Under the pieces are notes generated by a model. It had not been told where the DNA came from. It saw only the letters and a program-made list of their open reading frames with translations, and searched no databases. Below are positions 1-64,000 of a stretch of 64,000 bases of DNA, piece after piece. Position 1 is the stretch's first letter, and every line of letters begins with the position of its first letter. Position numbers and translations under genes: made by a program. Source of the stretch: a virus. The DNA is taken from positions 1 through 64,000 of the IMG/VR virus record IMGVR_UViG_3300021093_000064; one strand, written 5' to 3'.

Positions 1-227
1 ATGAAGTCTCCAGAGGATTTATAATCACAGAACATTCTGTATATTTTATCAGCAGATTTGCGAGCCACAGATTCATTTACAAATCTCCAATGCTTACAAA
101 TATCGTCTGTATAAGGGCGAACCAATAAAACTCCTTGCTCACCCCTTCCAATGCGATAAAGTTTGCGATTCTCTGGAAGTGTAAAGTCCAGAACTTTATA
201 GTCCAGGGCATAATTGAACTCTTTCAT
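1..227 (-). CDS. DUF4385 family protein (3' end outside window)
   Basis: The first 75 residues are present, starting at an ATG at 227, and the gene runs off the left edge. The N-terminus MKEFNYALDYKVLDF, the RIGRGEQGVLLVRPY block and the KHWRF and ARKSADKIY segments match what I remember of DUF4385, a family common in T4-like cyanophages and of unknown function. It is the last visible gene of the operon starting at the promoter near 825. The family usually has about 140 residues, so roughly half is missing here. The family call is from memory and the function is unknown. Confidence 0.75.
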   Translation of the reverse strand, partial: MKEFNYALDYKVLDFTLPENRKLYRIGRGEQGVLLVRPYTDDICKHWRFVNESVARKSADKIYRMFCDYKSSGDF

Positions 228-232
228 TGTTA

Positions 233-364
233 TTACTTATGCGTCAGACTCTCTGTTGTCTCTTGAATTGTGTGAACTCCGCGATCTAACATTGGAGCAA
301 GTCCAGAGAATCCAACGGTTGCAGATGCAACTCCAAGAATGAAACCAAACAGAAATCCTTTCAT
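233..364 (-). CDS. small single-pass membrane protein, 43 aa
   Basis: A 43-residue open frame beginning MKGFLFGFILGVASATVGF. Residues 3-22 form one hydrophobic segment and the rest is a short polar tail, suggesting a small protein anchored in the host inner membrane. Its ATG overlaps the upstream TGA as ATGA, the translational coupling seen throughout this operon, and it ends 5 nt before the DUF4385 gene. No function can be assigned; it could be any small phage membrane peptide. Confidence 0.6.
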   Translation of the reverse strand: MKGFLFGFILGVASATVGFSGLAPMLDRGVHTIQETTESLTHK

Positions 365-519
365 TTGTGAACTGGTTTAACGTAGACAGCAACTAAATTA
401 CCTGTTTTGTCCTGATCCAGAAGTTCCTTAGAAACTTCAGTAGGAGTACCTGTGCATTTCATTGCGACATAATACTCAGAACCATCTTTCCATTTGAACC
501 CAACGCGGTAGGTTTTCAT
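361..519 (-). CDS. hypothetical protein, 52 aa
   Basis: A 52-residue protein (MKTYRVGFKWKDGSEYY...) with a pattern of short beta strands and no membrane segment or recognisable motif. It overlaps the next gene by ATGA (361-364) and begins 3 nt after the previous gene, so it is very probably translated as part of the operon. I do not recognise the family. Confidence 0.6.
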   Translation of the reverse strand: MKTYRVGFKWKDGSEYYVAMKCTGTPTEVSKELLDQDKTGNLVAVYVKPVHK

Positions 520-521
520 AA

Positions 522-797
522 TCAGCACGCTCCGTACATAGGGTTTGCAAGTTGAGGAAGATTAGAATTGTCACGGGTCTCAGTGTAACCAATAGCAACA
601 CGTTCCCGAATCTCCCGAAGCATCTCAATACGATTCAGACACTTCTTAGACATTTGATTTCCAGCAGCCTTGAAGGTCAGAACTTTCAGATACCACTCTT
701 GTGAAATATCACCATAAGGAGTTTTGATAGGGTAGAAGTCCACGATCATATTACCATCCTTGCTGGTCAGTTGAGGGGTCTGAGCGAGTGCTGTCAT
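522..797 (-). CDS. hypothetical protein, 91 aa, first gene of its operon
   Basis: I chose the ATG at 797 (MTALAQTPQLTSKDGN...) because it lies about 25 nt downstream of the TATAAT box at 822-827 and just behind AGGGGAACC, a plausible ribosome binding site. Longer readings start inside the promoter. The protein is soluble and mixed, with a basic helical stretch near residues 50-70 and no recognised domain. It heads a unit that continues into two small genes and the DUF4385 gene. Confidence 0.65.
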   Translation of the reverse strand: MTALAQTPQLTSKDGNMIVDFYPIKTPYGDISQEWYLKVLTFKAAGNQMSKKCLNRIEMLREIRERVAIGYTETRDNSNLPQLANPMYGAC

Positions 798-821
798 TGT
801 GGTTCCCCTGATTACCTCTAT

Positions 822-877
822 ATTATAGAGCACACAAGAGACCTGTGGAGTCCCCTGTGTGCCACTTATTGAACTGT
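822..877 (-). promoter_or_regulatory. operon boundary: inverted repeat, hairpin and TATAAT promoter
   Basis: The -10 box TATAAT is at 827-822 on the minus strand. Upstream is a 10-bp stem (arms 850-859 and 833-842, some G-T pairs), then the recurring element ACAGTTCAATAAGTGGCACA at 877-858, directly after the TGA stop of the preceding gene. The -35 hexamer is poor. The arrangement matches about nine other operon boundaries here. Confidence 0.65.
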
Positions 878-1182
878 CAGTCCCTGGTGCCCAAGTAGTA
901 AAGAATACCACCTAAGATACTAACAGGAACTATAATCCACCAGTATTCTACAATCAACCAGAGTCCAACAAGAATAGCAATTAACCATACAGTTCCATCA
1001 AGGTCAAAAGAAGAACCTGATGAACCACCAGAACTTACTTGGCGTAGATTTACAATTTGTTGAACATCACCGTGCTTTGCATAGATCTGTTCCTTTGCTC
1101 CAGAGAATGTTGCAGCTTCAACCTCAGTGTTGATGCGACCAACCCGAGAGTTTGCAAATACTTCTGCTCTCCAAGTTGCCAT
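877..1182 (-). CDS. membrane protein with cytoplasmic N-domain, 101 aa
   Basis: The start at 1182 (MATWRAEVFANSR...) overlaps the upstream TAA as TAATG. Residues 1-50 look like a small soluble alpha/beta domain (GRINTEVEA, AKEQIYAKHG). A Gly/Ser linker follows near 51-58, then two closely spaced hydrophobic segments near 64-80 and 83-97. This suggests a cytoplasmic domain held at the inner membrane by a hairpin of helices. It is the last gene of its unit; its stop abuts the promoter element at 858-877. Function unknown. Confidence 0.65.
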   Translation of the reverse strand: MATWRAEVFANSRVGRINTEVEAATFSGAKEQIYAKHGDVQQIVNLRQVSSGGSSGSSFDLDGTVWLIAILVGLWLIVEYWWIIVPVSILGGILYYLGTRD

Positions 1183-1436
1183 TACCAAGTTCCTCTTTGA
1201 ATGTAGATTTTGCGGACTTCCTGATGCAGAAAATGTCGAAGTTTAGGGTCGGTAGTGTTATCAAAAGCAAGATACAATCGTTTCAGGTATTCATCTTGTG
1301 TGGCACCTATGTTACCATCACCACCGATGTCATTGAGTGATGAACCTGCGACAACTTTGCTCTTGCCGAAGTTACCAGACACACGCCCAGTTGTTCTCAG
1401 TTTAGGACGAATCTTTGAGAGGTTAGAGTAAGTCAT
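1182..1436 (-). CDS. hypothetical protein, 84 aa
   Basis: A basic 84-residue protein (MTYSNLSKIRPKLRTTG...). Its first 40 residues are rich in Gly, Ser and Lys and probably unstructured; the C-terminal half is helical and charged (ATQDEYLKRLYLAFDN, HFLHQEVRKIYIQ). It overlaps the previous gene by ATGA and the next by TAATG. No family recognised. Confidence 0.6.
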   Translation of the reverse strand: MTYSNLSKIRPKLRTTGRVSGNFGKSKVVAGSSLNDIGGDGNIGATQDEYLKRLYLAFDNTTDPKLRHFLHQEVRKIYIQRGTW

Positions 1437-1633
1437 CGGGGAAACTTGTGGTTACAATCAGGGCACACCCAATGATTGATACGATCTTCACCAAGCAATT
1501 CAATACCAATCACACGACTATAAAAATAGGGTGGAGAATAGTTTTCCCAGTATTCTTGTGGAATCAGTTTTTCAACCCAATTTGCACCACATTCGGGACA
1601 ATTTTCAAGTTTTGTGATGTCAGTGTAAGTCAT
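1433..1633 (-). CDS. zinc-ribbon protein, 66 aa
   Basis: Two CxxC knuckles, CPEC at residues 12-15 and CPDC at 57-60, frame about 40 residues of beta-rich sequence, a classic zinc-ribbon layout for binding nucleic acid or protein. I start it at the ATG at 1633 (MTYTDITKLENCPEC). The frame stays open to 1723, but that extension would overlap the preceding gene and adds unconserved-looking sequence. It overlaps the next gene by ATGA. The partner is unknown. Confidence 0.65.
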   Translation of the reverse strand: MTYTDITKLENCPECGANWVEKLIPQEYWENYSPPYFYSRVIGIELLGEDRINHWVCPDCNHKFPR

Positions 1634-1695
1634 CGTGCAATAATGTCCAGAGTTTCCAATAGCATCATAGAAAGTTCCAACTGACTGAGAGTGAG

Positions 1696-2133
1696 TTATT
1701 TGTATAAATACCCCCCGCTCCAATCTGCATGTTCCAGCAGGTATTCACGATCAGCAATCAATCGCAGGTCATAACGAACACCTTTGGCAGGAGACTTCCA
1801 TGATGCAGTTTTATACACTTCGCCAGTGTTCTTGTCAATGAAAGCATGAGCAGAGCGTTGTCCACCACCATCAACAAAAATGATTTTGTGATACTTTTTA
1901 CCAGTCTCGATGGTATAATCAATGTCGCACTTACCAGACTTGAGTTCATCAATCTTGCGCTGATGATAACCAGGAACTGCATCAAATCGCTCAACAGAAC
2001 GCTGATGAGAACGAATCGAGTGTTGACGATAGTTGTCTTTCAATGCTTCAATCAGCAGCAGAGTATTCTTGAGAACATTCTCTGCGATGGTTTGTTGTGC
2101 TTGTGCTTGCATGGTAGGAGTGCTCATCGGCAT
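1696..2133 (-). CDS. conserved cyanophage-type hypothetical protein, 145 aa
   Basis: Starts MPMSTPTMQAQAQQT; a second ATG two codons in is also possible. Residues 5-50 are helical, and 75-145 form a mixed domain holding the block KNTGEVYKTASWKSPAKG near residue 101 and a C-terminal EHADWSGGYLYK. I remember this second half as a recurrent cyanomyovirus hypothetical protein without a known role. It is the first gene behind the TATAAT box at 2151-2156 and is followed by the zinc-ribbon gene. Confidence 0.65.
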   Translation of the reverse strand: MPMSTPTMQAQAQQTIAENVLKNTLLLIEALKDNYRQHSIRSHQRSVERFDAVPGYHQRKIDELKSGKCDIDYTIETGKKYHKIIFVDGGGQRSAHAFIDKNTGEVYKTASWKSPAKGVRYDLRLIADREYLLEHADWSGGYLYK

Positions 2134-2150
2134 CTGTTGCGTATGTAAGT

Positions 2151-2205
2151 ATTATAGGGGAAGCACTGCCTCGCTACGGGTCCGTTGTGCCAGTTTGGAA
2201 GGTGG
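2151..2205 (-). promoter_or_regulatory. operon boundary promoter inside the methyltransferase 3' end
   Basis: The minus-strand TATAAT is at 2156-2151, with the recurring element AAACTGGCACA at 2196-2186 about 30 nt upstream. Both lie within the last codons of the methyltransferase-like gene, whose TAA stop falls inside the -10 box. No good -35 hexamer is visible. Confidence 0.55.
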
Positions 2206-2724
2206 CACACTCAACTCCTCCATAATGATTTGTTTTGGTAGAAAGTTCCAGCAATAGTAACTGCTGCTGAATGTAATCTTGTCGTTTGGTCTACCATCAG
2301 GGCTATGAAACTTCATCCGCTTATCAAACATTAGTAGTTGCAGATCCTTATCCTTGAACAACTGCTTAGGAGCACTATCATTCAACCAAGTGTTAGTCAT
2401 AATGAGAGCAAATGGTTTCTCAAATGATAATGCTCGCTCGAAGAACTTGCGCTTGTTTGTAAATGGTGGATTAGATACGATTACATCCCAGTTGTCAGGT
2501 TCATAGGTGAGAAAGTCTTGATTATAATTGATATGAGTAAAGACTACCTCATTCTGCTTACTAATCTGTTTGACAAACTCACTATCAATCGTATCAAATG
2601 GACACCAAACAACTGCATCTTTAGGGATGTATTTGAGAATTGGAGTTACACCGTAAAACGGAGTGTAACATTCGTCATTGTTACCCTCAGAAAACATCAG
2701 TTTTCCACTATCAAGTTGTTTCAT
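2152..2724 (-). CDS. adenine-specific DNA methyltransferase-like protein, 190 aa
   Basis: Residues 80-90 read DVIVSNPPFTN, an NPPF motif IV typical of N6-adenine DNA methyltransferases, where it holds the target base. Upstream, VVWCPFDTIDSEF (38-50) fits the acidic S-adenosylmethionine-binding strand region. At 190 residues it is a compact, single-domain enzyme with no obvious separate target-recognition domain. It would methylate adenines in phage or host DNA, perhaps against restriction. It overlaps the deformylase gene by 14 nt at its start. Substrate specificity cannot be read from the sequence. Confidence 0.75.
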   Translation of the reverse strand: MKQLDSGKLMFSEGNNDECYTPFYGVTPILKYIPKDAVVWCPFDTIDSEFVKQISKQNEVVFTHINYNQDFLTYEPDNWDVIVSNPPFTNKRKFFERALSFEKPFALIMTNTWLNDSAPKQLFKDKDLQLLMFDKRMKFHSPDGRPNDKITFSSSYYCWNFLPKQIIMEELSVPPSKLAQRTRSEAVLPL

Positions 2725-3142
2725 CAGTCATTAATATCCCATCAAGATGATCAATTTCGTGTTGTATAATCCTTGCGGTCAAGCCTCTGTGTGTCTCTAA
2801 ATGTGGATGTCCAGCAAGGTTGCGATATTTAATTGTGATTGAACTATACCTATTCTTTTTGATGAATGTCTCAGGGATACTCAAACATCCCTCTTCATCC
2901 ATTTCAGTTTCTTCAGAATGAAATATAATTTCTGGATTGATAAGAACTTTGATTGATTGATTATCGGTGATTACAATGATACGCTTGTTAATACCACATT
3001 GTGGAGCAGAAAGTCCTACACCATTGTTTTTAACCATTAGGTCAACAAGTGCTGCACAAGTGGTACGAACAGTATCGTCTATTTTATCAATCCGCTTGCT
3101 CTTTACTCTTAGAGCTTTGTGTCCCTCCGTCAGTATTTCCAT
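2711..3142 (-). CDS. def: peptide deformylase
   Basis: All three signature motifs are intact: GVGLSAPQ (residues 41-48), EGCLS (84-88, metal ligand Cys86) and QHEIDHLDG (127-135, metal ligands His128 and His132, catalytic Glu129). The enzyme removes the formyl group from nascent N-terminal methionines. At 143 residues it lacks the C-terminal extension of many bacterial enzymes, as phage versions do. Cyanophage deformylases have been proposed to help process photosystem proteins during infection; that is literature knowledge, not shown here. It lies at the end of a long operon of small genes. Confidence 0.95.
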   Translation of the reverse strand: MEILTEGHKALRVKSKRIDKIDDTVRTTCAALVDLMVKNNGVGLSAPQCGINKRIIVITDNQSIKVLINPEIIFHSEETEMDEEGCLSIPETFIKKNRYSSITIKYRNLAGHPHLETHRGLTARIIQHEIDHLDGILMTDETT

Positions 3143-3239
3143 AGGAGTTGTGCAGATTCTTTATATAGTTGGCAATTTGTTGAGTTTCATCCCATTCCCA
3201 AATTGTACCATCTTTTTGTGTGTAAGTTCTTACAGTCAT
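3087..3239 (-). CDS. hypothetical protein, 50 aa, overlaps deformylase start
   Basis: MTVRTYTQKDGTIWEWDETQQ... begins at an ATG overlapping the upstream TGA (ATGA at 3236-3239) and fills the 93-nt space before the deformylase. Its last third runs in a second frame over the first 56 nt of the deformylase gene, a longer overlap than is usual here. The N-terminal half looks like real protein (aromatic, beta-like); the C-terminal part is polar. No family recognised. Confidence 0.5.
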   Translation of the reverse strand: MTVRTYTQKDGTIWEWDETQQIANYIKNLHNSYGNTDGGTQSSKSKEQAD

Positions 3240-3448
3240 ACTTTTTCAAAATGTACAGAATTAAATCTACCAGATATACCTTGAAGTGTCAACTTTGTAT
3301 GCCAGGTATGCACATCGACACGTTCTACAATGTAATGAGTGTTTAAAGTAAGAATGTCCCTAGGATCGTTGTTACCAGCACCCCAGTGAACTTGTTCATC
3401 TATTGCACCAATGTATGCAACAGTATCTCCTACTCTAAAACGTTCCAT
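3236..3448 (-). CDS. conserved small beta protein, 70 aa
   Basis: MERFRVGDTVAYIGAID... has the look of a small barrel: strands around FRVGDTVAYI, LNTHYIVERVDV and HTKLTLQGI, ending SGRFNSVHFEKV. I recall similar short proteins in cyanomyoviruses, without a function. It is coupled to the next gene by ATGA. Confidence 0.6.
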   Translation of the reverse strand: MERFRVGDTVAYIGAIDEQVHWGAGNNDPRDILTLNTHYIVERVDVHTWHTKLTLQGISGRFNSVHFEKV

Positions 3449-3462
3449 TTTTTTTAAATTAG

Positions 3463-3657
3463 TTAGAGTTTATAGTTATCCTTTGTAGAATAAGTTTTAG
3501 AGTCAGGCCATCCTTCCTGCTGTCCTTTCAAATAGAACCTTGTTGCTCGTACACATTCTTCCTCATTCAGTGCTGTAATGATGCACTTACCATCTTTATC
3601 GTATGAATCCCACAACCCATACTTTTTCTCTTCAACATAGAAACAATCGTCAATCAT
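3463..3657 (-). CDS. conserved small protein, 64 aa
   Basis: MIDDCFYVEEKKYGLWDSYDKDGKCI... I chose the ATG at 3657 because it overlaps the upstream stop by only 8 nt, like its neighbours. An in-frame ATG at 3720 would add 21 polar residues overlapping the preceding gene. The body combines a beta hairpin with a helix (NEEECVRATRFYLKGQQEG) and an acidic/aromatic face. Function unknown. Confidence 0.6.
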   Translation of the reverse strand: MIDDCFYVEEKKYGLWDSYDKDGKCIITALNEEECVRATRFYLKGQQEGWPDSKTYSTKDNYKL

Positions 3658-3865
3658 TTCTCGGTTTTGTTTTGTATTTTTTGATTCCAATTGCTGTTGT
3701 TCCTTTAAGTTTTTTGACATAGTTTTCTCTGTAATCATCATATGGAAAGTATGCATTATGCTGTAGTTTTCTTTTACCATCCTTTACGAACCATTCTAAT
3801 GCAAAAGGAAATACTTTATGAAATGGTTGTACTTCTGGTTGTGGATCAATTCTTTTTGAAATCAT
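3650..3865 (-). CDS. hypothetical protein, 71 aa
   Basis: MISKRIDPQPEVQPFHKVFPF... is a basic protein with an aromatic central stretch (FALEWFVKDGKRK, NAYFPYDDYREN). It overlaps the preceding gene by ATGA and the following one by 8 nt. No signal peptide or membrane segment is present and no family is recognised. Confidence 0.6.
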   Translation of the reverse strand: MISKRIDPQPEVQPFHKVFPFALEWFVKDGKRKLQHNAYFPYDDYRENYVKKLKGTTAIGIKKYKTKPRND

Positions 3866-4071
3866 TTGACTCTTTCAACATTTGAGTAGTCTATGTCATT
3901 CCAATGTCTAATTACACCCGCAACAATAAAACAGTTTGTAATCAGATAGGTTGCAAAGATGATAGTTCTTACAATTGAAATGATGTCTGCTTCTTTATCA
4001 TTCTTCCCGTGTTTTTCACCAAGCGAATAAGACCAGAGTCTCCATATTGTCCTGTGTTTTTTATTCTTCAT
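3862..4071 (-). CDS. small membrane protein, 69 aa
   Basis: The chosen start at 4071 (MKNKKHRTIWRLWSYSL) lies inside the end of the upstream zinc-finger gene, an 11-nt overlap. The first 35 residues are very basic; residues 39-58 (IISIVRTIIFATYLITNCFI) form one hydrophobic helix; the short tail is polar. This suggests a positive-inside single-pass membrane protein with a cytoplasmic N-terminus. Function unknown. Confidence 0.6.
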   Translation of the reverse strand: MKNKKHRTIWRLWSYSLGEKHGKNDKEADIISIVRTIIFATYLITNCFIVAGVIRHWNDIDYSNVERVK

Positions 4072-4246
4072 CCTTTTTCTTGAAGACTTTTTTGTCGCAT
4101 TCATTACAATATGTAGAGTATCCGTATTTGAAGTTCTTGACTGCTTGAAAATACTCAGAAGTCAAAGGTTTTACTTCATCACACGCTTGGCACTGGTATT
4201 CACTTGGGCGTGACAATGATTTCTTTTGCCCCAACACTCTTGACAT
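4061..4246 (-). CDS. CxxC zinc-finger-like protein, 61 aa
   Basis: Two CxxC pairs (CQAC near residue 19, CNEC near 50) and about 28 intervening residues give a compact four-cysteine zinc site, preceded by a basic N-terminus (MSRVLGQKKSLSRPS). Such proteins often bind nucleic acid or polymerase. The start lies 47 nt inside the upstream gene; a longer reading from 4303 is open but less convincing. Confidence 0.6.
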   Translation of the reverse strand: MSRVLGQKKSLSRPSEYQCQACDEVKPLTSEYFQAVKNFKYGYSTYCNECDKKVFKKKDEE

Positions 4247-4346
4247 AAGACTGCCAGGCAAATGCATCATCAAGTTTGAAAAAGACCGCAGACTGTTTAG
4301 CATAACCTCTTTGCTTTGGCTTTAGATATGATACTTCATATTTCAT
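4200..4346 (-). CDS. conserved small protein, 48 aa
   Basis: MKYEVSYLKPKQRGYAKQSA... ends in AKEIIVTPK. A beta-alpha-beta pattern with the helix LDDAFAWQSYVKSVGA looks well formed for its size, and I recall close relatives in cyanomyoviruses. The ATG overlaps the preceding TGA (ATGA at 4343-4346). Confidence 0.65.
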   Translation of the reverse strand: MKYEVSYLKPKQRGYAKQSAVFFKLDDAFAWQSYVKSVGAKEIIVTPK

Positions 4347-4519
4347 TTTTCTTCAAGCGATGTGATCAGATGAAACTCAAAGGTAGGAACAACAACACGT
4401 ACATCTTTTGATCTGTGTTTACCTTTATGCACAAGAATTGAAATTGATTGTTCACTTACAAAGGCAATTGCGCCAGTAACGTGCTTGTAAGACACTGTAG
4501 TTCCTTCAACAAATACCAC
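4343..4519 (-). CDS. conserved small beta protein with GTG start, 58 aa
   Basis: The frame opens right after an in-frame TGA, and the only plausible start is GTG at 4519, 14 nt inside the upstream gene. The product (MVFVEGTTVSYKHVTGAIAF...) is a run of beta strands resembling a small SH3-like barrel, with a basic loop KGKHRSKDVR. I remember this pattern from cyanophage genomes. Function unknown. Confidence 0.6.
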   Translation of the reverse strand: MVFVEGTTVSYKHVTGAIAFVSEQSISILVHKGKHRSKDVRVVVPTFEFHLITSLEEK

Positions 4520-4697
4520 TCAGATCCTCCATAAAAATGTATTCTTCAGGTTCTTCACCATCTACAACAAACTCAAGATATAGCGCATCAGAGTCGTCAA
4601 TACGATCATCAGACACTAAAACACACATTCTCTCACTCCAATAAGCATCAAGCTCATCAAGTGATTGCTCTCGGATTTCGTTAATAAAGTCATTCAT
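4506..4697 (-). CDS. acidic small protein, 63 aa
   Basis: MNDFINEIREQSLDELDAYWS... Start at 4697 is fixed by the ATGA overlap with the upstream stop. The protein is strongly acidic, with an N-terminal amphipathic helix and a C-terminal run of Glu and Asp (VVDGEEPEEYIFMED). Small acidic phage proteins sometimes act by mimicking DNA or binding host factors; there is no direct evidence here. Confidence 0.6.
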   Translation of the reverse strand: MNDFINEIREQSLDELDAYWSERMCVLVSDDRIDDSDALYLEFVVDGEEPEEYIFMEDLSGIC

Positions 4698-4987
4698 TGG
4701 AAACAAGCCTCAAGTGGTGTCAATTTGGGTTTCATTGATGAGTATGGTGTAGTGTCTCTAATGTCTACTACACTACCAACTGTCTTTGCATTGATTGGAG
4801 CGTGGTAGGATTTTGTTTTTGTATTCCAGAATCCCCAGATAGAACGTACAGGAGACCCGTTGTTATAATCAAAACGGTAATGATTGCGGATCCATATTCC
4901 AACAACATTCCGTTTGAATTCTTCAAATTCATAACTGTATCCTTTAGGAGCAGTGTGAGGAAACTCAAAGGTCGTCAAGGCGTTCAT
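4694..4987 (-). CDS. conserved hypothetical protein, 97 aa
   Basis: Starts MNALTTFEFPHTAPKGY at 4987, overlapping the upstream coiled-coil gene by 23 nt. The sequence is rich in aromatics and beta pattern (WIRNHYRFDYNNGSPVRSIWGFWNTKTKSY), and I recall a very similar cyanomyovirus hypothetical protein. No catalytic motif seen. Confidence 0.65.
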   Translation of the reverse strand: MNALTTFEFPHTAPKGYSYEFEEFKRNVVGIWIRNHYRFDYNNGSPVRSIWGFWNTKTKSYHAPINAKTVGSVVDIRDTTPYSSMKPKLTPLEACFQ

Positions 4988-5123
4988 CGAATTCTTTAAT
5001 AATTCTAATCTCTTCTTGGAGAGACTCAATCATTCGATACAATTCTTCAATTTTATCTTGATGCATTTTTTTGAGATTTGTCAGCATATTGCCAGCGTGT
5101 TGAACGTTAGGTTGAGAACTCAT
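4965..5123 (-). CDS. coiled-coil small protein, 52 aa
   Basis: MSSQPNVQHAGNMLTN... with residues 13-50 in continuous heptads (LKKMHQDKIEELYRMIESLQ...), predicting a parallel or antiparallel helical dimer. It starts 2 nt after the preceding gene. Function unknown. Confidence 0.6.
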   Translation of the reverse strand: MSSQPNVQHAGNMLTNLKKMHQDKIEELYRMIESLQEEIRIIKEFDERLDDL

Positions 5124-5125
5124 AA

Positions 5126-5356
5126 TCAGGTCGTAAAAGATTCAACAATACGGGATTCTTCTTCATCCACAAGAGCAAAGCGAGGGGCAGCAACTACGCG
5201 CTCCATAATTTTACTCTCATATCGGTCATCATAGTCATCTGAGTCTCTCAAAATATCGTGACACTCAACATCATTTTCAGAAATGACATTGATTACGCCA
5301 CCATACTCAGAAGAGGGAAAAGGAACCCAGTAGTCAACGATGTACAGATATTTCAT
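5126..5356 (-). CDS. conserved hypothetical protein, 76 aa
   Basis: MKYLYIVDYWVPFPSSEYGG... alternates strands and helices like a ferredoxin-type fold: strand YLYIVDYW, strand VINVISEN, helix CHDILRDSDD, helix SKIMERVV, strand RFALVDEEESRIVESF. I recall relatives in cyanomyoviruses without function. Confidence 0.65.
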   Translation of the reverse strand: MKYLYIVDYWVPFPSSEYGGVINVISENDVECHDILRDSDDYDDRYESKIMERVVAAPRFALVDEEESRIVESFTT

Positions 5357-5369
5357 TTGTTTTTGTAAA

Positions 5370-5540
5370 TTACTCCTTGATTTTAGCAGTGTATTGGAAA
5401 TTGGTCAACTGTCTTTGAAGTTCGCAACGAACTGAAATGAGGCGTCCATAAAGAAACTTTTGATACTCATTGTCCTCCAACAAGTTGGTAAGGTTGTCAA
5501 CTTGCATCAGTGCAAAGATTAGTTTGGTTTGTTGGTCCAT
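5370..5540 (-). CDS. hypothetical helical protein, 56 aa
   Basis: MDQQTKLIFALMQVDNLTN... is almost entirely helical with two amphipathic stretches and one cysteine. It overlaps the upstream membrane protein gene by 22 nt and precedes the next gene by 13 nt. No family recognised. Confidence 0.55.
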   Translation of the reverse strand: MDQQTKLIFALMQVDNLTNLLEDNEYQKFLYGRLISVRCELQRQLTNFQYTAKIKE

Positions 5541-5644
5541 TTTGCCTCATCTCTTGGATGAATAACTTTGTAATAATATGTAAGTAGCAGAGAAACAAGT
5601 GCTACCAACATAAGGTAGATAAAGATTCCGACTGCTAATGTCAT
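5519..5644 (-). CDS. small membrane protein, 41 aa
   Basis: MTLAVGIFIYLMLVALVSLL... Residues 3-25 form a strong transmembrane helix followed by a basic then polar tail. It overlaps the upstream gene by ATGA (5641-5644). It could be a small inner-membrane effector; nothing specific is visible. Confidence 0.6.
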   Translation of the reverse strand: MTLAVGIFIYLMLVALVSLLLTYYYKVIHPRDEAKWTNKPN

Positions 5645-5799
5645 TTGATTTCAATACTTGGAGGTTTCTTTAGGTTCTCCATTGCTTGTTGACGATAGTG
5701 TGCTTTATACATTGCATCATCACGCTGGATTAGAAAGACATTCCATCCAAGAATTGCAATAAGAGCGAAAAAGATGTAAGAAATGTGCCTACTGTTCAC
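5641..5799 (-). CDS. small membrane protein with GTG start, 52 aa
   Basis: The start is a GTG at 5799 that overlaps the upstream stop; the next in-frame ATG would remove the hydrophobic helix (HISYIFFALIAILGWNVFLI, residues 5-24). One transmembrane segment is followed by a basic cytoplasmic-type tail. It is coupled on both sides to its neighbours, so a run of tiny membrane proteins is made from this operon. Confidence 0.6.
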   Translation of the reverse strand: MNSRHISYIFFALIAILGWNVFLIQRDDAMYKAHYRQQAMENLKKPPSIEIK

Positions 5800-5944
5800 G
5801 GATTACCCTCAGGCGATTTGGATTGTAACCTTCATTGATAAGAGATTCAATACGCTCAGTTGCTTGCGGCTTTGTCAGTTTAGATGCAATAGGAGTCCAT
5901 CCAACGGTGCAAAATTCTTCAATTGTGTAAAGATCTTCTGTCAT
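5789..5944 (-). CDS. conserved small protein, 51 aa
   Basis: MTEDLYTIEEFCTVGWTPIA... contains a helix (TKPQATERIESLINEGY) and ends NPNRLRVIREQ. The layout, an N-terminal EEF segment and a C-terminal GYNPNRLRV block, is one I recall from cyanophage hypothetical proteins. It overlaps its neighbours by ATGA and by 11 nt. Confidence 0.65.
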   Translation of the reverse strand: MTEDLYTIEEFCTVGWTPIASKLTKPQATERIESLINEGYNPNRLRVIREQ

Positions 5945-6354
5945 ACTGCAAGTGCTCCAGAGGGAATTTCAACAATTTTGGGAAGTTCGAGACCAAGTGG
6001 ATTGATTTCATAGCAAACCCACTTACCATTACGGAAGAGATAGTGATACTCTTCGGCATTGATGGAAAGCAGATACTCACAAAGGTCAGCATCAAGACGC
6101 GGAGGACAATCTTCACCACGCTGAGAATAATACTCAGGTCCATAAACACCCTTAACTGCACTATCATCCCAGCGAGAATCAGTCCAGCAAGAACTCATAT
6201 CGCCACCATCAATCAGTTCTTCAGCAAGAGAACGTGCATTGTAATGAGTCTTCAGGATGCGACCCAACCACTCAGGATAACCGTCCCAGTGGTGATAGAC
6301 AGACAGAATAGAACCATCTTTGAGTTCAAGACCGATGCGAGCACGAGTTGCCAT
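5941..6354 (-). CDS. conserved phage hypothetical protein, 137 aa
   Basis: MATRARIGLELKDGSILSVY... The N-terminal domain (HHWDGYPEWLGRIL near residues 21-34) followed by LIDGGDMS (48-55) and an acidic, aromatic second half is a pattern I associate with a widespread phage family of unknown function. It is the first gene behind the TATAAT box at 6380-6385 and heads the longest operon of small genes, ending at the methyltransferase-like gene near 2152. Confidence 0.7.
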   Translation of the reverse strand: MATRARIGLELKDGSILSVYHHWDGYPEWLGRILKTHYNARSLAEELIDGGDMSSCWTDSRWDDSAVKGVYGPEYYSQRGEDCPPRLDADLCEYLLSINAEEYHYLFRNGKWVCYEINPLGLELPKIVEIPSGALAV

Positions 6355-6379
6355 TGGGGCGTCTGTCGATTACTCATAT

Positions 6380-6434
6380 ATTATAAGGGGTCCCCAGTGC
6401 CCTGAGATCCCCCCGTGTGCCAGTTTGAGAACTG
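6380..6434 (-). promoter_or_regulatory. operon boundary: CAGTT/AACTG repeat and TATAAT promoter
   Basis: Minus-strand TATAAT at 6385-6380. The near-perfect inverted repeat CAGTTCTCAAACTG at 6434-6421 is followed by GGCACA. It starts 2 nt after the TGA of the secreted-protein gene. Between repeat and -10 lie G-rich and C-rich runs with only a weak hairpin. Confidence 0.65.
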
Positions 6435-6436
6435 TC

Positions 6437-6874
6437 TCAGCAACTATACATAAGTGCTCCGAGCCCAGCACCAAATAAAGTCCAACCGCTAGTATTTTTA
6501 TAAGAGTTAGACCAACTTCCAGATGAACTGTTTCGGTTATATTTACGATTCCAACTGCCACTATTTTGCCATCCAGAACCACCAGATAGAGCACTTGCAA
6601 GACCAGCACCCATAGCTGCACCAGCGGCAGGATTACAAATCCTACGATTATAAGTTGGTTGTTGATATGTTACAGGACCTCCAGAACCACAAGAGGTAGT
6701 ATAACTAACACGATTTACATAACCAGGAATATAATTTCCATACTGGTCATAATAACCAGGAACGTAATTTTCTTGATATGTCTTACAAACTTGATAGTAA
6801 TTTGTTTGCTGTGCAACTGCTGAAGTAGGAACAAGAATTCCTGCAGCAATTATAGCGGTGATGACTGCTTTCAT
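6437..6874 (-). CDS. secreted protein with signal peptide, 145 aa
   Basis: Residues 1-21 form a clean signal peptide (short basic start, hydrophobic core, cleavage after SAVA). The mature part is rich in Tyr, Asn, Gly and Ser. It has a tandem YVPGYYDQYGNYIPGY repeat near residues 37-52, an alanine/glycine zipper-like stretch near 82-96 and another near 134-141. It holds several cysteines. An exported or envelope-associated protein is likely; a role in lysis or superinfection exclusion is possible but not shown. It is monocistronic, between two boundary modules. Confidence 0.7.
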   Translation of the reverse strand: MKAVITAIIAAGILVPTSAVAQQTNYYQVCKTYQENYVPGYYDQYGNYIPGYVNRVSYTTSCGSGGPVTYQQPTYNRRICNPAAGAAMGAGLASALSGGSGWQNSGSWNRKYNRNSSSGSWSNSYKNTSGWTLFGAGLGALMYSC

Positions 6875-6895
6875 TTTGTGTGAGACTATTTTTAT

Positions 6896-6951
6896 AATAT
6901 AGCAAAAAGGAGAAATCTGTGCAACTTCTCCTGTGCCACTTATTTAACTGG
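6896..6951 (-). promoter_or_regulatory. terminator plus consensus sigma-70 promoter
   Basis: The hairpin with arms GGAGAA and TTCTCC (6931-6909) followed by TTTTT is an intrinsic terminator. Overlapping it are a -35 TTGCAC (6924-6919), a 17-nt spacer and a -10 TATATT (6901-6896). The recurring element CCAGTTAAATAAGTGGCACA (6951-6932) lies upstream and includes the stop codon of the preceding gene. Confidence 0.75.
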
Positions 6952-7119
6952 AGTAGGATCTCCTTTACCTTCAAGAGATCTTACCATAAGATCAGTAAAC
7001 CTTTCCATCTTTTCAAAATGAACTGATGCTGGATCATATTTAATTGCTTCTTTGAGGGCAATCAGTTCATCCCATTCTTCTTGTGTTAGATTAGGACCGC
7101 CTGATCTTGCTTGTGTCAT
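6940..7119 (-). CDS. hypothetical protein, 59 aa
   Basis: MTQARSGGPNLTQEEWDELI... is helical in the middle (EEWDELIALKEAIKY, FEKMERFTDLMVRSLEG) with flexible ends. It stands alone between two promoter modules and its stop codon lies within the regulatory repeat of the next unit. A weak TATAAT-type box at 7144-7149 precedes it. Function unknown. Confidence 0.6.
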   Translation of the reverse strand: MTQARSGGPNLTQEEWDELIALKEAIKYDPASVHFEKMERFTDLMVRSLEGKGDPTPVK

Positions 7120-7143
7120 AGATTTCTCATTGAATATAAGTTA

Positions 7144-7209
7144 ATTATACCACTATGTATACCTATGTGATGGTTCCTTAACATTGTTTTCGGAGTGTTG
7201 TTACAGTTC
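7144..7209 (-). promoter_or_regulatory. probable promoter, TATAAT with degenerate upstream element
   Basis: Minus-strand TATAAT at 7149-7144 lies 25 nt before the ATG at 7119. GAACTGTAACA at 7209-7199, directly after the preceding stop codon, resembles the AACTGGCACA element at the other boundaries but lacks a clear inverted partner. No hairpin or good -35 is evident. Confidence 0.45.
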
Positions 7210-7210
7210 T

Positions 7211-7435
7211 TTATGAATTAAAAAATGTATCAAATCCACCAGAATCACCGTGAATACGATTCTCAAGTTTATCCATTAAACTATCGAGACTTTGAAGTGC
7301 TTCGATCTCTTGAATGACTTTAGAAATTGTTGTGCAAACTACTGGTCGTTCTTGACGAGCTGCGAATGCCAAAGCATTTCTTAGACTTTGTTCTGCTTCC
7401 TTTAGACTTTCTTCTACAGATTTACTTAGAGCCAT
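7211..7435 (-). CDS. conserved helical protein, 74 aa
   Basis: MALSKSVEESLKEAEQSLRN... consists of two helices (SVEESLKEAEQSLRNALAFA, then CTTISKVIQEIEALQ) and a tail DKLENRIHGDSGGFDTFF. The NALAFAARQERP segment is one I recall from a cyanophage family of unknown role. It overlaps the preceding gene by 14 nt and ends its operon. Confidence 0.65.
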   Translation of the reverse strand: MALSKSVEESLKEAEQSLRNALAFAARQERPVVCTTISKVIQEIEALQSLDSLMDKLENRIHGDSGGFDTFFNS

Positions 7436-7916
7436 TTACTTTCCTCATTTCAAAACTACCATCATTGCGATCAATCCATTCTACAGTATCACCCTCTTTA
7501 AGTCCGGCAATTTGAAGTAAATCATCAGGCAACTCAATATAACAATCTCCAGTCAATCCATCAACTTGAGTAGAAAGTTGCCACTTTACAACTTTGTCAT
7601 TGTTAACTCTCAAATATTCTTCGTGACTTGATTCCCAAAAGTCACTCCAAGCATCTTGGCATTCGGGTGAAGAATTATTCGCATCACAACTCAAGATTTT
7701 ATTTAAATAATCATCATACTTGTTATTGTCAACACCACTATTCAAAAGTCCAAGAAGTTCATTTGCACGACTTGCTTGATCTTTATGATAATAATAACTT
7801 TCTTTTACCACACCAACAATTACATCATAAATCTCCTGCGGTGTTGCTCCACTCGCAGACATTGCATCGTTTAGCCAATTCTCAAGATTTTCAAGCGAAT
7901 ATTTTTTGTAGTCCAT
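7422..7916 (-). CDS. protein with C-terminal AbrB/SpoVT-like domain, 164 aa
   Basis: Starts MDYKKYSLENLENWLNDAM at 7916. Residues 1-70 are helical, including an SYYYHKDQASRANELLGLL segment. The C-terminal 45 residues (CYIELPDDLLQIAGLKEGD...) match the swapped-hairpin AbrB/MazE pattern L-P-x-x-L-x-x-x-G-L-x-x-G-D-x-V-E-W. That fold usually binds DNA as a dimer, in transition regulators and antitoxins. A small DNA-binding regulator is therefore possible. No toxin gene is recognisable beside it. Confidence 0.65.
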   Translation of the reverse strand: MDYKKYSLENLENWLNDAMSASGATPQEIYDVIVGVVKESYYYHKDQASRANELLGLLNSGVDNNKYDDYLNKILSCDANNSSPECQDAWSDFWESSHEEYLRVNNDKVVKWQLSTQVDGLTGDCYIELPDDLLQIAGLKEGDTVEWIDRNDGSFEMRKVNGSK

Positions 7917-7960
7917 TGATGTTGATGAATTTTTTTTTAATTTTACCAATGAAATTTCAA

Positions 7961-8194
7961 TTAGTCAATAGTTTTATTGATATGATTCTCTATTACAAGC
8001 ATATCAACACGAGCATCTAAAGAGTTTTCGAGACGATAAAGTTCATTAGTTAATGAAATATTTTCATCCTCAAGTTTAAGTATTCTTTCTTCAAGTTCTT
8101 CAATTTTTTCAGCAACAGATTTAGTCACCCAGTTATCATCAAAGCAAGTAATTGTAGAACTAAAGTTAAAGATACTATCCAACCATTTTTTCAT
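7961..8194 (-). CDS. coiled-coil protein, 77 aa
   Basis: MKKWLDSIFNFSSTITCFDD... From residue 30 to 65 it is a continuous heptad coiled coil (EKIEELEERILKLEDENISL...). The start at 8194 lies 20 nt inside the upstream gene; a longer reading is possible but less likely. Function unknown; a homo-oligomer is expected. Confidence 0.55.
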   Translation of the reverse strand: MKKWLDSIFNFSSTITCFDDNWVTKSVAEKIEELEERILKLEDENISLTNELYRLENSLDARVDMLVIENHINKTID

Positions 8195-8324
8195 CCATAA
8201 TCTCCCTAAAATATCTTTGATACGCCATAAATCTTTGAAGTGATGGTTTAACCTCAAGGCTTTCACAGCACCTTATGTATGAGATAAATTCATACCGAGG
8301 TGCTGTAGGATCAGTGTCACTCAT
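8175..8324 (-). CDS. hypothetical protein, 49 aa
   Basis: MSDTDPTAPRYEFISYIRCC... begins 8 nt inside the upstream stop (ATGAGTGA) and is mostly helical, with a Cys-Cys pair and a basic-aromatic stretch (LQRFMAYQRYFREIM). It fills what would otherwise be a 120-nt gap. No family recognised. Confidence 0.5.
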   Translation of the reverse strand: MSDTDPTAPRYEFISYIRCCESLEVKPSLQRFMAYQRYFREIMDEKMVG

Positions 8325-8772
8325 TCAGATTTTCTTCCTCCGCAGTCATTGCTTCAATCTCTTCATCAAGATACTGTTCAGCATCAGGATTCTCACATCG
8401 TGCAAGTTTTGCTTTCAGGTCACGAACTTGCTTTTCCAGTTCATAATTCTTATTCTCCAGAGGAATGACTTTGCTTCTATATTCTTCTGCAAGAAACAAG
8501 TCATACTCATCAGCAACTTTCTTCATATCCTCAAAACTACGCATATCATTAAATGCAAGAGCACAAGCACCTTTCATAATACCTTGCTCACAATGTCCCA
8601 TCGTGCGAGCAATCGTTCCAAAGAAGCGGAACAATTGAATACTGTTGAGGTCTTCAGTAGGAATTTCAAAGGTATAATGCTCTTCCGGAAGTGTCTCATC
8701 ATCATAAACACCATACCCATTAGAGGTCCATTCGGTGTCAAAAGAAACTTTGAGTCGTGCTTTGTAGGTCAT
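8317..8772 (-). CDS. hypothetical protein with C-terminal coiled coil, 151 aa
   Basis: MTYKARLKVSFDTEWTSNGY... Residues 1-45 are beta-rich, 45-90 helical (LNSIQLFRFFGTIARTMGH), and 95-125 heptads (VIPLENKNYELEKQVRDLKA), ending in an acidic tail. First gene behind the terminator-promoter at 8795-8840. Function unknown. Confidence 0.6.
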   Translation of the reverse strand: MTYKARLKVSFDTEWTSNGYGVYDDETLPEEHYTFEIPTEDLNSIQLFRFFGTIARTMGHCEQGIMKGACALAFNDMRSFEDMKKVADEYDLFLAEEYRSKVIPLENKNYELEKQVRDLKAKLARCENPDAEQYLDEEIEAMTAEEENLNE

Positions 8773-8794
8773 TGGTATGAATTTATATGTACCT

Positions 8795-8840
8795 ACTATA
8801 AAACCTCCTGACTACAAAGTCAAGAGGTAGTGGACAGTTT
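8795..8840 (-). promoter_or_regulatory. terminator plus sigma-70 promoter
   Basis: A 10-bp stem (CCTCTTGACT with AGTCAGGAGG, 8827-8804, one G-T pair) followed by TTTTAT is an intrinsic terminator. The same bases carry a -35 TTGACT (8823-8818), a 17-nt spacer and a -10 TATAGT (8800-8795). AAACTGTCC lies upstream, beside the TAA of the preceding gene. Confidence 0.75.
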
Positions 8841-9075
8841 ACTTTTTGTCTTTTAGTTCTTTCATCAGTTCTTCTGCCATCCTCATAGATTTTCTTTTCA
8901 TTCGATATGCTACGATTGGATTTGCAGGATTATTTTTTAACCACCAATAAAAAATTGCCCACTTGATCTGCAACTGTTTACCAAGAATTATAATGTACTT
9001 GGCGAAACTTTGATCAGTAACAATAAAATATGCAAGAATACAAAATATAGTCAGATATGTATAATATGAGGTCAT
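8839..9075 (-). CDS. membrane protein, 78 aa
   Basis: MTSYYTYLTIFCILAYFIVT... One transmembrane segment at residues 3-21 and a second, weaker amphipathic hydrophobic region around 27-46, then a strongly basic helical tail (YRMKRKSMRMAEELMKELKD). Last gene of its operon. Function unknown. Confidence 0.6.
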   Translation of the reverse strand: MTSYYTYLTIFCILAYFIVTDQSFAKYIIILGKQLQIKWAIFYWWLKNNPANPIVAYRMKRKSMRMAEELMKELKDKK

Positions 9076-9233
9076 TGAATAGGCCTCTTAGTGTATAGGT
9101 ATTCTATAAGATCAAGTTTGATCTCATCAAGTTCTTTTTCACATCCAAGATGTTTTGCCAATTCTCTAATGTCGCTGTGATGTTTTTGGAGATCTTCCAG
9201 CATTAAATCGATTGCTGATCTATATACACTCAT
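9072..9233 (-). CDS. hypothetical helical protein, 53 aa
   Basis: MSVYRSAIDLMLEDLQKHHS... starts at 9233, where CAGGAG lies about 10 nt upstream and the ATG overlaps the previous stop as ATGA. It is entirely helical and charged. It overlaps the membrane protein gene by ATGA as well, so the two are probably co-translated. Confidence 0.6.
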   Translation of the reverse strand: MSVYRSAIDLMLEDLQKHHSDIRELAKHLGCEKELDEIKLDLIEYLYTKRPIQ

Positions 9234-9400
9234 TTCTTTTTCTCCTGAACAACAATTACTGGACATCTAGGGATAACATTGCGAATTTCTTGTACGATTT
9301 CGGTTTTTTGAACCTCAGTCAGTCCAATAACCCTATGTATTTTGTTTATTATCGCAAAGGCTTGCGAACAAGAAATCACGGTTGAAAGTAAAACAACCAT
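9230..9400 (-). CDS. small exported or membrane-anchored protein, 56 aa
   Basis: MVVLLSTVISCSQAFA begins with a short hydrophobic stretch ending in a plausible signal cleavage site (AFA), with Cys11 inside a lipobox-like context. The remainder (EVQKTEIVQEIRNVIP) is helical. AAAGGAAAG upstream is a good ribosome binding site. A tiny periplasmic protein or lipoprotein is possible, including a spanin-like role, but evidence is weak. Confidence 0.5.
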   Translation of the reverse strand: MVVLLSTVISCSQAFAIINKIHRVIGLTEVQKTEIVQEIRNVIPRCPVIVVQEKKK

Positions 9401-9451
9401 AACTTTCCTTTATTCTATTACTATTTAATACAGTTTATAAAATTTTAATAA

Positions 9452-9823
9452 TTAGTCCCAACTTACATTTTGTACTAGGAATCCAGGCATTACATATGTC
9501 CAGACACCAAGTTCCTGAACACCACCAACTTTATAATCCCACTTATATTCAAATTGATTATGACTATCCCAAGTCATATAACCTTTCTCTTTATCAAATC
9601 GTCCTTTGATTGTTAGTCGATGTTTATTGGAATAAATGTTACGAGTTCGAAGTGCTCCACCTTTTTCACGGGTTTCAACTACTACACAAGTATCAGGATA
9701 AGTTTGAATACCTTGCTCTAGAATACAAGGAGTTTCATAACGAAATGGACGATATGTTTTAACTTCCTGTGCAAATACAGGAGAAGAGAACAAAAGTGCA
9801 GTAAGAAGAATCAGTTTTTTCAT
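9452..9823 (-). CDS. secreted periplasmic protein, 123 aa
   Basis: The start at 9823 (MKKLILLTALLFSSPVFAQ) gives a textbook signal peptide cleaved after VFA. The mature domain is beta-rich with two cysteines (PCIL near residue 33, DTCVVVE near 46) that could form a disulphide. It overlaps the preceding gene by ATGA. Exported phage proteins of this kind may alter the host envelope. I do not recognise the fold. Confidence 0.65.
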   Translation of the reverse strand: MKKLILLTALLFSSPVFAQEVKTYRPFRYETPCILEQGIQTYPDTCVVVETREKGGALRTRNIYSNKHRLTIKGRFDKEKGYMTWDSHNQFEYKWDYKVGGVQELGVWTYVMPGFLVQNVSWD

Positions 9824-10023
9824 TTTACAATACTCCAATGTTCGTTACCAGTTTTTTGAACCCAAAAGCAATACTGCCTATTCAGAGAAACAAGAAACAT
9901 CATATCGTCAATTTCTTGCTCTACAAGGCAAGCGTGAAATGAATTCATAATGTTCACAAAGCGATTCTTTGCCTTAGAACTCTTAGGAATTACATTTACA
10001 AATTTTTGTTTGGTTTTAATCAT
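9820..10023 (-). CDS. conserved small protein, 67 aa
   Basis: MIKTKQKFVNVIPKSSKAKNR... basic N-terminus, central hydrophobic helix-like block (FHACLVEQEIDDMMFLV) and a C-terminal strand (YCFWVQKTGNEHW). First gene behind the promoter at 10044. I recall cyanomyovirus relatives but no function. Confidence 0.6.
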   Translation of the reverse strand: MIKTKQKFVNVIPKSSKAKNRFVNIMNSFHACLVEQEIDDMMFLVSLNRQYCFWVQKTGNEHWSIVK

Positions 10024-10043
10024 TGTGATTTGATTGAAACTGT

Positions 10044-10097
10044 ATTATAAGTGATAAAGGGGTCAATTGACAAACACTGTACCAGTTTGAGGACTGG
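10044..10097 (-). promoter_or_regulatory. sigma-70 promoter with CCAGT/ACTGG repeat
   Basis: -10 TATAAT (10049-10044), 18-nt spacer, -35 TTGTCA (10073-10068). The inverted repeat CCAGTCCTCAAACTGG (10097-10082) followed by TACA sits just upstream. All of this overlaps the 3' end of the upstream 57-residue gene. Confidence 0.7.
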
Positions 10098-10236
10098 ATC
10101 TATGTATTTTAATAAACTTCTGTGCTTGATTTACGGTGCTCACATCAGTCAATTGTTCTCCGTTGTAGATAATAACCAACCGTTTCCCCCAGGGTACAGC
10201 AGCGTATCCATCTTTGGTTTCAAATCCTTCTTTCAT
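10063..10236 (-). CDS. hypothetical protein, 57 aa
   Basis: MKEGFETKDGYAAVPWGKRL... is beta-rich at the N-terminus (RLVIIYNGEQL) with a helix near VNQAQKFIKIH and a final strand TGTVFVN. The start overlaps the upstream TGA (ATGA), and GAGGAG lies upstream. Its 3' coding region contains the regulatory repeat and -35 of the next promoter. Function unknown. Confidence 0.6.
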   Translation of the reverse strand: MKEGFETKDGYAAVPWGKRLVIIYNGEQLTDVSTVNQAQKFIKIHRSSPQTGTVFVN

Positions 10237-10772
10237 ACTAGGAATTTCTCCTCATAATTCAATAGTTCTTGTGGTACGTCCAGTATATTAGACTGGACTT
10301 CTTCTGCAAGGTTCCAACGTGTTTTACCTTCAGGTCTCTGATACAATTTGATTCCCAAATAATTGTACTTCAAATTAGTGGGAACTTTGACCTGATAAGT
10401 GTTACCATCATTGGAAGTTAGTGCCGAAAGAGCTTCATTTTCCTCCTGAGTGACCACGATGGTGCGGGTGGAGTACCAGTAGACCCTCTGGAATGCCTCA
10501 AGCGAAGAAAGATGGGTTTCTGGGTTGTCCAGTATCATTCTGCAGATAAATTGGGGTGATAAGCAGTGATCTAAGACCGTTTTCCCCCTTTTTTCTTTGT
10601 TTTTAAGTGCATTCTCCGTGATAAACCCCGTTGGATTCGGGTTCCCCGCGTCAAAAACGCCAAAATAGTAGATGCGGGTGATGGGTCGGGCGAACTCGGG
10701 TTTCCCCCAGTTCCCCAGGTTGCAGCGGAGACCGTGATAGGCAGTCTCACAGTAGGGTTTCCAATCTTTCAT
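10233..10772 (-). CDS. conserved hypothetical protein, 179 aa
   Basis: MKDWKPYCETAYHGLRCNLG... The start overlaps the oxygenase stop (ATGA). Blocks such as ITRIYYFGVFDAGNPNP, TVLDHCLSPQFICRMI, RTIVVTQEENEAL and NYLGIKLYQR look like a globular enzyme. The DHCLSP block, with Asp, His and Cys close together, could be a nuclease-like or metal site. I recall a similar gene in cyanomyoviruses but no function. Its 5' part is more GC-rich than its neighbours. Confidence 0.65.
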   Translation of the reverse strand: MKDWKPYCETAYHGLRCNLGNWGKPEFARPITRIYYFGVFDAGNPNPTGFITENALKNKEKRGKTVLDHCLSPQFICRMILDNPETHLSSLEAFQRVYWYSTRTIVVTQEENEALSALTSNDGNTYQVKVPTNLKYNYLGIKLYQRPEGKTRWNLAEEVQSNILDVPQELLNYEEKFLV

Positions 10773-11332
10773 TGCCACTTAGGTCCCTCAAACCAGCAGG
10801 TTAGACTATGGCGAACACCAGAGGTAACTGGATTCACCTGATGATACTTGAACGACGGAAAGCAGATAACAGTTCCCTGAGAACGTAGAGCGTTCTGATC
10901 AGGAATCACATCACAGTCAAAGAGTTCCAACTCTCCTCCAGTGTATTGGGTGGGATCTGTCAATTGTAGCACACACGTCAGTTTACGATGGTAGGGCGTT
11001 GGATTGACCCAGAATACATCTTGATGCTTACTGTACTTACCTTTATATTCGGAGTTGTACTCTGCAAGTTGCATCAGTTTGAGAACCTTAAGGTCAAATC
11101 CAAACCAGTAATCATTGGCCTTCTTCGCAATTTTCCACATTTCAGCGAATACATCTTGAAATTGTTCGACCTCCAACCATTTAACTTTGCTTTTTCTGAT
11201 CTTTTCGTTTGCAGGAATGCCATCTACTCCCAGAGCACCGTCACTCAGGGGTAGATTTTTAGACCTTTCTAGAATAATCTGACAATCAGATGCACTGAAG
11301 TGATTCTCAAAGCAACACCATTCACCCCTCAT
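10769..11332 (-). CDS. 2-oxoglutarate/Fe(II) oxygenase, prolyl-hydroxylase type, 187 aa
   Basis: The iron triad is readable as His103-x-Asp105 (KYSKHQDVFW) and His164 (KYHQVNPVTSG), with Arg174 (GVRHSL) placed to bind 2-oxoglutarate. TGGELELFDC (131-140) fits the core strand of PiuC/P4H-type dioxygenases. The start at 11332 follows a strong GGAGGTGA ribosome binding site; an in-frame GTG just upstream is rejected. The enzyme would hydroxylate a protein side chain or small molecule; the substrate cannot be inferred. It lies between the helicase and an unknown gene in one operon. Confidence 0.85.
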   Translation of the reverse strand: MRGEWCCFENHFSASDCQIILERSKNLPLSDGALGVDGIPANEKIRKSKVKWLEVEQFQDVFAEMWKIAKKANDYWFGFDLKVLKLMQLAEYNSEYKGKYSKHQDVFWVNPTPYHRKLTCVLQLTDPTQYTGGELELFDCDVIPDQNALRSQGTVICFPSFKYHQVNPVTSGVRHSLTCWFEGPKWQ

Positions 11333-11334
11333 AA

Positions 11335-12594
11335 TCACCTCCGAATGGTAGAAACAGCAACATCGCCCTGCTCAAAGATAATGTCCACAACATTCTGGAT
11401 CTTCTTTGCAGCGTTGGCAGTAGACTTGGAGAACACAGGGCAGATCACCAGACCATAAGATTTGGTGTATTCCTGCAGGTTACCAGCAGCAATCTGACCG
11501 TTACTAATACCAGCAGCATCATCAGGATGCAGACGAAGAGTACGGCCAACAGTCTGACCGATACCAACAATGTCCATATCGCGCATAAAGACCACTGCCT
11601 CCAGTGCAGCGATGTTGATACCCTCAGCAAGAATGCTGTGATGAAGAACCACAAACTTCTTGTCAGGATTGCGACCCCAGGCATTCAGAGTGTCAAAGAA
11701 CACCTCACGGTTCACTTTGTTACCGTCGATGAATGCACCGTGCTTAGAAGTAATGTGCATCACAGAATAACCTTGCAGAGCAAGAACGTGAGCAAAGTCA
11801 GTCTCAGACAGCAGATTGATGATGTGCTTGGTTGCCTTGGCACAAATCAGAATCTTGTTGACAGGATTCTCCTCCAGAACTTCCAGAAGATTGTCACGGT
11901 CACGCTGAGCGATGTTGTCACCTTTCTGAACCATCTGCAGTTGCTTAGCAACAACCTTAGGAGGAATGATGTAACCACCATTCACAAGTTCAGGAGCAGG
12001 AACTTTGGCAATGATCTGACCATAGACTTCGGTCAGATTCATACCAGGCTTGGAGATGGTGGCAGAATACTTAGGAGTTGCAGTGAAGAAGTAGCAACGC
12101 TTTGCTTCCTGACTGAAATACTCAACAGCAGGAAAGAAGTGGCGTTGAACGCTGTTGTGTGCCTCATCGAAGTAAATCGTATCTACATCAATTCCTGCCT
12201 TGGCAAGTTGACCAAGAGAGTTGTAAGTGGTGAAGATCAGTTTGTGTTTGGGAGCATCAGGATTGAATGCACAAGTCACAATTTGATTCCAGTGCTGAAT
12301 CTCAGAGGGTTTCGTGGTGCTGAAGTGATGAGTCTCACCACTGTGAACGTGCAGAACAGCAACGTTAGTGATAAACTCAAGGTACTCAGAAGACAGCTGC
12401 TCAGCAAGCAGAATGCGAGGAGCAACAACTACAACAGTCTTAGGAGTTTCAGATTGAAACACACGCATTGCATCAAAGATACCCACATTGGTCTTACCAC
12501 CACCAGTGGGAAACACACAGATACCTTTCAGATACTTAGCAAGAGCGTCAAGTGCTTTTTGTTGGTGAGGACGCAGTTGGAACACAGGTCTCAT
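11335..12594 (-). CDS. superfamily 2 DEAD/DEAH helicase, 419 aa
   Basis: Helicase motifs are in order: Q-like LRPHQQKAL (7-15), Walker A FPTGGGKT (28-35), APRILLAEQ (58-66), DEAH (143-146), TATP (171-174), and in domain 2 HHSILAEGINI and QTVGRTLRLHP (motif VI). The arrangement resembles restriction-subunit and UvsW-type DNA helicases. It would translocate on DNA using ATP, in replication, repair or recombination. It is the first gene behind the terminator-promoter at 12612-12666, followed by the oxygenase. UvsW itself cannot be claimed from motifs alone. Confidence 0.85.
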   Translation of the reverse strand: MRPVFQLRPHQQKALDALAKYLKGICVFPTGGGKTNVGIFDAMRVFQSETPKTVVVVAPRILLAEQLSSEYLEFITNVAVLHVHSGETHHFSTTKPSEIQHWNQIVTCAFNPDAPKHKLIFTTYNSLGQLAKAGIDVDTIYFDEAHNSVQRHFFPAVEYFSQEAKRCYFFTATPKYSATISKPGMNLTEVYGQIIAKVPAPELVNGGYIIPPKVVAKQLQMVQKGDNIAQRDRDNLLEVLEENPVNKILICAKATKHIINLLSETDFAHVLALQGYSVMHITSKHGAFIDGNKVNREVFFDTLNAWGRNPDKKFVVLHHSILAEGINIAALEAVVFMRDMDIVGIGQTVGRTLRLHPDDAAGISNGQIAAGNLQEYTKSYGLVICPVFSKSTANAAKKIQNVVDIIFEQGDVAVSTIRR

Positions 12595-12611
12595 CAGTTG
12601 AATATGGGAAT

Positions 12612-12666
12612 ATTATAACGGAAAAAGGACCCCCGCAGGAGTCCAGTGTGACAGTTTAGAAACTGG
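12612..12666 (-). promoter_or_regulatory. terminator, CAGTT/AACTG repeat and TATAAT promoter
   Basis: Hairpin GGACTCC-TGCG-GGGGTCC (12644-12627) followed by TTTTT is an intrinsic terminator for the upstream 403-residue gene. The -10 TATAAT is at 12617-12612. The repeat CCAGTTTCTAAACTG with TCACA (12666-12647) starts just after that gene's TGA. The -35 is poor. Confidence 0.75.
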
Positions 12667-12667
12667 T

Positions 12668-13879
12668 TCAGAAAGAATCGCAGCGAGCGACAATTTGACC
12701 TTTGATTTCCTTTTCAGGAGTCAGATTACCTTTTTTACGATTAGAATTGCAAAGATTAGTGATTGCATTCACAAAGTCCTTGTTTTTGGAAGTAAAGAAA
12801 GCTTCCTCAACAATTCCTTCACAAGTCATATAATTGTTGACACGATTGCATACTTGAAGAACTTGAAGCCAAGCACCCTTAGTATCTTTAGTGCTGCCAA
12901 TCACCATAGACTGTTTACGAACCTTGTTCTTGAAGTAACCTACGATAAAGTCACAAGTATCAAAGGTTTTACCAGTCTTTTCCTCATAGATAGGTACAAC
13001 GACCTTATCAAAGTTGTAAAGTGCCTTGATCAGGTATGCAGAGATTTCTTTAGAATCAGACTCTTTATCCCAATTGATTTCTTCGGAAAGAGTTTTTACA
13101 ATCTTCGTAAGAACATTCGGACGATCGTCGTTGTTTGCCCATCCTACAAGGCGTTCGATCTCACGAACCTTCGTGATGCAGCATTTTGCACCAGAAACAA
13201 GAGGAAATTCGTGCGAAACGGGTTGCCAAGTAAGATAAGGAATACTCAGATAGAAAGCACGAGTATTCAGAGCACTTTGCTCACCAAGTTGACAACGGTG
13301 CTCCAACTTTTCCCAATCTTTGGTAGTGTTAATCGACTTAACTTCCCGATAGAAAATATTAGAAGCTTCCAGTTCACGAGTTTTTTTAGGAACGTTCGAG
13401 TTAAAAGCAACCACACGACCTCTAATAGTCATAGTAAGGTCAGTTGAAGCGGCAATAGCCAATGCCTGCATCGTAGTGTGCTGCTTTTTGGTTACTTGAA
13501 ACTTACCAGTTCTTTCGTCAAAGATAAAAACAGGAGTTTCGGATTCTTGAAAATTAACTTTAAACTTATAGTTTTTGAAGTTTTCTTCACAAAAATCAGG
13601 TTGAATCAAACGAATCTGTCCCTGTGCATACTCAATAAGGTTGGCAGGAACTGCAACAGAGAAAGTTTTCTTTTCTTCAGTCTGTTCTTTTTGTTTCTGA
13701 ACAAAATCTTCTACAGAAAGAGCACATTCTCCTTCGGGATAGATTACTGCAACTTGGTCTTTATTATCTTCGACCATTTTAAAAAGTTTAGAAAATTTAG
13801 GATCTTCAAGAAGTTTGAGACCAGAAACTTTCTGAGAATAAGAACCGACTTGATTGTCGGCAAAAGAAACGGTAGTCAT
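12668..13879 (-). CDS. unknown protein, 403 aa, with its own promoter and leader
   Basis: A monocistronic gene between a consensus promoter (13965-13993) and a terminator. The N-terminus (MTTVSFADNQVGSYSQKVSG) and the 80 residues after it are helical and charged. The middle contains KKQHTTMQALAIAAS and TIRGRVVAFNSN. The C-terminal half has two cysteines in KCCITKVREIERL and a helical tail. No Walker, nuclease or membrane motif is seen. The roughly 85-nt leader and solitary, strong promoter suggest high early expression. I do not recognise it. Confidence 0.7.
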   Translation of the reverse strand: MTTVSFADNQVGSYSQKVSGLKLLEDPKFSKLFKMVEDNKDQVAVIYPEGECALSVEDFVQKQKEQTEEKKTFSVAVPANLIEYAQGQIRLIQPDFCEENFKNYKFKVNFQESETPVFIFDERTGKFQVTKKQHTTMQALAIAASTDLTMTIRGRVVAFNSNVPKKTRELEASNIFYREVKSINTTKDWEKLEHRCQLGEQSALNTRAFYLSIPYLTWQPVSHEFPLVSGAKCCITKVREIERLVGWANNDDRPNVLTKIVKTLSEEINWDKESDSKEISAYLIKALYNFDKVVVPIYEEKTGKTFDTCDFIVGYFKNKVRKQSMVIGSTKDTKGAWLQVLQVCNRVNNYMTCEGIVEEAFFTSKNKDFVNAITNLCNSNRKKGNLTPEKEIKGQIVARCDSF

Positions 13880-13964
13880 AATGACAAAATGAAAGTAAGG
13901 TAAACACGCTTTAAGGCAGCGGAACCGTCAGATTGGTTGGTTTCCCTCCCTCACCGACTCAAGT

Positions 13965-14014
13965 AATATAAGACATCTGAGTGGGAATGTCAACCTGTAT
14001 GTGCCACTTGTTCA
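13965..14014 (-). promoter_or_regulatory. consensus sigma-70 promoter
   Basis: -35 TTGACA (13993-13988), spacer of 17 nt, -10 TATATT (13970-13965). The TGA stop of the upstream gene lies inside the -35 hexamer. AAGTGGCACA (14009-14000) precedes it. A leader of about 85 nt with a possible GGAAACC/GGTTCC stem runs to the ATG at 13879. Confidence 0.8.
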
Positions 14015-14472
14015 TCCGTCACATTACTTCCAAGAACTCGTACAATCAAATCCAATGATCTTTGTTGTGGTCTCTGTCCCCATCCATACCATTTACCTTT
14101 CTTTCCATTATGATAAGGTGGAATTTTACCGACTGAATAGTATTGTTCAGCAGTTAAATCATAAATTTTCTTACCATCTTGTAACCACCAATGATACTCA
14201 TTACGATAATCAGTTCCAACCATTGGAACTAATAAATCAGTATCCATCAAGTAGAACAATGCTTGTGTAGATGGATAGCAATATCCATACATTGGATTTG
14301 TTTTATTTTCTGGACGATACCTAGGTGTCAAAAGATCTGGTGTGAGATTGCGTTTAATCAACCCCATCACCAGACTTAGGTTGTTTTCAGAGTATCGATA
14401 AGGTTCAAAGGATAATCTACGAGTCTCTATAATATCCTTTCTATTGTATCGATGACGTTCAACAGTTTTCAT
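13990..14472 (-). CDS. putative Cys-His-Asp triad protein (papain/transglutaminase-like), 160 aa
   Basis: From the ATG at 14472 the residues Cys65 (MYGYCYPSTQALFYLMD), His94 (NEYHWWLQDGKK) and Asp105 (IYDLTAEQY) occur in the order and spacing of papain-like or transglutaminase-like enzymes, with the Cys at the start of a helix and His and Asp on following strands. I recall this family from marine phages as hypothetical, so the enzymatic call is inference. A TTG start at 14499 is possible. It follows the HExxH gene in the same operon. Confidence 0.6.
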   Translation of the reverse strand: MKTVERHRYNRKDIIETRRLSFEPYRYSENNLSLVMGLIKRNLTPDLLTPRYRPENKTNPMYGYCYPSTQALFYLMDTDLLVPMVGTDYRNEYHWWLQDGKKIYDLTAEQYYSVGKIPPYHNGKKGKWYGWGQRPQQRSLDLIVRVLGSNVTDEQVAHTG

Positions 14473-14526
14473 AAGATTCTTAAAGAAATATTTAGCCAAC
14501 TTGTCTTCAAACCCAACAAAGGTATT

Positions 14527-14964
14527 CTAGAGGGATTGTTGGGTATCTGTCAAGTAGTTTAGATATTCCTCGTAGAGCACTTTTTCCATTATGAAAGATT
14601 GTTGTTCCCACGGTTGATCAGAATAGTCCAGATGAGAATGATCAATACCCCTCCAATGTCTCTTACCATACTTATCTCGAAGAGCACCCTTAACGTGCTG
14701 ATTAATGTGCCACAACTCGTGAAGTAATACAATTGTATAGTGTTCTAGTGACAATCGATTATGCATCTCGATCTCAAATGCCCGAGGTCTATGGTCACAA
14801 TCAGTCACACCAACCCATCCATAAACTCCATCACGCAACATTCCGCGATGATTGACAGAGACTTCCAATTTGTAACGCGGAAGTTCTTTTTGAATAAACC
14901 AATTTACAATTTTTTCACAGCGTTTCTTGCTGTAATTGTATCCACTAGTGTATAATGAAAGCAT
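14527..14964 (-). CDS. HExxH zinc metalloprotease-like protein, 145 aa
   Basis: HELWHINQH at residues 82-90 is an HExxH zinc site (His82, His86, catalytic Glu83). SDQPWEQQSF near 115-124 places Glu120 as a likely third ligand, a pattern seen in SprT-like and other small metalloproteases. The start at 14964 is fixed by a TGATG overlap with the stop of the small upstream membrane-protein gene. Possible roles include processing phage or host proteins. It shares an operon with the Cys-His-Asp protein. Confidence 0.7.
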   Translation of the reverse strand: MLSLYTSGYNYSKKRCEKIVNWFIQKELPRYKLEVSVNHRGMLRDGVYGWVGVTDCDHRPRAFEIEMHNRLSLEHYTIVLLHELWHINQHVKGALRDKYGKRHWRGIDHSHLDYSDQPWEQQSFIMEKVLYEEYLNYLTDTQQSL

Positions 14965-15068
14965 CAGAATACAAAGTTCAAAAGAGCTGCAGAAACTTTT
15001 GTTGTCCAGTGAATGAACCACACAAAGGAACCAACAAAAATCAGACGATCTAGACTTGAATACTTCAT
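14964..15068 (-). CDS. small membrane protein, 34 aa
   Basis: MKYSSLDRLIFVGSFVWFIH... is 34 residues with one hydrophobic segment (LIFVGSFVWFIHW) and a second hydrophobic end (SAALLNFVF). It is the first open frame after the promoter at 15091, and its TGA overlaps the next ATG, which supports translation. Function unknown. Confidence 0.5.
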   Translation of the reverse strand: MKYSSLDRLIFVGSFVWFIHWTTKVSAALLNFVF

Positions 15069-15090
15069 AGGTGTCTGTGGTTGCTCAGAC

Positions 15091-15146
15091 ACTATAAGAC
15101 CCCTCACAGGCGATTCTGGAGGGGTCTAGGACAGTTTTTAGACTGT
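15091..15146 (-). promoter_or_regulatory. hairpin, ACAGT/ACTGT repeat and TATAGT promoter
   Basis: A stem AGACCCCTC/GAGGGGTCT (15127-15097) is followed at once by the -10 TATAGT (15096-15091). The repeat ACAGTCTAAAAACTGT (15146-15131) contains the TAA stop of the upstream gene. There is no U-run after the hairpin, so termination is less certain than at the other boundaries. Confidence 0.6.
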
Positions 15147-15479
15147 CATATCGATTTTGTTTTCGTCGTAAACAAAGATACCATCATGAGGTAAATCAAT
15201 ATACCTGCGGTCATTGAAGTAAATTCTTTTTCCGGCAAATTGAACTCTTGCTTTTCTTGGTCCAAGAATTGAAATCAAATCCTGAATAATTTCTTCGTTT
15301 GCCTTATGAGCAATTTGATGAACAATCATGAAATGATACTTGTCAAAAAATTCTACAGCTCCATCTTCTCCTGCTGGTGGGCATGGATGCTCCACAGAAC
15401 AATAGCATCCTAGTTCATTATGCATTTCTAGACAGCAAGTATATGGTTTTGAAAATAGTTTACGTAGTAGTTTCTTCAT
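15138..15479 (-). CDS. unknown cysteine-containing protein, 113 aa
   Basis: MKKLLRKLFSKPYTCCLEMH... has a basic N-terminus, then a cluster of cysteines (TCCLE, GCYCSVEHPCPP, residues 14-34) that could bind metal or an Fe-S centre, then an alpha/beta region (RKARVQFAGKRIYFNDRRYIDLPHDG). It is the last gene before the boundary module and overlaps the tail-associated gene upstream by 20 nt. No family recognised. Confidence 0.6.
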   Translation of the reverse strand: MKKLLRKLFSKPYTCCLEMHNELGCYCSVEHPCPPAGEDGAVEFFDKYHFMIVHQIAHKANEEIIQDLISILGPRKARVQFAGKRIYFNDRRYIDLPHDGIFVYDENKIDMTV

Positions 15480-15927
15480 CGATATCTCTCACAATTAATA
15501 CTTGATTTACTTCATCCCATTCAAAAGTTTGTGTTATTGGACCTGGTTCTGGAATTGAATATTTATTCCATGTTTGAGTTTCTTCATTCCATAAGAAATA
15601 GAATCCTTCTTCAACTGGAATAGGAATGGGTGGTTCCCATCTTAGGGATTGTTCATTTAACACCCATGAAGGATTAGTTTCTGGTTTTGGTGATATAAAT
15701 GCATCTCTAGTTCTATCATAAGTATCTCCAATACAAGCAAACTTGCTTCTAAAATTATTATTATAAGAAGTTTGAACCCATTCAGTATCATACCCAAAAA
15801 GTTCTTTCAAAAATGCAATACCAAGAACTTCATTCTCTTGTCCATTTTCATCAATTAGTTCGTCGTCAGATACTGCAACTAATCTTTCAACTATATTATT
15901 GTTGATTATCTTTGCGAAATTTGCCAT
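15460..15927 (-). CDS. WEPP-family small virion-associated protein, 155 aa
   Basis: One of three full-length paralogues here (with 32962-33405 and 43572-43955). Shared blocks are MA.FA at the N-terminus, DENGQE, WVQTSYNNNFR (51-61), GDTYD, and SWVLNEQSLRWEPPIPIP near residues 87-104, then a W-rich tail. Each paralogue follows a glycine-rich adhesin-like gene in transcription order, so a dedicated fibre-assembly or tip-attachment role, as for T4 gp38 or lambda Tfa, is my inference. The C-terminal extension (PGPITQTFEWDEVNQVL) is unique to this copy. Confidence 0.7.
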   Translation of the reverse strand: MANFAKIINNNIVERLVAVSDDELIDENGQENEVLGIAFLKELFGYDTEWVQTSYNNNFRSKFACIGDTYDRTRDAFISPKPETNPSWVLNEQSLRWEPPIPIPVEEGFYFLWNEETQTWNKYSIPEPGPITQTFEWDEVNQVLIVRDIDEETTT

Positions 15928-15932
15928 TGTTT

Positions 15933-16946
15933 TTATGGGTATAAGTAACGAATACCAACTCTTCCTCTACCACCAGAACCTCCATCCATAGTAGTAAATC
16001 CACCCTGTCCTGGGTTGTTTGCTCCACCACCACCAGCACCGCCAGTATTTATTGTACCATTACCGGCAAGAGTTCTTGTGACTGGAACGCCTGGAAATGC
16101 AAACGAATATCTTCCTCCAGGACCACCACCACCAGGACCACCACCACCAGGCCCATAAGTTCCCGGTGGGTATGGGAAGTACACCATTGAACCTCCACCA
16201 CCACCGCCAGAATAAGTTCCTCCACCGACAGTCCATCCTACTGGTGAGCCAGGTCCTCCATTACCAGCAGTAGTTCCTGCAGCACCTCCAGTAGATCCAG
16301 AACCTCCGCCACCTCCACCACTTCTTACATTTGGGTTTGGAACTGATTGAGCTCCACCAGCGTTTCCTTGTCCAGGAGTTCCGGAACCTACACTACCACC
16401 AGGGGAAAATCCACCACCACCAGAACCACCAGGAGAACCACCAGCACCCCCACCAGTTGATGTAATTGTAGAGAATATTGATGGACTTCCATTTCCACTA
16501 GAACCACCACCAGGTCCTACTGTAATTGGATAGTTTGTTGCTGTGATTGGGAATCCAGTTCCAGTTCTAAATCCACCAGCACCTCCACCACCACCTGCAG
16601 CAACACCAGGAGCAGCTGCTCCACCACCACCGCCTGCAACCACAAAATACTCAACTGTATTACGAGTTGGTGGTGCTGAACTAACACTGAAAGTATCTGT
16701 TGTATCAAAAATATGATATCTATAGCCATCACCAGGAGTAGATGTTGTACCTCCTGTTGCAGTTAATCCAGCACTTTTACCTCTCAAATCATTCATTGAG
16801 ATTGTCGTTGCTGGTGTTGAAAAAGGAGAACCTGCTAAGTTTCTTACTCCACTATCATTTAATGAAATAGTGGATGTTGAAGGATTACTAAGTTCAGTGT
16901 TTACCTGGCTCATTGAAATTGAAGCAGGTGCTGATGGTAAAACCAT
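15933..16946 (-). CDS. glycine-rich adhesin-like protein, 337 aa
   Basis: N-terminus MVLPSAPASISMSQVNTEL and the following VRNLAG and ISMNDLRGKS blocks (to residue 56) match the 325-residue paralogue at 17335-18312, so this is probably an attachment domain. GDGYRYHIFDTTDTFSV then leads into VEYFVVAGGGGGG and a Gly-dominated region, ending GRGRVGIRYLYP. Such domains can pack as polyglycine helices at fibre tips, as in the Salmonella phage S16 gp38 adhesin. AAGGAGAAATAACAT precedes the ATG, and the WEPP gene follows 6 nt later. Confidence 0.75.
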   Translation of the reverse strand: MVLPSAPASISMSQVNTELSNPSTSTISLNDSGVRNLAGSPFSTPATTISMNDLRGKSAGLTATGGTTSTPGDGYRYHIFDTTDTFSVSSAPPTRNTVEYFVVAGGGGGAAAPGVAAGGGGGAGGFRTGTGFPITATNYPITVGPGGGSSGNGSPSIFSTITSTGGGAGGSPGGSGGGGFSPGGSVGSGTPGQGNAGGAQSVPNPNVRSGGGGGGSGSTGGAAGTTAGNGGPGSPVGWTVGGGTYSGGGGGGSMVYFPYPPGTYGPGGGGPGGGGPGGRYSFAFPGVPVTRTLAGNGTINTGGAGGGGANNPGQGGFTTMDGGSGGRGRVGIRYLYP

Positions 16947-16949
16947 ATG

Positions 16950-17288
16950 TTATTTCTCCTTCTTGTTCCAGGGAAAATCTTCTTCTTTGACCAACACTCG
17001 GTTCACTCTTGATTTATTAATTTCAATCTCGATTTGATTATTTATTTGCTCTTCATTTACTACAGATTTAATCCAATTAATTATGTCCTGCTTTTTTAGA
17101 TCAGAATATGGAATAAAAGAATTTGGTTTAAGTTGTTCTTCGGTAAATTCTGTTTTTCTTTTTACCGAGCCTTTATGATAGTCTATTGAATCAACACCAA
17201 TTTTTTCCCAGAGAACTTCAACAACTACGTCATCAATTGAATTTCTAGTTTCTTTTGTTAAAGAATGTATTCTCCAAGTATATTTCAT
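16950..17288 (-). CDS. small protein paired with glycine-rich adhesin, 112 aa (copy 1)
   Basis: MKYTWRIHSLTKETRNSIDD... is a paralogue of 18316-18654: both 112 residues, sharing YTW.IHSLTK, EVLWEK-type and FPWN endings. An N-terminal beta sheet and a C-terminal helix (EEQINNQIEIEINKSR) are predicted. It directly follows the glycine-rich gene at 17335-18312, and the family may be a fibre-specific chaperone. No Shine-Dalgarno is present; the late-type element at 17301 lies 12 nt before the ATG. Confidence 0.65.
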   Translation of the reverse strand: MKYTWRIHSLTKETRNSIDDVVVEVLWEKIGVDSIDYHKGSVKRKTEFTEEQLKPNSFIPYSDLKKQDIINWIKSVVNEEQINNQIEIEINKSRVNRVLVKEEDFPWNKKEK

Positions 17289-17300
17289 AATGTTTTTAGG

Positions 17301-17307
17301 TATTTAT
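17301..17307 (-). promoter_or_regulatory. late-promoter-like ATAAATA
   Basis: ATAAATACCTAAAAA on the minus strand, 12 nt upstream of the ATG at 17288. It matches the T4 late consensus TATAAATA at seven of eight positions. Confidence 0.6.
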
Positions 17308-17334
17308 GTTTTTTAATGAAATATATAATATTTT

Positions 17335-18312
17335 TTAAGAACCAATAAGAACAAATAGTCCCGAAGTACCGGGATTTCCAGAAGTTCCTCTGTATGGCGA
17401 TGTAGGATTTCCTGCAGTTGTTCCGGTTCCACCAGTTGTCGAGCCTCCAGTAACACTTGGATGAATATATCCAGAACCTCCACCGCCGGCACGTCCAGAT
17501 TGACCTGCAGTACCATTTCCCCCCTTGTTGCCGCCGCCACCACCATTAAATCCTCCTCCTCCGCCGCCTCCAGAACCTTGATTAATACCTCTAGTTACAC
17601 CAGTTCCTCCGGTAAACGAACCTGGTATTGATTGTCCACCCCCACCACCACCACTTCCAGGCGCAGATTGTCCCGAAGTTCCTCCTCCAGCACCGCCGAT
17701 ATGTGTTGGTGGTTGGTTACCGGCATCAGTTCCGTTTCCACCCCCACCACCACCTGCCATTATTCTTGCATTTGGTTGTGAAATTGAAGATACAAATAAT
17801 CCCGTATATCCACCACCAGCACCACCAAAGGCATCTGGACCTCCACCGGGACCACCAGAACCAAATGGTGATGCAAATTGAGTTTGTGCAGCACTTCCTC
17901 CAACAACAAATACATAATTTGTTCCTGGAGATAAAGTTAAAGTTCCTGAAGATGATCCTCCAGCTCCACCACCACCAGACACATTATCATTACCTCTAGA
18001 TCCACCAGCTCCCCACATAATAAATGGGGCACTAAATGGAGCATTAACTGTCATAACGTATTGCCCAGCAGTGCTGACACTAAATCCACTAGATTTAGGT
18101 ACAGTAGTTACATTTCCTTGGTTTGCTGTTGGATAGTACGATATTTGTACAGCACTCTTACCTCTCAAGTTATCCATTGAGATAGTACCACTAGGAACAC
18201 CCGCCAGTGCTCTTACGTTTGCTTGATTAAGCGAGATAGTAGTTGCTGATGGACTGATGCCAAGTTCTGTATTGACTTGGCTCATTGAAATAGTACCTGT
18301 TGGAAGTACCAT
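17335..18312 (-). CDS. glycine-rich adhesin-like protein, 325 aa
   Basis: MVLPTGTISMSQVNTELGIS... carries the same N-terminal attachment domain as 15933-16946, with two ISM..(V)N and RGKS blocks. A beta region (to about residue 95) leads into FIMWGAGGSRGNDNVSG and about 200 residues dominated by glycine with spaced aromatics and hydrophobics (GGYTGLFV, ARIMAGGGGGGNG). The end is TSGLFVLIGS. GAGGAATAATAG precedes the ATG. It is presumed to be a receptor-contacting tip. Confidence 0.75.
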   Translation of the reverse strand: MVLPTGTISMSQVNTELGISPSATTISLNQANVRALAGVPSGTISMDNLRGKSAVQISYYPTANQGNVTTVPKSSGFSVSTAGQYVMTVNAPFSAPFIMWGAGGSRGNDNVSGGGGAGGSSSGTLTLSPGTNYVFVVGGSAAQTQFASPFGSGGPGGGPDAFGGAGGGYTGLFVSSISQPNARIMAGGGGGGNGTDAGNQPPTHIGGAGGGTSGQSAPGSGGGGGGQSIPGSFTGGTGVTRGINQGSGGGGGGGFNGGGGGNKGGNGTAGQSGRAGGGGSGYIHPSVTGGSTTGGTGTTAGNPTSPYRGTSGNPGTSGLFVLIGS

Positions 18313-18315
18313 CTA

Positions 18316-18654
18316 TTATTCCTCCACTACATTCCAAGGAAACTCGCCATCATTTATTTGAATCCAATTAGACTTTGCTTTCTCTATTTCTGCTTCAATA
18401 CCTTGATTTACTGAATCTTCATTAATAAAATCTTTCACCCAATTAATCAGAATTTCTTCCGTTAATTGCTCATAAGGTACAAAAGAGCTCTCATCAATAT
18501 CTTCGATATTAAAGTTTGCTGCTGCCTTTACGGAACCAGTATAACCATCCTCATCAATACCAAATTTTTCCCATACAACCGTGAATACTACACTATCAAT
18601 AGTATTTATAGTTCTCTTTGTAAGCGAATGTATTTTCCAAGTATAGTTTATCAT
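18316..18654 (-). CDS. small protein after S74 fibre, 112 aa (copy 2)
   Basis: MINYTWKIHSLTKRTINTID... is the paralogue of 16950-17288. Its start overlaps the stop of the 1185-residue S74 fibre by ATGA, so it is translationally coupled to that fibre. Acidic C-terminal half, ending GEFPWNVVEE. The coupling supports a role in folding or assembly of the adjacent fibre; no direct evidence. Confidence 0.65.
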   Translation of the reverse strand: MINYTWKIHSLTKRTINTIDSVVFTVVWEKFGIDEDGYTGSVKAAANFNIEDIDESSFVPYEQLTEEILINWVKDFINEDSVNQGIEAEIEKAKSNWIQINDGEFPWNVVEE

Positions 18655-21600
18655 TTTTTCAAGTTATTAATTTCTTCTTTAAGTGTATTTATTTGCTCTT
18701 GCTGCTCTTTGATTGCTTCAACAAGAAGTGGAACTAATCTTTCATATTGAATGGTTAAATAATTTTCTCCTGATTTTGATGTTTTCTTTTCATCTGTAAA
18801 ATCAATATCAAATGGTGCTGGTGCAACTGCTTGAGGAAGAACTTCTTGAACTTCTTGTGCAATCAAACCAATGTCATTTGTTTCGTGTTTTGGAGTGAAT
18901 CCTAGTTCTTTTGATTTCTCATTCCAATCAAAAGTATATCCATTCAGTTTCTGTATTTTATCTAATGGAGTTTCAATATGTTTGAAGTTTTCTTTTAATC
19001 TACGGTCTGATGAATATGCAGTGATGTTTGATGTTGCTGTAATTGCACCAGTAACATTAGTATCAATTTGTGGATTAAAAGATGCTCCAGAAGGAGAATA
19101 ATACCAAACACCTCTCCCATTGGTGCCATCATACATACCTTGATTTCCGCCAGCAGCAACTGTTTGTCCATAAAAATAGACATTAGTTGTTCCATTATTA
19201 AAAATTATAACTCTTTCTGCTGCTGTTGTGTTGAATGATAAATTTGCAGTAAAAGTTTGAGCAGCACTCCAAGTATTAGAACCATTCATAAGAGGAATAG
19301 TTGCGCCTGATGTTCCCACATTATACCCATCAAGCAAGTCAGCATTTAAGTTGCTTACTACAGTCGTTGAAGAAACTGTAAGTGGTGCAGTTCCTGTTGC
19401 TACTGTAGAAATTAATTGTGATGATGCTCTTATGGAACCTGATACATCTAGTTTTTGTCCTGGATTTGTTAATCCAACTCCAAGATTACCAGAAACATAA
19501 GCACCACCAGTTACTTGAAGTGGTTGTGATGCTGTTCCTGTAGCACTTGTAGAACCGACTAAGAGATTGCCACCAGTAACTTGAACACCAGAACGAGCTG
19601 TTACAATACCAATAGAATCAACATTGGTTACGTCTTCATAAGTTAAGGTTCCTGCAATAGAAACATTTCCAGTAAATGTTGCTGCAGTACCAGTAATATT
19701 TCCATTAAATGTTGTTGCAGATATAACACCAGTAGAAGGATTGAACGATAACTTAGTAGTCGAAACTTTCGATGCTGTAATTGTTCCTGAAGTTTGTGCA
19801 GTTAATACTGGATACAAAGTTTGATTAGTGCTTGTGTCATCAACAACTGTAGAACCTGCTCCAGTTAATCCAGAGCCATCACCAACAAAACTTGTTGCAG
19901 TGATAACACCAGTTGCAACAATACCATTAGTTATGGTAAGTCCAGTGCCAACATTAATTTTATTGTTGATACCATCAATCGTAACTGATGAAGAACCAAC
20001 AGTTAGAATACCAGTAACTCTTGCGTCACCATTAACAATAAGAGCAGTAGAGCCAACTCCAACCTGAACATAATTCCCAAGAGTGGTAATACCAGTGACT
20101 TTTAGATTTCCATTAATTACCAAGTCATCTGTAGATAGACTAACAGCCTTATATCCAACAACTTCTACAACATCTCCATTTTGTGCAGCACTTGTAAGAC
20201 CAACTGTTGTACCGTTAGTTGCAGTATAGTCATCACCAGAAACTAGACGAGCACCATTTAAATAAACATCAACATATCCAATTGTATATCCATTGGTTAA
20301 TGTAAAGTTTGTTTGAACTCCAGTGACATTATAAGATTGTGCATTTCTCGATAGTGGAGCAGTATTCAGTGCTGTAATGAAGTAATCAGTTTCAGTATTT
20401 GGAGCACTTGCAAATCTAATCGTTGAAGAACTAACTGTATATGCAGTTGTGGGTTCTTGAATAACACCACCAAGAGAAACTAAAAGTTGTTGTTCATTCA
20501 GTGGGAAGTAATTATTACCATTGTACTGCATCGTAAATGCAGTTGTAATTCCATTAAATGATGGAGTCAGAGTAATAATATAATTATCCGCTGATGTTAG
20601 AGCAGAAACTCCAGCACCTGCACCACCCGTTGATATAATTGTTACATTACCTGTGGATTGGTCAATTGAAATACCAGAACCAGCAGTAATGGAAGTAACA
20701 ATACCTGTCAGATTAGTCCCAGAACCAGAGAATGAGGTTGCCGTGACAATACCAGAAACTTTTACGTTACCAGTAACATCTAGTTTTGATGTTGGATTTG
20801 TAGTTCCAATGCCAACATTAGAGAGTGTATGAATACCAGCAGAATTTTGTACAAAAAATCCTTCACCACTTCCACCACCACCAGTTGCAGTGATGGTTAC
20901 ATTACCTGTAGATTGGTTGATTGAAATACCAGTTCCGGCAGTTAATGAAGTTACAATGCCTGTTAATTGGGAACCAGATCCAGAGAATGAAGATGCTGTG
21001 ACGACACCAGAAACATTAGCACCAGATGAAGTGATAATGCCACTAAAATTACCTGATGTTGCAGTGAGCACACCAACAGAAATACCATTTGTGGTGCTAT
21101 TGCCTCTACCTGTTACTGAGTTTAAAGTATCAGTTTCTGAATATGATGTTAAATATGTGCTTGTATCAACTGAACCATCAGCCTTTAAAAACTGACTTGA
21201 AGTTCCACCAGATTTAACAAAAGAAGTAGCCGTGACAACACCAACAACTATATTAGGTGTTCCTGTTAATCCTTGTGCAACAGTTGCAATACCAGCAGTT
21301 GATGCAAAACTTACATTAATATCATAAGTTCCAGATAATCTTGCAGAATTAATGGTCCCTGTAGTGATATTTGCAGCATCTGCAAGATTAGTCGCAGTGG
21401 TTGCAGTTCCTGTAACGTTACCAGTGAGAGCACCAACAAATGTAGTTGCAGTAACAACACCTGTTGCATTAATTCCACTACGAGCAGTGATTTGGTAGGG
21501 AGTGTCAATAAAATTAGCAGCGTTGGATACTGCATTACCCATACCAGCATGATTAGAGCACTGATAATGTAGAACAATCGGTGTGGTATCTACAATAGTG

Positions 21601-22208
21601 ATTTCAGTATATGCACCAGCACTACCAGCAGTTCCGTTTGTTGTTACATTAGTAGTGTATTGAGTTGTTCTATTTGCTTCCAGGTAAAAACGAAGTGGAT
21701 GAGAACTATTACTACCGTCTGCTTGATCAAAGCGATAGGTTTTTCCTGGAAGTAATGTTATAAAGGGAGATTCTGCCCCGTCAATAAAGTATCCTTGAGA
21801 AGATCCAGATCCAAAGTAACGATGATTCGCTGTTTTATTTGCGACTGTGACCGTAAAAGTTTTTGTAGCAGAACTTGCCGTTCCTAAAAGTGTTTGATAT
21901 CCATTAAAACTAGATGCAGTTACAACTCCACTAAAATGTCCATCACCGACAACAGAAAGTTTTGATGTTGGAATTGTGGAACCAACACCTACATTTCCAG
22001 CAGTAAAGTTAATATCATAAGAATCCGTTCCCGTCCCTACGTTCCAAGGGTTAACGGTAAAAACTGTAGTTCCTATACCAACGTTTTTAGAGGCAAATAC
22101 CTTTCCGTCATATGTGTTTAAAGCTATTTCCCCAAGAGGAACTTGCGTCTCATTGGGAATTTTGCCAGGTACAGATGACCTTTTAAACCGTACTTTTGGA
22201 TCAGACAT
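18651..22208 (-). CDS. long tail fibre with C-terminal S74 chaperone domain, 1185 aa
   Basis: N-terminal 30 residues (VRFKRSSVPGKIPN, GEIALNTYDGKVF) form an attachment head seen in other phage fibres. Residues 111-228 are an inserted module with His170, Cys217, His220 and Met223 (YQCSNHAGMG), resembling a cupredoxin copper site. The shaft is made of repeats such as VGIGTTNPTSKLDV and ATSFSG. The last 120 residues are an S74 intramolecular chaperone (SDRRLKEN, GLIAQEVQEVLP), with the Ser and Lys that drive self-cleavage in endosialidases, ending in a coiled coil. GATGAGG precedes the ATG. Confidence 0.85.
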   Translation of the reverse strand: MSDPKVRFKRSSVPGKIPNETQVPLGEIALNTYDGKVFASKNVGIGTTVFTVNPWNVGTGTDSYDINFTAGNVGVGSTIPTSKLSVVGDGHFSGVVTASSFNGYQTLLGTASSATKTFTVTVANKTANHRYFGSGSSQGYFIDGAESPFITLLPGKTYRFDQADGSNSSHPLRFYLEANRTTQYTTNVTTNGTAGSAGAYTEITIVDTTPIVLHYQCSNHAGMGNAVSNAANFIDTPYQITARSGINATGVVTATTFVGALTGNVTGTATTATNLADAANITTGTINSARLSGTYDINVSFASTAGIATVAQGLTGTPNIVVGVVTATSFVKSGGTSSQFLKADGSVDTSTYLTSYSETDTLNSVTGRGNSTTNGISVGVLTATSGNFSGIITSSGANVSGVVTASSFSGSGSQLTGIVTSLTAGTGISINQSTGNVTITATGGGGSGEGFFVQNSAGIHTLSNVGIGTTNPTSKLDVTGNVKVSGIVTATSFSGSGTNLTGIVTSITAGSGISIDQSTGNVTIISTGGAGAGVSALTSADNYIITLTPSFNGITTAFTMQYNGNNYFPLNEQQLLVSLGGVIQEPTTAYTVSSSTIRFASAPNTETDYFITALNTAPLSRNAQSYNVTGVQTNFTLTNGYTIGYVDVYLNGARLVSGDDYTATNGTTVGLTSAAQNGDVVEVVGYKAVSLSTDDLVINGNLKVTGITTLGNYVQVGVGSTALIVNGDARVTGILTVGSSSVTIDGINNKINVGTGLTITNGIVATGVITATSFVGDGSGLTGAGSTVVDDTSTNQTLYPVLTAQTSGTITASKVSTTKLSFNPSTGVISATTFNGNITGTAATFTGNVSIAGTLTYEDVTNVDSIGIVTARSGVQVTGGNLLVGSTSATGTASQPLQVTGGAYVSGNLGVGLTNPGQKLDVSGSIRASSQLISTVATGTAPLTVSSTTVVSNLNADLLDGYNVGTSGATIPLMNGSNTWSAAQTFTANLSFNTTAAERVIIFNNGTTNVYFYGQTVAAGGNQGMYDGTNGRGVWYYSPSGASFNPQIDTNVTGAITATSNITAYSSDRRLKENFKHIETPLDKIQKLNGYTFDWNEKSKELGFTPKHETNDIGLIAQEVQEVLPQAVAPAPFDIDFTDEKKTSKSGENYLTIQYERLVPLLVEAIKEQQEQINTLKEEINNLKK

Positions 22209-22259
22209 TCAACCTCATCTTTGGTATATACCGTAGAACTCTTATATAAGAGTTTTTAT

Positions 22260-22266
22260 TATTTAT
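22260..22266 (-). promoter_or_regulatory. late-promoter-like ATAAATA
   Basis: ATAAATA lies about 50 nt upstream of the S74 fibre ATG and includes the TAA of the coiled-coil gene. The fibre also has a Shine-Dalgarno (GAGG). Confidence 0.5.
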
Positions 22267-22454
22267 TGGAAATCTTCTTCAGGTTTTTCAGGTCTTTTAG
22301 ATTTTGTCTTTAATTTTTCCAATTCATCACTTAAAGATTTTACAGTTGAACTTAATTTTTCAACCTGTGTTTCTAGTACAATATTTGTATTGTATAGTTC
22401 AAATGCTTTCTGTTGATATTTTGCAAGAACAGATTTCAAATCGTCTTCAGACAT
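22263..22454 (-). CDS. coiled-coil small protein, 63 aa
   Basis: MSEDDLKSVLAKYQQKAFEL... forms one long heptad helix from residue 4 to about 50, ending in a charged tail (SKRPEKPEEDF). It lies between two large fibre genes. The ATG follows immediately after the T-run of an intrinsic-terminator hairpin, with no accessible Shine-Dalgarno, so expression may be controlled unusually. I recall similar short coiled-coil proteins next to cyanophage fibre genes. Confidence 0.65.
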   Translation of the reverse strand: MSEDDLKSVLAKYQQKAFELYNTNIVLETQVEKLSSTVKSLSDELEKLKTKSKRPEKPEEDFQ

Positions 22455-22480
22455 AAAAAAAGGAGGAGATAACTCCTCCT
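22455..22480 (-). terminator. intrinsic terminator abutting a start codon
   Basis: Perfect 8-bp stem AGGAGGAG/CTCCTCCT (22480-22461) with loop TTAT, followed by TTTTTTT and then directly ATG. It terminates the 778-residue fibre gene. A TAAATA at 22485-22480 on the upstream side could start late transcripts within the stem. Confidence 0.8.
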
Positions 22481-22501
22481 ATTTAGAAATTAATACGAAA
22501 C

Positions 22502-24838
22502 TTAGAAGGTTCCTGCGTCAATCGTGATATTTTCCAAGAATCTCTCAGTTCCTGTGCAGGAAATTACTTGTGAAGTTCCAGCACAATCAGTTACCCAAAG
22601 AGAACTGATTTCAATTGGTGCATATGTAGTGAATGTAATTTGTGGAGTATTATTGTCATTTCCATCACCAGCAGTGACTTCTGAACCAAACTTAAATCTA
22701 CCATCTGCGTGTTCCCAGACAACACCAGATTTCTTAGCACCTGATGAGTTATAGTTGAAGATAACTCCAAGGTCCCAAGTAGTTGAAGAGCCAGGAGCAC
22801 TTCCATTTACAACACCAAGTTCAATAGTACGATCTTCGACTGTGAGTGAAGCAGTGTTAACCTGTGTTGTGGAACCGTTAACATAAAGATTTCCACCAAC
22901 AGTAAGGTCAGAACTTGTAATGACATTGGATGCAAAAGTGGAAACGCCAGTTACGTTAACACCACCTGCACCAACAGTGAGTCCATTTGCACCAAAAGTT
23001 AGGTTTGCGCTATCTTGAAGAGAACCAGAAGTTCCTGCAAGAACAACTCTACCTGAAGTTAGGTCTGAAACTGTTGCAGATGATAATGTCGTTTCACCAC
23101 CACTAATATCTGCACCACCATTACCATCTATTAATCCAGAAACTGTAGCGATACCACTAGCACTGATGTGTCTTGTAGTTACATCAACACCAATAGAAGC
23201 ACCACCAGTTACTTGAAGTCCACCAACATAAAGATTATTATCAATATAAACATTAGAAGTGGTAAAGGTAGTTACGCCGACAACCGTAATTAAATCTCCA
23301 CCACTATCTCCAAGATTTACATTTCCAGCAAGAGTGCTGATACCACTGACTAAAACATCACCAGTGAATTCTGCGTGTTGTGTAGTAAGTTTATTAGCAC
23401 CGGGATTGTAGTAAATACCATCATCAGTATAGACAGTCTCATTGGTTGCAGAGCCATTGTGACTATCAACAAAGGTTATATAATAGTTTGCTGCATTATT
23501 ACTTGCAGTAACAGTCTTAACTTGGTCGGCAGAAGATACGTTACCAACTAATGAACCATAGAAAGTTGATGCACTGACAGAAGTATCACCAACAGTTACA
23601 CCAGTTCCGACAGCAAGGCGAACTCCATTCGCCATTGTTGTGGTTCCGATTGCAACGCCATAGTTGAAACCAAATGCATCAGTCCCAAATCCAAGAGTTC
23701 CACTCTTGAACCACATTAATTGCTTATAAGTGCTTGGAAGTGTATTGATTCCAGAAGCATTAAAGTCTGCTAATGGAGTCCCTTCGGTAGATGCAATTGC
23801 AACACCACCGTGATTTGCAGTGGTATCATTTGGAGTAATCGATGTAGTATATCCAAGAACAATATCTTTGTTCTCAATGAAAACATCAGAACCACGTAAA
23901 GTAACAGTGGTTCCACCAAGAGAAATATTTCCAGTTACATCCAGGTCACCGATGATATCAACGTGGTCATTGATTACAGTAGTTCCTGCAGCAGAATCTA
24001 GATAAAGACTTCCTGTTGTGGTATCAACAACTCCATTTCCACCAATTCCAAGTCTTACATCATCAGCAACTAAACCAGTTGCAAATGTACCAACTCCAGA
24101 GAATGCTGCGTGTCTCCATCTCTTTGGAGTTGAGTTGGCACCAATATCATAAGTATTATCGGCGTTTGGAATTAAGTTTGAAACAAACTCGCCAGCGACG
24201 TTGATATCATCAGTATCACTATCACCAAGATTGATAGTACCACCCTTAAATGTTGCAACACCAACAAACTCAGAGTATCCCTGAACGTTTAAGTTTCCTC
24301 CAACTGTTACGTTCTTATTGACTCCTAAACCACCATCAATCTGAACCGCACCTGTGTTAGCATCTCCTAAGGTGTTATCAGTTGTATTGCTAAATGTGGT
24401 AATACCAGAAAAGTCTGCGTTAGTATTTACATCTAGATAAGAACCACCAATTGTGGTAATTCCAGAGAATACTGCGTTTAGGGAACCACTAGACCAAGAA
24501 AGATTACCACTACCGTCGTTAGTCAGGACAGTTTGACTACTACCTTGTGTACCTGGCAGAACATAAGTTACGTTTCCTGCAAGAGTATCAGGTGACTTAA
24601 GTGCTACGTAGTTTGAACCGTCTTTATCAACTAACTTAAAGCGAAGGGAAGTTGTTCCATCTTCTCTTAACCAATAACGATGAGAACCAAAGAATTTATT
24701 ACCAGAAACTGAGGTATCAAAACCTACAAACAAGTCAAAATTATTTAAAGAAAATCCAGGTTCCCCTGGACGTAATGCTGGTATAGTTCCTCCTACACCT
24801 GCGTTACCTCTTTTAAACTGCAGTACTGGAGCAGCCAT
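22502..24838 (-). CDS. tail fibre / structural protein, 778 aa
   Basis: MAAPVLQFKRGNAGVGGTIP and GFSLNNFDLFVGF give a head related to other FKRG-type phage fibre N-termini. LKSPDTLAGNVTYVLPG and DGSGNLSWSSG follow, then long beta repeats (SGITTFSNTT, GVATFKGGTI, ISLGGTTVTLRG). The C-terminus (WDLGVIFNYNSSG, FLENITIDAGTF) has two cysteines. The final motif IDAGTF resembles the end of the next protein (DLDAGSF), which suggests the two ends pair or share a binding site. Ribosome binding site GGAGAAAGGGA. Confidence 0.75.
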   Translation of the reverse strand: MAAPVLQFKRGNAGVGGTIPALRPGEPGFSLNNFDLFVGFDTSVSGNKFFGSHRYWLREDGTTSLRFKLVDKDGSNYVALKSPDTLAGNVTYVLPGTQGSSQTVLTNDGSGNLSWSSGSLNAVFSGITTIGGSYLDVNTNADFSGITTFSNTTDNTLGDANTGAVQIDGGLGVNKNVTVGGNLNVQGYSEFVGVATFKGGTINLGDSDTDDINVAGEFVSNLIPNADNTYDIGANSTPKRWRHAAFSGVGTFATGLVADDVRLGIGGNGVVDTTTGSLYLDSAAGTTVINDHVDIIGDLDVTGNISLGGTTVTLRGSDVFIENKDIVLGYTTSITPNDTTANHGGVAIASTEGTPLADFNASGINTLPSTYKQLMWFKSGTLGFGTDAFGFNYGVAIGTTTMANGVRLAVGTGVTVGDTSVSASTFYGSLVGNVSSADQVKTVTASNNAANYYITFVDSHNGSATNETVYTDDGIYYNPGANKLTTQHAEFTGDVLVSGISTLAGNVNLGDSGGDLITVVGVTTFTTSNVYIDNNLYVGGLQVTGGASIGVDVTTRHISASGIATVSGLIDGNGGADISGGETTLSSATVSDLTSGRVVLAGTSGSLQDSANLTFGANGLTVGAGGVNVTGVSTFASNVITSSDLTVGGNLYVNGSTTQVNTASLTVEDRTIELGVVNGSAPGSSTTWDLGVIFNYNSSGAKKSGVVWEHADGRFKFGSEVTAGDGNDNNTPQITFTTYAPIEISSLWVTDCAGTSQVISCTGTERFLENITIDAGTF

Positions 24839-24869
24839 TCCCTTTCTCCACTAGTTTTTCCCTTAGTAT

Positions 24870-24875
24870 TATTTA
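24870..24875 (-). promoter_or_regulatory. late-promoter-like TAAATA
   Basis: CTAAATAATAC about 32 nt upstream of the ATG at 24838. Weaker match to TATAAATA; a good Shine-Dalgarno is also present. Confidence 0.4.
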
Positions 24876-24881
24876 GAAAAC

Positions 24882-25220
24882 TTAAAAACTGCCTGCATCA
24901 AGATCAATGCGGTCATCGAGATCGATATCGACACGATCTAGGAATGCTGTTGCGTAACCAACAAGTCCTGGTTGTGTTGTTTCAGTTGCAGCTGCGGCAT
25001 TCAGAACTACATCTGGATTGACATCTTTCCATTTTCCAGATGATGCATCGTACATTAAGACATACTTATCATTCGCTCCACTGATTTCTACGTCTGTAAG
25101 TTCGTCTAGGTTCATTGGAGTAATCTCAAGTTTGTATGAGAGATTTGCTTTTCGGTTAAGGGGTTGAGAAATTTTTGCTGAAAAATTATTTCCTGAAGAC
25201 AGTGTTACTTTATATGTCAT
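24882..25220 (-). CDS. small structural protein, 112 aa
   Basis: MTYKVTLSSGNNFSAKISQP... then a block LDELTDVEISGANDKYVLMY with WKDVNPDVVLNAA, which I know from phage tail-fibre proteins as a short structural motif. Ends DLDDRIDLDAGSF, like the following 778-residue protein. The ATG overlaps the upstream TGA. A virion adaptor or connector is likely. Confidence 0.6.
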   Translation of the reverse strand: MTYKVTLSSGNNFSAKISQPLNRKANLSYKLEITPMNLDELTDVEISGANDKYVLMYDASSGKWKDVNPDVVLNAAAATETTQPGLVGYATAFLDRVDIDLDDRIDLDAGSF

Positions 25221-25552
25221 ACAGAAACACTCTCCTCTACCATTGCTGTTCCTTTAATGACTTTTGTCTTCTTAGTTGCAACCGTTAATACAACATCAAA
25301 GTAATTTCTTCCCGCTTTTAAAGTTGCAGTTTGTTCGGCGGTTAAGGTTAATTTAATTGTTCCTGTTCCTGCAGTGATTGTTTTTGAAAACTCTACGGAA
25401 CTAGTTGCTGTTGGATGCTTACGAATTGATGCATAAGTCGTTCCAAGTTGACTCAAAACAGCAGCAGAACTGTCTGATTCAAAAAGATTGAAAGTCACCT
25501 CAAAATCTGTGCCCTTTTCAATAATTATATTGGTAATTTCAGCGACAGCCAT
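25217..25552 (-). CDS. small beta-sandwich structural protein, 111 aa
   Basis: MAVAEITNIIIEKGTDFEVT... alternates strands (DFEVTFNLFESD, TIKLTLTAEQTATL, YFDVVLTVAT, KVIKGTAMVEES) like an Ig-type sandwich, and I recall it from cyanophage tail regions. It overlaps the next gene by ATGA. A late-type element is at 25573. Confidence 0.6.
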   Translation of the reverse strand: MAVAEITNIIIEKGTDFEVTFNLFESDSSAAVLSQLGTTYASIRKHPTATSSVEFSKTITAGTGTIKLTLTAEQTATLKAGRNYFDVVLTVATKKTKVIKGTAMVEESVSV

Positions 25553-25572
25553 TTTACTTCTGGTGTTTTAAG

Positions 25573-25579
25573 TATTTAT
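25573..25579 (-). promoter_or_regulatory. late-promoter-like ATAAATA
   Basis: AATAAATACTTAAAA, 20 nt upstream of the ATG at 25552; no Shine-Dalgarno between. Confidence 0.6.
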
Positions 25580-25584
25580 TAATT

Positions 25585-26031
25585 TTATGAAAGGATGAAG
25601 TTTATTGGACTAAATCCTCCTCCTCCTCCTCCGCCGCCACCAGTTACATTTATTGTAGCGATACCTGATGATACTGTTACTGTGGAAATACCTGCACCTC
25701 TCAAATCAATAAAAGTTACACCAGTTCCTACTGTTACTCCAAATGTTCCAATACCAACACCATTGAATAAAGTTTGACCATTTAGTCGAATTGATGTTGC
25801 GGTAACTACACCAAGAATATTGGCATTTTGTAACGTAACCCCAGAAGAATGCAAGTCTGAACTTCCGATTCTAAAACCATTACTATGAATGGTCGTTGCT
25901 GAACCTACATTAATCTGAGTTCCACTTAGAGTAATTCCAGAACCAACATTTGCTGATGTCGCAGTTACAATACCAGCAAAGTTTGCTCCACCTTGAGCAT
26001 CACCGACAAGTTGTACTTTTGTTCTAGACAT
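25585..26031 (-). CDS. short fibre-repeat protein, 148 aa
   Basis: MSRTKVQLVGDAQGGANFAG... is made only of fibre repeats (GIVTATSANVGSG, INVGSATTIHSNGFRIGSS, GVGIGTFGVTVGTG) and ends in a poly-Gly GGGGGGGGGF tip with FSPINFILS. The INVGSATTIHSNGFRIGSSDLHS block recurs in the 540-residue fibre at 26105-27727. It may be a short fibre or accessory tip made by duplication. Confidence 0.7.
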   Translation of the reverse strand: MSRTKVQLVGDAQGGANFAGIVTATSANVGSGITLSGTQINVGSATTIHSNGFRIGSSDLHSSGVTLQNANILGVVTATSIRLNGQTLFNGVGIGTFGVTVGTGVTFIDLRGAGISTVTVSSGIATINVTGGGGGGGGGFSPINFILS

Positions 26032-26045
26032 TATGGTTTTTTAGG

Positions 26046-26052
26046 TATTTAT
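26046..26052 (-). promoter_or_regulatory. late-promoter-like ATAAATA
   Basis: CATAAATACCTAAAAA, 14 nt upstream of the ATG at 26031. A second copy at 26099-26105 overlaps the stop region of the upstream fibre; the 47 nt between may hold a gene remnant. Confidence 0.6.
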
Positions 26053-26104
26053 GAGTTAATTCTAGTTTGGATACCACCTTCATTATAATCTTTTTGAGTA
26101 TTTA

Positions 26105-27727
26105 TTATAGAGAATATGCTTTTACAAGAACATAAAGCCACCCATTACTCCCAGAGTTTCCAAAGTTATTAAAATAAATTGTCCTTCCACTGGTTGGTAT
26201 GTGTTGACTGGAATACCATACACCAAAGAATGGGCTGTATCCATCTGTTTCACCATTATAAGTAAGAGTAATTGCCTGACGAGTTAGTGTTCCAAATTGT
26301 CCTGATGGTTGCTGTCCCCTTGATCCAACCCAGTTTGTTTGATTTGTTAAAACGTTTCTACCCAAAACAAAATTCTGGTGATCGCTGGAATTAGCAGTTG
26401 CAAAAACATCAGCAAGAACATAACGAGCAGTTGAGGGTATGGTGGATGGATTTAGTGTAATTGCTTGTGAAGTTACACCACCAGTAAAAGACCATTCTGT
26501 TACTCCTGGTGTTACTTCCACCCATTGAATAATATTATCATTTCCTATTTTAATATTTCTCTTAACTTGTAAATCTCCATATGCAAGATCAATTGTCACA
26601 CCTGGACTATTAGTTCCACCACCAACAAAAGAAATACTGTTTGCTGGAACAGTATATTCACCAGACTCTGATAAAGATGAGTCAATATTTCTATGATATA
26701 TTCCCCAGTTCGAATTAGAGTCTGCTGGATCTCTGAATATCCAAAAATCTCTATCATTGGGTGATCCTTCAATTGCAACATTGGTAGAAGGATTATTAGT
26801 TTTATATGTTGTTAAAACTGTTCCATAAGGAACTGTAAATCTATTTGCTCTAGCAGTTCCATTCACATCAAGTTTTGCTTGTGGATTTGTGGTTCCTATG
26901 CCGATATTACCAGTTAACCTGTAGATATCATTACCAGTTCCTGCAGTCCATCTAGATGCAACAAAAGGACTTCCGTTTTGATTTAAAGTTCCCGTGAAGT
27001 TAATATCATTAAAAGTACCAATACCAGAAGAATTTAAATTGACAATACTTAATCCAGTTGAGTGTAAATCAGAACTTCCGATTCTAAATCCACTAGTATG
27101 AATGGTTGTAGCAGAACCTACATTAACCTGATCAGTTGTTCCATTAAGAGTAACTGAACTTGTTCCAATTGTAAGAATACCAGTAACTCTTGTGTTTCCT
27201 TCTACAATTAACGTTGTGTTTCCAGTTCCAATCTTGACAGTACCAAGAGCATTGGTAACTGTTGAAATTCCGGAAACATATAAATCTCCAGAGGTATTCC
27301 AAGAAGGCCCTCCAGTCGATAACTTAATTGGTGTTATAGAACCATCAGCAACAATTGCAGTTCCAATCGGTACAGCAGGGCCTAGTGAAACTCCGGAGAA
27401 TGTTAATCCAGAACTTGGTGCGGTTGTGAAAGTAATATTTGATGATGAAATTGTATAATCAGTAATTGGCGCTTGAACTACACCACCAAGAACAATTCTA
27501 AGTTGTTGTGCATTCGCAGGATAGAATGGTATTCCGGATTCTGTAAGTGCGAATGTTACAGTTGAATCATTAAAAGAACCAGAAATATCATCAAGAATTA
27601 CAATTTCTTTTGTTGATTGTGGAGTAAAACTTTGCCAGACATATCCATCCCACTTGAAAGAAAACCCAGAAGTGTTATCTGTATAAACTTCATTTACAGT
27701 AGGTGCGTCTGGAAAGTTAAGTGCCAT
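26105..27727 (-). CDS. tail fibre, 540 aa
   Basis: Attachment-type N-terminus (MALNFPDAPTVNEVYTDNTS, FKWDGYVWQSF). Then a module LRIVLGGVVQAPITDYTIS related to the VYLNGVRL modules of other fibres here, a shaft of repeats (ILTIGTSSVTLNG, IGIGTTNPQAKLDV), and a distinctive C-terminal domain from about residue 390 (IIQWVEVTPGVTEWSFTG, WVGSRGQQPSGQ, YSPFFGVWYSSQHI, WLYVLVKAYSL) that is probably the receptor-binding or trimerising head. Followed by a 148-residue fibre-repeat gene. Confidence 0.75.
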   Translation of the reverse strand: MALNFPDAPTVNEVYTDNTSGFSFKWDGYVWQSFTPQSTKEIVILDDISGSFNDSTVTFALTESGIPFYPANAQQLRIVLGGVVQAPITDYTISSSNITFTTAPSSGLTFSGVSLGPAVPIGTAIVADGSITPIKLSTGGPSWNTSGDLYVSGISTVTNALGTVKIGTGNTTLIVEGNTRVTGILTIGTSSVTLNGTTDQVNVGSATTIHTSGFRIGSSDLHSTGLSIVNLNSSGIGTFNDINFTGTLNQNGSPFVASRWTAGTGNDIYRLTGNIGIGTTNPQAKLDVNGTARANRFTVPYGTVLTTYKTNNPSTNVAIEGSPNDRDFWIFRDPADSNSNWGIYHRNIDSSLSESGEYTVPANSISFVGGGTNSPGVTIDLAYGDLQVKRNIKIGNDNIIQWVEVTPGVTEWSFTGGVTSQAITLNPSTIPSTARYVLADVFATANSSDHQNFVLGRNVLTNQTNWVGSRGQQPSGQFGTLTRQAITLTYNGETDGYSPFFGVWYSSQHIPTSGRTIYFNNFGNSGSNGWLYVLVKAYSL

Positions 27728-27741
27728 TATAGTTTTTTAGG

Positions 27742-27748
27742 TATTTAT
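27742..27748 (-). promoter_or_regulatory. late-promoter-like ATAAATA fused to a stop codon
   Basis: TCATAAATACCTAAAAA, 14 nt before the ATG at 27727. The TAA is the stop of the preceding 90-residue gene. The surrounding 55 bp are identical to those at 29426-29480. Confidence 0.65.
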
Positions 27749-28017
27749 GAAACAGTATTAGATGCTGCTTCTTGATTTTTTTCTTCTACTGTTTTCACTA
27801 GACCCTCTTCATATGCAGCTAAAACCATATCTGGTTTGTTGGTTGCCGTGATGGGTTGATTATTATCTAACTTATGCTTTACATATAAGTCACAAATCTC
27901 ATCAATTGCAATACGAGCACGGTTGTGTGCTGCGTTATCAATCCAATCTTGTGGATCAGCAGCGACATATTCCATTGCTTTGGTTTCTGCTTCAGTTAGA
28001 GTAACGGTGTAATCCAT
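27745..28017 (-). CDS. 90-aa fibre-associated protein (copy 1)
   Basis: MDYTVTLTEAETKAMEYVAA... is about 80 percent similar to the 90-residue protein at 29448-29720 (same length, same NQEAASNTVS end). It is helical, with conserved QEWIDNAA-type, RARIAIDEICD and KPDMVLAA segments. Each copy follows a fibre gene with a C1q-like head, so I infer a fibre-specific chaperone or cap. This family is familiar to me from cyanophage genomes, where its function is not known. Confidence 0.7.
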   Translation of the reverse strand: MDYTVTLTEAETKAMEYVAADPQDWIDNAAHNRARIAIDEICDLYVKHKLDNNQPITATNKPDMVLAAYEEGLVKTVEEKNQEAASNTVS

Positions 28018-28035
28018 ATTAAGTTCTTTTTTGAG

Positions 28036-28042
28036 TATTTAT
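28036..28042 (-). promoter_or_regulatory. late-promoter-like ATAAATA
   Basis: TAATAAATACTCAAAAA, 18 nt upstream of the ATG at 28017 and touching the stop of the upstream fibre. Confidence 0.6.
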
Positions 28043-29430
28043 TATCCTAATAACCAAGCGCCCCAAGATGATTCACGCCAATATCCAACTGCGGTTCCAT
28101 TATGCAGACCACCCTTTGGTCTTAATGTATCACCAGCAGCAAGGTCCATAACACCAGAACAAGACATCGCCATATAATTACTCCAAGCTTCATTAGTACC
28201 ATTAATTTGGTGAATAAACACTGTATTAGTATCATTTTTTGATATAAAAATTCTAATGTAACTATTTTGAACAAAGTTTGCAGTTTCCCATCTCATATTA
28301 AAAAATGTATAGTATTTTCCAGCAACTGGTGCTGTGAAGATGCCTGTTCCAGTGTTGTAATGATTTCCTGTGTTAAATCCACCTGTTTGAGAAGTTATAT
28401 TGAATAAAGTTCCAAGCATAGCAGTATCACCAGTTGCTGGTTGGTTAGCAGCACCAGCATTATCACTAGAAGCGAAAAAACCAGGTTGATAAGGCATCGT
28501 CACCCTACCAGAACTATCAATGATTATTCTATTATCACCATTATTATATAAAGTCATTGGAGTTGCTTCTGTATTTTGAATAGAGAAAACACCTCCCATA
28601 GTTTTTATAACACGACCTTTATAGTCTTGACCTGGATGAGTAAAGTCGATGTATGAACTGGCACTACTGTTGCGACAGCAAATGTCTAAAGCAAAATCAT
28701 TTGTCCCACCTTCACCAATATGAACTCCTGGTTGCGTTGGATAATTGTTTCTTGAACCTGCAACGTGGAGAGAAGAACTTGGATTTGTGGTTCCTATGCC
28801 CAGATTACCATCGGCAGTCAAACTCATTCTTAAATGAGCACTGCTAAGATTAGAAGTATTAGAACCACTATCACCAGCATAAAAATCTAATCTTTGTCCA
28901 ACACCAAATATATTAGCATTTCCAAATCCAACAGAATATCTTGGATTTGTTGCATCTGGAAAAACTAAACACGGAGTTGTATAGGATGTAGTACGGATGT
29001 GAAGTTTTGCCAGTGGATTATCGGTGCCTATGCCGACATTACCACTTGAATCTATACGGGCTCTTTCATTACCTGCTGCCCTAAAAGCAATAAAACCAGA
29101 AGCATTAGAACCATTTAATGTAAGTCCTGATGATGAAGTTTGTTCTACAGCAGTTGCACTTATTCTTAGTCCATCCGAACCATCTTGAATGTGTAATTTC
29201 TGTGCCGGTACTGTGGTTCCTATACCAATACTACCACTCACATAAGCACCACCAGTTACCTGTAATCTCTGACTTGCAGTACCTGTAGAAGTAGCAGAAC
29301 CAACGATTAAACTCGTGTCACCTAAACTTAAACTTGTGATGCCAGAAATAACCAGTCCTTCATCAGCAAAGGTGACTGTTCCGAGTCCACTTCTGTTCTT
29401 GATATTGTTTACTCTAAGTTCAGATGCCAT
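28042..29430 (-). CDS. tail fibre with C1q-like C-terminal domain, 462 aa
   Basis: Head MASELRVNNIKNRSGLGTVT; shaft repeats (LIVGSATSTGTASQRLQVTG, IGIGTTVPAQKL, VGIGTDNPLAKL). The C-terminal 140 residues read as a C1q/TNF-like jelly roll: an A-type start near FNTGNHYNTGTGIF, TAPVAGKYYTFFNMRWET, and SGVMDLAAGDTLR before the final strand (WGAWLLG). C1q-like domains form trimers, fitting a fibre tip that contacts the host surface. Followed by a 90-residue helper-type gene. Confidence 0.8.
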   Translation of the reverse strand: MASELRVNNIKNRSGLGTVTFADEGLVISGITSLSLGDTSLIVGSATSTGTASQRLQVTGGAYVSGSIGIGTTVPAQKLHIQDGSDGLRISATAVEQTSSSGLTLNGSNASGFIAFRAAGNERARIDSSGNVGIGTDNPLAKLHIRTTSYTTPCLVFPDATNPRYSVGFGNANIFGVGQRLDFYAGDSGSNTSNLSSAHLRMSLTADGNLGIGTTNPSSSLHVAGSRNNYPTQPGVHIGEGGTNDFALDICCRNSSASSYIDFTHPGQDYKGRVIKTMGGVFSIQNTEATPMTLYNNGDNRIIIDSSGRVTMPYQPGFFASSDNAGAANQPATGDTAMLGTLFNITSQTGGFNTGNHYNTGTGIFTAPVAGKYYTFFNMRWETANFVQNSYIRIFISKNDTNTVFIHQINGTNEAWSNYMAMSCSGVMDLAAGDTLRPKGGLHNGTAVGYWRESSWGAWLLG

Positions 29431-29444
29431 TATAGTTTTTTAGG

Positions 29445-29451
29445 TATTTAT
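29445..29451 (-). promoter_or_regulatory. late-promoter-like ATAAATA fused to a stop codon
   Basis: TCATAAATACCTAAAAA, 14 nt before the ATG at 29430, TAA shared with the upstream 90-residue gene. Same block as at 27742. Confidence 0.65.
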
Positions 29452-29720
29452 GAAACAGTATTAGATGCTGCTTCTTGATTTCTTTGTACTGCTGTAGTGA
29501 CTAATCCCTCTTCAAAAGCCGCTAGAACCATATCTGGTTTGTTTGTAACTGTGATAGGAAGATTGTTATCTAGTTTATGCTTAACATAGATATCACAGAT
29601 TTCATCGATAGCAATACGTGCTCTGTTGGTTGCTGCATTATCAATCCATTCTTGTGGAGATGCAGTAACATATTCTAATGCTTTATTTTCTGCTTCGGTT
29701 AAAGTAATAGTATAATCCAT
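29448..29720 (-). CDS. 90-aa fibre-associated protein (copy 2)
   Basis: MDYTITLTEAENKALEYVTA... paralogue of 27745-28017, differing mainly near residues 76-81 (TTAVQR against KTVEEK). It follows the C1q-like fibre at 29741-30985. The last 55 bp, including the stop and the promoter of the next gene, are identical in the two copies, pointing to recent duplication or gene conversion. Confidence 0.7.
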   Translation of the reverse strand: MDYTITLTEAENKALEYVTASPQEWIDNAATNRARIAIDEICDIYVKHKLDNNLPITVTNKPDMVLAAFEEGLVTTAVQRNQEAASNTVS

Positions 29721-29734
29721 AAGTCTTTTTTGAG

Positions 29735-29741
29735 TATTTAT
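29735..29741 (-). promoter_or_regulatory. late-promoter-like ATAAATA
   Basis: AATAAATACTCAAAAA, 14 nt upstream of the ATG at 29720, adjoining the stop of the upstream fibre. Confidence 0.6.
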
Positions 29742-30985
29742 TATGATAGAAGAATACCACTAAAGTGGCAGTGTCCCATATAAACTTGCATACCCGAAAA
29801 ACTTTGCCAATCACCAACCGTAACATAGTCATTAGCACTTAATGAGAGTATTGCAGATTGTGACATTGCAGCACCAGAATCCATCTGAAGATTGTTATAA
29901 TTTAACCCATTTACTTTAATAACACATCTACCGGCCACGATGTTAACGAAAACAGACCATGTAATCAAATATCTTCCTGCGATTGGAGCAGTAAATCTAT
30001 AGTTTGTTGTGTTGAAATGATTTCCAATATTCGTTATAGCATCATTGAATGGTAAATCTGCTCCATTTGTAAGCGTATAGTTACTATTTGCTCCTCTTGC
30101 ATAAAAATATGGTTGAGATGCTTTCAAAACTCTACCGGAAGAATCTATTTGCATATACGGAGAACTGGTCCAACCACCATTCACGAAACGAAGTTGAGGA
30201 CCAGATAAACCATTACCTGTTGATACTATACTCCATTCATTACTTACTCCTGCTTGTTTACCTATCAAAGTAACCATAGATGATTGAATAGAACCTGTCG
30301 TGGTTGCCTTTATAATAGCATCATTGGAAGTTGCTATATCTAAAACTACACTCGGATTTGTGGTTCCTATACCAAGATTACCACTTCCAGTAACTCTTAA
30401 TCTTTCATTAGTTAAAACAGCACTATCATTAGAAAAACCATCTCTACCAACATTAATCGCAAAGTATTCAGTTCCCCAAACTCCTGCAAATCCACCAACT
30501 AAATCAACTGCTCTTCTTGGACCTCTATCTGATGGAAAGTTTGCAAATGTTGGATAAAAAGAATAAACACCTATTTCTCCACTTGTTACACCAATACCAG
30601 CTGCTGCAAATTGAGAAGCATTGGAAGATGCTGCATTTGTAGAAAGTCCTGCAATTACTCCAATTGACAGTGGATAAGGTGAATAAGTTGGATTTGAAAT
30701 TGCTCTAATTGCATTTCCACTTGTTACAAAAACATCAAGTTTAGTGGATGGATTTGTGATTCCTATGCCGACATTACCACTAAAGTATCCACCACCAGTA
30801 ACCTGAAGTCTTTGAGATGCAGTACCAGTAGAAGTAGCAGAACCTATAAGAACAGGACCATTAGTAAAAGTACCAATACCTGAGGCATTAATACTCGTAA
30901 CACCTGATAAATCCATTCCACTGATGGACAAACCACCATCAGATGCAGAGATAGTATCAGTTTGTCCGTTTATCTGAATTCCCAT
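29741..30985 (-). CDS. tail fibre with C1q-like C-terminal domain, 414 aa
   Basis: Head MGIQINGQTDTISASDGGLS; shaft block LIGSATSTGTASQRLQVTGG shared almost exactly with the neighbouring fibres; a middle region with IGVIAGLSTNAASSNASQFA. The last 120 residues (NIGNHFNTTNYRFTAPIAG, RYLITWSVFVN, ILSLSANDYVTVGDW, HFSGILLS) form a C1q-like trimeric head that differs in loops from the 462-residue fibre, as expected of alternative receptor binders. Confidence 0.8.
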   Translation of the reverse strand: MGIQINGQTDTISASDGGLSISGMDLSGVTSINASGIGTFTNGPVLIGSATSTGTASQRLQVTGGGYFSGNVGIGITNPSTKLDVFVTSGNAIRAISNPTYSPYPLSIGVIAGLSTNAASSNASQFAAAGIGVTSGEIGVYSFYPTFANFPSDRGPRRAVDLVGGFAGVWGTEYFAINVGRDGFSNDSAVLTNERLRVTGSGNLGIGTTNPSVVLDIATSNDAIIKATTTGSIQSSMVTLIGKQAGVSNEWSIVSTGNGLSGPQLRFVNGGWTSSPYMQIDSSGRVLKASQPYFYARGANSNYTLTNGADLPFNDAITNIGNHFNTTNYRFTAPIAGRYLITWSVFVNIVAGRCVIKVNGLNYNNLQMDSGAAMSQSAILSLSANDYVTVGDWQSFSGMQVYMGHCHFSGILLS

Positions 30986-30999
30986 TGTGGTTTTTTAGG

Positions 31000-31006
31000 T
31001 ATTTAT
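31000..31006 (-). promoter_or_regulatory. late-promoter-like ATAAATA fused to a stop codon
   Basis: TCATAAATACCTAAAAA, 14 nt before the ATG at 30985. The TAA belongs to the upstream 86-residue gene. Confidence 0.6.
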
Positions 31007-31263
31007 GATAACCCAAGAAGATCTTTGAGTTCTTGTACTGTAAGTCCTGATGCCTCTAGTTTCTGTTGAGCAGTTAGAGGTTCTGGTTCGGGAATGGGGT
31101 CTGGTTCATCCGCCGGGAGCGGGCTGTTGCCGTCTTCCAGCCAGCGCAGGTATGCCTGATAGTCGGTGTTGGCAGGGTCGAAGGGGATGACTTTTGTGCC
31201 TTGCTCAGTAATACTCAAAACGTACTGCTGACCAAACCCGTCCCGTGAAAGTTTGTATGTCAT
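31003..31263 (-). CDS. putative fibre assembly protein, 86 aa
   Basis: MTYKLSRDGFGQQYVLSITE... then FDPANTDYQAYLRWLEDGN and a proline/acid linker (PADEPDPIPEPEPL), ending in a helix (AQQKLEASGLTVQELKDLLG). The YQAYLRWLxxGN segment is common in small proteins next to phage fibres. It is coupled by ATGA to the carbohydrate-binding-like fibre at 31260-32492. The 5' two thirds are far more GC-rich than surrounding genes, suggesting a different origin. Confidence 0.65.
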   Translation of the reverse strand: MTYKLSRDGFGQQYVLSITEQGTKVIPFDPANTDYQAYLRWLEDGNSPLPADEPDPIPEPEPLTAQQKLEASGLTVQELKDLLGLS

Positions 31264-32492
31264 AGTTCCGCACTCCAGTCAATCCAAGCGTTTGTTGTGT
31301 TGTTTGCGTTCAGGATAACTGCTTGACCACTTACCATCGTCGCTGTTATGTCGATTGTCATCTGTTTGTAATCAAGTGAATACTGAGACACTGGAGCCAA
31401 CGCTGTGATGTTTCCTGATGATTGTGAAGCGTTCCAGTCCGCCAAGGCTGAGTAACCGCCTACTGGTAACGCTCTCATTGATACAGGAAGTGAAACGATT
31501 GATTGCCCGTTTGTCGTTGAATAGGCTCGACCAACCCCAGCGTTGGCATAACTTGAGCCAGCTTTCAAACGGTAGTAATACCTCTGACACAACGCCAGCT
31601 CCTGCCCAAAGCTGCGCCGCTCAAAAACAGAAGCTACTGGACCTTCTTCTAACTGAACTTGTGTGATATCATACCAAACTGTATCTGCCGATGCGGTATT
31701 ACCTAGATTAGCAAACAGAAAACGAAGGTCAATATTTCCAGCATTTGACGGCACAGTAGCAGTTATACTGTATTTTGTCCAAGTAGTTGGTAAGGCACCA
31801 TTAGCAAGTTGTAAAGTTCCAACACCAGTAATCGGACTTGTTGTAGCAAAAGTCGCATCAACACTAGTTGGAAACCCAAAATATGCACTCCAGTTTCCGT
31901 ATGCGGTGGCGGTGCTACTACTTACTGTTGCCGCACTAAACTTGACCCAGAATGATGCCGTAACAGTTTTTCCACGTAAGTCATACATATTCACGTTTTC
32001 AATTTTTTGCCCCAGAGTAATTCTGGTTCCGCTTGCTGCTTGTGCTGTTGTGCTTGAACTTGCTCTTAAAGCATAACGAGTGACCATTCCAGAATAGGTA
32101 TCAGCAATAGAAACTCTCTGATGGCGAGCTTTTTGGTATTCTGCTGTTCCAGACCAACGATCTGCTAGATAAAAGTTAGTTGACCCATCAAGAAAAGTAA
32201 CAGAAGTTCCTCTTTGCCAAATTTCAAAATCTCCATTTATGATCCGGTTTTTTGATCCAGAAATAGGTCCATCATTAATACTAGTTACATAAGCAGTCGT
32301 AACACCAATAGTACTTACACCAACAATGGATGTTACATTAATACTATTAAAAGTACTAATACCACTGGTGTTATTCAGATTGACATTATTAAATGCTATA
32401 CCCGTTCCATTTACATTATAAAAGTCAATAGCAGTTCCAAGAGCCGTTAGACTTGTGATACCTGCGATACTGTTGGGTCTAATTACTGTCAT
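31260..32492 (-). CDS. tail fibre with NGDF-type carbohydrate-binding-like head, 410 aa
   Basis: A short repeat stem (SITSL.., ISTFNSINVTSIVGVSTIGV, AYVTSINDG) leads at about residue 80 into NRIINGDFEIWQRGTS, ADRWSG, QKIENVNMYDLRGKTVTAS and QVQLEEGPVASVFERRSFG, the pattern of a jelly-roll carbohydrate-binding-like domain in phage tail proteins. LALCQRYYYRL and a beta tail complete it. The paralogue at 39335-40528 shares the stem but has a diverged head. It probably binds host surface glycans. GGAGAAAGAACA precedes the ATG. Confidence 0.75.
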   Translation of the reverse strand: MTVIRPNSIAGITSLTALGTAIDFYNVNGTGIAFNNVNLNNTSGISTFNSINVTSIVGVSTIGVTTAYVTSINDGPISGSKNRIINGDFEIWQRGTSVTFLDGSTNFYLADRWSGTAEYQKARHQRVSIADTYSGMVTRYALRASSSTTAQAASGTRITLGQKIENVNMYDLRGKTVTASFWVKFSAATVSSSTATAYGNWSAYFGFPTSVDATFATTSPITGVGTLQLANGALPTTWTKYSITATVPSNAGNIDLRFLFANLGNTASADTVWYDITQVQLEEGPVASVFERRSFGQELALCQRYYYRLKAGSSYANAGVGRAYSTTNGQSIVSLPVSMRALPVGGYSALADWNASQSSGNITALAPVSQYSLDYKQMTIDITATMVSGQAVILNANNTTNAWIDWSAEL

Positions 32493-32504
32493 TGTTCTTT
32501 CTCC

Positions 32505-32939
32505 TTATACGACAACATAATTACCATCAACAGTCAAAGTCCCTTCGATTGTTACTGGACCTGCCATTATGCCGTTAAAGTTCGTACCAATATAATGATT
32601 TCCTGAAAGAACATTATCAACAACAATCATTCCATTTGAAACATAAAGTCCCTTAAATGAATTGCCAGCACCTGTTAAGTTTGAATTATCTAGATTTGTA
32701 GTATTAACACCAACTGATTTACTTGTTGCAATACCAGCAGTATATGATGTCCAAGTTCCGCCAGCACCAGAAGAAAAAACAACTCCGTTTTGTGTTAAGT
32801 TTCCGGAAAAGTTGACATTACCTACAATATCTAACTTATAACCAGGAACAGTCGTACCAATTCCAACACGGTCATTGGCAATATCTACAAAGATATTATT
32901 ATCAGAAACTAAATTCGAAGTCTGGCGGGTCTTTCCCAT
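32505..32939 (-). CDS. short fibre-repeat protein, 144 aa
   Basis: MGKTRQTSNLVSDNNIFVDI... with VGIGTTVPGYKLDIVG and FSGNLTQNGVVF repeats, and a C-terminal MAGPVTIEGTLTVDGNYVVV that resembles the end of the 209-residue protein (MIGPITVGTGYTVTV). A short, probably trimeric structural protein upstream of the 410-residue fibre in the same run. Confidence 0.65.
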   Translation of the reverse strand: MGKTRQTSNLVSDNNIFVDIANDRVGIGTTVPGYKLDIVGNVNFSGNLTQNGVVFSSGAGGTWTSYTAGIATSKSVGVNTTNLDNSNLTGAGNSFKGLYVSNGMIVVDNVLSGNHYIGTNFNGIMAGPVTIEGTLTVDGNYVVV

Positions 32940-32958
32940 TGGATATTATAGTTTTAGG

Positions 32959-32964
32959 TATTTA
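32959..32964 (-). promoter_or_regulatory. late-promoter-like TAAATA
   Basis: CTAAATACCTAAAA, 19 nt before the ATG at 32939; the TAA is the stop of the upstream gene. Confidence 0.5.
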
Positions 32965-33405
32965 GGTTCCTACAGGTCTCTCAAATGGAGTTCCTTCCTG
33001 AACAATTCCATCACCATCACCATCTCGTGCATTTGGATTATAACCTTCTGGTAGCATCCAAGACGTGGTATCTTCATCCCAATAATAGTAATCACCTTCT
33101 GGTTTAGGAGTTGGTGCTTCCCATTGACCAGTAGTTTCATTCAAAATCCAAGAAGGATATGGACTAGGACCTATAAACATATCAAGGTCTTCGTTGTAAG
33201 TATCACCTTGTCCAGCATACTTACCCCTAAAGTTTCCGCGATATGAGGTTCTTACCCATCTACGGTCTGCACCGTGGTGAGTATGAAGATGGTTTACACC
33301 AAGTTCTTCTACTTCATTACCATTCTCATCGGTGATAATCTCATTGTCCATATAGACAACATAGATTACCTCATTATTTTCATTAAGTTCTGCGTAGTGT
33401 GCCAT
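32962..33405 (-). CDS. WEPP-family protein with calcium-loop-like tail, 147 aa
   Basis: MAHYAELNENNEVIYVVYMD... shares with its paralogues the DENGNE, WVRTSYRGNFR, GDTYNED and WILNETTGQWEAP blocks. Its unique C-terminus, NARDGDGDGIVQEGTPFERP (residues 125-144), contains a DxDxDG loop like those that bind calcium in dockerins and EF-hands. It follows a glycine-rich adhesin gene, as do its paralogues. Inferred role: adhesin folding, attachment or capping. Confidence 0.7.
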   Translation of the reverse strand: MAHYAELNENNEVIYVVYMDNEIITDENGNEVEELGVNHLHTHHGADRRWVRTSYRGNFRGKYAGQGDTYNEDLDMFIGPSPYPSWILNETTGQWEAPTPKPEGDYYYWDEDTTSWMLPEGYNPNARDGDGDGIVQEGTPFERPVGT

Positions 33406-33420
33406 AAGATTTTTTATGAT

Positions 33421-33427
33421 TATTTAT
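33421..33427 (-). promoter_or_regulatory. late-promoter-like ATAAATA
   Basis: TTAATAAATAATCATAAAAA, 15 nt before the ATG at 33405, directly behind the stop of the 28-codon gene. Confidence 0.5.
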
Positions 33428-33513
33428 TAAACGTATGGATATCTGATTGCAACGATACCGAAACCACCTTTGCCTACGACTGTAGTGGAATTTGTATATG
33501 ATTTTATACCCAT
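33427..33513 (-). CDS. 28-aa mini-protein resembling a glycine-rich adhesin C-terminus
   Basis: MGIKSYTNSTTVVGKGGFGI plus VAIRYPYV. The end (GGFGIVAIRYPYV) mirrors the C-termini of the glycine-rich proteins (GRVGIRYLYP, GIVVVRYQVTP, GIVIFRYLV). It lies between the 433-residue glycine-rich gene and its WEPP-family gene. It could be a remnant left when an adhesin was replaced, or a genuine small peptide. Confidence 0.45.
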   Translation of the reverse strand: MGIKSYTNSTTVVGKGGFGIVAIRYPYV

Positions 33514-33517
33514 TTTT

Positions 33518-34819
33518 TTATACCAAATATCTAAAAATAACAATTCCACTTTGTCCAGACGATCCACTAGATGGTTGTGATGCAGATCCAGATCCACCAT
33601 TTCCTACAGTTGCTGGTAAAACTGGCCATGGATTGTATGGTCCAGGTGCCCTTCCCCCCGCTGTCGGATTATTTGGTGCAGCACCATTACCACCTGCATA
33701 AGTTGCAGATGTTGATGCTATTGGATTTGCAAAATTACTGCCACCATATTGAGTCTGGTTTCCAGACCCTCCTCCCTGAGTTCCATTTGACACACTTATT
33801 CCACCCCCACAACCTCCCCATCCTCCTCCATCTCCGGGAAAGTTTAATCCCGAAGTACCAGTTGAACTATCTGCTCTATAAACATTTCCTGCAGCACCAC
33901 CACCTCTAGATGGAGTTTCATTGGCGTTACCTTCATTTGATCCACCACCACCCGCACCACCACCGCCAGCAACATAATATGTTGATCCAGCATAAACTCC
34001 GGACCAACCTCCTCCACCACCACCGCCACCAGAAGTACCACCAGGTCCTGCATTTCCACCAGTTCCACCACCATTTGATCCCGCAGTACCTCCACCAGTA
34101 TTAGCAACGGCACTTAAACCACCACCGCCGCCTCCACCGACTGCTGCGGTAAAGGAACCAGAACTTAGAGTAAATGTTGCTAAAGATGCACCACCACCTC
34201 CTCCACCACCTCCAGGAGGAACATCCCATCCCCCACCTCCACCTCCTCCTCCAATAGAAAGGATTTCAACTGATTTAGAGCCCACAACAGTAAAAGTTCC
34301 GGGTGTAGTAAAAACGTGATAGATGTATCCATCACCAGGAGTTGATGGATTTCCACCAGATGCGGTAAATGATAAAGAGGTATCTCCAATAGTAACTGTA
34401 GAACTCGTAGCAACAATAGTTCCACTTGTACTATCAATTCTAACTTGTAACTGAAATGATTCTGAACCTTCGGTTGTTAAGTCATTTGCTAATGTTAATG
34501 CAACTGAACCAGTTCCGCCAGTAACATTAAAAGAACCACTAGTAGCACCTCCGCTAAAATCAGAGGCGTTAATAGTTCCCGAAACAGTATTCAGTGTCCA
34601 ATATAACGTAGTGCCATCATCGACATAATTAGTTGTTATTGTAAATGTAACTGTTGAACCTTCGTTTACTGAAGATGTTGAAGGTGATACTGAGTATGTT
34701 CTATATGTTAATGGTATTGCACCTCCACCACGAAAAAAAGTATTTCTAAAATAACTCAGTAAGTGTCCGTCACTTCGGTTATTAAATCCCTTATTATTAT
34801 TCGAACTTCTTGAACCCAT
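33518..34819 (-). CDS. glycine-rich adhesin with Calx-beta-like domain, 433 aa
   Basis: A polar N-terminus (MGSRSSNNNKGFNNRSDGHL), then residues 45-150 with VNEGSTVTFTITTNYV, LYWTLNTVSGTINASDF and LTTEGSESFQLQV, the signature of a Calx-beta/Na-Ca-exchanger repeat that binds calcium. GDGYIYHVFTTPGTFTV starts the glycine-rich domain (SVEILSIGGGGGGGG, YVAGGGGAGGGG), which ends GQSGIVIFRYLV. The start has GAGGTTG upstream. A tip adhesin with a calcium-stabilised neck is the likely reading. Confidence 0.8.
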   Translation of the reverse strand: MGSRSSNNNKGFNNRSDGHLLSYFRNTFFRGGGAIPLTYRTYSVSPSTSSVNEGSTVTFTITTNYVDDGTTLYWTLNTVSGTINASDFSGGATSGSFNVTGGTGSVALTLANDLTTEGSESFQLQVRIDSTSGTIVATSSTVTIGDTSLSFTASGGNPSTPGDGYIYHVFTTPGTFTVVGSKSVEILSIGGGGGGGGWDVPPGGGGGGGGASLATFTLSSGSFTAAVGGGGGGGLSAVANTGGGTAGSNGGGTGGNAGPGGTSGGGGGGGGWSGVYAGSTYYVAGGGGAGGGGSNEGNANETPSRGGGAAGNVYRADSSTGTSGLNFPGDGGGWGGCGGGISVSNGTQGGGSGNQTQYGGSNFANPIASTSATYAGGNGAAPNNPTAGGRAPGPYNPWPVLPATVGNGGSGSASQPSSGSSGQSGIVIFRYLV

Positions 34820-34831
34820 TGTTTTTCAACC

Positions 34832-35239
34832 TCAAATATCAGTATCGCCAATGATTTGATAATTTACAATGCTGCCAATACCAGTTCCACCTGATGTTGG
34901 TGCTGTAATTTCAACAACAATCTTATCAGAACCAGTTAAAACCAATGGATAATTGGTCTCAAAGAAGAATGTTTCATTAGAAGCAAGGTCTACTCTTGCC
35001 AATCTATATGCAGTGACAGCCAAACCAGTTACTGGAGTTGATGTACCTGTAGGATAAATGTAGAGAGAAGAAGTGGCAGTTCCAAGACCGGTGTTATGCA
35101 TAATAACACTACGGATATAAGTCGTGGATGCAATACCAACTCCACCAGCAGTTGAAGTAACTCCAACAGTAAAAATACCAACAGTGGCAATACCAGTTAC
35201 TGATTGTATATTCAAAAGTTCAGTTCTTTTAAGTGCCAT
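34832..35239 (-). CDS. small beta structural protein, 135 aa
   Basis: MALKRTELLNIQSVTGIATV... then strands YIRSVIMHNTG, SSLYIYPTGTSTPV, YRLARVDLASNETFFFE and KIVVEITAP. Fold and length resemble the 123-residue protein at 45035-45406 (IIVSN, GKDSPIYLEENTSI). Both look like small beta-sandwich virion proteins that decorate or connect. It precedes the Calx-beta adhesin. Confidence 0.6.
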   Translation of the reverse strand: MALKRTELLNIQSVTGIATVGIFTVGVTSTAGGVGIASTTYIRSVIMHNTGLGTATSSLYIYPTGTSTPVTGLAVTAYRLARVDLASNETFFFETNYPLVLTGSDKIVVEITAPTSGGTGIGSIVNYQIIGDTDI

Positions 35240-35256
35240 CTTATTGCTTTTTAAGT

Positions 35257-35262
35257 TATTTA
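35257..35262 (-). promoter_or_regulatory. late-promoter-like TAAATA
   Basis: CTAAATAACTTAAAAA, 17 nt upstream of the ATG at 35239; no Shine-Dalgarno. Confidence 0.45.
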
Positions 35263-36123
35263 GGAAAATAATGCAGCATCGAGTTCATTAAACCCCGTAG
35301 GTATATTTAGATTCGTTAGATTTGCTCCAGAACCACTGAAAGAACTTGCAGTGACTATTCCAGTTACTTTTACATCTCCAGTAACTGTAAGTTTTGATGT
35401 TGGATTTGTGGTTCCAATACCAACATTAGAAAGTGTATGAATACCTACAATAGTATAACTCCATCTATCATCACCAGCAACACCTCTACCCATCGTGTAT
35501 TCAACAATATCAATGATGTCTCCTAGTGATGCTGCTTCAGTTAATACAACGGAAGTTCCACTAGTAGCTGTAAATTCCGTTGGACTTAATCTGACACCAT
35601 TAAGATATACATCGATAAATCCAACAGTATAAGGAGTGGTAAATGTTGTCTGTCCTGCAGTTGCTGTAAATGCTGTTTCATTCTTAGCAGCAACTAATCC
35701 ACCACCTTCATTAAATGGTGCAGAGTCAACCCATACTGCAGTTGAACCAATACCTAAAGTAACCTCATTATAGTAAACAAAGGTTCTTGCATAATCAATA
35801 TGATAGAACAAATCACCATTTGATGGAGATGCAGGAAACTGTGTTCCAATTCCAATTGCACCAGAACTTCCTCCGCCTCCTTCAAAGAAGATGGTTACGA
35901 TACCAACATTAGAATCATAAAAAGTTGTAGAAACCCCAGCACCTTTTAGGTCAATAAAAGTAACACCATAACCAACAACACCACCAGTGGTTCCAATACC
36001 AATACCAGATTGTGGTAATCCTGTTAGGTTACTTCCGTCTCCATAAAAGGCAGTAGCAGTTACAACACCAGCAACTGTGATATTAGTATCAACTGATTGT
36101 GATTGTAACTTTGTAAGTGACAT
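35260..36123 (-). CDS. tail fibre protein, 287 aa
   Basis: MSLTKLQSQSVDTNITVAGV... GYGVTFIDLKGAGVSTTFYD recurs in other fibres here. Next FPASPSNGDLFYHIDYARTF, a module VGFIDVYLNGVRLSPTEFTA with DIIDIVEYTMGRG, shared with the 1185- and 688-residue fibres, and a final repeat SNVGIGTTNPTSKLTVTG. No distinctive head follows, so it may be a shaft or connector component. Confidence 0.7.
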   Translation of the reverse strand: MSLTKLQSQSVDTNITVAGVVTATAFYGDGSNLTGLPQSGIGIGTTGGVVGYGVTFIDLKGAGVSTTFYDSNVGIVTIFFEGGGGSSGAIGIGTQFPASPSNGDLFYHIDYARTFVYYNEVTLGIGSTAVWVDSAPFNEGGGLVAAKNETAFTATAGQTTFTTPYTVGFIDVYLNGVRLSPTEFTATSGTSVVLTEAASLGDIIDIVEYTMGRGVAGDDRWSYTIVGIHTLSNVGIGTTNPTSKLTVTGDVKVTGIVTASSFSGSGANLTNLNIPTGFNELDAALFS

Positions 36124-36141
36124 TATATCTTACTTTTTAGG

Positions 36142-36148
36142 TATTTAT
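36142..36148 (-). promoter_or_regulatory. late-promoter-like ATAAATA
   Basis: AGATAAATACCTAAAAAG, 18 nt before the ATG at 36123; the TAA is the stop of the upstream fibre. Confidence 0.6.
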
Positions 36149-37932
36149 CTGACTAACCACTCCTCTACATTTTCATCAATGTCTTGCATCTTAATCCAAC
36201 GATTTCCGATGACTTGACCTTTACGAACTCTAAGTTTTCCAACAAGACCTACAGCATCCCATTCTTGCCTATCTTCTCTTGAAACATATTCTTGGTCCGG
36301 ATCGTATTCTGGATTTAACTTACGATGAGTGAAACGATTACCTTTGTCATCGTGAGTTTTAATTGTTGTCTCAGTAGGAACTGTAATGTCTTCTGGTAAG
36401 TTCCAGTCCTCATAAGAATGCTCTTTACCATCTTCATCAGTCCACTCTACAACATTATGTTCTTCGAAGATATAACGATTGAATGAATCTTTTAAGTATT
36501 TCTCTGCCCACTTATTCCAAGAAGTATCACCAACGACTGATGGATTACCTGAGATTACTCCGATGATATCTTCACCTTCTTCAGCAATCTTAATCTTATT
36601 TCCAACTAAGGATACTGTATAACCTACACGGTCCTCATTGTTGGCGTTTCCATCTGCCCATTCGAACATTTCTGCATAGTCAGCGCCACCGCCGTTCCAA
36701 GAGCCGTCTGCATATGCTTGACCATCACCACGAAGGTTGAACTCCACGTCTCCAAGATTTCCCGACCAACCAACAAAAAACGAATATGCAATATTTGCAG
36801 CACGGTCTACATTTGCTGCTATAACTCTTGTGGCAAGACTTGCATTTGTAGACCTTAACCACATCGTGTTATCGTTTTGAGTTTGATAAAACTCATGAAA
36901 AGCACCTGCTGTATCTTGATAACCTCCAATATTTGATGCTTTGAAATATCCACCATATGTAATTCTTGCTTTCTCTGTTGGCAAGGAGTTTTCATTTGAA
37001 TTAAAAGTGGCACCAAAAATTATATTTGCCCCACTACTAAGATTGTTAATCTCAGGAACTCTTTGGAACCAAATACCGGCAGCATAAGAAGGATTTGCAA
37101 CGTCTCTATAACAATCTGCAAATATTCCCGAATGTACAAAAATAGCATCTGTTTGATTTCTATTCGAAAAAACAATACTTGGTACTGCTGCGACTGTTCC
37201 TGCACTTGAAGATTTATCTAAATTTAGACCTCCCTTTATATTTACGGATGAAATTGAACCAATACCAATATTACCTGAAGAATTAAGAACCATCCTGAAA
37301 TAATTCGTTCCATTATCAAAAAGATAAAAACTATTAGGTGAAATAGTTTCTGCCGAACCTCTTGCACCAACTTCCCAATCACTTCCATTTGTTAGGAATT
37401 TTAAAGTTGTTCGGTCAGTATTTGTAGTAGATTCAAGGGCAAGAATATCTCCAGAACTAACAATATGAGTTTTATATGAAGGATTAGTAACTCCAACACC
37501 CAAACTACCACTCACATAAGCACCACCACCTACTTGAAGTTTTTGATTGGAAGTTCCTGTTGCTGCTGATGTACCTACAAGAGTATTACCACCATAAGCA
37601 TTTAATGTTATATCTTTTTTAACAGTATTTGCTTTATTTGCAGATTCAATTGAAAAAGTATTACCAGAATTGTCTGCATAAAGTGCAAGGTATGCATCTC
37701 CAGCAAGTCCTCCTGTACGAAAAACTCCAAATACATCAAGTGTATATGCTGGATTTGTGGTTCCTATACCAATACTACCACTCACATAAGCACCACCAGT
37801 CACTTGTAATGTCTGACTTGCGGTTCCTGTGGTTGATGCACTTCCAATCAGAACTTCTCCACCAGTTCCTAAATCAATGTTAGAACTTGTACCTGATGGA
37901 TTTTGAAGTTTAATTGTCTTTAAAGTACTCAC
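36145..37932 (-). CDS. tail fibre with C-terminal G2 autoproteolytic domain, 595 aa
   Basis: The start appears to be GTG at 37932 (MSTLKTIKLQNPSGTSSNID). Two near-copies of the block LQVGGGAYVSGSLGVGVTNP make the proximal shaft. The last 180 residues begin GADYAEMFEWADGNANNEDR and run through VGYTVSLVGNKIKIAEEGED to GKLRVRKGQVIGNRWIKMQD. This matches the Peptidase_G2 / IMC domain family that cleaves itself after helping fibres trimerise. The same domain ends the fibre at 37957-39297. Late element at 37954, no Shine-Dalgarno. Confidence 0.85.
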   Translation of the reverse strand: MSTLKTIKLQNPSGTSSNIDLGTGGEVLIGSASTTGTASQTLQVTGGAYVSGSIGIGTTNPAYTLDVFGVFRTGGLAGDAYLALYADNSGNTFSIESANKANTVKKDITLNAYGGNTLVGTSAATGTSNQKLQVGGGAYVSGSLGVGVTNPSYKTHIVSSGDILALESTTNTDRTTLKFLTNGSDWEVGARGSAETISPNSFYLFDNGTNYFRMVLNSSGNIGIGSISSVNIKGGLNLDKSSSAGTVAAVPSIVFSNRNQTDAIFVHSGIFADCYRDVANPSYAAGIWFQRVPEINNLSSGANIIFGATFNSNENSLPTEKARITYGGYFKASNIGGYQDTAGAFHEFYQTQNDNTMWLRSTNASLATRVIAANVDRAANIAYSFFVGWSGNLGDVEFNLRGDGQAYADGSWNGGGADYAEMFEWADGNANNEDRVGYTVSLVGNKIKIAEEGEDIIGVISGNPSVVGDTSWNKWAEKYLKDSFNRYIFEEHNVVEWTDEDGKEHSYEDWNLPEDITVPTETTIKTHDDKGNRFTHRKLNPEYDPDQEYVSREDRQEWDAVGLVGKLRVRKGQVIGNRWIKMQDIDENVEEWLVR

Positions 37933-37953
37933 GATTATCTCTTATTTTTTAGG

Positions 37954-37960
37954 TATTTAT
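37954..37960 (-). promoter_or_regulatory. late-promoter-like ATAAATA
   Basis: AGATAAATACCTAAAAAAT, 21 nt before the GTG at 37932; the TAA is the stop of the upstream fibre. Confidence 0.6.
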
Positions 37961-39297
37961 CTGACCAACCATTCTTCAACAGTTGCACTAATATCCTGCA
38001 TCTTAACCCAAGTTGACTTTATAAGTTGACCTTTACGAACTCTAAGTTTGCCCATCATACCAACAGCATCCCATTCAGGTCTTTGCTCTCTTGAAATATA
38101 TTCTTGGTCTGGATTGTATTCTGGATTTAACTTTCGATGAGTAAAACGAACACCATTATCATCGTGAGTCTTTATTAAAGCATTTTCTGGAACTACAATA
38201 TCATTAGGTAAGTTCCAGTCCTCATAAGAATGTTCTTTACCATCTTCATTAGTCCACTCTATGACATTATGTTCTTCGTAAATATACCGATTAAAATCAT
38301 CCCTTAGATACTTTTGTGACCATTTGTTCCAGGCAGTATCACCAAGAACAGAAGGATTGCCAGAAACTACACCAATAATATTTTCGCCTTCTTCAGCAAT
38401 CTTAATCTTATTTCCTACGAGAGATACAGTATAACCTACCCTATCTTCATTATTAGGGTTGCCATCTGCCCATTCGAACATTTCAGCATAGTCAGCACCA
38501 GTAACATAGTTGTTATCACCAAAGACAGTTCCAGCACCATCAACTCTAAATTCAGTATCTGCTGTACTTGCATTAAATGCGAAGAAATAATGGAAAGCAG
38601 TAGATGCACTTCTGTTTGCTTGTGAAAAAACAATTAGTTCTGGATAAGAGGCACTATCTGCGTGGAAAGCCGCCGTTCTAGAATTGCTTGTTTGATAGAC
38701 AAAAAACTTTTGCCCTGCTGATGCACCACCAATACCGAAGTTACCACTTACATCTATACGTGCTCTTTCAGAATTTGAAGTATAAAAAGTAATAGGTGCT
38801 GCTTCTGATGTAAGTAAACTAAGTTCCCCAGTTCCTCTATGTGCTAATCTAGATAATGCATTTGCCCCAGTGTTATCTCTAATAATTCTTAAACCATAAT
38901 CTGTATATGTAGTATCTCCTACAAAATCAATATATGCATATGCATTTGTTGTTTGACCTCTTCCAAGTTCAATAACACTATTACTTCCATAATCAGTAAA
39001 TCTTGCTTTTCCGGCAACATCTAATTTAAATTCGGAATCTGGATTTGTAAGACCTACACCAAGATTTCCACTAACATAAGCACCACCAGTCACCTGTAAT
39101 GTCTGATTTGCAGTACCAGTAGAAGTACCTGAACCAATCACTACAGGAGCATTTGCAAAACTTGTAATACCAGTAGTGCTCTGAACAATAATACTTCCAG
39201 TTGTTGATGGTAAAGTGATTGTATTATTTGCCGCCGTTGCCGCTGCTTGGATTTCTACATATCCACTTGAAGTACCGTTAAGACGTAATTTAGACAC
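37957..39297 (-). CDS. tail fibre with C-terminal G2 autoproteolytic domain, 446 aa
   Basis: GTG start at 39297 (MSKLRLNGTSSGYVEIQAAA), a head common in phage fibres. One copy of the TLQVTGGAYVSGNLGVGLTN block forms the shaft; the middle region (YIDFVGDTTYTDYGLRIIRD) differs from the 595-residue fibre. The C-terminal 180 residues (GADYAEMFEWADGNPNNEDR...) are roughly four fifths identical to that fibre's G2 domain by eye, so chaperone conserved, head variable. Confidence 0.85.
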   Translation of the reverse strand: MSKLRLNGTSSGYVEIQAAATAANNTITLPSTTGSIIVQSTTGITSFANAPVVIGSGTSTGTANQTLQVTGGAYVSGNLGVGLTNPDSEFKLDVAGKARFTDYGSNSVIELGRGQTTNAYAYIDFVGDTTYTDYGLRIIRDNTGANALSRLAHRGTGELSLLTSEAAPITFYTSNSERARIDVSGNFGIGGASAGQKFFVYQTSNSRTAAFHADSASYPELIVFSQANRSASTAFHYFFAFNASTADTEFRVDGAGTVFGDNNYVTGADYAEMFEWADGNPNNEDRVGYTVSLVGNKIKIAEEGENIIGVVSGNPSVLGDTAWNKWSQKYLRDDFNRYIYEEHNVIEWTNEDGKEHSYEDWNLPNDIVVPENALIKTHDDNGVRFTHRKLNPEYNPDQEYISREQRPEWDAVGMMGKLRVRKGQLIKSTWVKMQDISATVEEWLVR

Positions 39298-39319
39298 TTT
39301 ATTTCAGTTACTTTTTAGG

Positions 39320-39326
39320 TATTTAT
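39320..39326 (-). promoter_or_regulatory. late-promoter-like ATAAATA
   Basis: TCATAAATACCTAAAAAGT, 22 nt before the GTG at 39297. Confidence 0.6.
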
Positions 39327-39334
39327 GATAAGCA

Positions 39335-40528
39335 TTATAGTTCTGCAGAATAAGCAATTGCATCTGGCATTAGTTGTCCTGCAAGATTTGCCCCATAGTT
39401 ATTTGATATTGTAAGAGTCACATACGAATTAGAAACTACTTCAGTGATAGAAGTAATATTGTAAAAAGCAAGTGCTGGTCGGTGTATTTTTTGTGTTCCA
39501 TTTATTAAACTTACATTTGGAACAGTTCTCAATGGATGCCTAAATCCAACTGGTGCGACAAAGGCATTATTTAGTTCGTTCATTGCACCTTGAGAAGAAA
39601 AATTGGTTTGATAATACCTCTGACACAATCGCAACTCATCTCCAAAACTTCGTCTCTCAAACTCAGTCGCAGTAGGCCCAACCTCTAACTGAACACCAGT
39701 CAGGAAGAAGTTATTACCAGCAGTTGCTAAAAAGTTCACTTGCCCGACTGCTCTGTTTGCGGATGTAGTATGCCAGGTGGTGCCTAGTGTTCCTCCAGAA
39801 TAAGTAGAACCTGCTGCTAAAAACCAAGCAACATAAAGCGAAGCACCATTATCATTATCAAAAACACCAGTTGTATCAGCAGGATATGTTAATGTCTTCT
39901 TTTCCCAGGTGTTTGCGGTATCAATTGTATAAGATTTTGATACCTGACGATTATTATCATTATCATAAAGTTCAGCAATATAAGTTCCTGTTAGACTCGA
40001 ACGAACCCAGAAGGATAGTGTAAATTGTTGAGCATTTGCAGTTCCTTTTTTAAATCCCTGAACATTAAAACCTTCTATGAGTTGAGTTATGAGCGCATAT
40101 TGACCTGCTGCTAATGATGCATCTGCAGTGGTGACTCTGTAATGAAGAGCACTACTAAATCCATCGGCATAAGCATTACCACCGACAGTGGAGTTCATTG
40201 TGGTCTGACCTGCAGACACAGCACCATCCATACTGTGCCCTATTGCAAATCTATCAGTCGTATAAGCACCACTAGTTGTGGTTCCAGCAGTTCCAGTAAA
40301 TCCTCTCTGATTGACCACCATAGAACCGTTGATGATGACATTACGAGAACCACCTAATTGACCATCATTAATACTAGTTACATAAGCAGTCGTAACACCA
40401 ATAGTACTTACACCAACAATACTTGTAGTATCAATATCTACGTTATTACCTACCTTAATATCACTTGTACCAATAGTAACTGCTGTACCAACTGTAATAC
40501 CAGTAGAACCGTCTAATCTTATCGGCAT
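39335..40528 (-). CDS. tail fibre with carbohydrate-binding-like head, 397 aa
   Basis: Short stem MPIRLDGSTGITVGTAVTIG and SIVGVSTIGVTTAYVTSIND; the latter shares a 59-bp exact DNA match with the 410-residue fibre. The head begins NVIINGSMVVNQRGFTG, with TDRFAIGHSMDG, FTLSFWVRSSLTGTYIAELY and EVGPTATEFERRSFGDELR, the same jelly-roll layout as 31260-32492 but with an S-M in place of D-F in the first motif. Likely glycan-binding. Confidence 0.75.
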   Translation of the reverse strand: MPIRLDGSTGITVGTAVTIGTSDIKVGNNVDIDTTSIVGVSTIGVTTAYVTSINDGQLGGSRNVIINGSMVVNQRGFTGTAGTTTSGAYTTDRFAIGHSMDGAVSAGQTTMNSTVGGNAYADGFSSALHYRVTTADASLAAGQYALITQLIEGFNVQGFKKGTANAQQFTLSFWVRSSLTGTYIAELYDNDNNRQVSKSYTIDTANTWEKKTLTYPADTTGVFDNDNGASLYVAWFLAAGSTYSGGTLGTTWHTTSANRAVGQVNFLATAGNNFFLTGVQLEVGPTATEFERRSFGDELRLCQRYYQTNFSSQGAMNELNNAFVAPVGFRHPLRTVPNVSLINGTQKIHRPALAFYNITSITEVVSNSYVTLTISNNYGANLAGQLMPDAIAYSAEL

Positions 40529-40546
40529 TTCTTATTACTTTTTGAG

Positions 40547-40552
40547 TATTTA
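40547..40552 (-). promoter_or_regulatory. late-promoter-like TAAATA
   Basis: CTAAATACTCAAAAAGT, 18 nt before the ATG at 40528; the TAA is the stop of the upstream gene. Confidence 0.5.
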
Positions 40553-41179
40553 GACTACAACCAGTGTAGAACCACTTTGAACCGTTACTGTGTATCCAGT
40601 TCCAACAGTAATCGGTCCAATCATCAGTGCATTCTTTCCTGCAGGTACAGTAACGTTTGCATTAATATCTGCATCCATCATGTAAACACCATCACTGATT
40701 GAGATAGTTCCAACAACTTGAAGAGCCCCTTCAGATGATGCAGTACCAGTGACTGATGCTGTATTGATTCCTACAAGACCACTAAAAGTTGCAGCAGCAC
40801 CTACAACATTATTAACTTCAATGTCAGGAATACCAGTAAGTCCTTGTGCAAGAGTTGCAATACCAGCAGTAGAAGCATAAGATGCATCACCACCACCAGT
40901 AATACTAATATCAACTACATTACCATTAATAGCAAAAGTATTACCAAGTCCAATGAAGTTTAATGTGGTAATACCAGTTCCAATGACAGTTCCTGCTGAT
41001 TGGATACCAACACCACTCGAAAATGCAGAACCCCCTTGATATAAGGTTCCACTAAAACTTACATCCCCATTTACATCTAATGTATACTGAGGAATCGTAG
41101 AACCTATACCAACTTTATTGCCTGTTGCTGTGATGTAAGATATTCCACCAACATCGGACAGGTTTCTTGCTCTTGACAT
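40550..41179 (-). CDS. short tail fibre protein, 209 aa
   Basis: MSRARNLSDVGGISYITATG... a typical fibre N-terminus, VGIGSTIPQYTLDVNG repeats, then LNFIGLGNTFAINGNVVDIS. The C-terminus VYMMDADINANVTVPAGKNA with MIGPITVGTGYTVTVQSGST is a compact beta cap found at the ends of several phage fibres. Probably a complete short fibre. Confidence 0.7.
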   Translation of the reverse strand: MSRARNLSDVGGISYITATGNKVGIGSTIPQYTLDVNGDVSFSGTLYQGGSAFSSGVGIQSAGTVIGTGITTLNFIGLGNTFAINGNVVDISITGGGDASYASTAGIATLAQGLTGIPDIEVNNVVGAAATFSGLVGINTASVTGTASSEGALQVVGTISISDGVYMMDADINANVTVPAGKNALMIGPITVGTGYTVTVQSGSTLVVV

Positions 41180-41194
41180 TCTGATGTTTTTAGG

Positions 41195-41201
41195 TATTTA
41201 T
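41195..41201 (-). promoter_or_regulatory. late-promoter-like ATAAATA
   Basis: TCATAAATACCTAAAAAC, 15 nt before the ATG at 41179 and directly downstream of the terminator hairpin at 41203-41229. Confidence 0.65.
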
Positions 41202-41202
41202 G

Positions 41203-41229
41203 AAAAAACTCCACGCATTGGTGGAGTTT
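41203..41229 (-). terminator. intrinsic terminator
   Basis: Stem AAACTCCAC/GTGGAGTTT with a 6-nt loop (41229-41206), followed by a T-run on the minus strand (41208-41203). It ends the oxygenase and coiled-coil unit before the next late promoter. The stem also pairs with A-runs on the other side, so it could act in both directions. Confidence 0.85.
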
Positions 41230-41233
41230 CATA

Positions 41234-41434
41234 TCATTCTTCTGTTTCTTCTACTTCTTCTTTTTCTGGTTCTGGAAGTGTAACACCAACTTGTTGGAGA
41301 TATTCTAATGCTCCTTGAATCTTAAGAGCCATTTCTCGTTTTGAAACAATCGCTCTATCAAGTTCTTGAATTTCTTGAATGAGAGTCTTCTGTTGTTCCA
41401 GAAGATTTGCTAGATGTCCTTGTTGTTCGTTCAT
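41234..41434 (-). CDS. coiled-coil small protein, 66 aa
   Basis: MNEQQGHLANLLEQQKTLIQ... one long heptad helix to residue 45, then a short V-rich segment (LQQVGVTLP) and an acidic tail (EPEKEEVEETEE). Similar in kind to the 63-residue coiled-coil gene at 22263. It lies at the end of the oxygenase unit, just before a terminator. Function unknown. Confidence 0.6.
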   Translation of the reverse strand: MNEQQGHLANLLEQQKTLIQEIQELDRAIVSKREMALKIQGALEYLQQVGVTLPEPEKEEVEETEE

Positions 41435-41457
41435 AGTTTTTATGTACTTCAGTGTCT

Positions 41458-41463
41458 TATTTA
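41458..41463 (-). promoter_or_regulatory. weak late-promoter-like TAAATA
   Basis: ACTAAATAAGAC about 24 nt before the ATG at 41434; the TAA is the stop of the upstream gene. Confidence 0.35.
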
Positions 41464-42174
41464 GTTACCTCTGTCATTGGCAAAGTGTGACCTTTGACCA
41501 TCGGCAAGAACATAATGAAAGAAGATTTGATGATAATATAATCCTTCTTTTTCCACTTTTGCTCCATACCAAGTTCTTTTGTATTCTCTTGGAAGTGGCT
41601 CTCTCCAATGAGGTCTTTCACAACCTTTGTAAATCATACCATCACCAGGACCAAGAATCACTGAACGATTTTCACCTTTCTTGATGATTTCAGTTTTCTT
41701 ATCATCACTATAAGTATCTGGTGTCTTAATCCAAATAGGCCAAGGATTGTTTATATTACTACCGACGTGAATAGTCACTGAGATTTCACAAGCAGGACGG
41801 TCTGCGTGATTTGAAAGTGCCTGTCCTGGATTATAAAACCTATCGTAATAGTAGGTATTATAAAGTCTCTTACCAATTGCTTGCTCAAGTTTCATACGAA
41901 TCTGTGAGTGTGCATACTTATAAGGAGGCCAATAGTATCTGGAAGTAGAACCTTCTACTTGATTTTCTACTGGTATATGACTGAATTTTTCAATCTTACC
42001 ATAATAATTATACTGACCTTTGACTTCTGGTGGTTCACAATAAAGGTCTTGTGGATCCCATAGAGTTCTTAGGACCAAATAACCATCACGGTCAAATTGT
42101 TCATTACCTGTTGGTGAAGTTCCTGCATTGACTCTTTCTTGAAAATCAATTTGCTCTTGTGTCATTCCTTCCAT
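41461..42174 (-). CDS. 2OG/Fe(II) oxygenase-like protein, 237 aa
   Basis: The start at 42174 follows GGAGGTAATAAA. The core reads as a jelly-roll dioxygenase: His123-Ala-Asp125 (LSNHADRPACEISVTIH) as HxD, and VILGPGDGMIYKGCERPHW with His189 as the likely distal iron ligand. IFFHYVLADG (217-226) closes the sheet. It is more distant from the other two oxygenases here. It sits behind an early-type promoter, inside the late fibre block, next to a second oxygenase; modification of fibre or host-surface components is possible but unproven. Confidence 0.75.
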   Translation of the reverse strand: MEGMTQEQIDFQERVNAGTSPTGNEQFDRDGYLVLRTLWDPQDLYCEPPEVKGQYNYYGKIEKFSHIPVENQVEGSTSRYYWPPYKYAHSQIRMKLEQAIGKRLYNTYYYDRFYNPGQALSNHADRPACEISVTIHVGSNINNPWPIWIKTPDTYSDDKKTEIIKKGENRSVILGPGDGMIYKGCERPHWREPLPREYKRTWYGAKVEKEGLYYHQIFFHYVLADGQRSHFANDRGN

Positions 42175-42194
42175 TTTATTACCTCCATCGTGAT

Positions 42195-42830
42195 TCAACG
42201 CCACCGGTTTCCCACACACCATCCAACGATACTCTTACGAATACCTTTAGTTACTTTCTGAACTCTGTGTTGTGCTCGTGAGTCAAACAGAATAATGGTT
42301 CCACGCTTTCTCGGAGCAAAATAAGAACCACCTGCCTCATCAAGGAATTGTAAGTTACCACCTTCATAAGTATCAGGATCAGAAAGAAGCAAACTGAAAG
42401 ATAACTTTCTTACTTTCTCGCAGTTTTCATTTACAAAGTCTTGAAACTGTTCTGCACCGTGGCCACGATTTCCCTGTGATACTGGTTTGTAATGTGTTGC
42501 AAGTCCAGAGTCATTGTGCCAACCATAATATTCACCTTCTCCATATACAGTATATTGAAGACTTTCGCCATCAATATTTGTTAGGTCATACAGAAAGTTC
42601 TCACGGTTTGCACGTTGAACATAGTGCCATACGAAACCAGAAACCCAATGAGTTGTAGGAACCCAGGCATTCTTTGCGTTTCTTTTATCTTTATCTACAG
42701 TTCCAAAATCACCACCACCAACTCTTGAATCTTGGAGTTGTGGATCAAAAGTTTCTGCAAGGTCTTCTTCAATTAAGTCAATAACTTTTTCTGGAAGGTC
42801 TGTGAAGTACCAAATTGACTGATAGGCCAA
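42195..42830 (-). CDS. 2OG/Fe(II) oxygenase, prolyl-hydroxylase type, 211 aa
   Basis: Iron triad His105-x-Asp107 (YYGWHNDSGL) and His188 (RAQHRVQKVTKG), and Arg198 (IRKSIVGW) for 2-oxoglutarate. YEGGNLQFLDEAGG (155-168) and GTIILFDSRAQHRV give the P4H-type double-stranded helix. This family is well known in cyanomyoviruses, often near tail genes, with no defined substrate. ATAAGGAGATGACC precedes the ATG. A consensus sigma-70 promoter is 30 nt upstream. Confidence 0.9.
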   Translation of the reverse strand: MAYQSIWYFTDLPEKVIDLIEEDLAETFDPQLQDSRVGGGDFGTVDKDKRNAKNAWVPTTHWVSGFVWHYVQRANRENFLYDLTNIDGESLQYTVYGEGEYYGWHNDSGLATHYKPVSQGNRGHGAEQFQDFVNENCEKVRKLSFSLLLSDPDTYEGGNLQFLDEAGGSYFAPRKRGTIILFDSRAQHRVQKVTKGIRKSIVGWCVGNRWR

Positions 42831-42860
42831 AGGTCATCTCCTTATAATCTATTCAACGAT

Positions 42861-42889
42861 ATTATATATTACTTAAGGTTTTATGTCAA
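42861..42889 (-). promoter_or_regulatory. perfect-consensus sigma-70 promoter
   Basis: TTGACA (42889-42884), 17-nt spacer, TATAAT (42866-42861), both hexamers at full consensus. The TGA stop of the upstream gene is inside the -35. It drives the oxygenase pair within a block otherwise served by late-type elements. Confidence 0.85.
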
Positions 42890-43575
42890 ATCTTTTTCCA
42901 CTCTTTATTATTTTCGTCCCAAACATAAACATCACCATCATTAGGATAAGGAACTGGTGCAACCCATTTAGTTCCATTCCAAACCCAAGAAGAAAATGAA
43001 CGGGTTTTAAACCCTAAAATAGAATCAGTATCAAAGTCATAAATGTGATTTGTAAGATATTCTTCACTAGGAACTGGTCTTAAATGATATAATTCTAGAA
43101 CCTTGGAGATTGATAATATTTCTTGTCCAGTAAAATCTATAGTTAAAAAGAACTTGTCAATATAATTGTTGATATCAGAGTACATTTGCGATAAACTTAA
43201 AAACTCAGAATAAAGAACATTAATCTCAAATCTAGTTGCTGCTTCTTTTCTTAGTCTTTGGGAGAATGAAGTTCTTTTAAATTCATTCCAGAACTCTGAT
43301 ATTTTAAATCTTGTGCGAATATTCTCTTCTGCATCATATTTAATAATAGAAAGTTCTTGTTCAGTTAAATCTACAATATCATATTCAAGACCATTCCATA
43401 CTAACTTCTGAGTTTCAGCATCAAACAATGGTTTAGTAACAGGACCAATAAACCCATAAGAATGTAATTCTTCATCAGTTAATTCATTGAGAGCAGTAAC
43501 TGAACTTCCATCATCTAAACGAATGCGTTCGGGAAGTCCTTGAGGTTCTTGACCTTTGTAAGAATAGAAGTTCAT
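42886..43575 (-). CDS. tail-associated protein with WEPP-like C-terminus, 229 aa
   Basis: The N-terminal 60 residues (MNFYSYKGQEPQGLPERIRL, LTDEELHSYGFIGPVTKPLF) look like a phage tail-chaperone-type domain. The middle is helical (residues 70-150). The C-terminus SSWVWNGTKWVAPVPYPNDG with YVWDENNKEW repeats the W-P pattern of the WEPP family next door, to which it is coupled by ATGA. Likely a second helper for the glycine-rich adhesin at 43970-45019. Confidence 0.65.
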   Translation of the reverse strand: MNFYSYKGQEPQGLPERIRLDDGSSVTALNELTDEELHSYGFIGPVTKPLFDAETQKLVWNGLEYDIVDLTEQELSIIKYDAEENIRTRFKISEFWNEFKRTSFSQRLRKEAATRFEINVLYSEFLSLSQMYSDINNYIDKFFLTIDFTGQEILSISKVLELYHLRPVPSEEYLTNHIYDFDTDSILGFKTRSFSSWVWNGTKWVAPVPYPNDGDVYVWDENNKEWKKI

Positions 43576-43955
43576 TGTAGGTTTCTGTAATATGGTGTCC
43601 AGGTTTGATTTTCTTCATTCCATTCCCAAGTATAGTTTTCACCATCTTCTGGTTTTGGAATTGGTGGTTCCCACTCATCAGTTGTCACATTATAAGTCCA
43701 AGAATCGTGGAGTTTAGTTTCTGTAAAGATATCAGTTTCTGGAATGTATTTTTTACCAATACCAGCAAATCTCTTACGGAAAGTTTTATTATATGAAGTC
43801 TGAACCCATTTTGTACTCTGTCCAAACAAGTTTTTACAGAACTGAATACCAATCTCTTCACTTTCCTGACCATTTTCATCAAGAATATCTTCGTTTCCAA
43901 TAACAAGAACTTCCGTTACAAAGTTATTTTCATCTAGACGTGCAAAGTGTGCCAT
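43572..43955 (-). CDS. WEPP-family small protein, 127 aa
   Basis: MAHFARLDENNFVTEVLVIG... with DENGQESEEIGIQF, WVQTSYNKTFRKRFAGIG and TTDEWEPPIPKPEDGENYTW. Closest in plan to the 155-residue copy but shorter. It follows a glycine-rich adhesin gene by 14 nt. AAGGAGGAAATCA is a strong ribosome binding site. Inferred adhesin assembly or attachment factor. Confidence 0.7.
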   Translation of the reverse strand: MAHFARLDENNFVTEVLVIGNEDILDENGQESEEIGIQFCKNLFGQSTKWVQTSYNKTFRKRFAGIGKKYIPETDIFTETKLHDSWTYNVTTDEWEPPIPKPEDGENYTWEWNEENQTWTPYYRNLQ

Positions 43956-43969
43956 TATTGATTTCCTCC

Positions 43970-45019
43970 TTATGGTGTGACTTGGTATCTTACGACTACT
44001 ATTCCGGAACCACCAGCACCAGAGTTATTAGTTCCAACTTGTGGTCTTCCTCCAGCACCTCCTCCACCTCCTCCAGTGTTTGCCCTTGCTGCTCCTCCAG
44101 CTCCGCCGTTGGGATTGCCAGGAGAACCACCATCAAGAGCAGCCCCTCCGGCCGCTCCTGGCCCTGTGGGGTGGGAACCACCACCACCACCTGCACCTCC
44201 TCTTCCACTAACGTTACCATAACCACCACTGTGTGTCCCACCACCACCACCACCGCCAGCAAAGAAACCGGAGGTAGGTGCTAATGCAGGAACACCAATA
44301 ATAGGACCAGAAAACCCAAAAGGAGTAAAATCAAAACCATTTCCACCAGCGCCGCCGCTGCCGCCAGGGGCGGGGCCCCCACCCGCGGCACCAGCACCAC
44401 CACCACCAGACCCGCCACCGCTTGGCGCTGAGCCGCCTCCATTTCCATAAAGTGTTGCCGGTATTCCTTGTGGTTGTGTTGGTTGTGTTGCAGTTCCGCC
44501 AGCGGGGAATCCACTTCTCACACCACCTCCACCAGAACCTCCAGATCTTCCAGATCTAACACCAGCAATACCACCAGAACCTCCACCGTTTGCAACGATT
44601 AATGTTGGTCCTCCTGGATTTAAAATATAAGAAGGATTGCCATCGGAGTTTTGATCAGGAGCACCCGCACCTACACCAACAGTATAAGTTCCTGCTGCCA
44701 GTGCATATCCAGCAACACGAACTACACCACCACCTCCACCACCTCCACCACCACCATCATTATCTATGGCAGGATTAATATTACCACCTGCTCCACCGCC
44801 AGCAACACAAAGAATATCAACAGTAACGGGACTTGTAATGGTAAGAGTACCTGTTGATGTAAAAGTTCTGTAAGTATAACCATTACCAGGAGTGGCAGTA
44901 GTACCTCCTGGTCCTTGAAGAATTGGAATAAAAGGTGCTGGAGTTGCTCCTAAGAACTTTTGATTATCTCCAGTTTTTTGTACACCAAATTTTGTAAATT
45001 GTCCAAATCCAAATGCCAT
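43970..45019 (-). CDS. glycine-rich adhesin-like protein, 349 aa
   Basis: N-terminus MAFGFGQFTKFGVQKTGDNQ and a short linker, then GNGYTYRTFTSTGTLTI and VDILCVAGGGAGGN entering about 250 residues of glycine-rich sequence with islands such as YTVGVGAGAP and GFDFTPFGFSG. The end is SGIVVVRYQVTP. A stretch at 44340-44460 is strikingly GC-rich and uses GGC and GCG codons rare elsewhere here. GGAGAGTACAATA precedes the ATG. Followed by two helper-type genes. Confidence 0.75.
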   Translation of the reverse strand: MAFGFGQFTKFGVQKTGDNQKFLGATPAPFIPILQGPGGTTATPGNGYTYRTFTSTGTLTITSPVTVDILCVAGGGAGGNINPAIDNDGGGGGGGGGGVVRVAGYALAAGTYTVGVGAGAPDQNSDGNPSYILNPGGPTLIVANGGGSGGIAGVRSGRSGGSGGGGVRSGFPAGGTATQPTQPQGIPATLYGNGGGSAPSGGGSGGGGAGAAGGGPAPGGSGGAGGNGFDFTPFGFSGPIIGVPALAPTSGFFAGGGGGGGTHSGGYGNVSGRGGAGGGGGSHPTGPGAAGGAALDGGSPGNPNGGAGGAARANTGGGGGGAGGRPQVGTNNSGAGGSGIVVVRYQVTP

Positions 45020-45034
45020 TATTGTACTCTCCTA

Positions 45035-45406
45035 TTATGCAATCTCTTCGTAAGAAATAATATATTCTAAGTCACTATTTGCACTTGCTGATCCGGTAAT
45101 TGAAGTATTTTCTTCCAAATAAATTGGACTGTCTTTTCCTAAAGCAATTAATGTTGCATCAGCAGCAACTGCAACTGTAGAAACAATTCTATAATTTGTT
45201 CCTGCTCCTGCAGCTGCTGTATTGAAAGAAATTGTTGCGTCAGCACTTGAGGCACCATCAACATTAGAAACAATGATGGTATTAATTTTAAAAACTTTGC
45301 CAGAACTTGATGCATTCGATAGCAAAGATACAGTTGAAGTTGTCAATGCTCCTGCAACTGATCTTCCATAAATTGAAGTAACACTTACAATATTTGGTGC
45401 CGCCAT
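45035..45406 (-). CDS. small structural protein, 123 aa
   Basis: MAAPNIVSVTSIYGRSVAGA... strands KVFKINTIIVSN, DATISFNTAA, YRIVSTVAVAADATLIALG and SPIYLEENTSI describe a small beta sandwich conserved in cyanomyovirus tail regions, as I recall. Comparable to 34832-35239. CGGAGAAATATAG is the ribosome binding site. Probably a decoration or connector protein. Confidence 0.65.
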   Translation of the reverse strand: MAAPNIVSVTSIYGRSVAGALTTSTVSLLSNASSSGKVFKINTIIVSNVDGASSADATISFNTAAAGAGTNYRIVSTVAVAADATLIALGKDSPIYLEENTSITGSASANSDLEYIISYEEIA

Positions 45407-45446
45407 CTATATTTCTCCGTGCAAAGACATTCTTTAAATTATGATA

Positions 45447-45453
45447 TATTTAT
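45447..45453 (-). promoter_or_regulatory. late-promoter-like ATAAATA
   Basis: AGATAAATATATC about 40 nt upstream of the ATG at 45406, overlapping the stop region of the S74 fibre. Here a leader with a Shine-Dalgarno follows. Confidence 0.5.
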
Positions 45454-47024
45454 CTATTTTCACTCAATTTATCAACCTTATCTGAGAGTTCTTTAATTGC
45501 CTCAATCAGAACTCCAATCAGGTTACCATATGCAACGGATTTTAATCCATCATCTGCAGTCTTCACAACCTCAGGGACAATCTTTTCAACCTCTTGTGCA
45601 ACCACACCAATTTGCAGTGGATTTCCTTCCAAGTCCTTACGATTGAATCTAACACCACGAAGTGAATTCACCATTTCAAGAGCATTTGAAATAGTCTCAA
45701 TGTTTTCTTTTAAAGAAACATCAGAATATGCTGTAACGTTTCCTGATGCAGTTAGGTCATTTGTTGAAGGATTGTACGTAATTCCAGCATCAGTGTAAAG
45801 TGTTTCTGCCGTTGCACTTCCATTATCAGAATCGACAAATGTTAGGTAATGAGTAGCCGCAGTTGATCTTGTAGTTGTTTTGATTTGGTCTGCTGATGAT
45901 GCTGAAGTTGCAGAGGAAGCATTGCCAGTTAGAGTTGCAGTGATTGTACCAGCACTAAAGTTTCCACTTGCATCACGAGCAACTAAAGTTGATGCAGTAT
46001 TTGCGCTAGTAGCATTTGTTGCAATTGTAACTGCCGCTGAGCCATTATATGAAGTTCCAGTTAAATAAGTACCAAAAGTCAATGTATTCAGATTACTTCC
46101 CAGAGAAATACCTGAAATTGTAGATGCTGAAAGTTTTGTAATGTCAATTGCAGCACCAGTTGCAATATCAGCATTGACAAGTGAATTGGAAAGACTTAAT
46201 TTTCCATAAGTTATTGCTGCACCAGTTGCAATATCAGCATTAACAATTGAATTTGTTAAACTTAACTTACCATAAGTAATTCCAGCGGCGGCGGCAATAT
46301 CAATATTTGTAATCGCTCCATCAGCAATCAAACCAGCAGTAACAACTCCCACACTTCCTGTACTGATAAGAGTTCCTGTTTCTGCAGGAAGAGTGAGTGT
46401 ACCTGATGCTGTTGCTGATGCTGTAAGAATAGTATTTCCAGATGATGAACCTACAAAACTTGCGCCAATACCATTAATTCTTGGTGAAGTAAATATCTTA
46501 TTGGTAAGAGTCTGGGAGTCAGTATCGCCAACTAATCCGCCAGAAGGAGGAGTTCTTCCTTGGAATAAATCTGCGTTTAGATTATTGACAAGAGTTGTTG
46601 ATGATACTGTAAGTGGAGCAGTTCCAGAAGATACAGTTGATACAAATCTAGATGCTGTGATGATACCACTAAATGAACCATTTCCAGTGACTGTTAATGC
46701 ACTCGTTGCATTTGTAGTTCCAATTCCAACGTTTCTAGTTGTGGTGATTCCAGCACCATTAACAACCCAACCATCTGTTGCAATTCCTACAATACCACTT
46801 AATGTTGCTCCATTTCCGTAGAAATTGGTTGCAGTAATGATACCTGTTACTCCAACATTTCCATTGAAGTTTGTTTCACCAACTACCGTAAACTTATGAG
46901 TAGCAACTGTTGTTCCTATTCCAACATTTGGAGTGGCCTCAGTAGTAATTCCAATACTCTGAGAATCATCATCAATGTGTATAAAAGAACCAAATTGTGA
47001 TAGTTCTCTATTTCTGATACTCAT
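45450..47024 (-). CDS. tail fibre with C-terminal S74 chaperone domain, 524 aa
   Basis: Head MSIRNRELSQFGSFIHIDDD; repeats (VGIGTTVATHKFTVVG, FYGNGATLSG); a run of near-identical segments ITYGKLSLTNSIVNADIATG in the middle. The last 90 residues are an S74 intramolecular chaperone: SDVSLKENIETI with the catalytic-type Ser and Lys, IGVVAQEVEKIVPEVV, then a coiled coil. The domain is expected to trimerise the fibre and cleave itself. AAGGAGAAAGC precedes the ATG. Confidence 0.85.
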   Translation of the reverse strand: MSIRNRELSQFGSFIHIDDDSQSIGITTEATPNVGIGTTVATHKFTVVGETNFNGNVGVTGIITATNFYGNGATLSGIVGIATDGWVVNGAGITTTRNVGIGTTNATSALTVTGNGSFSGIITASRFVSTVSSGTAPLTVSSTTLVNNLNADLFQGRTPPSGGLVGDTDSQTLTNKIFTSPRINGIGASFVGSSSGNTILTASATASGTLTLPAETGTLISTGSVGVVTAGLIADGAITNIDIAAAAGITYGKLSLTNSIVNADIATGAAITYGKLSLSNSLVNADIATGAAIDITKLSASTISGISLGSNLNTLTFGTYLTGTSYNGSAAVTIATNATSANTASTLVARDASGNFSAGTITATLTGNASSATSASSADQIKTTTRSTAATHYLTFVDSDNGSATAETLYTDAGITYNPSTNDLTASGNVTAYSDVSLKENIETISNALEMVNSLRGVRFNRKDLEGNPLQIGVVAQEVEKIVPEVVKTADDGLKSVAYGNLIGVLIEAIKELSDKVDKLSENR

Positions 47025-47044
47025 TGCTTTCTCCTTATATTTTT

Positions 47045-47051
47045 ATTTATT
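47045..47051 (-). promoter_or_regulatory. late-promoter-like ATAAATA
   Basis: TTAATAAATAAAAATAT, 20 nt before the ATG at 47024, followed by a Shine-Dalgarno. Confidence 0.5.
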
Positions 47052-49116
47052 AAACAGCAACAGTGCTGAGAGTACCAGAGTCATCAACAATAAGACGATA
47101 CTGTGTTCCATTTGGTGATGTAAGAATGACACCAGATGAAGTATCTACGCCAACTCTTACATTTCCACTAAAAGTAGAAATACCAGAAACATTTAACGTT
47201 TCAAGAGACGTATTTCCTTTTACTGTAAGAGCACTCGTTGCATTGGTAGTTCCAATACCAACACCAGTAGAAGTAATCGTTAATTTATTAACTGCTGCAG
47301 TTGATACTCCAACTTGCTCAAAAGTACCTGTAGTGTTAAAACCTAGAACATCAAATCTATGTTCTCCTGCAAATAATCTTATTCTATCTGGACCTGCTAC
47401 TCCCGCAGTATCGTTTCCTTTGAATAGTAATAGTTCAGATCTTTCTGCTTCAGGTCCAGAATAATCATAAATTCTTTCACCAATATAAGTGTGTTGATAT
47501 GGAAGTTCTGTACCAACATTTAATGGACCGTCTTTGTAAGTTCCATAGAATGTAATATAATTTGAAGTTGTTGAAATACCAACTCTAATATTTCCATCAA
47601 CTTGCAATTTTTCACCAGGGTTTGTGGTTCCTATTCCAACCAATCCAGCACTAGTTGTGGTAATAACTGTTCCACCAGTTCCAATATTGAGTGTGCCTGA
47701 GGTTGTGACACCAGAAACTGAAAGTCCACCAATAGTGTTGATACTATATGGAGTATTGATGAAGTTTGAATTCGTTTGAACCGAATTACCCATATAACCG
47801 TGATTGACACACTGATAATGTAAAACAATCGGTGTTGTGTCAGTAACAATAATTTCTGTATAAGCACCAGCACTTCCAGCGGTTCCGTTAAAAGTTACAT
47901 TTGTCGTGTATTGTGTTGTTTTATCTGCCTCTAGATAAAACCTAAGTTGATGAGTGGCGTTAGATGCATTTGCCTGGTCAAAACGATATGTTTTTCCAGG
48001 TAACAATGTAATAAATGGAGACTCTTTATCATCAATATAGTATCCACTAGCAGAACCAGTTCCAAAGTAACGATGGTTTGCTGTTTTTGAAGCAACGGTG
48101 ACGACAAATGTCTCTGTTGTAGAACTTGCAGCACCTACAAGTGCCTTATAGTCAGAAAGTTGTCTGACGGTAGCAATACCAGAAATATTCAGTTGCTTGG
48201 AGAATAATGTTGTTCCAGTGACTGTGGTGATACCAGCGAAAGTTGAAAGACCAGATATGTTTAGACTAGAACCATCTATGGTTCCAACAGTAATATTTGG
48301 AGTTCCTGTAAGATCTTGAGCAACTGTTGCTATACCAGCACTTGATGAATAAGTTGTATTGTTATTATCTGAGATATAGACAGTAACACCAACTCCACTA
48401 TTGATCGCAGTTACAGAGGCACCAACGAAGTTAAGAGACGTAATACTCAGTGGAGTTCCAGTTGTGATACCTTGATTTTGAATTGTAATACCTTGAATAC
48501 CACTTGTACCAGCTCCAAGAGAAGAAACTGCATAAGCAATAACCTCAATAGATTCACCACCGAAACACGCTTGATTGAGCGTAATTGATACACCATCGTT
48601 TGCAGTGAATTCTGTTGGTGCTAACTTAACACCATTGATATAAACATCTACTAGTCCAACTGTGTAAGTATATGAAATGCTTGTTTGTGCTGGAGCTGCA
48701 ATAATTGTTGTAGAGGTTCTTGCAGTTGGAGTTGAGATCCAGTTAACACCAGAACCAGTTGAAATTAAATACTGACCATTAGAACCTACAGTCCCACCGA
48801 TACTAATTGTAGAACTAGTTAAATCTAGATTTGTTGGAATTGCATTTGTAGCAGTGACTGTAGAAAATGCTACGGTTGGATTTGAAATTGCTCCAATATT
48901 CAAACTTGATACTGTTAAAGCAGTTGCAACTAATGTTGTAATTGTTGCAATTCCACTTACATTTAAGTTAGTGGCACCAATACCACCATTAACTTCTAGA
49001 GTGTAATTTAAAACAGTGGTTCCAATACCAACTCTATCAACGTCAGGATTGGCATAGATTAGATTATCAGAAACTTCAACACCGTGCTTAATGACAAAAT
49101 TCTTATTAACTGCCAT
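47050..49116 (-). CDS. tail fibre with cupredoxin-like insertion, 688 aa
   Basis: Head MAVNKNFVIKHGVEVSDNLI and DRVGIGTTVLNYTLEVNG. A VDVYINGVKLAPTEFTANDG module is near residue 156. Residues 330-448 repeat the inserted domain of the 1185-residue fibre, with His389, Cys436, His439 and Met442 (YQCVNHGYMG) at identical spacing. Further shaft repeats follow (VGIGTTNPGEKLQVDG), then a short end (YRLIVDDSGTLSTVAV). No S74 or G2 domain is present, so maturation may need a partner. GGGGGAGAG precedes the ATG. Confidence 0.8.
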   Translation of the reverse strand: MAVNKNFVIKHGVEVSDNLIYANPDVDRVGIGTTVLNYTLEVNGGIGATNLNVSGIATITTLVATALTVSSLNIGAISNPTVAFSTVTATNAIPTNLDLTSSTISIGGTVGSNGQYLISTGSGVNWISTPTARTSTTIIAAPAQTSISYTYTVGLVDVYINGVKLAPTEFTANDGVSITLNQACFGGESIEVIAYAVSSLGAGTSGIQGITIQNQGITTGTPLSITSLNFVGASVTAINSGVGVTVYISDNNNTTYSSSAGIATVAQDLTGTPNITVGTIDGSSLNISGLSTFAGITTVTGTTLFSKQLNISGIATVRQLSDYKALVGAASSTTETFVVTVASKTANHRYFGTGSASGYYIDDKESPFITLLPGKTYRFDQANASNATHQLRFYLEADKTTQYTTNVTFNGTAGSAGAYTEIIVTDTTPIVLHYQCVNHGYMGNSVQTNSNFINTPYSINTIGGLSVSGVTTSGTLNIGTGGTVITTTSAGLVGIGTTNPGEKLQVDGNIRVGISTTSNYITFYGTYKDGPLNVGTELPYQHTYIGERIYDYSGPEAERSELLLFKGNDTAGVAGPDRIRLFAGEHRFDVLGFNTTGTFEQVGVSTAAVNKLTITSTGVGIGTTNATSALTVKGNTSLETLNVSGISTFSGNVRVGVDTSSGVILTSPNGTQYRLIVDDSGTLSTVAV

Positions 49117-49146
49117 ATGGGTTCACTCTCCCCCAAGTGTTTTTAT

Positions 49147-49153
49147 TATTTAT
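49147..49153 (-). promoter_or_regulatory. late-promoter-like ATAAATA
   Basis: CCATAAATAATAAAAAC about 30 nt before the ATG at 49116; the TAA is the stop of the upstream gene. Confidence 0.5.
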
Positions 49154-51513
49154 GGTGCCAAAGTAATTATAACTTTACCATAAGTTTCATTACTTCCACC
49201 TATAGTAGAACTAATAATGGTAAAAGATCTATCAGTATATCCACTACCACCACTGGTAGGATTATTATTACCACTGTATGTACCACCAATGACACCATAA
49301 CCACTACCTTGATTACCAGTGTTTCTGAAATGTTCTTGAGAATTACTTGATTTATATCCTCTTTGAATTAATGCAGTATTGGTAACTAATTGTCCATCTC
49401 GGACTCTAAATTGAGTGCTTCCTGGTATGTCTGAACAAGGTGTAATATTTCTATAATAACTTCCAATCGGACATTGATAAGCAACACCAATACCAGAGAA
49501 CATACTATCAACATATCTTCCCAATGAGTTATTAAGACCACCTTGAACAATTTCTGCTGCTCCGCGAATCGGATTTCCATTATTTCCAACGGCAATTCCT
49601 ACTCCACCACCAGCAGCATTTGCAACTCTGTCACATCCCGAACCAACTGCAGCCATTAAACTTGCCTTTCTATAAATGAAGATTGCTCTTCCAGTATCAT
49701 CTCTAGTTACTACATATTCAACGTTTCTTTGCATTACAAATTCGATCAATGAGTAACCACCTTGTCCTCCATTATTGCTACCTTTTCCACCATAAATTTC
49801 TGCACGTACTCTAATATCTCTTTCTGATGCATAAAGAATTTGTAGAGGTCTCGTAGAATCAAAATTAAGAATAAGTGGACTACCTGCCAAATCAACCTGA
49901 CCAGTGGTTGCAAGAATTGCACTTGTCTCAGATGCAAACTCGTAGTTAATAGAGTTTCTTCCTGGAGTTACTGTATAGTTAATTTCATTTGATTGTAATG
50001 GTGAGTTTACTGCGGATGGATGTGATACATCTACAGCAATTTCATATTGCCCAACATTTGAACCTCCAATCGTAAGATTTGGTGTTGTTACTCCTGAAGC
50101 AGTAAATGTTGCTCCTGTGATAGTATTTGTCCCACCATTCAGAGAAATTCCATTAAGTTTCCAACGATAAGATAATTGATTATTCGTGCCATTACTTACA
50201 CTTGCGGCAACAGCAAATATTGTAGAAGTTGTTGTTGAAGAAGATTGACTCGTTGGTTGTTGAGTAATTGTTATTACAGGTCTTACGGTTAAGGTAACAG
50301 TGTTGGAAAGTAAAGGAGAATTAAGAGCGTTTGCAGTATTTCCAGAACGATTAAAATTAACCTGACAGTAATATTGTGCTCCGTTTAATGCACCAACATC
50401 AGAGACAGTGAGACTTGTTCCTGTTGCACCTGAAATTGCTCCAGAACCAACTCTATACCACTGATAGGATAAACTGCCCGATGCTCCTGATGTGAATGAA
50501 GAATTAATTGTAAAAGTACCAGGAGTTTCTGGGAAATTTGTAACGATAGGATCTGTATTTTGTCCTGGAGCCACAGAAAGAATAGTAAACTTAAAAGAAC
50601 CGTTTCTATTTGTAATTACGCCACCACCCGCAGAATCTGTTGTTGAATATGAACCACCAGTTACTAATGTTGGATTAAAATAACTAGAACCGCCGCCGCC
50701 AGCCCCTGCACCTTCAGATCCACCACCACCACCGCCAAAATATCCACCACCGCCTCCAGCACCTTCAGCATTTCCATTTCCTCCTGTTAATGCAGAACCT
50801 GCCTGCCCACCACGAGCTCCAAGACCTCCAGAAGTTTGTGTGGCACCTTTACCCGCTCTGCTTCCATTTGAACCATCTGATCCATTTGGAAGTCCACCAT
50901 TGCCTCCACTTGCAGGATCTTCAGAAGCACCTCCACCACCCGATGCAATTAAAAGAGCATTTGCTTGTGTTGCAGATAGTAAAAATAGACCAGTATATCC
51001 ACCGCCTTGAGCACCAGGATATGATCCTCCCGTAGTTTCTGCTTTTAATCCCGCACCAGTAAAAGTTGCTGCAAGATTATTAAAACTTCTACTACTGGCA
51101 CCAGCACCACCAACTCTTACCTTATATGATTGTCCAGCATTAAAGGTTAAAGTTCCCTGAACATAACCACCTAAACCTCCAACTTGCCTGTCAACTCCAC
51201 CTCTTTGACCAAAACCACCCATTGCACCAACAAGGTAAGTTCTTGCAGTAAAACTTACATTAGGTGTAAGTGTATACTCAACACCAGGAGCAAAATCTTG
51301 GAAGGTTGTGATATTATTCAGATTGATTGATGTAGTCCCATTAGGAGTTGCTGGTGATATTGTCATTATGGGAATGACAGGAGGACCAGCAGTAACTACC
51401 TGATATGCAGGAGTTGCTGTTGCATTCTGTGGTTGAGTTGCAATTGTAATAGAAGGTGGATTGATATCTAGATTACTAGGAGTTTTTCTGAAGAATTGGT
51501 GATTTGATCTCAT
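49150..51513 (-). CDS. glycine-rich adhesin with two Ig-like domains, 787 aa
   Basis: Start overlaps the upstream stop (ATGA). After a linker, FQDFAPGVEYTLTPNVSFTA leads into a glycine-rich domain (residues about 90-290, YTGLFLLSATQANALLIASG). Two Ig-like domains follow: one ending SLSYQWYRVGSGAISGATGT with AQYYCQV near residue 385, the next with QLSYRWKLNGISLNGGT. The last 240 residues form another beta and glycine-containing domain with several Cys (GSGCDRVANA, VAYQCPIGS, PCSDIPGS). This resembles an elongated multi-domain host-binding protein. Confidence 0.8.
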   Translation of the reverse strand: MRSNHQFFRKTPSNLDINPPSITIATQPQNATATPAYQVVTAGPPVIPIMTISPATPNGTTSINLNNITTFQDFAPGVEYTLTPNVSFTARTYLVGAMGGFGQRGGVDRQVGGLGGYVQGTLTFNAGQSYKVRVGGAGASSRSFNNLAATFTGAGLKAETTGGSYPGAQGGGYTGLFLLSATQANALLIASGGGGASEDPASGGNGGLPNGSDGSNGSRAGKGATQTSGGLGARGGQAGSALTGGNGNAEGAGGGGGYFGGGGGGSEGAGAGGGGSSYFNPTLVTGGSYSTTDSAGGGVITNRNGSFKFTILSVAPGQNTDPIVTNFPETPGTFTINSSFTSGASGSLSYQWYRVGSGAISGATGTSLTVSDVGALNGAQYYCQVNFNRSGNTANALNSPLLSNTVTLTVRPVITITQQPTSQSSSTTTSTIFAVAASVSNGTNNQLSYRWKLNGISLNGGTNTITGATFTASGVTTPNLTIGGSNVGQYEIAVDVSHPSAVNSPLQSNEINYTVTPGRNSINYEFASETSAILATTGQVDLAGSPLILNFDSTRPLQILYASERDIRVRAEIYGGKGSNNGGQGGYSLIEFVMQRNVEYVVTRDDTGRAIFIYRKASLMAAVGSGCDRVANAAGGGVGIAVGNNGNPIRGAAEIVQGGLNNSLGRYVDSMFSGIGVAYQCPIGSYYRNITPCSDIPGSTQFRVRDGQLVTNTALIQRGYKSSNSQEHFRNTGNQGSGYGVIGGTYSGNNNPTSGGSGYTDRSFTIISSTIGGSNETYGKVIITLAP

Positions 51514-54500
51514 GAGAAGTTCTGACCTCCGACAACGCCATAGAGAGTTGCTCCACCATCAAAAGTAGTGAATGAGTAAACATCTCTTGCACCAGCAATA
51601 TTTGTAACCGTTGGAACAATACCTGAAGCCCAGTACACAGGAATTTGAACACCAAATGCATTAAAGAATGTATCAATAGAAACTAAGAATGGAGTTGAAC
51701 CTTGAGTAATTGAAATTGTGAAAGATGTTGAATTTGATCCAGATGGTGGATTGAGTAAAGTAAATCTATTAATATTTGAAGATGGTGTGAGTGTAAATGT
51801 TTGTCCATCATTAAGATTAACATTCACATTCAAGGATGCTACAGAAAGTGCTGTGACACCTTCATAATAACTCTTAAACTTGGCACGTCCATTAACTTCC
51901 AGAAGTTCACTTGGAGATGCAACACCTAGACCAATTCTACCTCCAGAAGTTACTGTAAGTGCGGATCCAACAGAGAAACTTGTATTGACTACACCAACAC
52001 CTGTTGTAACAATACCTGCTCTAATGTTTCCAGTTGCACTATCAAGTCTGAATGAAGTGCTCGTAAGCATTCCACTTACAACTGCTCCAGAATTTGCAGT
52101 AACTGGACCATTGAAGATTGATCTGTTATTTACATAAAGATCAGTTAATCCAGTTCCAACAGCACCAACTTCAAGAACAAATCTTGGTCTTGAAGTTCCT
52201 ACACCAACATTATCAGATACTTGTGTATTATAAATGCCAGTGCCAAGTCCAGAAGCAACCTGAGACCAACCACTAGAAGCAACGTTTAGATTAGTGATTC
52301 CGCTACCATCACCAACAAGGAATCCTGCGGTAAGAGTAGAACCAACATTTAAGGTTCCAGTAATTGTAGCACCACCAGATACTCTTGCACTTCCAACTAC
52401 ATTTAACTTAAACTGATTTGCAGTTGTTCCAATACCAACACCATTTGCATCTACACAGAATAATGTGGTTCCAGAACCAACTCTGAGTTTACAATCACCA
52501 GGTGAGGTTGTAGAAATACCGAGTTGATCAACAAGGAGAACATTCGAAGTATTTGAAAGACTAATTCCTCCGAACTTGTACCAATCATTATCAGCAGTGT
52601 AAACCCAACCAATGGATCCTCCCTTAACAGGAGTTGAGTTATAAACAACATCTCCAGGGTTTCCTGAGATTGTTGGTTCAGTATTTCCTACAGTATATTT
52701 TCTGGATACTTTAGTATCACCTTGGAGGAACAGTGAATTCGCTTCAATACCTTTTGATGAGTTTGATGTAATCTTATTGTTAAAGATTACTGGTCCATCA
52801 AATTCGGAGATAATATTCTGATCCGAACCACCTTCTACACGGATAGAACGGCTGATGGAAACTTCAAGAGGAGTAAGAACATCAAATCCAATGTTGAGTC
52901 CTGTAGAACCTAAATCTTCACCAGTTACCGTTGGAATTGGTGAGTCAAATACTTCCTCTTGTCCTGTTGCTGAATTAACTTTCTTATTACCAACGTAGAA
53001 GTCGCCATCATTATTCATTCCAGTGAAGACGTTAATACCACCATCAATCTTTGTTGATTGAGCTAGAAGTTCTTCCTGACCAGTAATCTGTCTATCTTGA
53101 CGATCTGGTAGCGCAGTAGAATAGTTACCAGGACCAAAACCAACATATTCAAAAGTATGTCCAGATGCACGGATAATTGAATTTCTACGGAACTCAATTG
53201 GATCACACTTGATTCTTCTTACGACACTATTGCTTCCGTGTGCTGCTGCTCTTGTTCCAAGAACTCCACGGAAAACTGAAATTGGATTAGTTCCAGTTGT
53301 GGTTGTCTTGACCCTTACAATCTCATTATCAATGCTCAAATAATCTCCAATATTAATGTCATAATTTTCAATGTTTGTGATTGAGATAGTGTCAGTTGTA
53401 GTATCAGAAATTGGAGACGCAAGAGTAGTAGTAATTCCTGCATATTTTGTAAACAGTCTTCCAGAACCACTATCATTAGTAAAGTCTATATTACCACCAC
53501 TTGAACTATATCCTGGGTGATGAATATAAAGAGTTCCTGAAATTGTAGGAGCAAAAGTATTAATTCCTACATTTAAGGTGAATGATGTTGAAGAACCAAC
53601 TCTCTTAACTACAAAGTCATCGTTATAGAAACTCTCGGAAGCACCACTTAGACGAACTTTATTATCAACCTTAAGTCCATGGTAATCACTGGTTGTTACA
53701 ATACCAAGACCTGTTGTTGGATTGTAACTAAATGCAGAGACAACTACTGATCTTCCGGATAGATATGCAGTTGAATTTGAAGTAACTACAGATCCAATTC
53801 CAAGAGTTGTAGCAGCTCCAATGCTTCTAGTAGATTCAACAACAATCTGCTTTGGTTTTCCGATTGGAACATCAGTAATTCTATAGATCTCATTATATCC
53901 ATCATAAGTTTTCGATCTAATAGCATCAATTACAAGAGTATCTCCAATGTTGTTGTATATTTTGGTTACATTTACAACACCAACTGTATGTCCAGTAGTA
54001 GTTGCGATACCTACGACAGATAGTGTATTACCAATACCGTAAGCACTGCCGCCGTCCATAATCTTGACAGCGGTAATATTTCCACTTGCATTAACAGTGA
54101 CTCTAGCAGTAGCATCAGATCCAGTGACTGAAGCACCAATACTTACGAGTTTTGCATTATAAAATGTTTGTGCGGATCCATTTCCATATCCAGCACCACT
54201 ATTAGCAATTCCAACTTGAATAATACGGTTCAAACCGTGGTTATAATCTGTATGAATTGTATGCCCAACACCAGACAAGGAAACAATATCTGTAATACCA
54301 ATTCCAGAGCGAGAATCTAGAAGAGAAGCATTAAGAGTTTCTTTTGTAATACTGTGCTGAGGATCATCAATTGCAACTTGACCAATTGGATTTGGAAGTG
54401 CAAAAGATACAGATGGTTTTGGATCTGATGTTGGATTATCTCTATTTGTCTGAGGATAGAAATTCTGAATTGGTTGAGAGAATCTCAGATTAGTAAATGG

Positions 54501-57410
54501 AGTTACATTTGGACTATTGGATGAATTTAGGACAAACAGATGATAGATACCATCTTGCTTTCCTGGAATATATTTTTGAACTTCTTGTGATCGGTAGATG
54601 TAATAAGTTCCATTATATTTCTTACGTGCAAATCTTGGAAGATCTGCATCACGAGTAGTAGTATCATTCGTGAAAGTTCCTGGATTTGTTTCCAGTGAAT
54701 AATTAAACTCTTTTGTACTTGGAACAGAAGTTACAGTATATGTTCCATTATAACCAGTGGGTGTTACTTTTTCAATCTTAACACGATCACCAACTCTCAG
54801 TCCGTGAGGAAGTTCTGATGTTATCGTGGTAATTCCAGAAGTCCAAGTTGCATTTGCAACGAATTTTGGATTTCTTAGTTCATTTTCATTTGTAAGAGTT
54901 GCTCCAGAAACACTGAAATATGCAGCGTTCTCTGCATCAGTATATCCACTGGAGTTTGTTGATTCTTGAATTACAAATCCATCAATAGGTGGTCTAGCAG
55001 TGGTAATTCCAGATCCTGCTGGAATACAATATCTCAATCTATAAACAGTATCTACTAAGCCTCTATTATCAGTTCTTCTAGTAATATAAGTTCTTGATGT
55101 TGCATCACCAAGATTTGTTGCACCCAATGAACGAATTTGAGAATAGATTCCATTCTCTGTTGATGCAGCAGATACGTTTAGATACCACTGATTTTGTGTT
55201 GTATCATACTGAATTGGGTGGCCAATATCCCCAGATTGTTTATCACTTACTCTACTTATAACTGTTAGAGTTCCCCCTGCAGTGTTGAAGGTTAATGTAG
55301 TTGGTGAACTATTAATTGCATCGTTCAGAGTTTGTGCTACTTTTATTTGTGTTGATCCAATTCCAGTTGCACTTGTAACAGCATAATAAATTCTATTACT
55401 TTCTAAACCATCTGGTAGTTGTCCTGTATTGCTGATGATACGAATAGATTCGCCAGAAATAAATGAGTGGTCTGTTGCAAATCCTAAAGTGTTGTTAGAA
55501 ATATTACCAACAATTAAGCTCTTTTCTGAAGTTGATGTAGAGAATCCTACACCATTATCAGGCATCACAATACGTGATGAGTATTCTGTAGTGACTCCAG
55601 ATTGAGAAACAAGAACCTTTAGAGTATCCCCATACTTTGCACCAATTCGATATCCTTCTACAGAACTTTCTGGTGATATATCCTGATTGGTTTCACCATA
55701 TAAGTACAAACGTGAAGTTGTTGCAGCTCCTGCAGATACTGAAGTAGTTACTCCTACATCAATTGCAGTAAATTCAACACTAACTTCCTCAGTTTCAAGT
55801 TCCTTAGGTGGAACAATATGAGTTACATATCCAACATCATCTCTTGGGAATACATCTTTTCTATATCCCGATGCAACAAGTGACTTAGCACCGAAGTTAG
55901 AGTTAGAGTTTGTAATGGATTGATCTCCACCACCTTCAGCGACAAAGTGACCTGCAAAACCAATTGCAAAGATTGAAACTAACTGAAGAATAGATCCATT
56001 CGAACACTTAATATGATAGTTTTCATAATCAGGTTTGTAAAGTGCTGTAGAATCGGTATTAATATTTGCGTTTGCAGGAACCTCTGCACCTTGATAGATT
56101 CCTGTTGTTGAATTATATTTTACAAATGCGTTTCTATCTTTCTGTAGACCAATACCAGTAAACTGGGCAACAACCATCGATTTGAAACCTGTTGCATTAT
56201 TTCCATCTGCGTGAAGACCGCACATACCATAAACAGATCTCAATGAAATATTGAAGACGTATGGTGATGCAGAAGAAACTGTATCAACAACTAGATTTAC
56301 AAGAGCTCCTGCTGTTGATGGTAGAGCAACTTCTGGTGGATTTGATACTTCGTATTGGAATTGAGTATCACTAACACGATTACTGACTACAAATTGTCCA
56401 TTATAACTTGTTGCTCCAGTTGTTGGAACACCTTCAACACGAATTGGAGTGTCAACATCAAGACCACCAAGTTCTTCTGTAGTTGTAACAGTAATTGTTG
56501 TGGTGGGTGTTACACCATTACCTGCCTTGATGCTACTGATTCCAACTGTTCCTCCAGTTGCTCCAACAATACGATATTCATCAACTTTTGGTTGAATGTC
56601 AATAGCATTTGAAGGATAATCTGGTTGAATTTCTCTTCCAGAAGATGGACCATATACAAGTCCAATCTTTTCATAATACATATCAAGATCAGTACGATCT
56701 GTAGAGTAAGTCTGAAACTCGTCATCAATGTTTACACTATTAATACCATCAGCATACTCAAAGCAAGTGAGTTTATGGTGCGAAAAGTTAGGAATAAATG
56801 TATTAGTAGTGTAGTCCTTATAAATGAAACTATTTGGACTTGCATCAAAAATGGTAAATTGCCACAAGTAGCAAGAACCTGTCAATCTAAAAATTGCAGA
56901 TCTCTCAATATTATCGTTTTCTGGGTTTGGTACGTATTTTGGACGGATCGTGGTTTTTCTTAGATCCATACCAACGATTGATGTACCACGAGGTAAAATT
57001 ACACCCCCGTGAATACTATTCATTTTATAGAGAGCATTATTATCAGTTGTTAAATCAAAGTTTGTACTAAGACCAAATTGAGAAAAATCTGTAGAGGTAG
57101 TGCCGTTTCTCAATCTGAAGTTTGTTACGCCACCAGAGACACCATCAGGTATCCAACCAGGACGGTTATCAATTAAATGCTCTCCAGGATAAACAAGAAT
57201 AGTTGTTTTTCCAAATCTATCATTATCTAAACCTGCCTGCCACGAAAATCTTGCAGACTCAATTAAAGCTCTTTGAATCGTTTTGAACGGTCTTGTTAAA
57301 GAATTTCCTTGATTTTCAATACTGTCAGTAGCATCAAGGTCATTTGGATTAACATAAAGAATATTTCCACGAACATTCTTGATGAAATTATCTAAGCGAC
57401 TGAGTGGCAT
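51510..57410 (-). CDS. giant beta-structured virion protein, 1966 aa
   Basis: The N-terminus MPLSRLDNFIKNVRGNILYV, with RPFKTIQRALIESARFSW, TTILVYPGEHLIDN and GGVILPRGTSIVGMDLRKTT, fits a pectate-lyase-like right-handed beta helix and is conserved in cyanomyovirus baseplate or tail proteins as I recall. Long beta repeats follow, including G-x-GY motifs (VGIANSGAGYGNG, VKIMDGGSAYGIG). The C-terminus has fibre repeats (VGIGTTANQFKLNVVG) and a small end domain (SFTTFDGGATLYGVVGG). It may be the scaffold to which the smaller fibres attach. Confidence 0.75.
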   Translation of the reverse strand: MPLSRLDNFIKNVRGNILYVNPNDLDATDSIENQGNSLTRPFKTIQRALIESARFSWQAGLDNDRFGKTTILVYPGEHLIDNRPGWIPDGVSGGVTNFRLRNGTTSTDFSQFGLSTNFDLTTDNNALYKMNSIHGGVILPRGTSIVGMDLRKTTIRPKYVPNPENDNIERSAIFRLTGSCYLWQFTIFDASPNSFIYKDYTTNTFIPNFSHHKLTCFEYADGINSVNIDDEFQTYSTDRTDLDMYYEKIGLVYGPSSGREIQPDYPSNAIDIQPKVDEYRIVGATGGTVGISSIKAGNGVTPTTTITVTTTEELGGLDVDTPIRVEGVPTTGATSYNGQFVVSNRVSDTQFQYEVSNPPEVALPSTAGALVNLVVDTVSSASPYVFNISLRSVYGMCGLHADGNNATGFKSMVVAQFTGIGLQKDRNAFVKYNSTTGIYQGAEVPANANINTDSTALYKPDYENYHIKCSNGSILQLVSIFAIGFAGHFVAEGGGDQSITNSNSNFGAKSLVASGYRKDVFPRDDVGYVTHIVPPKELETEEVSVEFTAIDVGVTTSVSAGAATTSRLYLYGETNQDISPESSVEGYRIGAKYGDTLKVLVSQSGVTTEYSSRIVMPDNGVGFSTSTSEKSLIVGNISNNTLGFATDHSFISGESIRIISNTGQLPDGLESNRIYYAVTSATGIGSTQIKVAQTLNDAINSSPTTLTFNTAGGTLTVISRVSDKQSGDIGHPIQYDTTQNQWYLNVSAASTENGIYSQIRSLGATNLGDATSRTYITRRTDNRGLVDTVYRLRYCIPAGSGITTARPPIDGFVIQESTNSSGYTDAENAAYFSVSGATLTNENELRNPKFVANATWTSGITTITSELPHGLRVGDRVKIEKVTPTGYNGTYTVTSVPSTKEFNYSLETNPGTFTNDTTTRDADLPRFARKKYNGTYYIYRSQEVQKYIPGKQDGIYHLFVLNSSNSPNVTPFTNLRFSQPIQNFYPQTNRDNPTSDPKPSVSFALPNPIGQVAIDDPQHSITKETLNASLLDSRSGIGITDIVSLSGVGHTIHTDYNHGLNRIIQVGIANSGAGYGNGSAQTFYNAKLVSIGASVTGSDATARVTVNASGNITAVKIMDGGSAYGIGNTLSVVGIATTTGHTVGVVNVTKIYNNIGDTLVIDAIRSKTYDGYNEIYRITDVPIGKPKQIVVESTRSIGAATTLGIGSVVTSNSTAYLSGRSVVVSAFSYNPTTGLGIVTTSDYHGLKVDNKVRLSGASESFYNDDFVVKRVGSSTSFTLNVGINTFAPTISGTLYIHHPGYSSSGGNIDFTNDSGSGRLFTKYAGITTTLASPISDTTTDTISITNIENYDINIGDYLSIDNEIVRVKTTTTGTNPISVFRGVLGTRAAAHGSNSVVRRIKCDPIEFRRNSIIRASGHTFEYVGFGPGNYSTALPDRQDRQITGQEELLAQSTKIDGGINVFTGMNNDGDFYVGNKKVNSATGQEEVFDSPIPTVTGEDLGSTGLNIGFDVLTPLEVSISRSIRVEGGSDQNIISEFDGPVIFNNKITSNSSKGIEANSLFLQGDTKVSRKYTVGNTEPTISGNPGDVVYNSTPVKGGSIGWVYTADNDWYKFGGISLSNTSNVLLVDQLGISTTSPGDCKLRVGSGTTLFCVDANGVGIGTTANQFKLNVVGSARVSGGATITGTLNVGSTLTAGFLVGDGSGITNLNVASSGWSQVASGLGTGIYNTQVSDNVGVGTSRPRFVLEVGAVGTGLTDLYVNNRSIFNGPVTANSGAVVSGMLTSTSFRLDSATGNIRAGIVTTGVGVVNTSFSVGSALTVTSGGRIGLGVASPSELLEVNGRAKFKSYYEGVTALSVASLNVNVNLNDGQTFTLTPSSNINRFTLLNPPSGSNSTSFTISITQGSTPFLVSIDTFFNAFGVQIPVYWASGIVPTVTNIAGARDVYSFTTFDGGATLYGVVGGQNFS

Positions 57411-57440
57411 CTTATTCGCACTTTGAGTTCTATTATGATT

Positions 57441-57446
57441 TATTTA
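57441..57446 (-). promoter_or_regulatory. late-promoter-like TAAATA
   Basis: TCTAAATAAATCATAATAG, about 30 nt before the ATG at 57410 and just after the terminator at 57455. Confidence 0.5.
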
Positions 57447-57454
57447 GACACAAG

Positions 57455-57480
57455 AAAACCCCCGATTGCTCGGAGGTTTT
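57455..57480 (-). terminator. strong intrinsic terminator
   Basis: Eleven-bp stem AAAACCTCCGA/TCGGGGGTTTT (one G-T pair) with GCAA tetraloop, followed by a short T-rich run. It separates the Mom-like gene unit from the giant structural gene. Confidence 0.85.
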
Positions 57481-57523
57481 CAAGTTAGCACTTAGGCAAT
57501 TCCTTCACACGGGCTTGTATATT

Positions 57524-58132
57524 TTACCACTTTTCCTCTTTCCAAGTCAAGCGTTTTTGTAGTTCTTTATCAAATACCATAAGGTATCTATGCTTTCTAC
57601 TTCTATCTCTCCATTCACCTTCAGAACCTTTTACTTTTCCACGAGAGTGTTTAGTTCCGTCTGAATAGTAGAAATCTTTTTTTCTATCCGTGAGACCGTA
57701 GTACTTAAAGTTGCAAGCGCGATAAATTGTACCAGAATGGTGATTTGAATCAGCATAAGAAAGGATTGCTTTAACTTCAGTATCTTTCCGAAGTTGTCTA
57801 ATCGCTCTTGAAACAAACCAAGAAGTGATGTTATATTCCAAAGACTGGATATCAGGTCTGATGCAGAGTCTTGAGAGTTCAAAGAGTCCTTGTTGTTCGT
57901 TTCTTTCAAGACCAAATGCTCCTTTTGCTATTTCTGGAACTGGGAGACCAGTAAAAATGCAGACGCCAACAGACCCACCAATATTAAGGACATCTGTGAA
58001 TGACTTTCTGTAAAGTGAGTAATTATATCCACTCTTGAAATCTTTTGATTCGTCTTTAAGATAATGGTAAGTATAAAGAAGTTCTTTGATTTCTTCTTTA
58101 CTCACTTTATCTAGGTAAAAATCCGATTTCAT
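57524..58132 (-). CDS. Mom-like DNA modification protein (GNAT fold), 202 aa
   Basis: The sequence has the plan of the phage Mu Mom family, which adds a carbamoylmethyl group to adenine in DNA and blocks restriction. GVCIFTGLPVPEIAKGAFG (57-75) is the acetyltransferase-like core; ELSRLCIRPDI is a strand and motif A region; SWFVSRAIRQL is a helix; KAILSYADSNHHSGTIYRAC (121-140) is the family hallmark; FYYSDGTKHSRG and WRDRSRKHRYLMVFDK follow. The family call is from motif memory. It stands before a terminator. Confidence 0.75.
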   Translation of the reverse strand: MKSDFYLDKVSKEEIKELLYTYHYLKDESKDFKSGYNYSLYRKSFTDVLNIGGSVGVCIFTGLPVPEIAKGAFGLERNEQQGLFELSRLCIRPDIQSLEYNITSWFVSRAIRQLRKDTEVKAILSYADSNHHSGTIYRACNFKYYGLTDRKKDFYYSDGTKHSRGKVKGSEGEWRDRSRKHRYLMVFDKELQKRLTWKEEKW

Positions 58133-58142
58133 CTAAGTATTT

Positions 58143-58316
58143 TTACTCAGTTTGTTTGCATTCTAACATATATTCTACAGTGTTTGCAACATCATTCATT
58201 GCATCACGAAGAAATGGTTGTTGACCAGATTCTTGCTTAAGGATAGGACGTGAATCATCAGTAAGAACCCAACGCCACTGCTTCATATCCTTACAATACC
58301 AAAGATTAATTTTCAT
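58143..58316 (-). CDS. conserved small protein, 57 aa
   Basis: MKINLWYCKDMKQWRWVLTD... beta hairpin then helix (QPFLRDAMNDVANTVEYML). I recall this from cyanomyoviruses, function unknown. The start at 58316 overlaps the preceding gene's stop by 11 nt; the longer reading to 58427 runs over that gene and is not preferred. Confidence 0.65.
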   Translation of the reverse strand: MKINLWYCKDMKQWRWVLTDDSRPILKQESGQQPFLRDAMNDVANTVEYMLECKQTE

Positions 58317-58464
58317 TCTTGAAATATTCCAGTCGAATCCAGTTGATAAGTGCGTTGACTTCCATTCGGTCTTCTTCGGACCATTCGAGAGCATCTTTAA
58401 CTCTAGCATAACAGGTAAGTGCATCAATTGCGAGTTGTCTATCTCTTTGTGAAATTAGTGACAT
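58306..58464 (-). CDS. helical small protein, 52 aa
   Basis: MSLISQRDRQLAIDALTCYA... helical throughout, with an acidic-aromatic centre (ALEWSEEDRMEVNALINWI). It begins 19 nt after the tRNA-Thr gene, so it may be expressed from a transcript processed at the tRNA. Function unknown. Confidence 0.6.
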   Translation of the reverse strand: MSLISQRDRQLAIDALTCYARVKDALEWSEEDRMEVNALINWIRLEYFKNEN

Positions 58465-58482
58465 TGGAGTTTATAGAACTCA

Positions 58483-58555
58483 AGCCCCCAGACGGAATTG
58501 AACCGTCCTCTCCGCTTTACAAGAGCGGTACATCGCCACTTAATGCTTTAGAGGC
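58483..58555 (-). tRNA. tRNA-Thr (anticodon TGT)
   Basis: Cloverleaf on the minus strand: acceptor GCCTCTA/TGGGGGC (with G-T pairs), D arm GCAT/ATGT, anticodon arm CCGCT-CTTGTAA-AGCGG with TGT, T arm GACGG-TTCAATT-CCGTC. CCA is not encoded. It would read ACA codons, common in this AT-rich phage. Confidence 0.9.
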
Positions 58556-58558
58556 AAA

Positions 58559-58828
58559 TTAATCAGCAGGTAACATTTCTGGATTTTCCAGTTCCAACTC
58601 ATATAAGAGTGGATGACATTCTTCAAGCATTAAGTAGTATGATGCTTGATAAAGGTCTTCTGGTTCAAAACGTCTTTCGTTATCTGCTAATTTGATTAAT
58701 TCCAAATCGAATATTGATTCGTCTGGAAGGTCATCAAAAGTAAAAGGAATTGAATTTATAAAATACATCAGAACTATTTGAGTTCCGCGATTATACCAAA
58801 CGTATCTGGCATCTATTCTGTACTTCAT
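58559..58828 (-). CDS. acidic hypothetical protein, 89 aa
   Basis: MKYRIDARYVWYNRGTQIVL... begins with strands then a strongly acidic helical part (DLPDESIFDLELIKLADNER, EECHPLLYELELENPEML). It sits between the two tRNA genes, with TAAATAA about 20 nt upstream of its start. No family recognised. Confidence 0.6.
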   Translation of the reverse strand: MKYRIDARYVWYNRGTQIVLMYFINSIPFTFDDLPDESIFDLELIKLADNERRFEPEDLYQASYYLMLEECHPLLYELELENPEMLPAD

Positions 58829-58870
58829 AGAATAGTTCCTTACTTTTGTTTATTTAGAGGTAGAACCTCA

Positions 58871-58943
58871 TACCCGTGGGCGGATTCGAACCGCCCCTGG
58901 AGGAGTTTTAAGCTCCCTGTCTCTGCCGCTGGACTACACGGGC
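58871..58943 (-). tRNA. tRNA with TAA anticodon (Leu), short variable loop
   Basis: Acceptor GCCCGTG/CACGGGT (first pair G-T), D arm GTC/GAC, anticodon arm GGGAG-CTTAAAA-CTCCT, T arm GGCGG-TTCGAAT-CCGCC, discriminator A. The TAA anticodon reads UUA (Leu), but the variable region is only CCAGG, whereas bacterial tRNA-Leu normally has a long type II arm. It is a complete cloverleaf otherwise; the isotype call is therefore tentative. Confidence 0.8.
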
Positions 58944-58950
58944 AAAAAAC

Positions 58951-59154
58951 TTACACTTCGTAAGTAGTAGGATTATACTTGATAAACTCCCAGAATGTCA
59001 ACTTCATTTCTTTTTGTGACATTCCACAGTGCTTTGCTGCTTTAGGGAGATTCCACTTGGCACAAAAGAGTGCTTCATTTGCCTCTTTTACATTATCTGG
59101 AGTGGTTTTGATTGGTTCCTCTTTGAGGTCTTTGTATGAAATCTTATAAGGCAT
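58951..59154 (-). CDS. small protein with helix-turn-helix-like region, 67 aa
   Basis: MPYKISYKDLKEEPIKTTPD... The second half (ALFCAKWNLPKAAKHCGMSQ, then KEMKLTFWEFIKYNPTTYEV) has the helix, turn with G-M-S, recognition-helix pattern of a small DNA-binding domain, and I recall relatives in cyanophages. It precedes the tRNA pair by 7 nt. Confidence 0.65.
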   Translation of the reverse strand: MPYKISYKDLKEEPIKTTPDNVKEANEALFCAKWNLPKAAKHCGMSQKEMKLTFWEFIKYNPTTYEV

Positions 59155-59215
59155 ACTTAAAAAAATCTAATAGAGCAATTTTTTGCCGGAAAAATTTTTG
59201 GACCTAAAATGGAAC

Positions 59216-59398
59216 TTAAAGTTGATTTGCGTATGACAGAGAATCTTCATTGACTTGTGAACGAACCACATCAAGAACGTTTATAAACTGATCTACAGTT
59301 TCACAAGTTACAACCTTTTCATTACCAAGACTTGAGTAAAGGTTAAAGGTACGCTTACTGGTATCAACCACGCACCGAGTCAAATACTCATCATTCAT
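59216..59398 (-). CDS. hypothetical protein, 60 aa
   Basis: MNDEYLTRCVVDTSKRTFNL... strands (RTFNLYSSLGNEKVVTCE), then helices (VDQFINVLDVVRSQVNED). It is the first gene behind the perfect sigma-70 promoter at 59425-59453. Readings starting further upstream would begin within the promoter. Function unknown. Confidence 0.6.
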   Translation of the reverse strand: MNDEYLTRCVVDTSKRTFNLYSSLGNEKVVTCETVDQFINVLDVVRSQVNEDSLSYANQL

Positions 59399-59424
59399 TT
59401 GGGGTGTCTCTTGATTACCCACTT

Positions 59425-59453
59425 ATTATAGGGGAAGACCCTAGGGGTGTCAA
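59425..59453 (-). promoter_or_regulatory. perfect-consensus sigma-70 promoter
   Basis: TTGACA (59453-59448), 17-nt spacer, TATAAT (59430-59425). The TGA stop of the upstream structural gene lies inside the -35. Downstream are two small genes, both tRNAs and probably the Mom-like gene. Confidence 0.9.
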
Positions 59454-60202
59454 GGGCTAGTCTGAGTGTTGATTCTATCTGCGAACTGTTCACCATTGTA
59501 TTGTGGGTCTGGATAATCCTTCCAACTGTCCCCACGATACTCAACCACAAGAGCATTTACATCCTTTCTTTCAGCATAAACGTGATAAAAACAATCAATT
59601 GGCATTCCTCCATTTGATTGAAGATATATTTTACTATCATCCCATCTTTTTATAATCACATCTTGATGGGATCCAATTGGTTGAAGTTGAACACTAATGC
59701 TTTCGATGTGTACTAAGTCTTTCCAATACCAAGGCAAATCAATCTCGGTTTTATTTCTTACTCTACCTCTAAAATATACTCCAACTTCTGGACCCTCAAT
59801 ACACGCATAACGAAGCCTATGTCCTTCACCATTTGACGGGTGAACCATATCAAAAGGTTTTGGTCTTGAGTCTGCTACATTAAATCTCTCGGATAAATCA
59901 CCAATGTTTGGATGGTTAAAAAATGCATTACCAGAGACATATAGAGGATATTCTCTTCCTCTAGGTCCTTTAATATAAACAGCATGTGGTGCAGAACCAC
60001 AATCATCATTTTCCAAAGGACCAACCATTAAGGTTGCTTCAATACTTGAATAAGAACCATCATTACCAATCTGAACTGGTCCTTGAAGATATGCAGCACC
60101 ATCTACCCTCTGCTCACCTCTACCAAGAGCTTCTGGTTTTGATGTTGTGTTTGTAACAAATAATTGACCATGAATTAATTCAACATCACTTGATGATGAC
60201 AT
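59450..60202 (-). CDS. virion structural protein, 250 aa
   Basis: MSSSSDVELIHGQLFVTNTT... with GAAYLQGPVQIGNDGSY, YPLYVSGNAFFNHPN, and the block KPFDMVHPSNGEGHRLRYAC with IEGPEVGVYFRGRV, which I know from conserved cyanomyovirus structural proteins. The second half is beta-rich (ISVQLQPIGSHQDVIIK). It lies in the baseplate cluster just after the gp5-type gene group. Exact location in the virion unknown. Confidence 0.7.
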   Translation of the reverse strand: MSSSSDVELIHGQLFVTNTTSKPEALGRGEQRVDGAAYLQGPVQIGNDGSYSSIEATLMVGPLENDDCGSAPHAVYIKGPRGREYPLYVSGNAFFNHPNIGDLSERFNVADSRPKPFDMVHPSNGEGHRLRYACIEGPEVGVYFRGRVRNKTEIDLPWYWKDLVHIESISVQLQPIGSHQDVIIKRWDDSKIYLQSNGGMPIDCFYHVYAERKDVNALVVEYRGDSWKDYPDPQYNGEQFADRINTQTSP

Positions 60203-60212
60203 AAATTACTCC

Positions 60213-60806
60213 TTATTTTGAACTTGGTTTTACTGATGCTAGACCTCTTGGATTAATTGCGAATCCTGGTTTTTTAAGTGCGCTCGCGGCACTTAATTTT
60301 TGAAAAGATCCTGCGGTCATTTTCATAATGTTTTCCGCTGTGGTATTTATTTCTCCAGATGAAAAGATACTGCAAGTTTCGGTAGCATCAATATTGATTC
60401 TCTTTGCTTTTAATTTAATCTCTTCATCTGCGTCTAGGTTAATATATCCATTACTGTTGTCACTTCCTCTTGCAATTAACTGAATGTTCTCAGCATTGAC
60501 TTTAAAAGTTCCTTTCGTAAGAATTTCAATGTTTCCTTTCGAAAGTCCATTACCGCCCGCAGAACTGATATAAATTCCAACATCACCTGGTTGAATATTA
60601 TCTCCAGCAATTACTTGATAACGTCCTCTACATCTTGACCAAATCCATCCTTCTCTAGGACTTGTCTGATCAATCGTAATAAATTCAAGACCTCCTTGAC
60701 CTTGAAGCATAATGGATGATTTGGCCTGATCCTTATGGATGTGACCAAATCTTAGATTTCCATCCTTTGTTCTTACGTCTTTAATTTCTTTATTGACTGA
60801 TTTCAT
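60213..60806 (-). CDS. baseplate-associated beta-helix protein, 197 aa
   Basis: MKSVNKEIKDVRTKDGNLRF... WIWSRCRGRYQVIAGDNIQP, then regular short strands (IEILTKGTFKVNAENIQLIA, INLDADEEIKLKAKRINIDA) that resemble the beta-helical spike of gp5/VgrG proteins. It may form part of the hub or spike with the neighbouring gp5-like protein. Start overlaps the upstream gene by one base. Confidence 0.65.
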   Translation of the reverse strand: MKSVNKEIKDVRTKDGNLRFGHIHKDQAKSSIMLQGQGGLEFITIDQTSPREGWIWSRCRGRYQVIAGDNIQPGDVGIYISSAGGNGLSKGNIEILTKGTFKVNAENIQLIARGSDNSNGYINLDADEEIKLKAKRINIDATETCSIFSSGEINTTAENIMKMTAGSFQKLSAASALKKPGFAINPRGLASVKPSSK

Positions 60807-62005
60807 TAAAATACCTTACCTACACAATCAATGACTTGAACAACCGCTGCTCCTTCAGGAACAGAGAATGGTTTATAAAGTTGACCTTCAACAGTTGCTG
60901 CTGTTGTTGGAAGTGGTTTTGCAGGAACAACTTGCTCTTCAATAGGAAGCGTTGGATCAACTCTAGTGACTTTAAAGATAGTTGTAAATGTAGCATTAAA
61001 TCCAGTTGGAGAATCTGTGCGAATATCTGGAAGATCTTCATACCCACAACCACCTGTGAGGATATTTATTCTTTCAATTTGCCCTCTCTCATTAATCACA
61101 GGTTCTGCTACTGTACCATTGTTTGGTGTAATAATAAGTTTGTCTCCAGGACGATATCCAAATCCTCCATCCAGAACAACAATCTCTTCAATACACAAAA
61201 TTACTGGATATTGGGGTCCAAATACTTCTGGTCTTGGTGTTGGTACAGGAACTAATGGTTGAGTAATAACTTCATCTTCTTCCAATTCTCTAGGAGGACC
61301 ATCAGGAGGATAATATTTGTCACCCTTTTTTACCAAAATTGGTCTATCAATTTGAACAACGTAATACTTTCCGTCTGCGGTTGTTACAAAACCTTCATCG
61401 GGATCTTTCCATACTCTTTCATTACCCCCTAAACTTCCATCAGGAGATGGCAAATAACCATCTCCTGGAGCAGTAATTGTAATATTTTTTATCTGTTTTC
61501 CAAGTCTATCAATTCCATCTCCCGCTTTAGGTCTATTGTTACCAGTTTCTGGTTCCATATTGACTATTAACTTTCCACCAGATCCTTTACCACAACCATC
61601 CATTAGTTCAGCAAATGGAACGTTTTGATATCCATAACCAGGATTTACAATATCGAAACCAATTACTGATGATGAGATGGGACTTATGACAGCATTTGCC
61701 ATTGCTCCCCATCCATCTCCACCAAAAAATTGAACTAATGGTGGTCCACAAAACTGAGGATCGGTGGGGCAAGATGGTGCTGTTGGAAGAGTATCTTCTG
61801 GAATTAACCTTTCAACTTCTTGAAACGTTAATACACTCTCAACTCCATCACCATTTTGAAAATAGAATTTTCTTGTTGGGTCAGCTTGATGAACTTTACG
61901 AGCATCATCAACGGTTAATCCATTAATTCTTTTGCCTTCACTATCAACAAAGGCTACTTTGATTACATTTTTTGGTAGAATACCTGAGAAAAACTTAGAT
62001 TTCAT
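60806..62005 (-). CDS. baseplate/tail structural protein with G-x-GY repeats, 399 aa
   Basis: N-terminal 75 residues form an alpha/beta domain (VIKVAFVDSEGKRINGLTVD). The rest contains at least four G-x-GY repeats: FDIVNPGYGYQNVPFAE, ITAPGDGYLPSPDGS, VLDGGFGYRPGDKLIIT and ILTGGCGYEDLPDIRT. These also occur in the 1966-residue protein. A proline-rich linker (PLVPVPTPRPEVFGPQ) lies between repeats. Ends in VVQVIDCVGKVF. Adjacent to the hub gene, so a baseplate component is likely. Confidence 0.7.
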   Translation of the reverse strand: MKSKFFSGILPKNVIKVAFVDSEGKRINGLTVDDARKVHQADPTRKFYFQNGDGVESVLTFQEVERLIPEDTLPTAPSCPTDPQFCGPPLVQFFGGDGWGAMANAVISPISSSVIGFDIVNPGYGYQNVPFAELMDGCGKGSGGKLIVNMEPETGNNRPKAGDGIDRLGKQIKNITITAPGDGYLPSPDGSLGGNERVWKDPDEGFVTTADGKYYVVQIDRPILVKKGDKYYPPDGPPRELEEDEVITQPLVPVPTPRPEVFGPQYPVILCIEEIVVLDGGFGYRPGDKLIITPNNGTVAEPVINERGQIERINILTGGCGYEDLPDIRTDSPTGFNATFTTIFKVTRVDPTLPIEEQVVPAKPLPTTAATVEGQLYKPFSVPEGAAVVQVIDCVGKVF

Positions 62006-62015
62006 AATTCATACC

Positions 62016-64000
62016 TTAATATAAAGTGAACGAAGGATCTGGGTCACTATCTTTCTTTCCAGAGTTAATTTCATCACGTAGTTTTGGAGTCTCATTCTTA
62101 ACTTGATTATCAACGTATGTAGCAAACTTTTGAAGATCTTCTGGATTATTCTTTGCGGATGTTCTTAGTTGTCCAATACCGCTTGTATTACTTTCAGAAC
62201 CAACATAAATTTCATATTCCTTAGCAGTTTCAACCAGAGAACTTACCTGACCAGTAAATGCATCTGTGCTTGCGCCAGAAACTTGATAATCTCCATTAAA
62301 TGTAGTATTAGAAACAATATTGGACATAACAGGATTTGCGGTATTTGCACCTTTACCAGTTGCAGATTGATTATCACCTGTTGGTGTAGGTGCAGCATCT
62401 CCACCAGGAAGTGCAGATCTATCTTGAGATATTTCTTGATATTTTACAGCAGATTGTGTATCTTCGCAAGAGAAGAATTGAAGAATTCCAGGAACATAGT
62501 CAAGAGCATTAAATAAGTTTCCTGCAACTTTGCCTAAACCTCCACCAACAAGACCTCCTACCAAACTTCCAATACCTCCAGCAAGACCTCCAGTAATTGT
62601 TCCTAGAAGAGCATTAATTGGAGTAAAGATTCCATCCAGTGTGCTCATAAGAGGATCTAAAATTGTATCAATAAAGTCACCCATTATTGATTCAGCAGCA
62701 CAAAGGGGAGCATTAATAAAACGATCGAGTACATTTTCTAGTAAACCAGTAAATGTTCCTTGAAGTCCTTTGATAATTTTGTTCATTACACAAGAAAGTT
62801 TGTCACAACCTTTCTGACTAATTTCTAGAAGTTGAGGAACTTCAGTGGGGAACAAATATGGAACAACAGACTTGACACCATCAGAGATCTTTTTAGAGAT
62901 ATATCCTCTTACTCCATTCAACATTCCTTTTGCAAATCCTGCCATTTCAAAAGCAGCATTTGAAACTGTTGATTTTATTTTTTCAGTGAATTCTAAAACA
63001 CCTGTTGCAAATGAAGATGCCTGATTATAAATTCTTTTTAATTCTTCAACAACATTCAACAGATTTTTCATTGTCCGTTGAATCCCTTTCATCTTAGAGT
63101 TTCCTTGTTTGGAAACATCAAGTAAAGGAACTTTTATTTTACTATCCTTATCCTGATCGGTTTTAGACTGAACTTCTACGTGTTGTGCTTCTGTTGTTGA
63201 TAATGGAGAACCATTTAAGATTCTATCATCAGGAACTTTAGCTGCAGTTTGTGGAGATCCTTCAGTATAAGTATCATTAAACTGCTGATAACCTTTATTA
63301 CAGTTTCCGCTGGAAGCAGAGGCACCTGGTTGTCTTGATGCCTTTACAGTTGCGGCAAGAACCAACCTTTCAATTTCTTTTGAATCCTTTCCTTCTACCT
63401 TTGCTTTTTGTCTTGCTTCAGATGCTGCCTTAAAAACTGCAGATGAAGGAGTCTTAGATGGATCTAAGAGTTTCTTAAGTTGATCAATACTCAATTGATC
63501 AACGTTAGGAGGTACTGGTTTATTTGCAAGACTACCTGGACCACGAACAGGTGTTGGTGGTTTAGATACTGTAGGTTTTCCACCAGTTGGAGATGGAGTT
63601 GCTACTGGTTGGTTTGGAGCTGGTTCTGCTCTCTTCTTAGGAACATTGTTATTTGAATTACCAATCACTCCCACAATGTAGGGTTCTTGCCCTGCCATTC
63701 CATCCTTGAAGAATCCAAAGACAACAGAACCAGATTCAATTGATGGAGTGATTGACGCCCCACCGTGACCAGATCCTGCAGTAACTGGCATCACCACTTG
63801 AGCCTTAACTGTTTCTTCTGGTTTTAGTTTATCTACATCTCCAGTATGCCAGTTGAAGACACGGACATTATATCTGTGTCCCCAACCTTTAATTGCGTTT
63901 AAACCTTCAAAAGTTTCTGCCTGAACATTTTCATCCCAAGTAGTTTTTGATTCTACTCGTCCAATCCACCAAGGAGGATTTACAAAAAATTGTGGATTAA
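62016..64000 (-). CDS. gp5-type baseplate hub protein (5' end outside window)
   Basis: The open frame continues to the right edge without a stop (about 660 residues visible). The first part has PPWWIGRVESKTTWDEN, GWGHRYNVRVFNWHTGD, VVMPVTAGSGHGGA and VVFGFFKDGMAGQEPYIVGV, the pattern of the OB-fold domain of T4 gp5. A long Pro/Ser-rich linker, a helical region and a glycine-zipper-like stretch (GTITGGLAGGIGSLVGGLVG) follow. I see no lysozyme domain, consistent with cyanophage hub proteins. It sits at the tip of the tail tube and is involved in DNA delivery. Confidence 0.75.
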   Translation of the reverse strand, partial: NPQFFVNPPWWIGRVESKTTWDENVQAETFEGLNAIKGWGHRYNVRVFNWHTGDVDKLKPEETVKAQVVMPVTAGSGHGGASITPSIESGSVVFGFFKDGMAGQEPYIVGVIGNSNNNVPKKRAEPAPNQPVATPSPTGGKPTVSKPPTPVRGPGSLANKPVPPNVDQLSIDQLKKLLDPSKTPSSAVFKAASEARQKAKVEGKDSKEIERLVLAATVKASRQPGASASSGNCNKGYQQFNDTYTEGSPQTAAKVPDDRILNGSPLSTTEAQHVEVQSKTDQDKDSKIKVPLLDVSKQGNSKMKGIQRTMKNLLNVVEELKRIYNQASSFATGVLEFTEKIKSTVSNAAFEMAGFAKGMLNGVRGYISKKISDGVKSVVPYLFPTEVPQLLEISQKGCDKLSCVMNKIIKGLQGTFTGLLENVLDRFINAPLCAAESIMGDFIDTILDPLMSTLDGIFTPINALLGTITGGLAGGIGSLVGGLVGGGLGKVAGNLFNALDYVPGILQFFSCEDTQSAVKYQEISQDRSALPGGDAAPTPTGDNQSATGKGANTANPVMSNIVSNTTFNGDYQVSGASTDAFTGQVSSLVETAKEYEIYVGSESNTSGIGQLRTSAKNNPEDLQKFATYVDNQVKNETPKLRDEINSGKKDSDPDPSFTLY

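Follow-up and report, generated by a model that had tools for sequence, protein, structure and literature searches.

The late promoter of bacteriophage T4 occupies positions -13 to -6 (PMC1524935) and is located about one helical turn upstream of the transcription start (PMC2988020). For the cyanophages S-PM2 and Syn9 the late promoter NATAAATA has been described (PMC2984593). T4-like phages are also known to carry promoter-stem-loop cassettes, termed PeSL (PMC4503421). With regard to translation, phyla which are poor in Shine-Dalgarno (SD) sequences, among them the cyanobacteria, bear signals of leaderless or S1-type starts, which are reported especially for single and operon-proximal genes (PMC5397173). 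Because of these signals a cyanobacterial host background would permit a start without an SD. T4-like cyanophages are abundant, and the translation of late genes in SD-poor hosts is poorly described.

Here we analyze a block of tail-fibre genes of such a phage. The window, that is, the whole stretch of 64,000 nucleotides under study, originates from a 66-kb IMG/VR virus record, and the same region is found in opposite orientation within a parent contig of 137,575 bases. The fibre block is encoded on the minus strand by co-directional genes separated by short gaps. An earlier note on this DNA had proposed that many of these genes are preceded by a late promoter joined to a pyrimidine pair and an A-run, that they lack an SD, and that late translation therefore proceeds in two modes. 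We follow up these proposals in the window and in related phages.

Materials and methods

The comparison set comprised 80 related fibre loci and the genomes, complete or almost so, of Syn9, S-PM2, P-SSM2, S-SRM01, SynMITS9220M01 and T4; it also took in the parent contig and parts of one more genome. Open reading frames were called mechanically and near-duplicates were removed, which gave 2,080 gene starts. The mechanical starts agree with the deposited gene starts at all 11 sites that were checked against them.

Results

Many proteins encoded in the window match PHROG and Pfam families of tail fibres, fibre assembly, Peptidase_G2, S74 and baseplate proteins, and many block genes have tail-fibre, fibre-assembly or chaperone-domain matches, in keeping with late structural genes. 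Among annotated phages the closest are T4-like ones infecting Synechococcus and Prochlorococcus, and the host is therefore inferred to be a cyanobacterium. DNA relatives of the fibre block were not found in the phage collection, and a search for relatives with the fibre gene 26105-27727 returned the parent contig only. A tblastn search with T4 gp55 showed that the parent contig encodes a homologue of it (gene 124018-124515, 36% identity over 123 amino acids, E = 2e-17). A query with gp33 of S-SRM01 matched other cyanophages and had no match in the parent contig, which is incomplete. As further observations on the gene content, the adjoining fibre genes 36145-37932 and 37957-39297 (both minus strand and both with a GTG start) carry Peptidase_G2 autoproteolytic chaperone domains, their C-terminal parts being 63% identical, and the fibre protein 28042-29430 (minus) ends in a C1q-like domain (Pfam, E = 2e-6). 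A Mom-family protein (57524-58132, minus; Pfam, E = 1e-21) is encoded near genes for tRNA-Thr and tRNA-Leu and suggests that the DNA bases could be modified.

The motif described in the earlier note is indeed present. The window contains 12 exact copies of ATAAATACYYAAAAA and two more with one mismatch, all of them on the minus strand, and the reversed pattern used as control gave no hit. Of the shorter ATAAATA, the minus strand holds 25 copies and the plus strand a single one. Within the block (17000-49200) there are 21 copies on the minus strand and none on the opposite strand; shuffled sequences contain 5.8 on average and 13 at most. For the extended pattern HTAAATAnYYAAAA the numbers are 15 and none, with a mean of 0.06 and a maximum of one in shuffles. 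Chance and base composition are thus ruled out as the source of the motif by the shuffle counts. All sites share the core TATAAATA with a variable first base, that is HTAAATA, and in 18 block genes such a T4-type late promoter stands upstream of the start codon at a distance of 12-23 nt.

The most frequent version of the extended late promoter is ATAAATACCTAAAAA, and all sites described here are on the minus strand. It is found at 17293..17307, 12 nt before gene 17288-16950, which would leave a predicted leader of 7 nt, and at 26038..26052, 14 nt before gene 26031-25585. Further copies are fused to the stop codon of the preceding gene. Three of these stand 14 nt before the next gene: 27734..27748 (between genes 28017 and 27727-26105), 29437..29451 (between genes 29720 and 29430-28042) and 30992..31006 (between genes 31263 and 30985-29741). 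The other two are 36134..36148, joined to the stop of gene 37932 and 18 nt ahead of gene 36123-35260, and 37946..37960, joined to the stop of gene 39297 and 21 nt ahead of the GTG start of gene 37932-36145. The copies at 39312..39326 and 41187..41201 are 22 nt before the GTG start of gene 39297-37957 and 15 nt before gene 41179-40550, respectively. The variant ATAAATACTTAAAAC at 25565..25579 is 20 nt before gene 25552-25217, a member of the L-shaped tail-fibre assembly family, and is the best-conserved case. In the variant ATAAATACTCAAAAA the first A is common to the upstream stop codon. It is located at 28028..28042, where the stop belongs to gene 29430 and gene 28017-27745 follows after 18 nt, at 29727..29741, where the stop belongs to gene 30985 and gene 29720-29448 follows after 14 nt, and at 26091..26105 (stop of gene 27727).

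Several genes of the same class fall outside the strict pattern. CTAAATA is found at 40553, 35263, 32965 and 41464 and ATAAATA at 33427. Four of the respective sites are fused to an upstream stop codon: CTAAATACTCAAAAA (40539..40553) to that of gene 41179, at 18 nt from gene 40528-39335; CTAAATAACTTAAAAA (35248..35263) to that of gene 36123, at 17 nt from gene 35239-34832; CTAAATACCTAAAAC (32951..32965) to that of gene 33405, at 19 nt from gene 32939-32505; and a CTAAATA lacking the A-run (41458..41464) to that of gene 42222, at 23 nt from gene 41434-41234, which has no SD. The fifth site is ATAAATA followed by ATCATAAAAAA (33421..33427, 15 nt before gene 33405-32962).

The exact sites generally precede genes, as had been claimed, with the exception of the site at 26105, which is followed by a 19-codon reading frame and by no large gene. 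This short frame (26046-26105, minus) runs through the promoter at 26052 and over the start of gene 26031. Two other fibres have a gene for a 90-aa protein at the corresponding place (27745-28017 and 29448-29720, minus), each located between fibre genes and each with its own stop-fused promoter. The ATAAATACTCAAAAA site at 26105 may therefore be the remnant of a lost third copy. The protein 27745-28017 belongs to no PHROG family, and a homologue of the 90-aa pair adjoins fibres in S-SRM01. The pair 29720/28017 is 82% identical and, like neighbouring fibres, arose by duplication; not all promoter copies are therefore independent.

It had further been proposed that in many cases the upstream TAA is part of the promoter, and this holds: the motif contains the upstream stop in 12 of the 18 promoter-close block genes, nine times as the TAA of HTAAATA and three times by sharing the first A. 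In the wider comparison this fusion is not clearly specific to the SD-less class (54/171 close promoters lacking an SD, 8/34 close promoters with an SD, 25/139 far promoters).

With class limits (9-24 nt, SD words) that were set after inspecting the window, and with mechanically called starts, an SD is missing in 17 of the 18 promoter-close block genes versus 3 of the 16 other block genes (Fisher P = 1e-5); 13 of the latter carry one. The absence of the SD was thus correctly noticed, and the split is real. It is, however, not arbitrary, as it follows the gene's own close promoter: block genes with such a promoter lack the SD, and genes having no promoter, or one about 30 nt or more away, mostly possess it. 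Two cases with a longer leader and an SD are gene 24838-22502, 31 nt downstream of CTAAATA (24870..24876), and gene 49116-47050, 30 nt downstream of ATAAATA (49147..49153). The examples that had been given for genes keeping a strong SD fare differently. Gene 43955 (43572..43955) has an SD and no late promoter, but gene 47024-45450 also has a late promoter 19 nt upstream, and gene 31263 has only a weak and distant GGAG. Gene 47024 is the exception among the 18: its ATAAATA (47044..47050, the A being common to the stop of gene 49116) is combined with an SD, and both promoter and SD are conserved in three relatives. The predicted structure at the start codon is weaker in the promoter-close window genes than in the others (-2.2 vs -4.3 kcal/mol, P = 0.10), a difference which is suggestive only.

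The gap before the 1185-aa fibre gene deserves a separate description. Here, a CTAAATA is directly followed by a strong terminator-like hairpin (22461-22486, minus). The leader of this gene contains a conserved and partly palindromic ACGGTATATACCA-like element before GATGAGGTTGA (22209-22240, minus), which is also present at the loci L038, L039, L043, L049, L050 and L054 and may be a control site.

In the cyanophages of the comparison set 171 of 205 promoter-close genes have no SD. Their SD rate of 17% lies near the 12% of a control window, and at the shortest spacings it is 8%. Many promoter-free cyanophage genes are also devoid of an SD, so SD absence alone is not special to the promoter-close class. 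In T4 the trend is reversed, as 11 of 14 promoter-close genes have an SD. We therefore reject the idea that a short leader forces the loss of the SD, although the predicted start would cut off part of the SD in the T4 cases of shortest spacing. Duplex energies with the anti-SD give the same picture: -0.56 kcal/mol for the A-tract class, with 1% at -6 or below, versus -6.6 kcal/mol for the close late promoters of T4, with 64% at -6 or below. A-tract promoters and SD sequences are mutually exclusive.

The extended element stands directly before an open reading frame in 2 of 2 cases in Syn9, 3 of 3 in SynMITS9220M01, 7 of 8 in P-SSM2, 11 of 12 in S-SRM01 and 16 of 17 in the parent contig. In Syn9 these are a fibre gene and a gp10-like gene, and in P-SSM2 a tail-fibre-like gene, the proximal tail fibre and gp3 are among the genes directly preceded, so that gp10-like and gp3 genes count among the promoter-bearing late genes of the relatives. 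SynMITS9220M01 has the element directly before a baseplate wedge gene. S-PM2 has a single extended site, which is accompanied by an SD, and the extended form is therefore not equally used by all members. The arrangement is present across the Kyanoviridae, mostly at tail and baseplate genes, and is limited neither to fibres nor to this phage.

Within gene families the arrangement can be followed over considerable distances. Orthologues of gene 25552 combine a close promoter with a missing SD in 38 of 39 thinned cases with divergent upstream regions, even where the proteins are only about 33% identical. Among them, 19 orthologues have a 20-nt spacing, and in these the core, the TT and the AAAA are nearly invariant, and the region from -45 to -28 is mostly unconserved. 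A second conserved element, AAGANAA, directly precedes the ATG in orthologues with this spacing (L016, L029, L048, L051 and others). The family of gene 33405 behaves differently: of its 24 members, 4 have a close promoter and no SD, 11 an SD and no close promoter, 9 neither and none both. The window itself carries both kinds as paralogues of 44% identity, namely the promoter-bearing gene 33405-32962, which has no SD, and gene 43955, which has an SD and no promoter.

As the T4 promoter occupies -13 to -6, the transcription start would be the sixth nucleotide after HTAAATA and therefore inside the A-run. With this assumed T4-type start site the predicted leaders are 7-18 nt long in the window and 4-19 nt in the relatives. 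In the deduplicated promoter classes, long-leader classes among them, the sixth nucleotide is an A in 58-74% of the promoters (78-94% in the first, redundant set), which is consistent with transcription starting 6 nt past the core. The alignment of start-codon upstream regions that the earlier note had called for, performed with the 2,080 gene starts, brought out an SD-less close class in which A is enriched at nucleotides 4-8 after the core, irrespective of the distance to the start codon. An A-rich leader had been claimed. The A-run is indeed there, but it is anchored to the promoter and not to the start codon: the information per column is 0.14-0.36 bits when aligned on the start codon versus 0.5-0.7 bits when aligned on the promoter. 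As main reading we therefore reject a ribosome-binding element tied to the start codon, since the signal vanishes in the start-codon alignment. Because of the anchoring, the A-run looks like a part of the promoter or of the start site. Runs of at least four A begin at nucleotide 4 in 65 of 100 cases, and 4-7 A extend across the assumed start. AAAAA is observed in 30% where 11% are expected from independent positions, and AAAA is found in 45% of the close SD-less, 24% of the close SD-bearing and 7-8% of the far promoters.

Discussion

We suggest that gp55-type late promoters located between the genes give rise to separate mRNAs with ultrashort, A-rich and SD-less leaders, from which translation would start independently of an SD, and we assign to this reading a probability of roughly 0.7. 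In this mechanism the T4-family promoter HTAAATA is extended by N-Y-Y and an A-run that spans the predicted transcription start. The element would be placed in a short intergenic gap and often be built from the upstream stop codon. The downstream gene would thus obtain its own mRNA with a leader of 7-18 nt, and as its cistron is promoter-proximal, the ribosome could begin at the 5'-proximal AUG or GUG. Block genes having no close promoter, or having a longer leader (24838, 49116), mostly possess an SD. The element, its position, enrichment and conservation, the promoter anchoring, the SD exclusion and the gp55 gene of the parent contig are direct observations. Short leaders follow if gp55-type initiation works as in T4.

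Two late translation modes had been postulated. The sequences support this distinction, as both classes exist, can be separated statistically and are conserved; the mode of translation itself, and likewise the transcript start at the A-run and the short mRNAs as main templates, we infer. Read-through is likely to produce polycistronic mRNAs across the block as well, because only one strong intergenic stem-loop is present (22461-22480) and none is found in the promoter spacers. These mRNAs could also feed the same starts. Taken further, long polycistronic late mRNAs might be the actual templates, with ribosomes restarting at the next start codon 17-37 nt further on, for which an SD would be dispensable, and the local promoters being weak or only topping up the supply. 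The co-directional genes, their short gaps and the single strong terminator are in line with such re-initiation. Yet among genes with a gap of at most 25 nt to the upstream gene an SD is found in 14/95 promoter-close (15%) versus 297/825 promoter-free cases (36%, P = 2e-5). In addition, the promoter is kept at a fixed spacing while the sequence upstream of it is randomised, and one element of SynMITS9220M01 starts on the last base of a tRNA-Ala gene. No upstream translation is therefore needed at that site and re-initiation after an upstream protein gene is impossible there. We consider re-initiation as the general explanation unlikely.

It is conceivable, though on the doubtful side, that the gp55-RNA polymerase stutters on the A-run at the start and so adds variable untemplated 5' poly(A) heads which load the ribosome in the absence of an SD. 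This would be an extension of our preferred reading and not its opposite. The promoter anchoring and the excess of AAAAA fit to it, and the 4-7 A across the predicted start reach back to nucleotides 4-5, which are untranscribed if transcription begins at +1; this is what slippage would need. Vaccinia virus has slippery initiator A-runs that lead to 5' poly(A) leaders, and reiterative initiation is established for bacterial RNA polymerases (PMC12722222). However, a start at nucleotide 4, easier melting of the DNA or a plain A-rich initiator would look identical. Finally, the repeats might merely have hitch-hiked with recent duplications of fibre genes, with leader and SD being unselected. Several block genes are indeed paralogous, and 29430 and 27727 have almost the same upstream sequence. 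But the element is also found in front of genes for unrelated proteins and in phages that are distant, and orthologues keep it despite diverged flanks, which already contradicts a duplication artefact and leaves it highly improbable.

The proposed separate mRNAs with short leaders make predictions for culturable phages, as the split predicts 5' ends and ribosome loading in Syn9, P-SSM2 and S-SRM01. The extended element further allows a more specific search for the late promoters and the start codons of cyanophages. If slippage were true, late tail-gene mRNAs of a bacteriophage would carry 5' poly(A) leaders, convergent with the late mRNAs of poxviruses.

The late-promoter core and the SD-poor translation of cyanobacteria are already known. 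In the literature examined we met no account of the extended A-run promoter, of how it is coupled to leaders that are ultrashort and lack an SD, or of the swap between promoter and SD inside one gene family. Among the known systems the T4-family late promoter with gp55, gp33 and gp45 is closest: the octamer core has a free first base, it precedes late structural genes, a gp55 homologue is present in the parent contig, and an A is found at the expected start. Unlike in T4, the close class has NYY and an A-run across the predicted start and is often fused to a stop codon, and the SD that follows most close T4 promoters is absent. The promoter NATAAATA has the same core and comes from the same phage family, and Syn9 and P-SSM2 carry the extended form; the A-run, the short SD-less leader and the SD exclusion are absent from the descriptions examined. 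The elements resemble the PeSL cassettes (PMC4503421) in that they are small, carry a promoter between genes and occur where genes are shuffled; here, however, the promoter spacers contain no stem-loop and the promoter is late and not early. The leaderless and SD-independent starts (PMC5397173) resemble our case in the start codon near the predicted 5' end and in the missing SD, whereas leaders of 7-18 nt would not be strictly leaderless. Poxvirus late promoters (PMC12722222) similarly have an A-run at the late-gene initiator near the start codon, but polymerase and promoter are unrelated, and the 5' poly(A) leader is theirs, while the A-run described here is known from the DNA.
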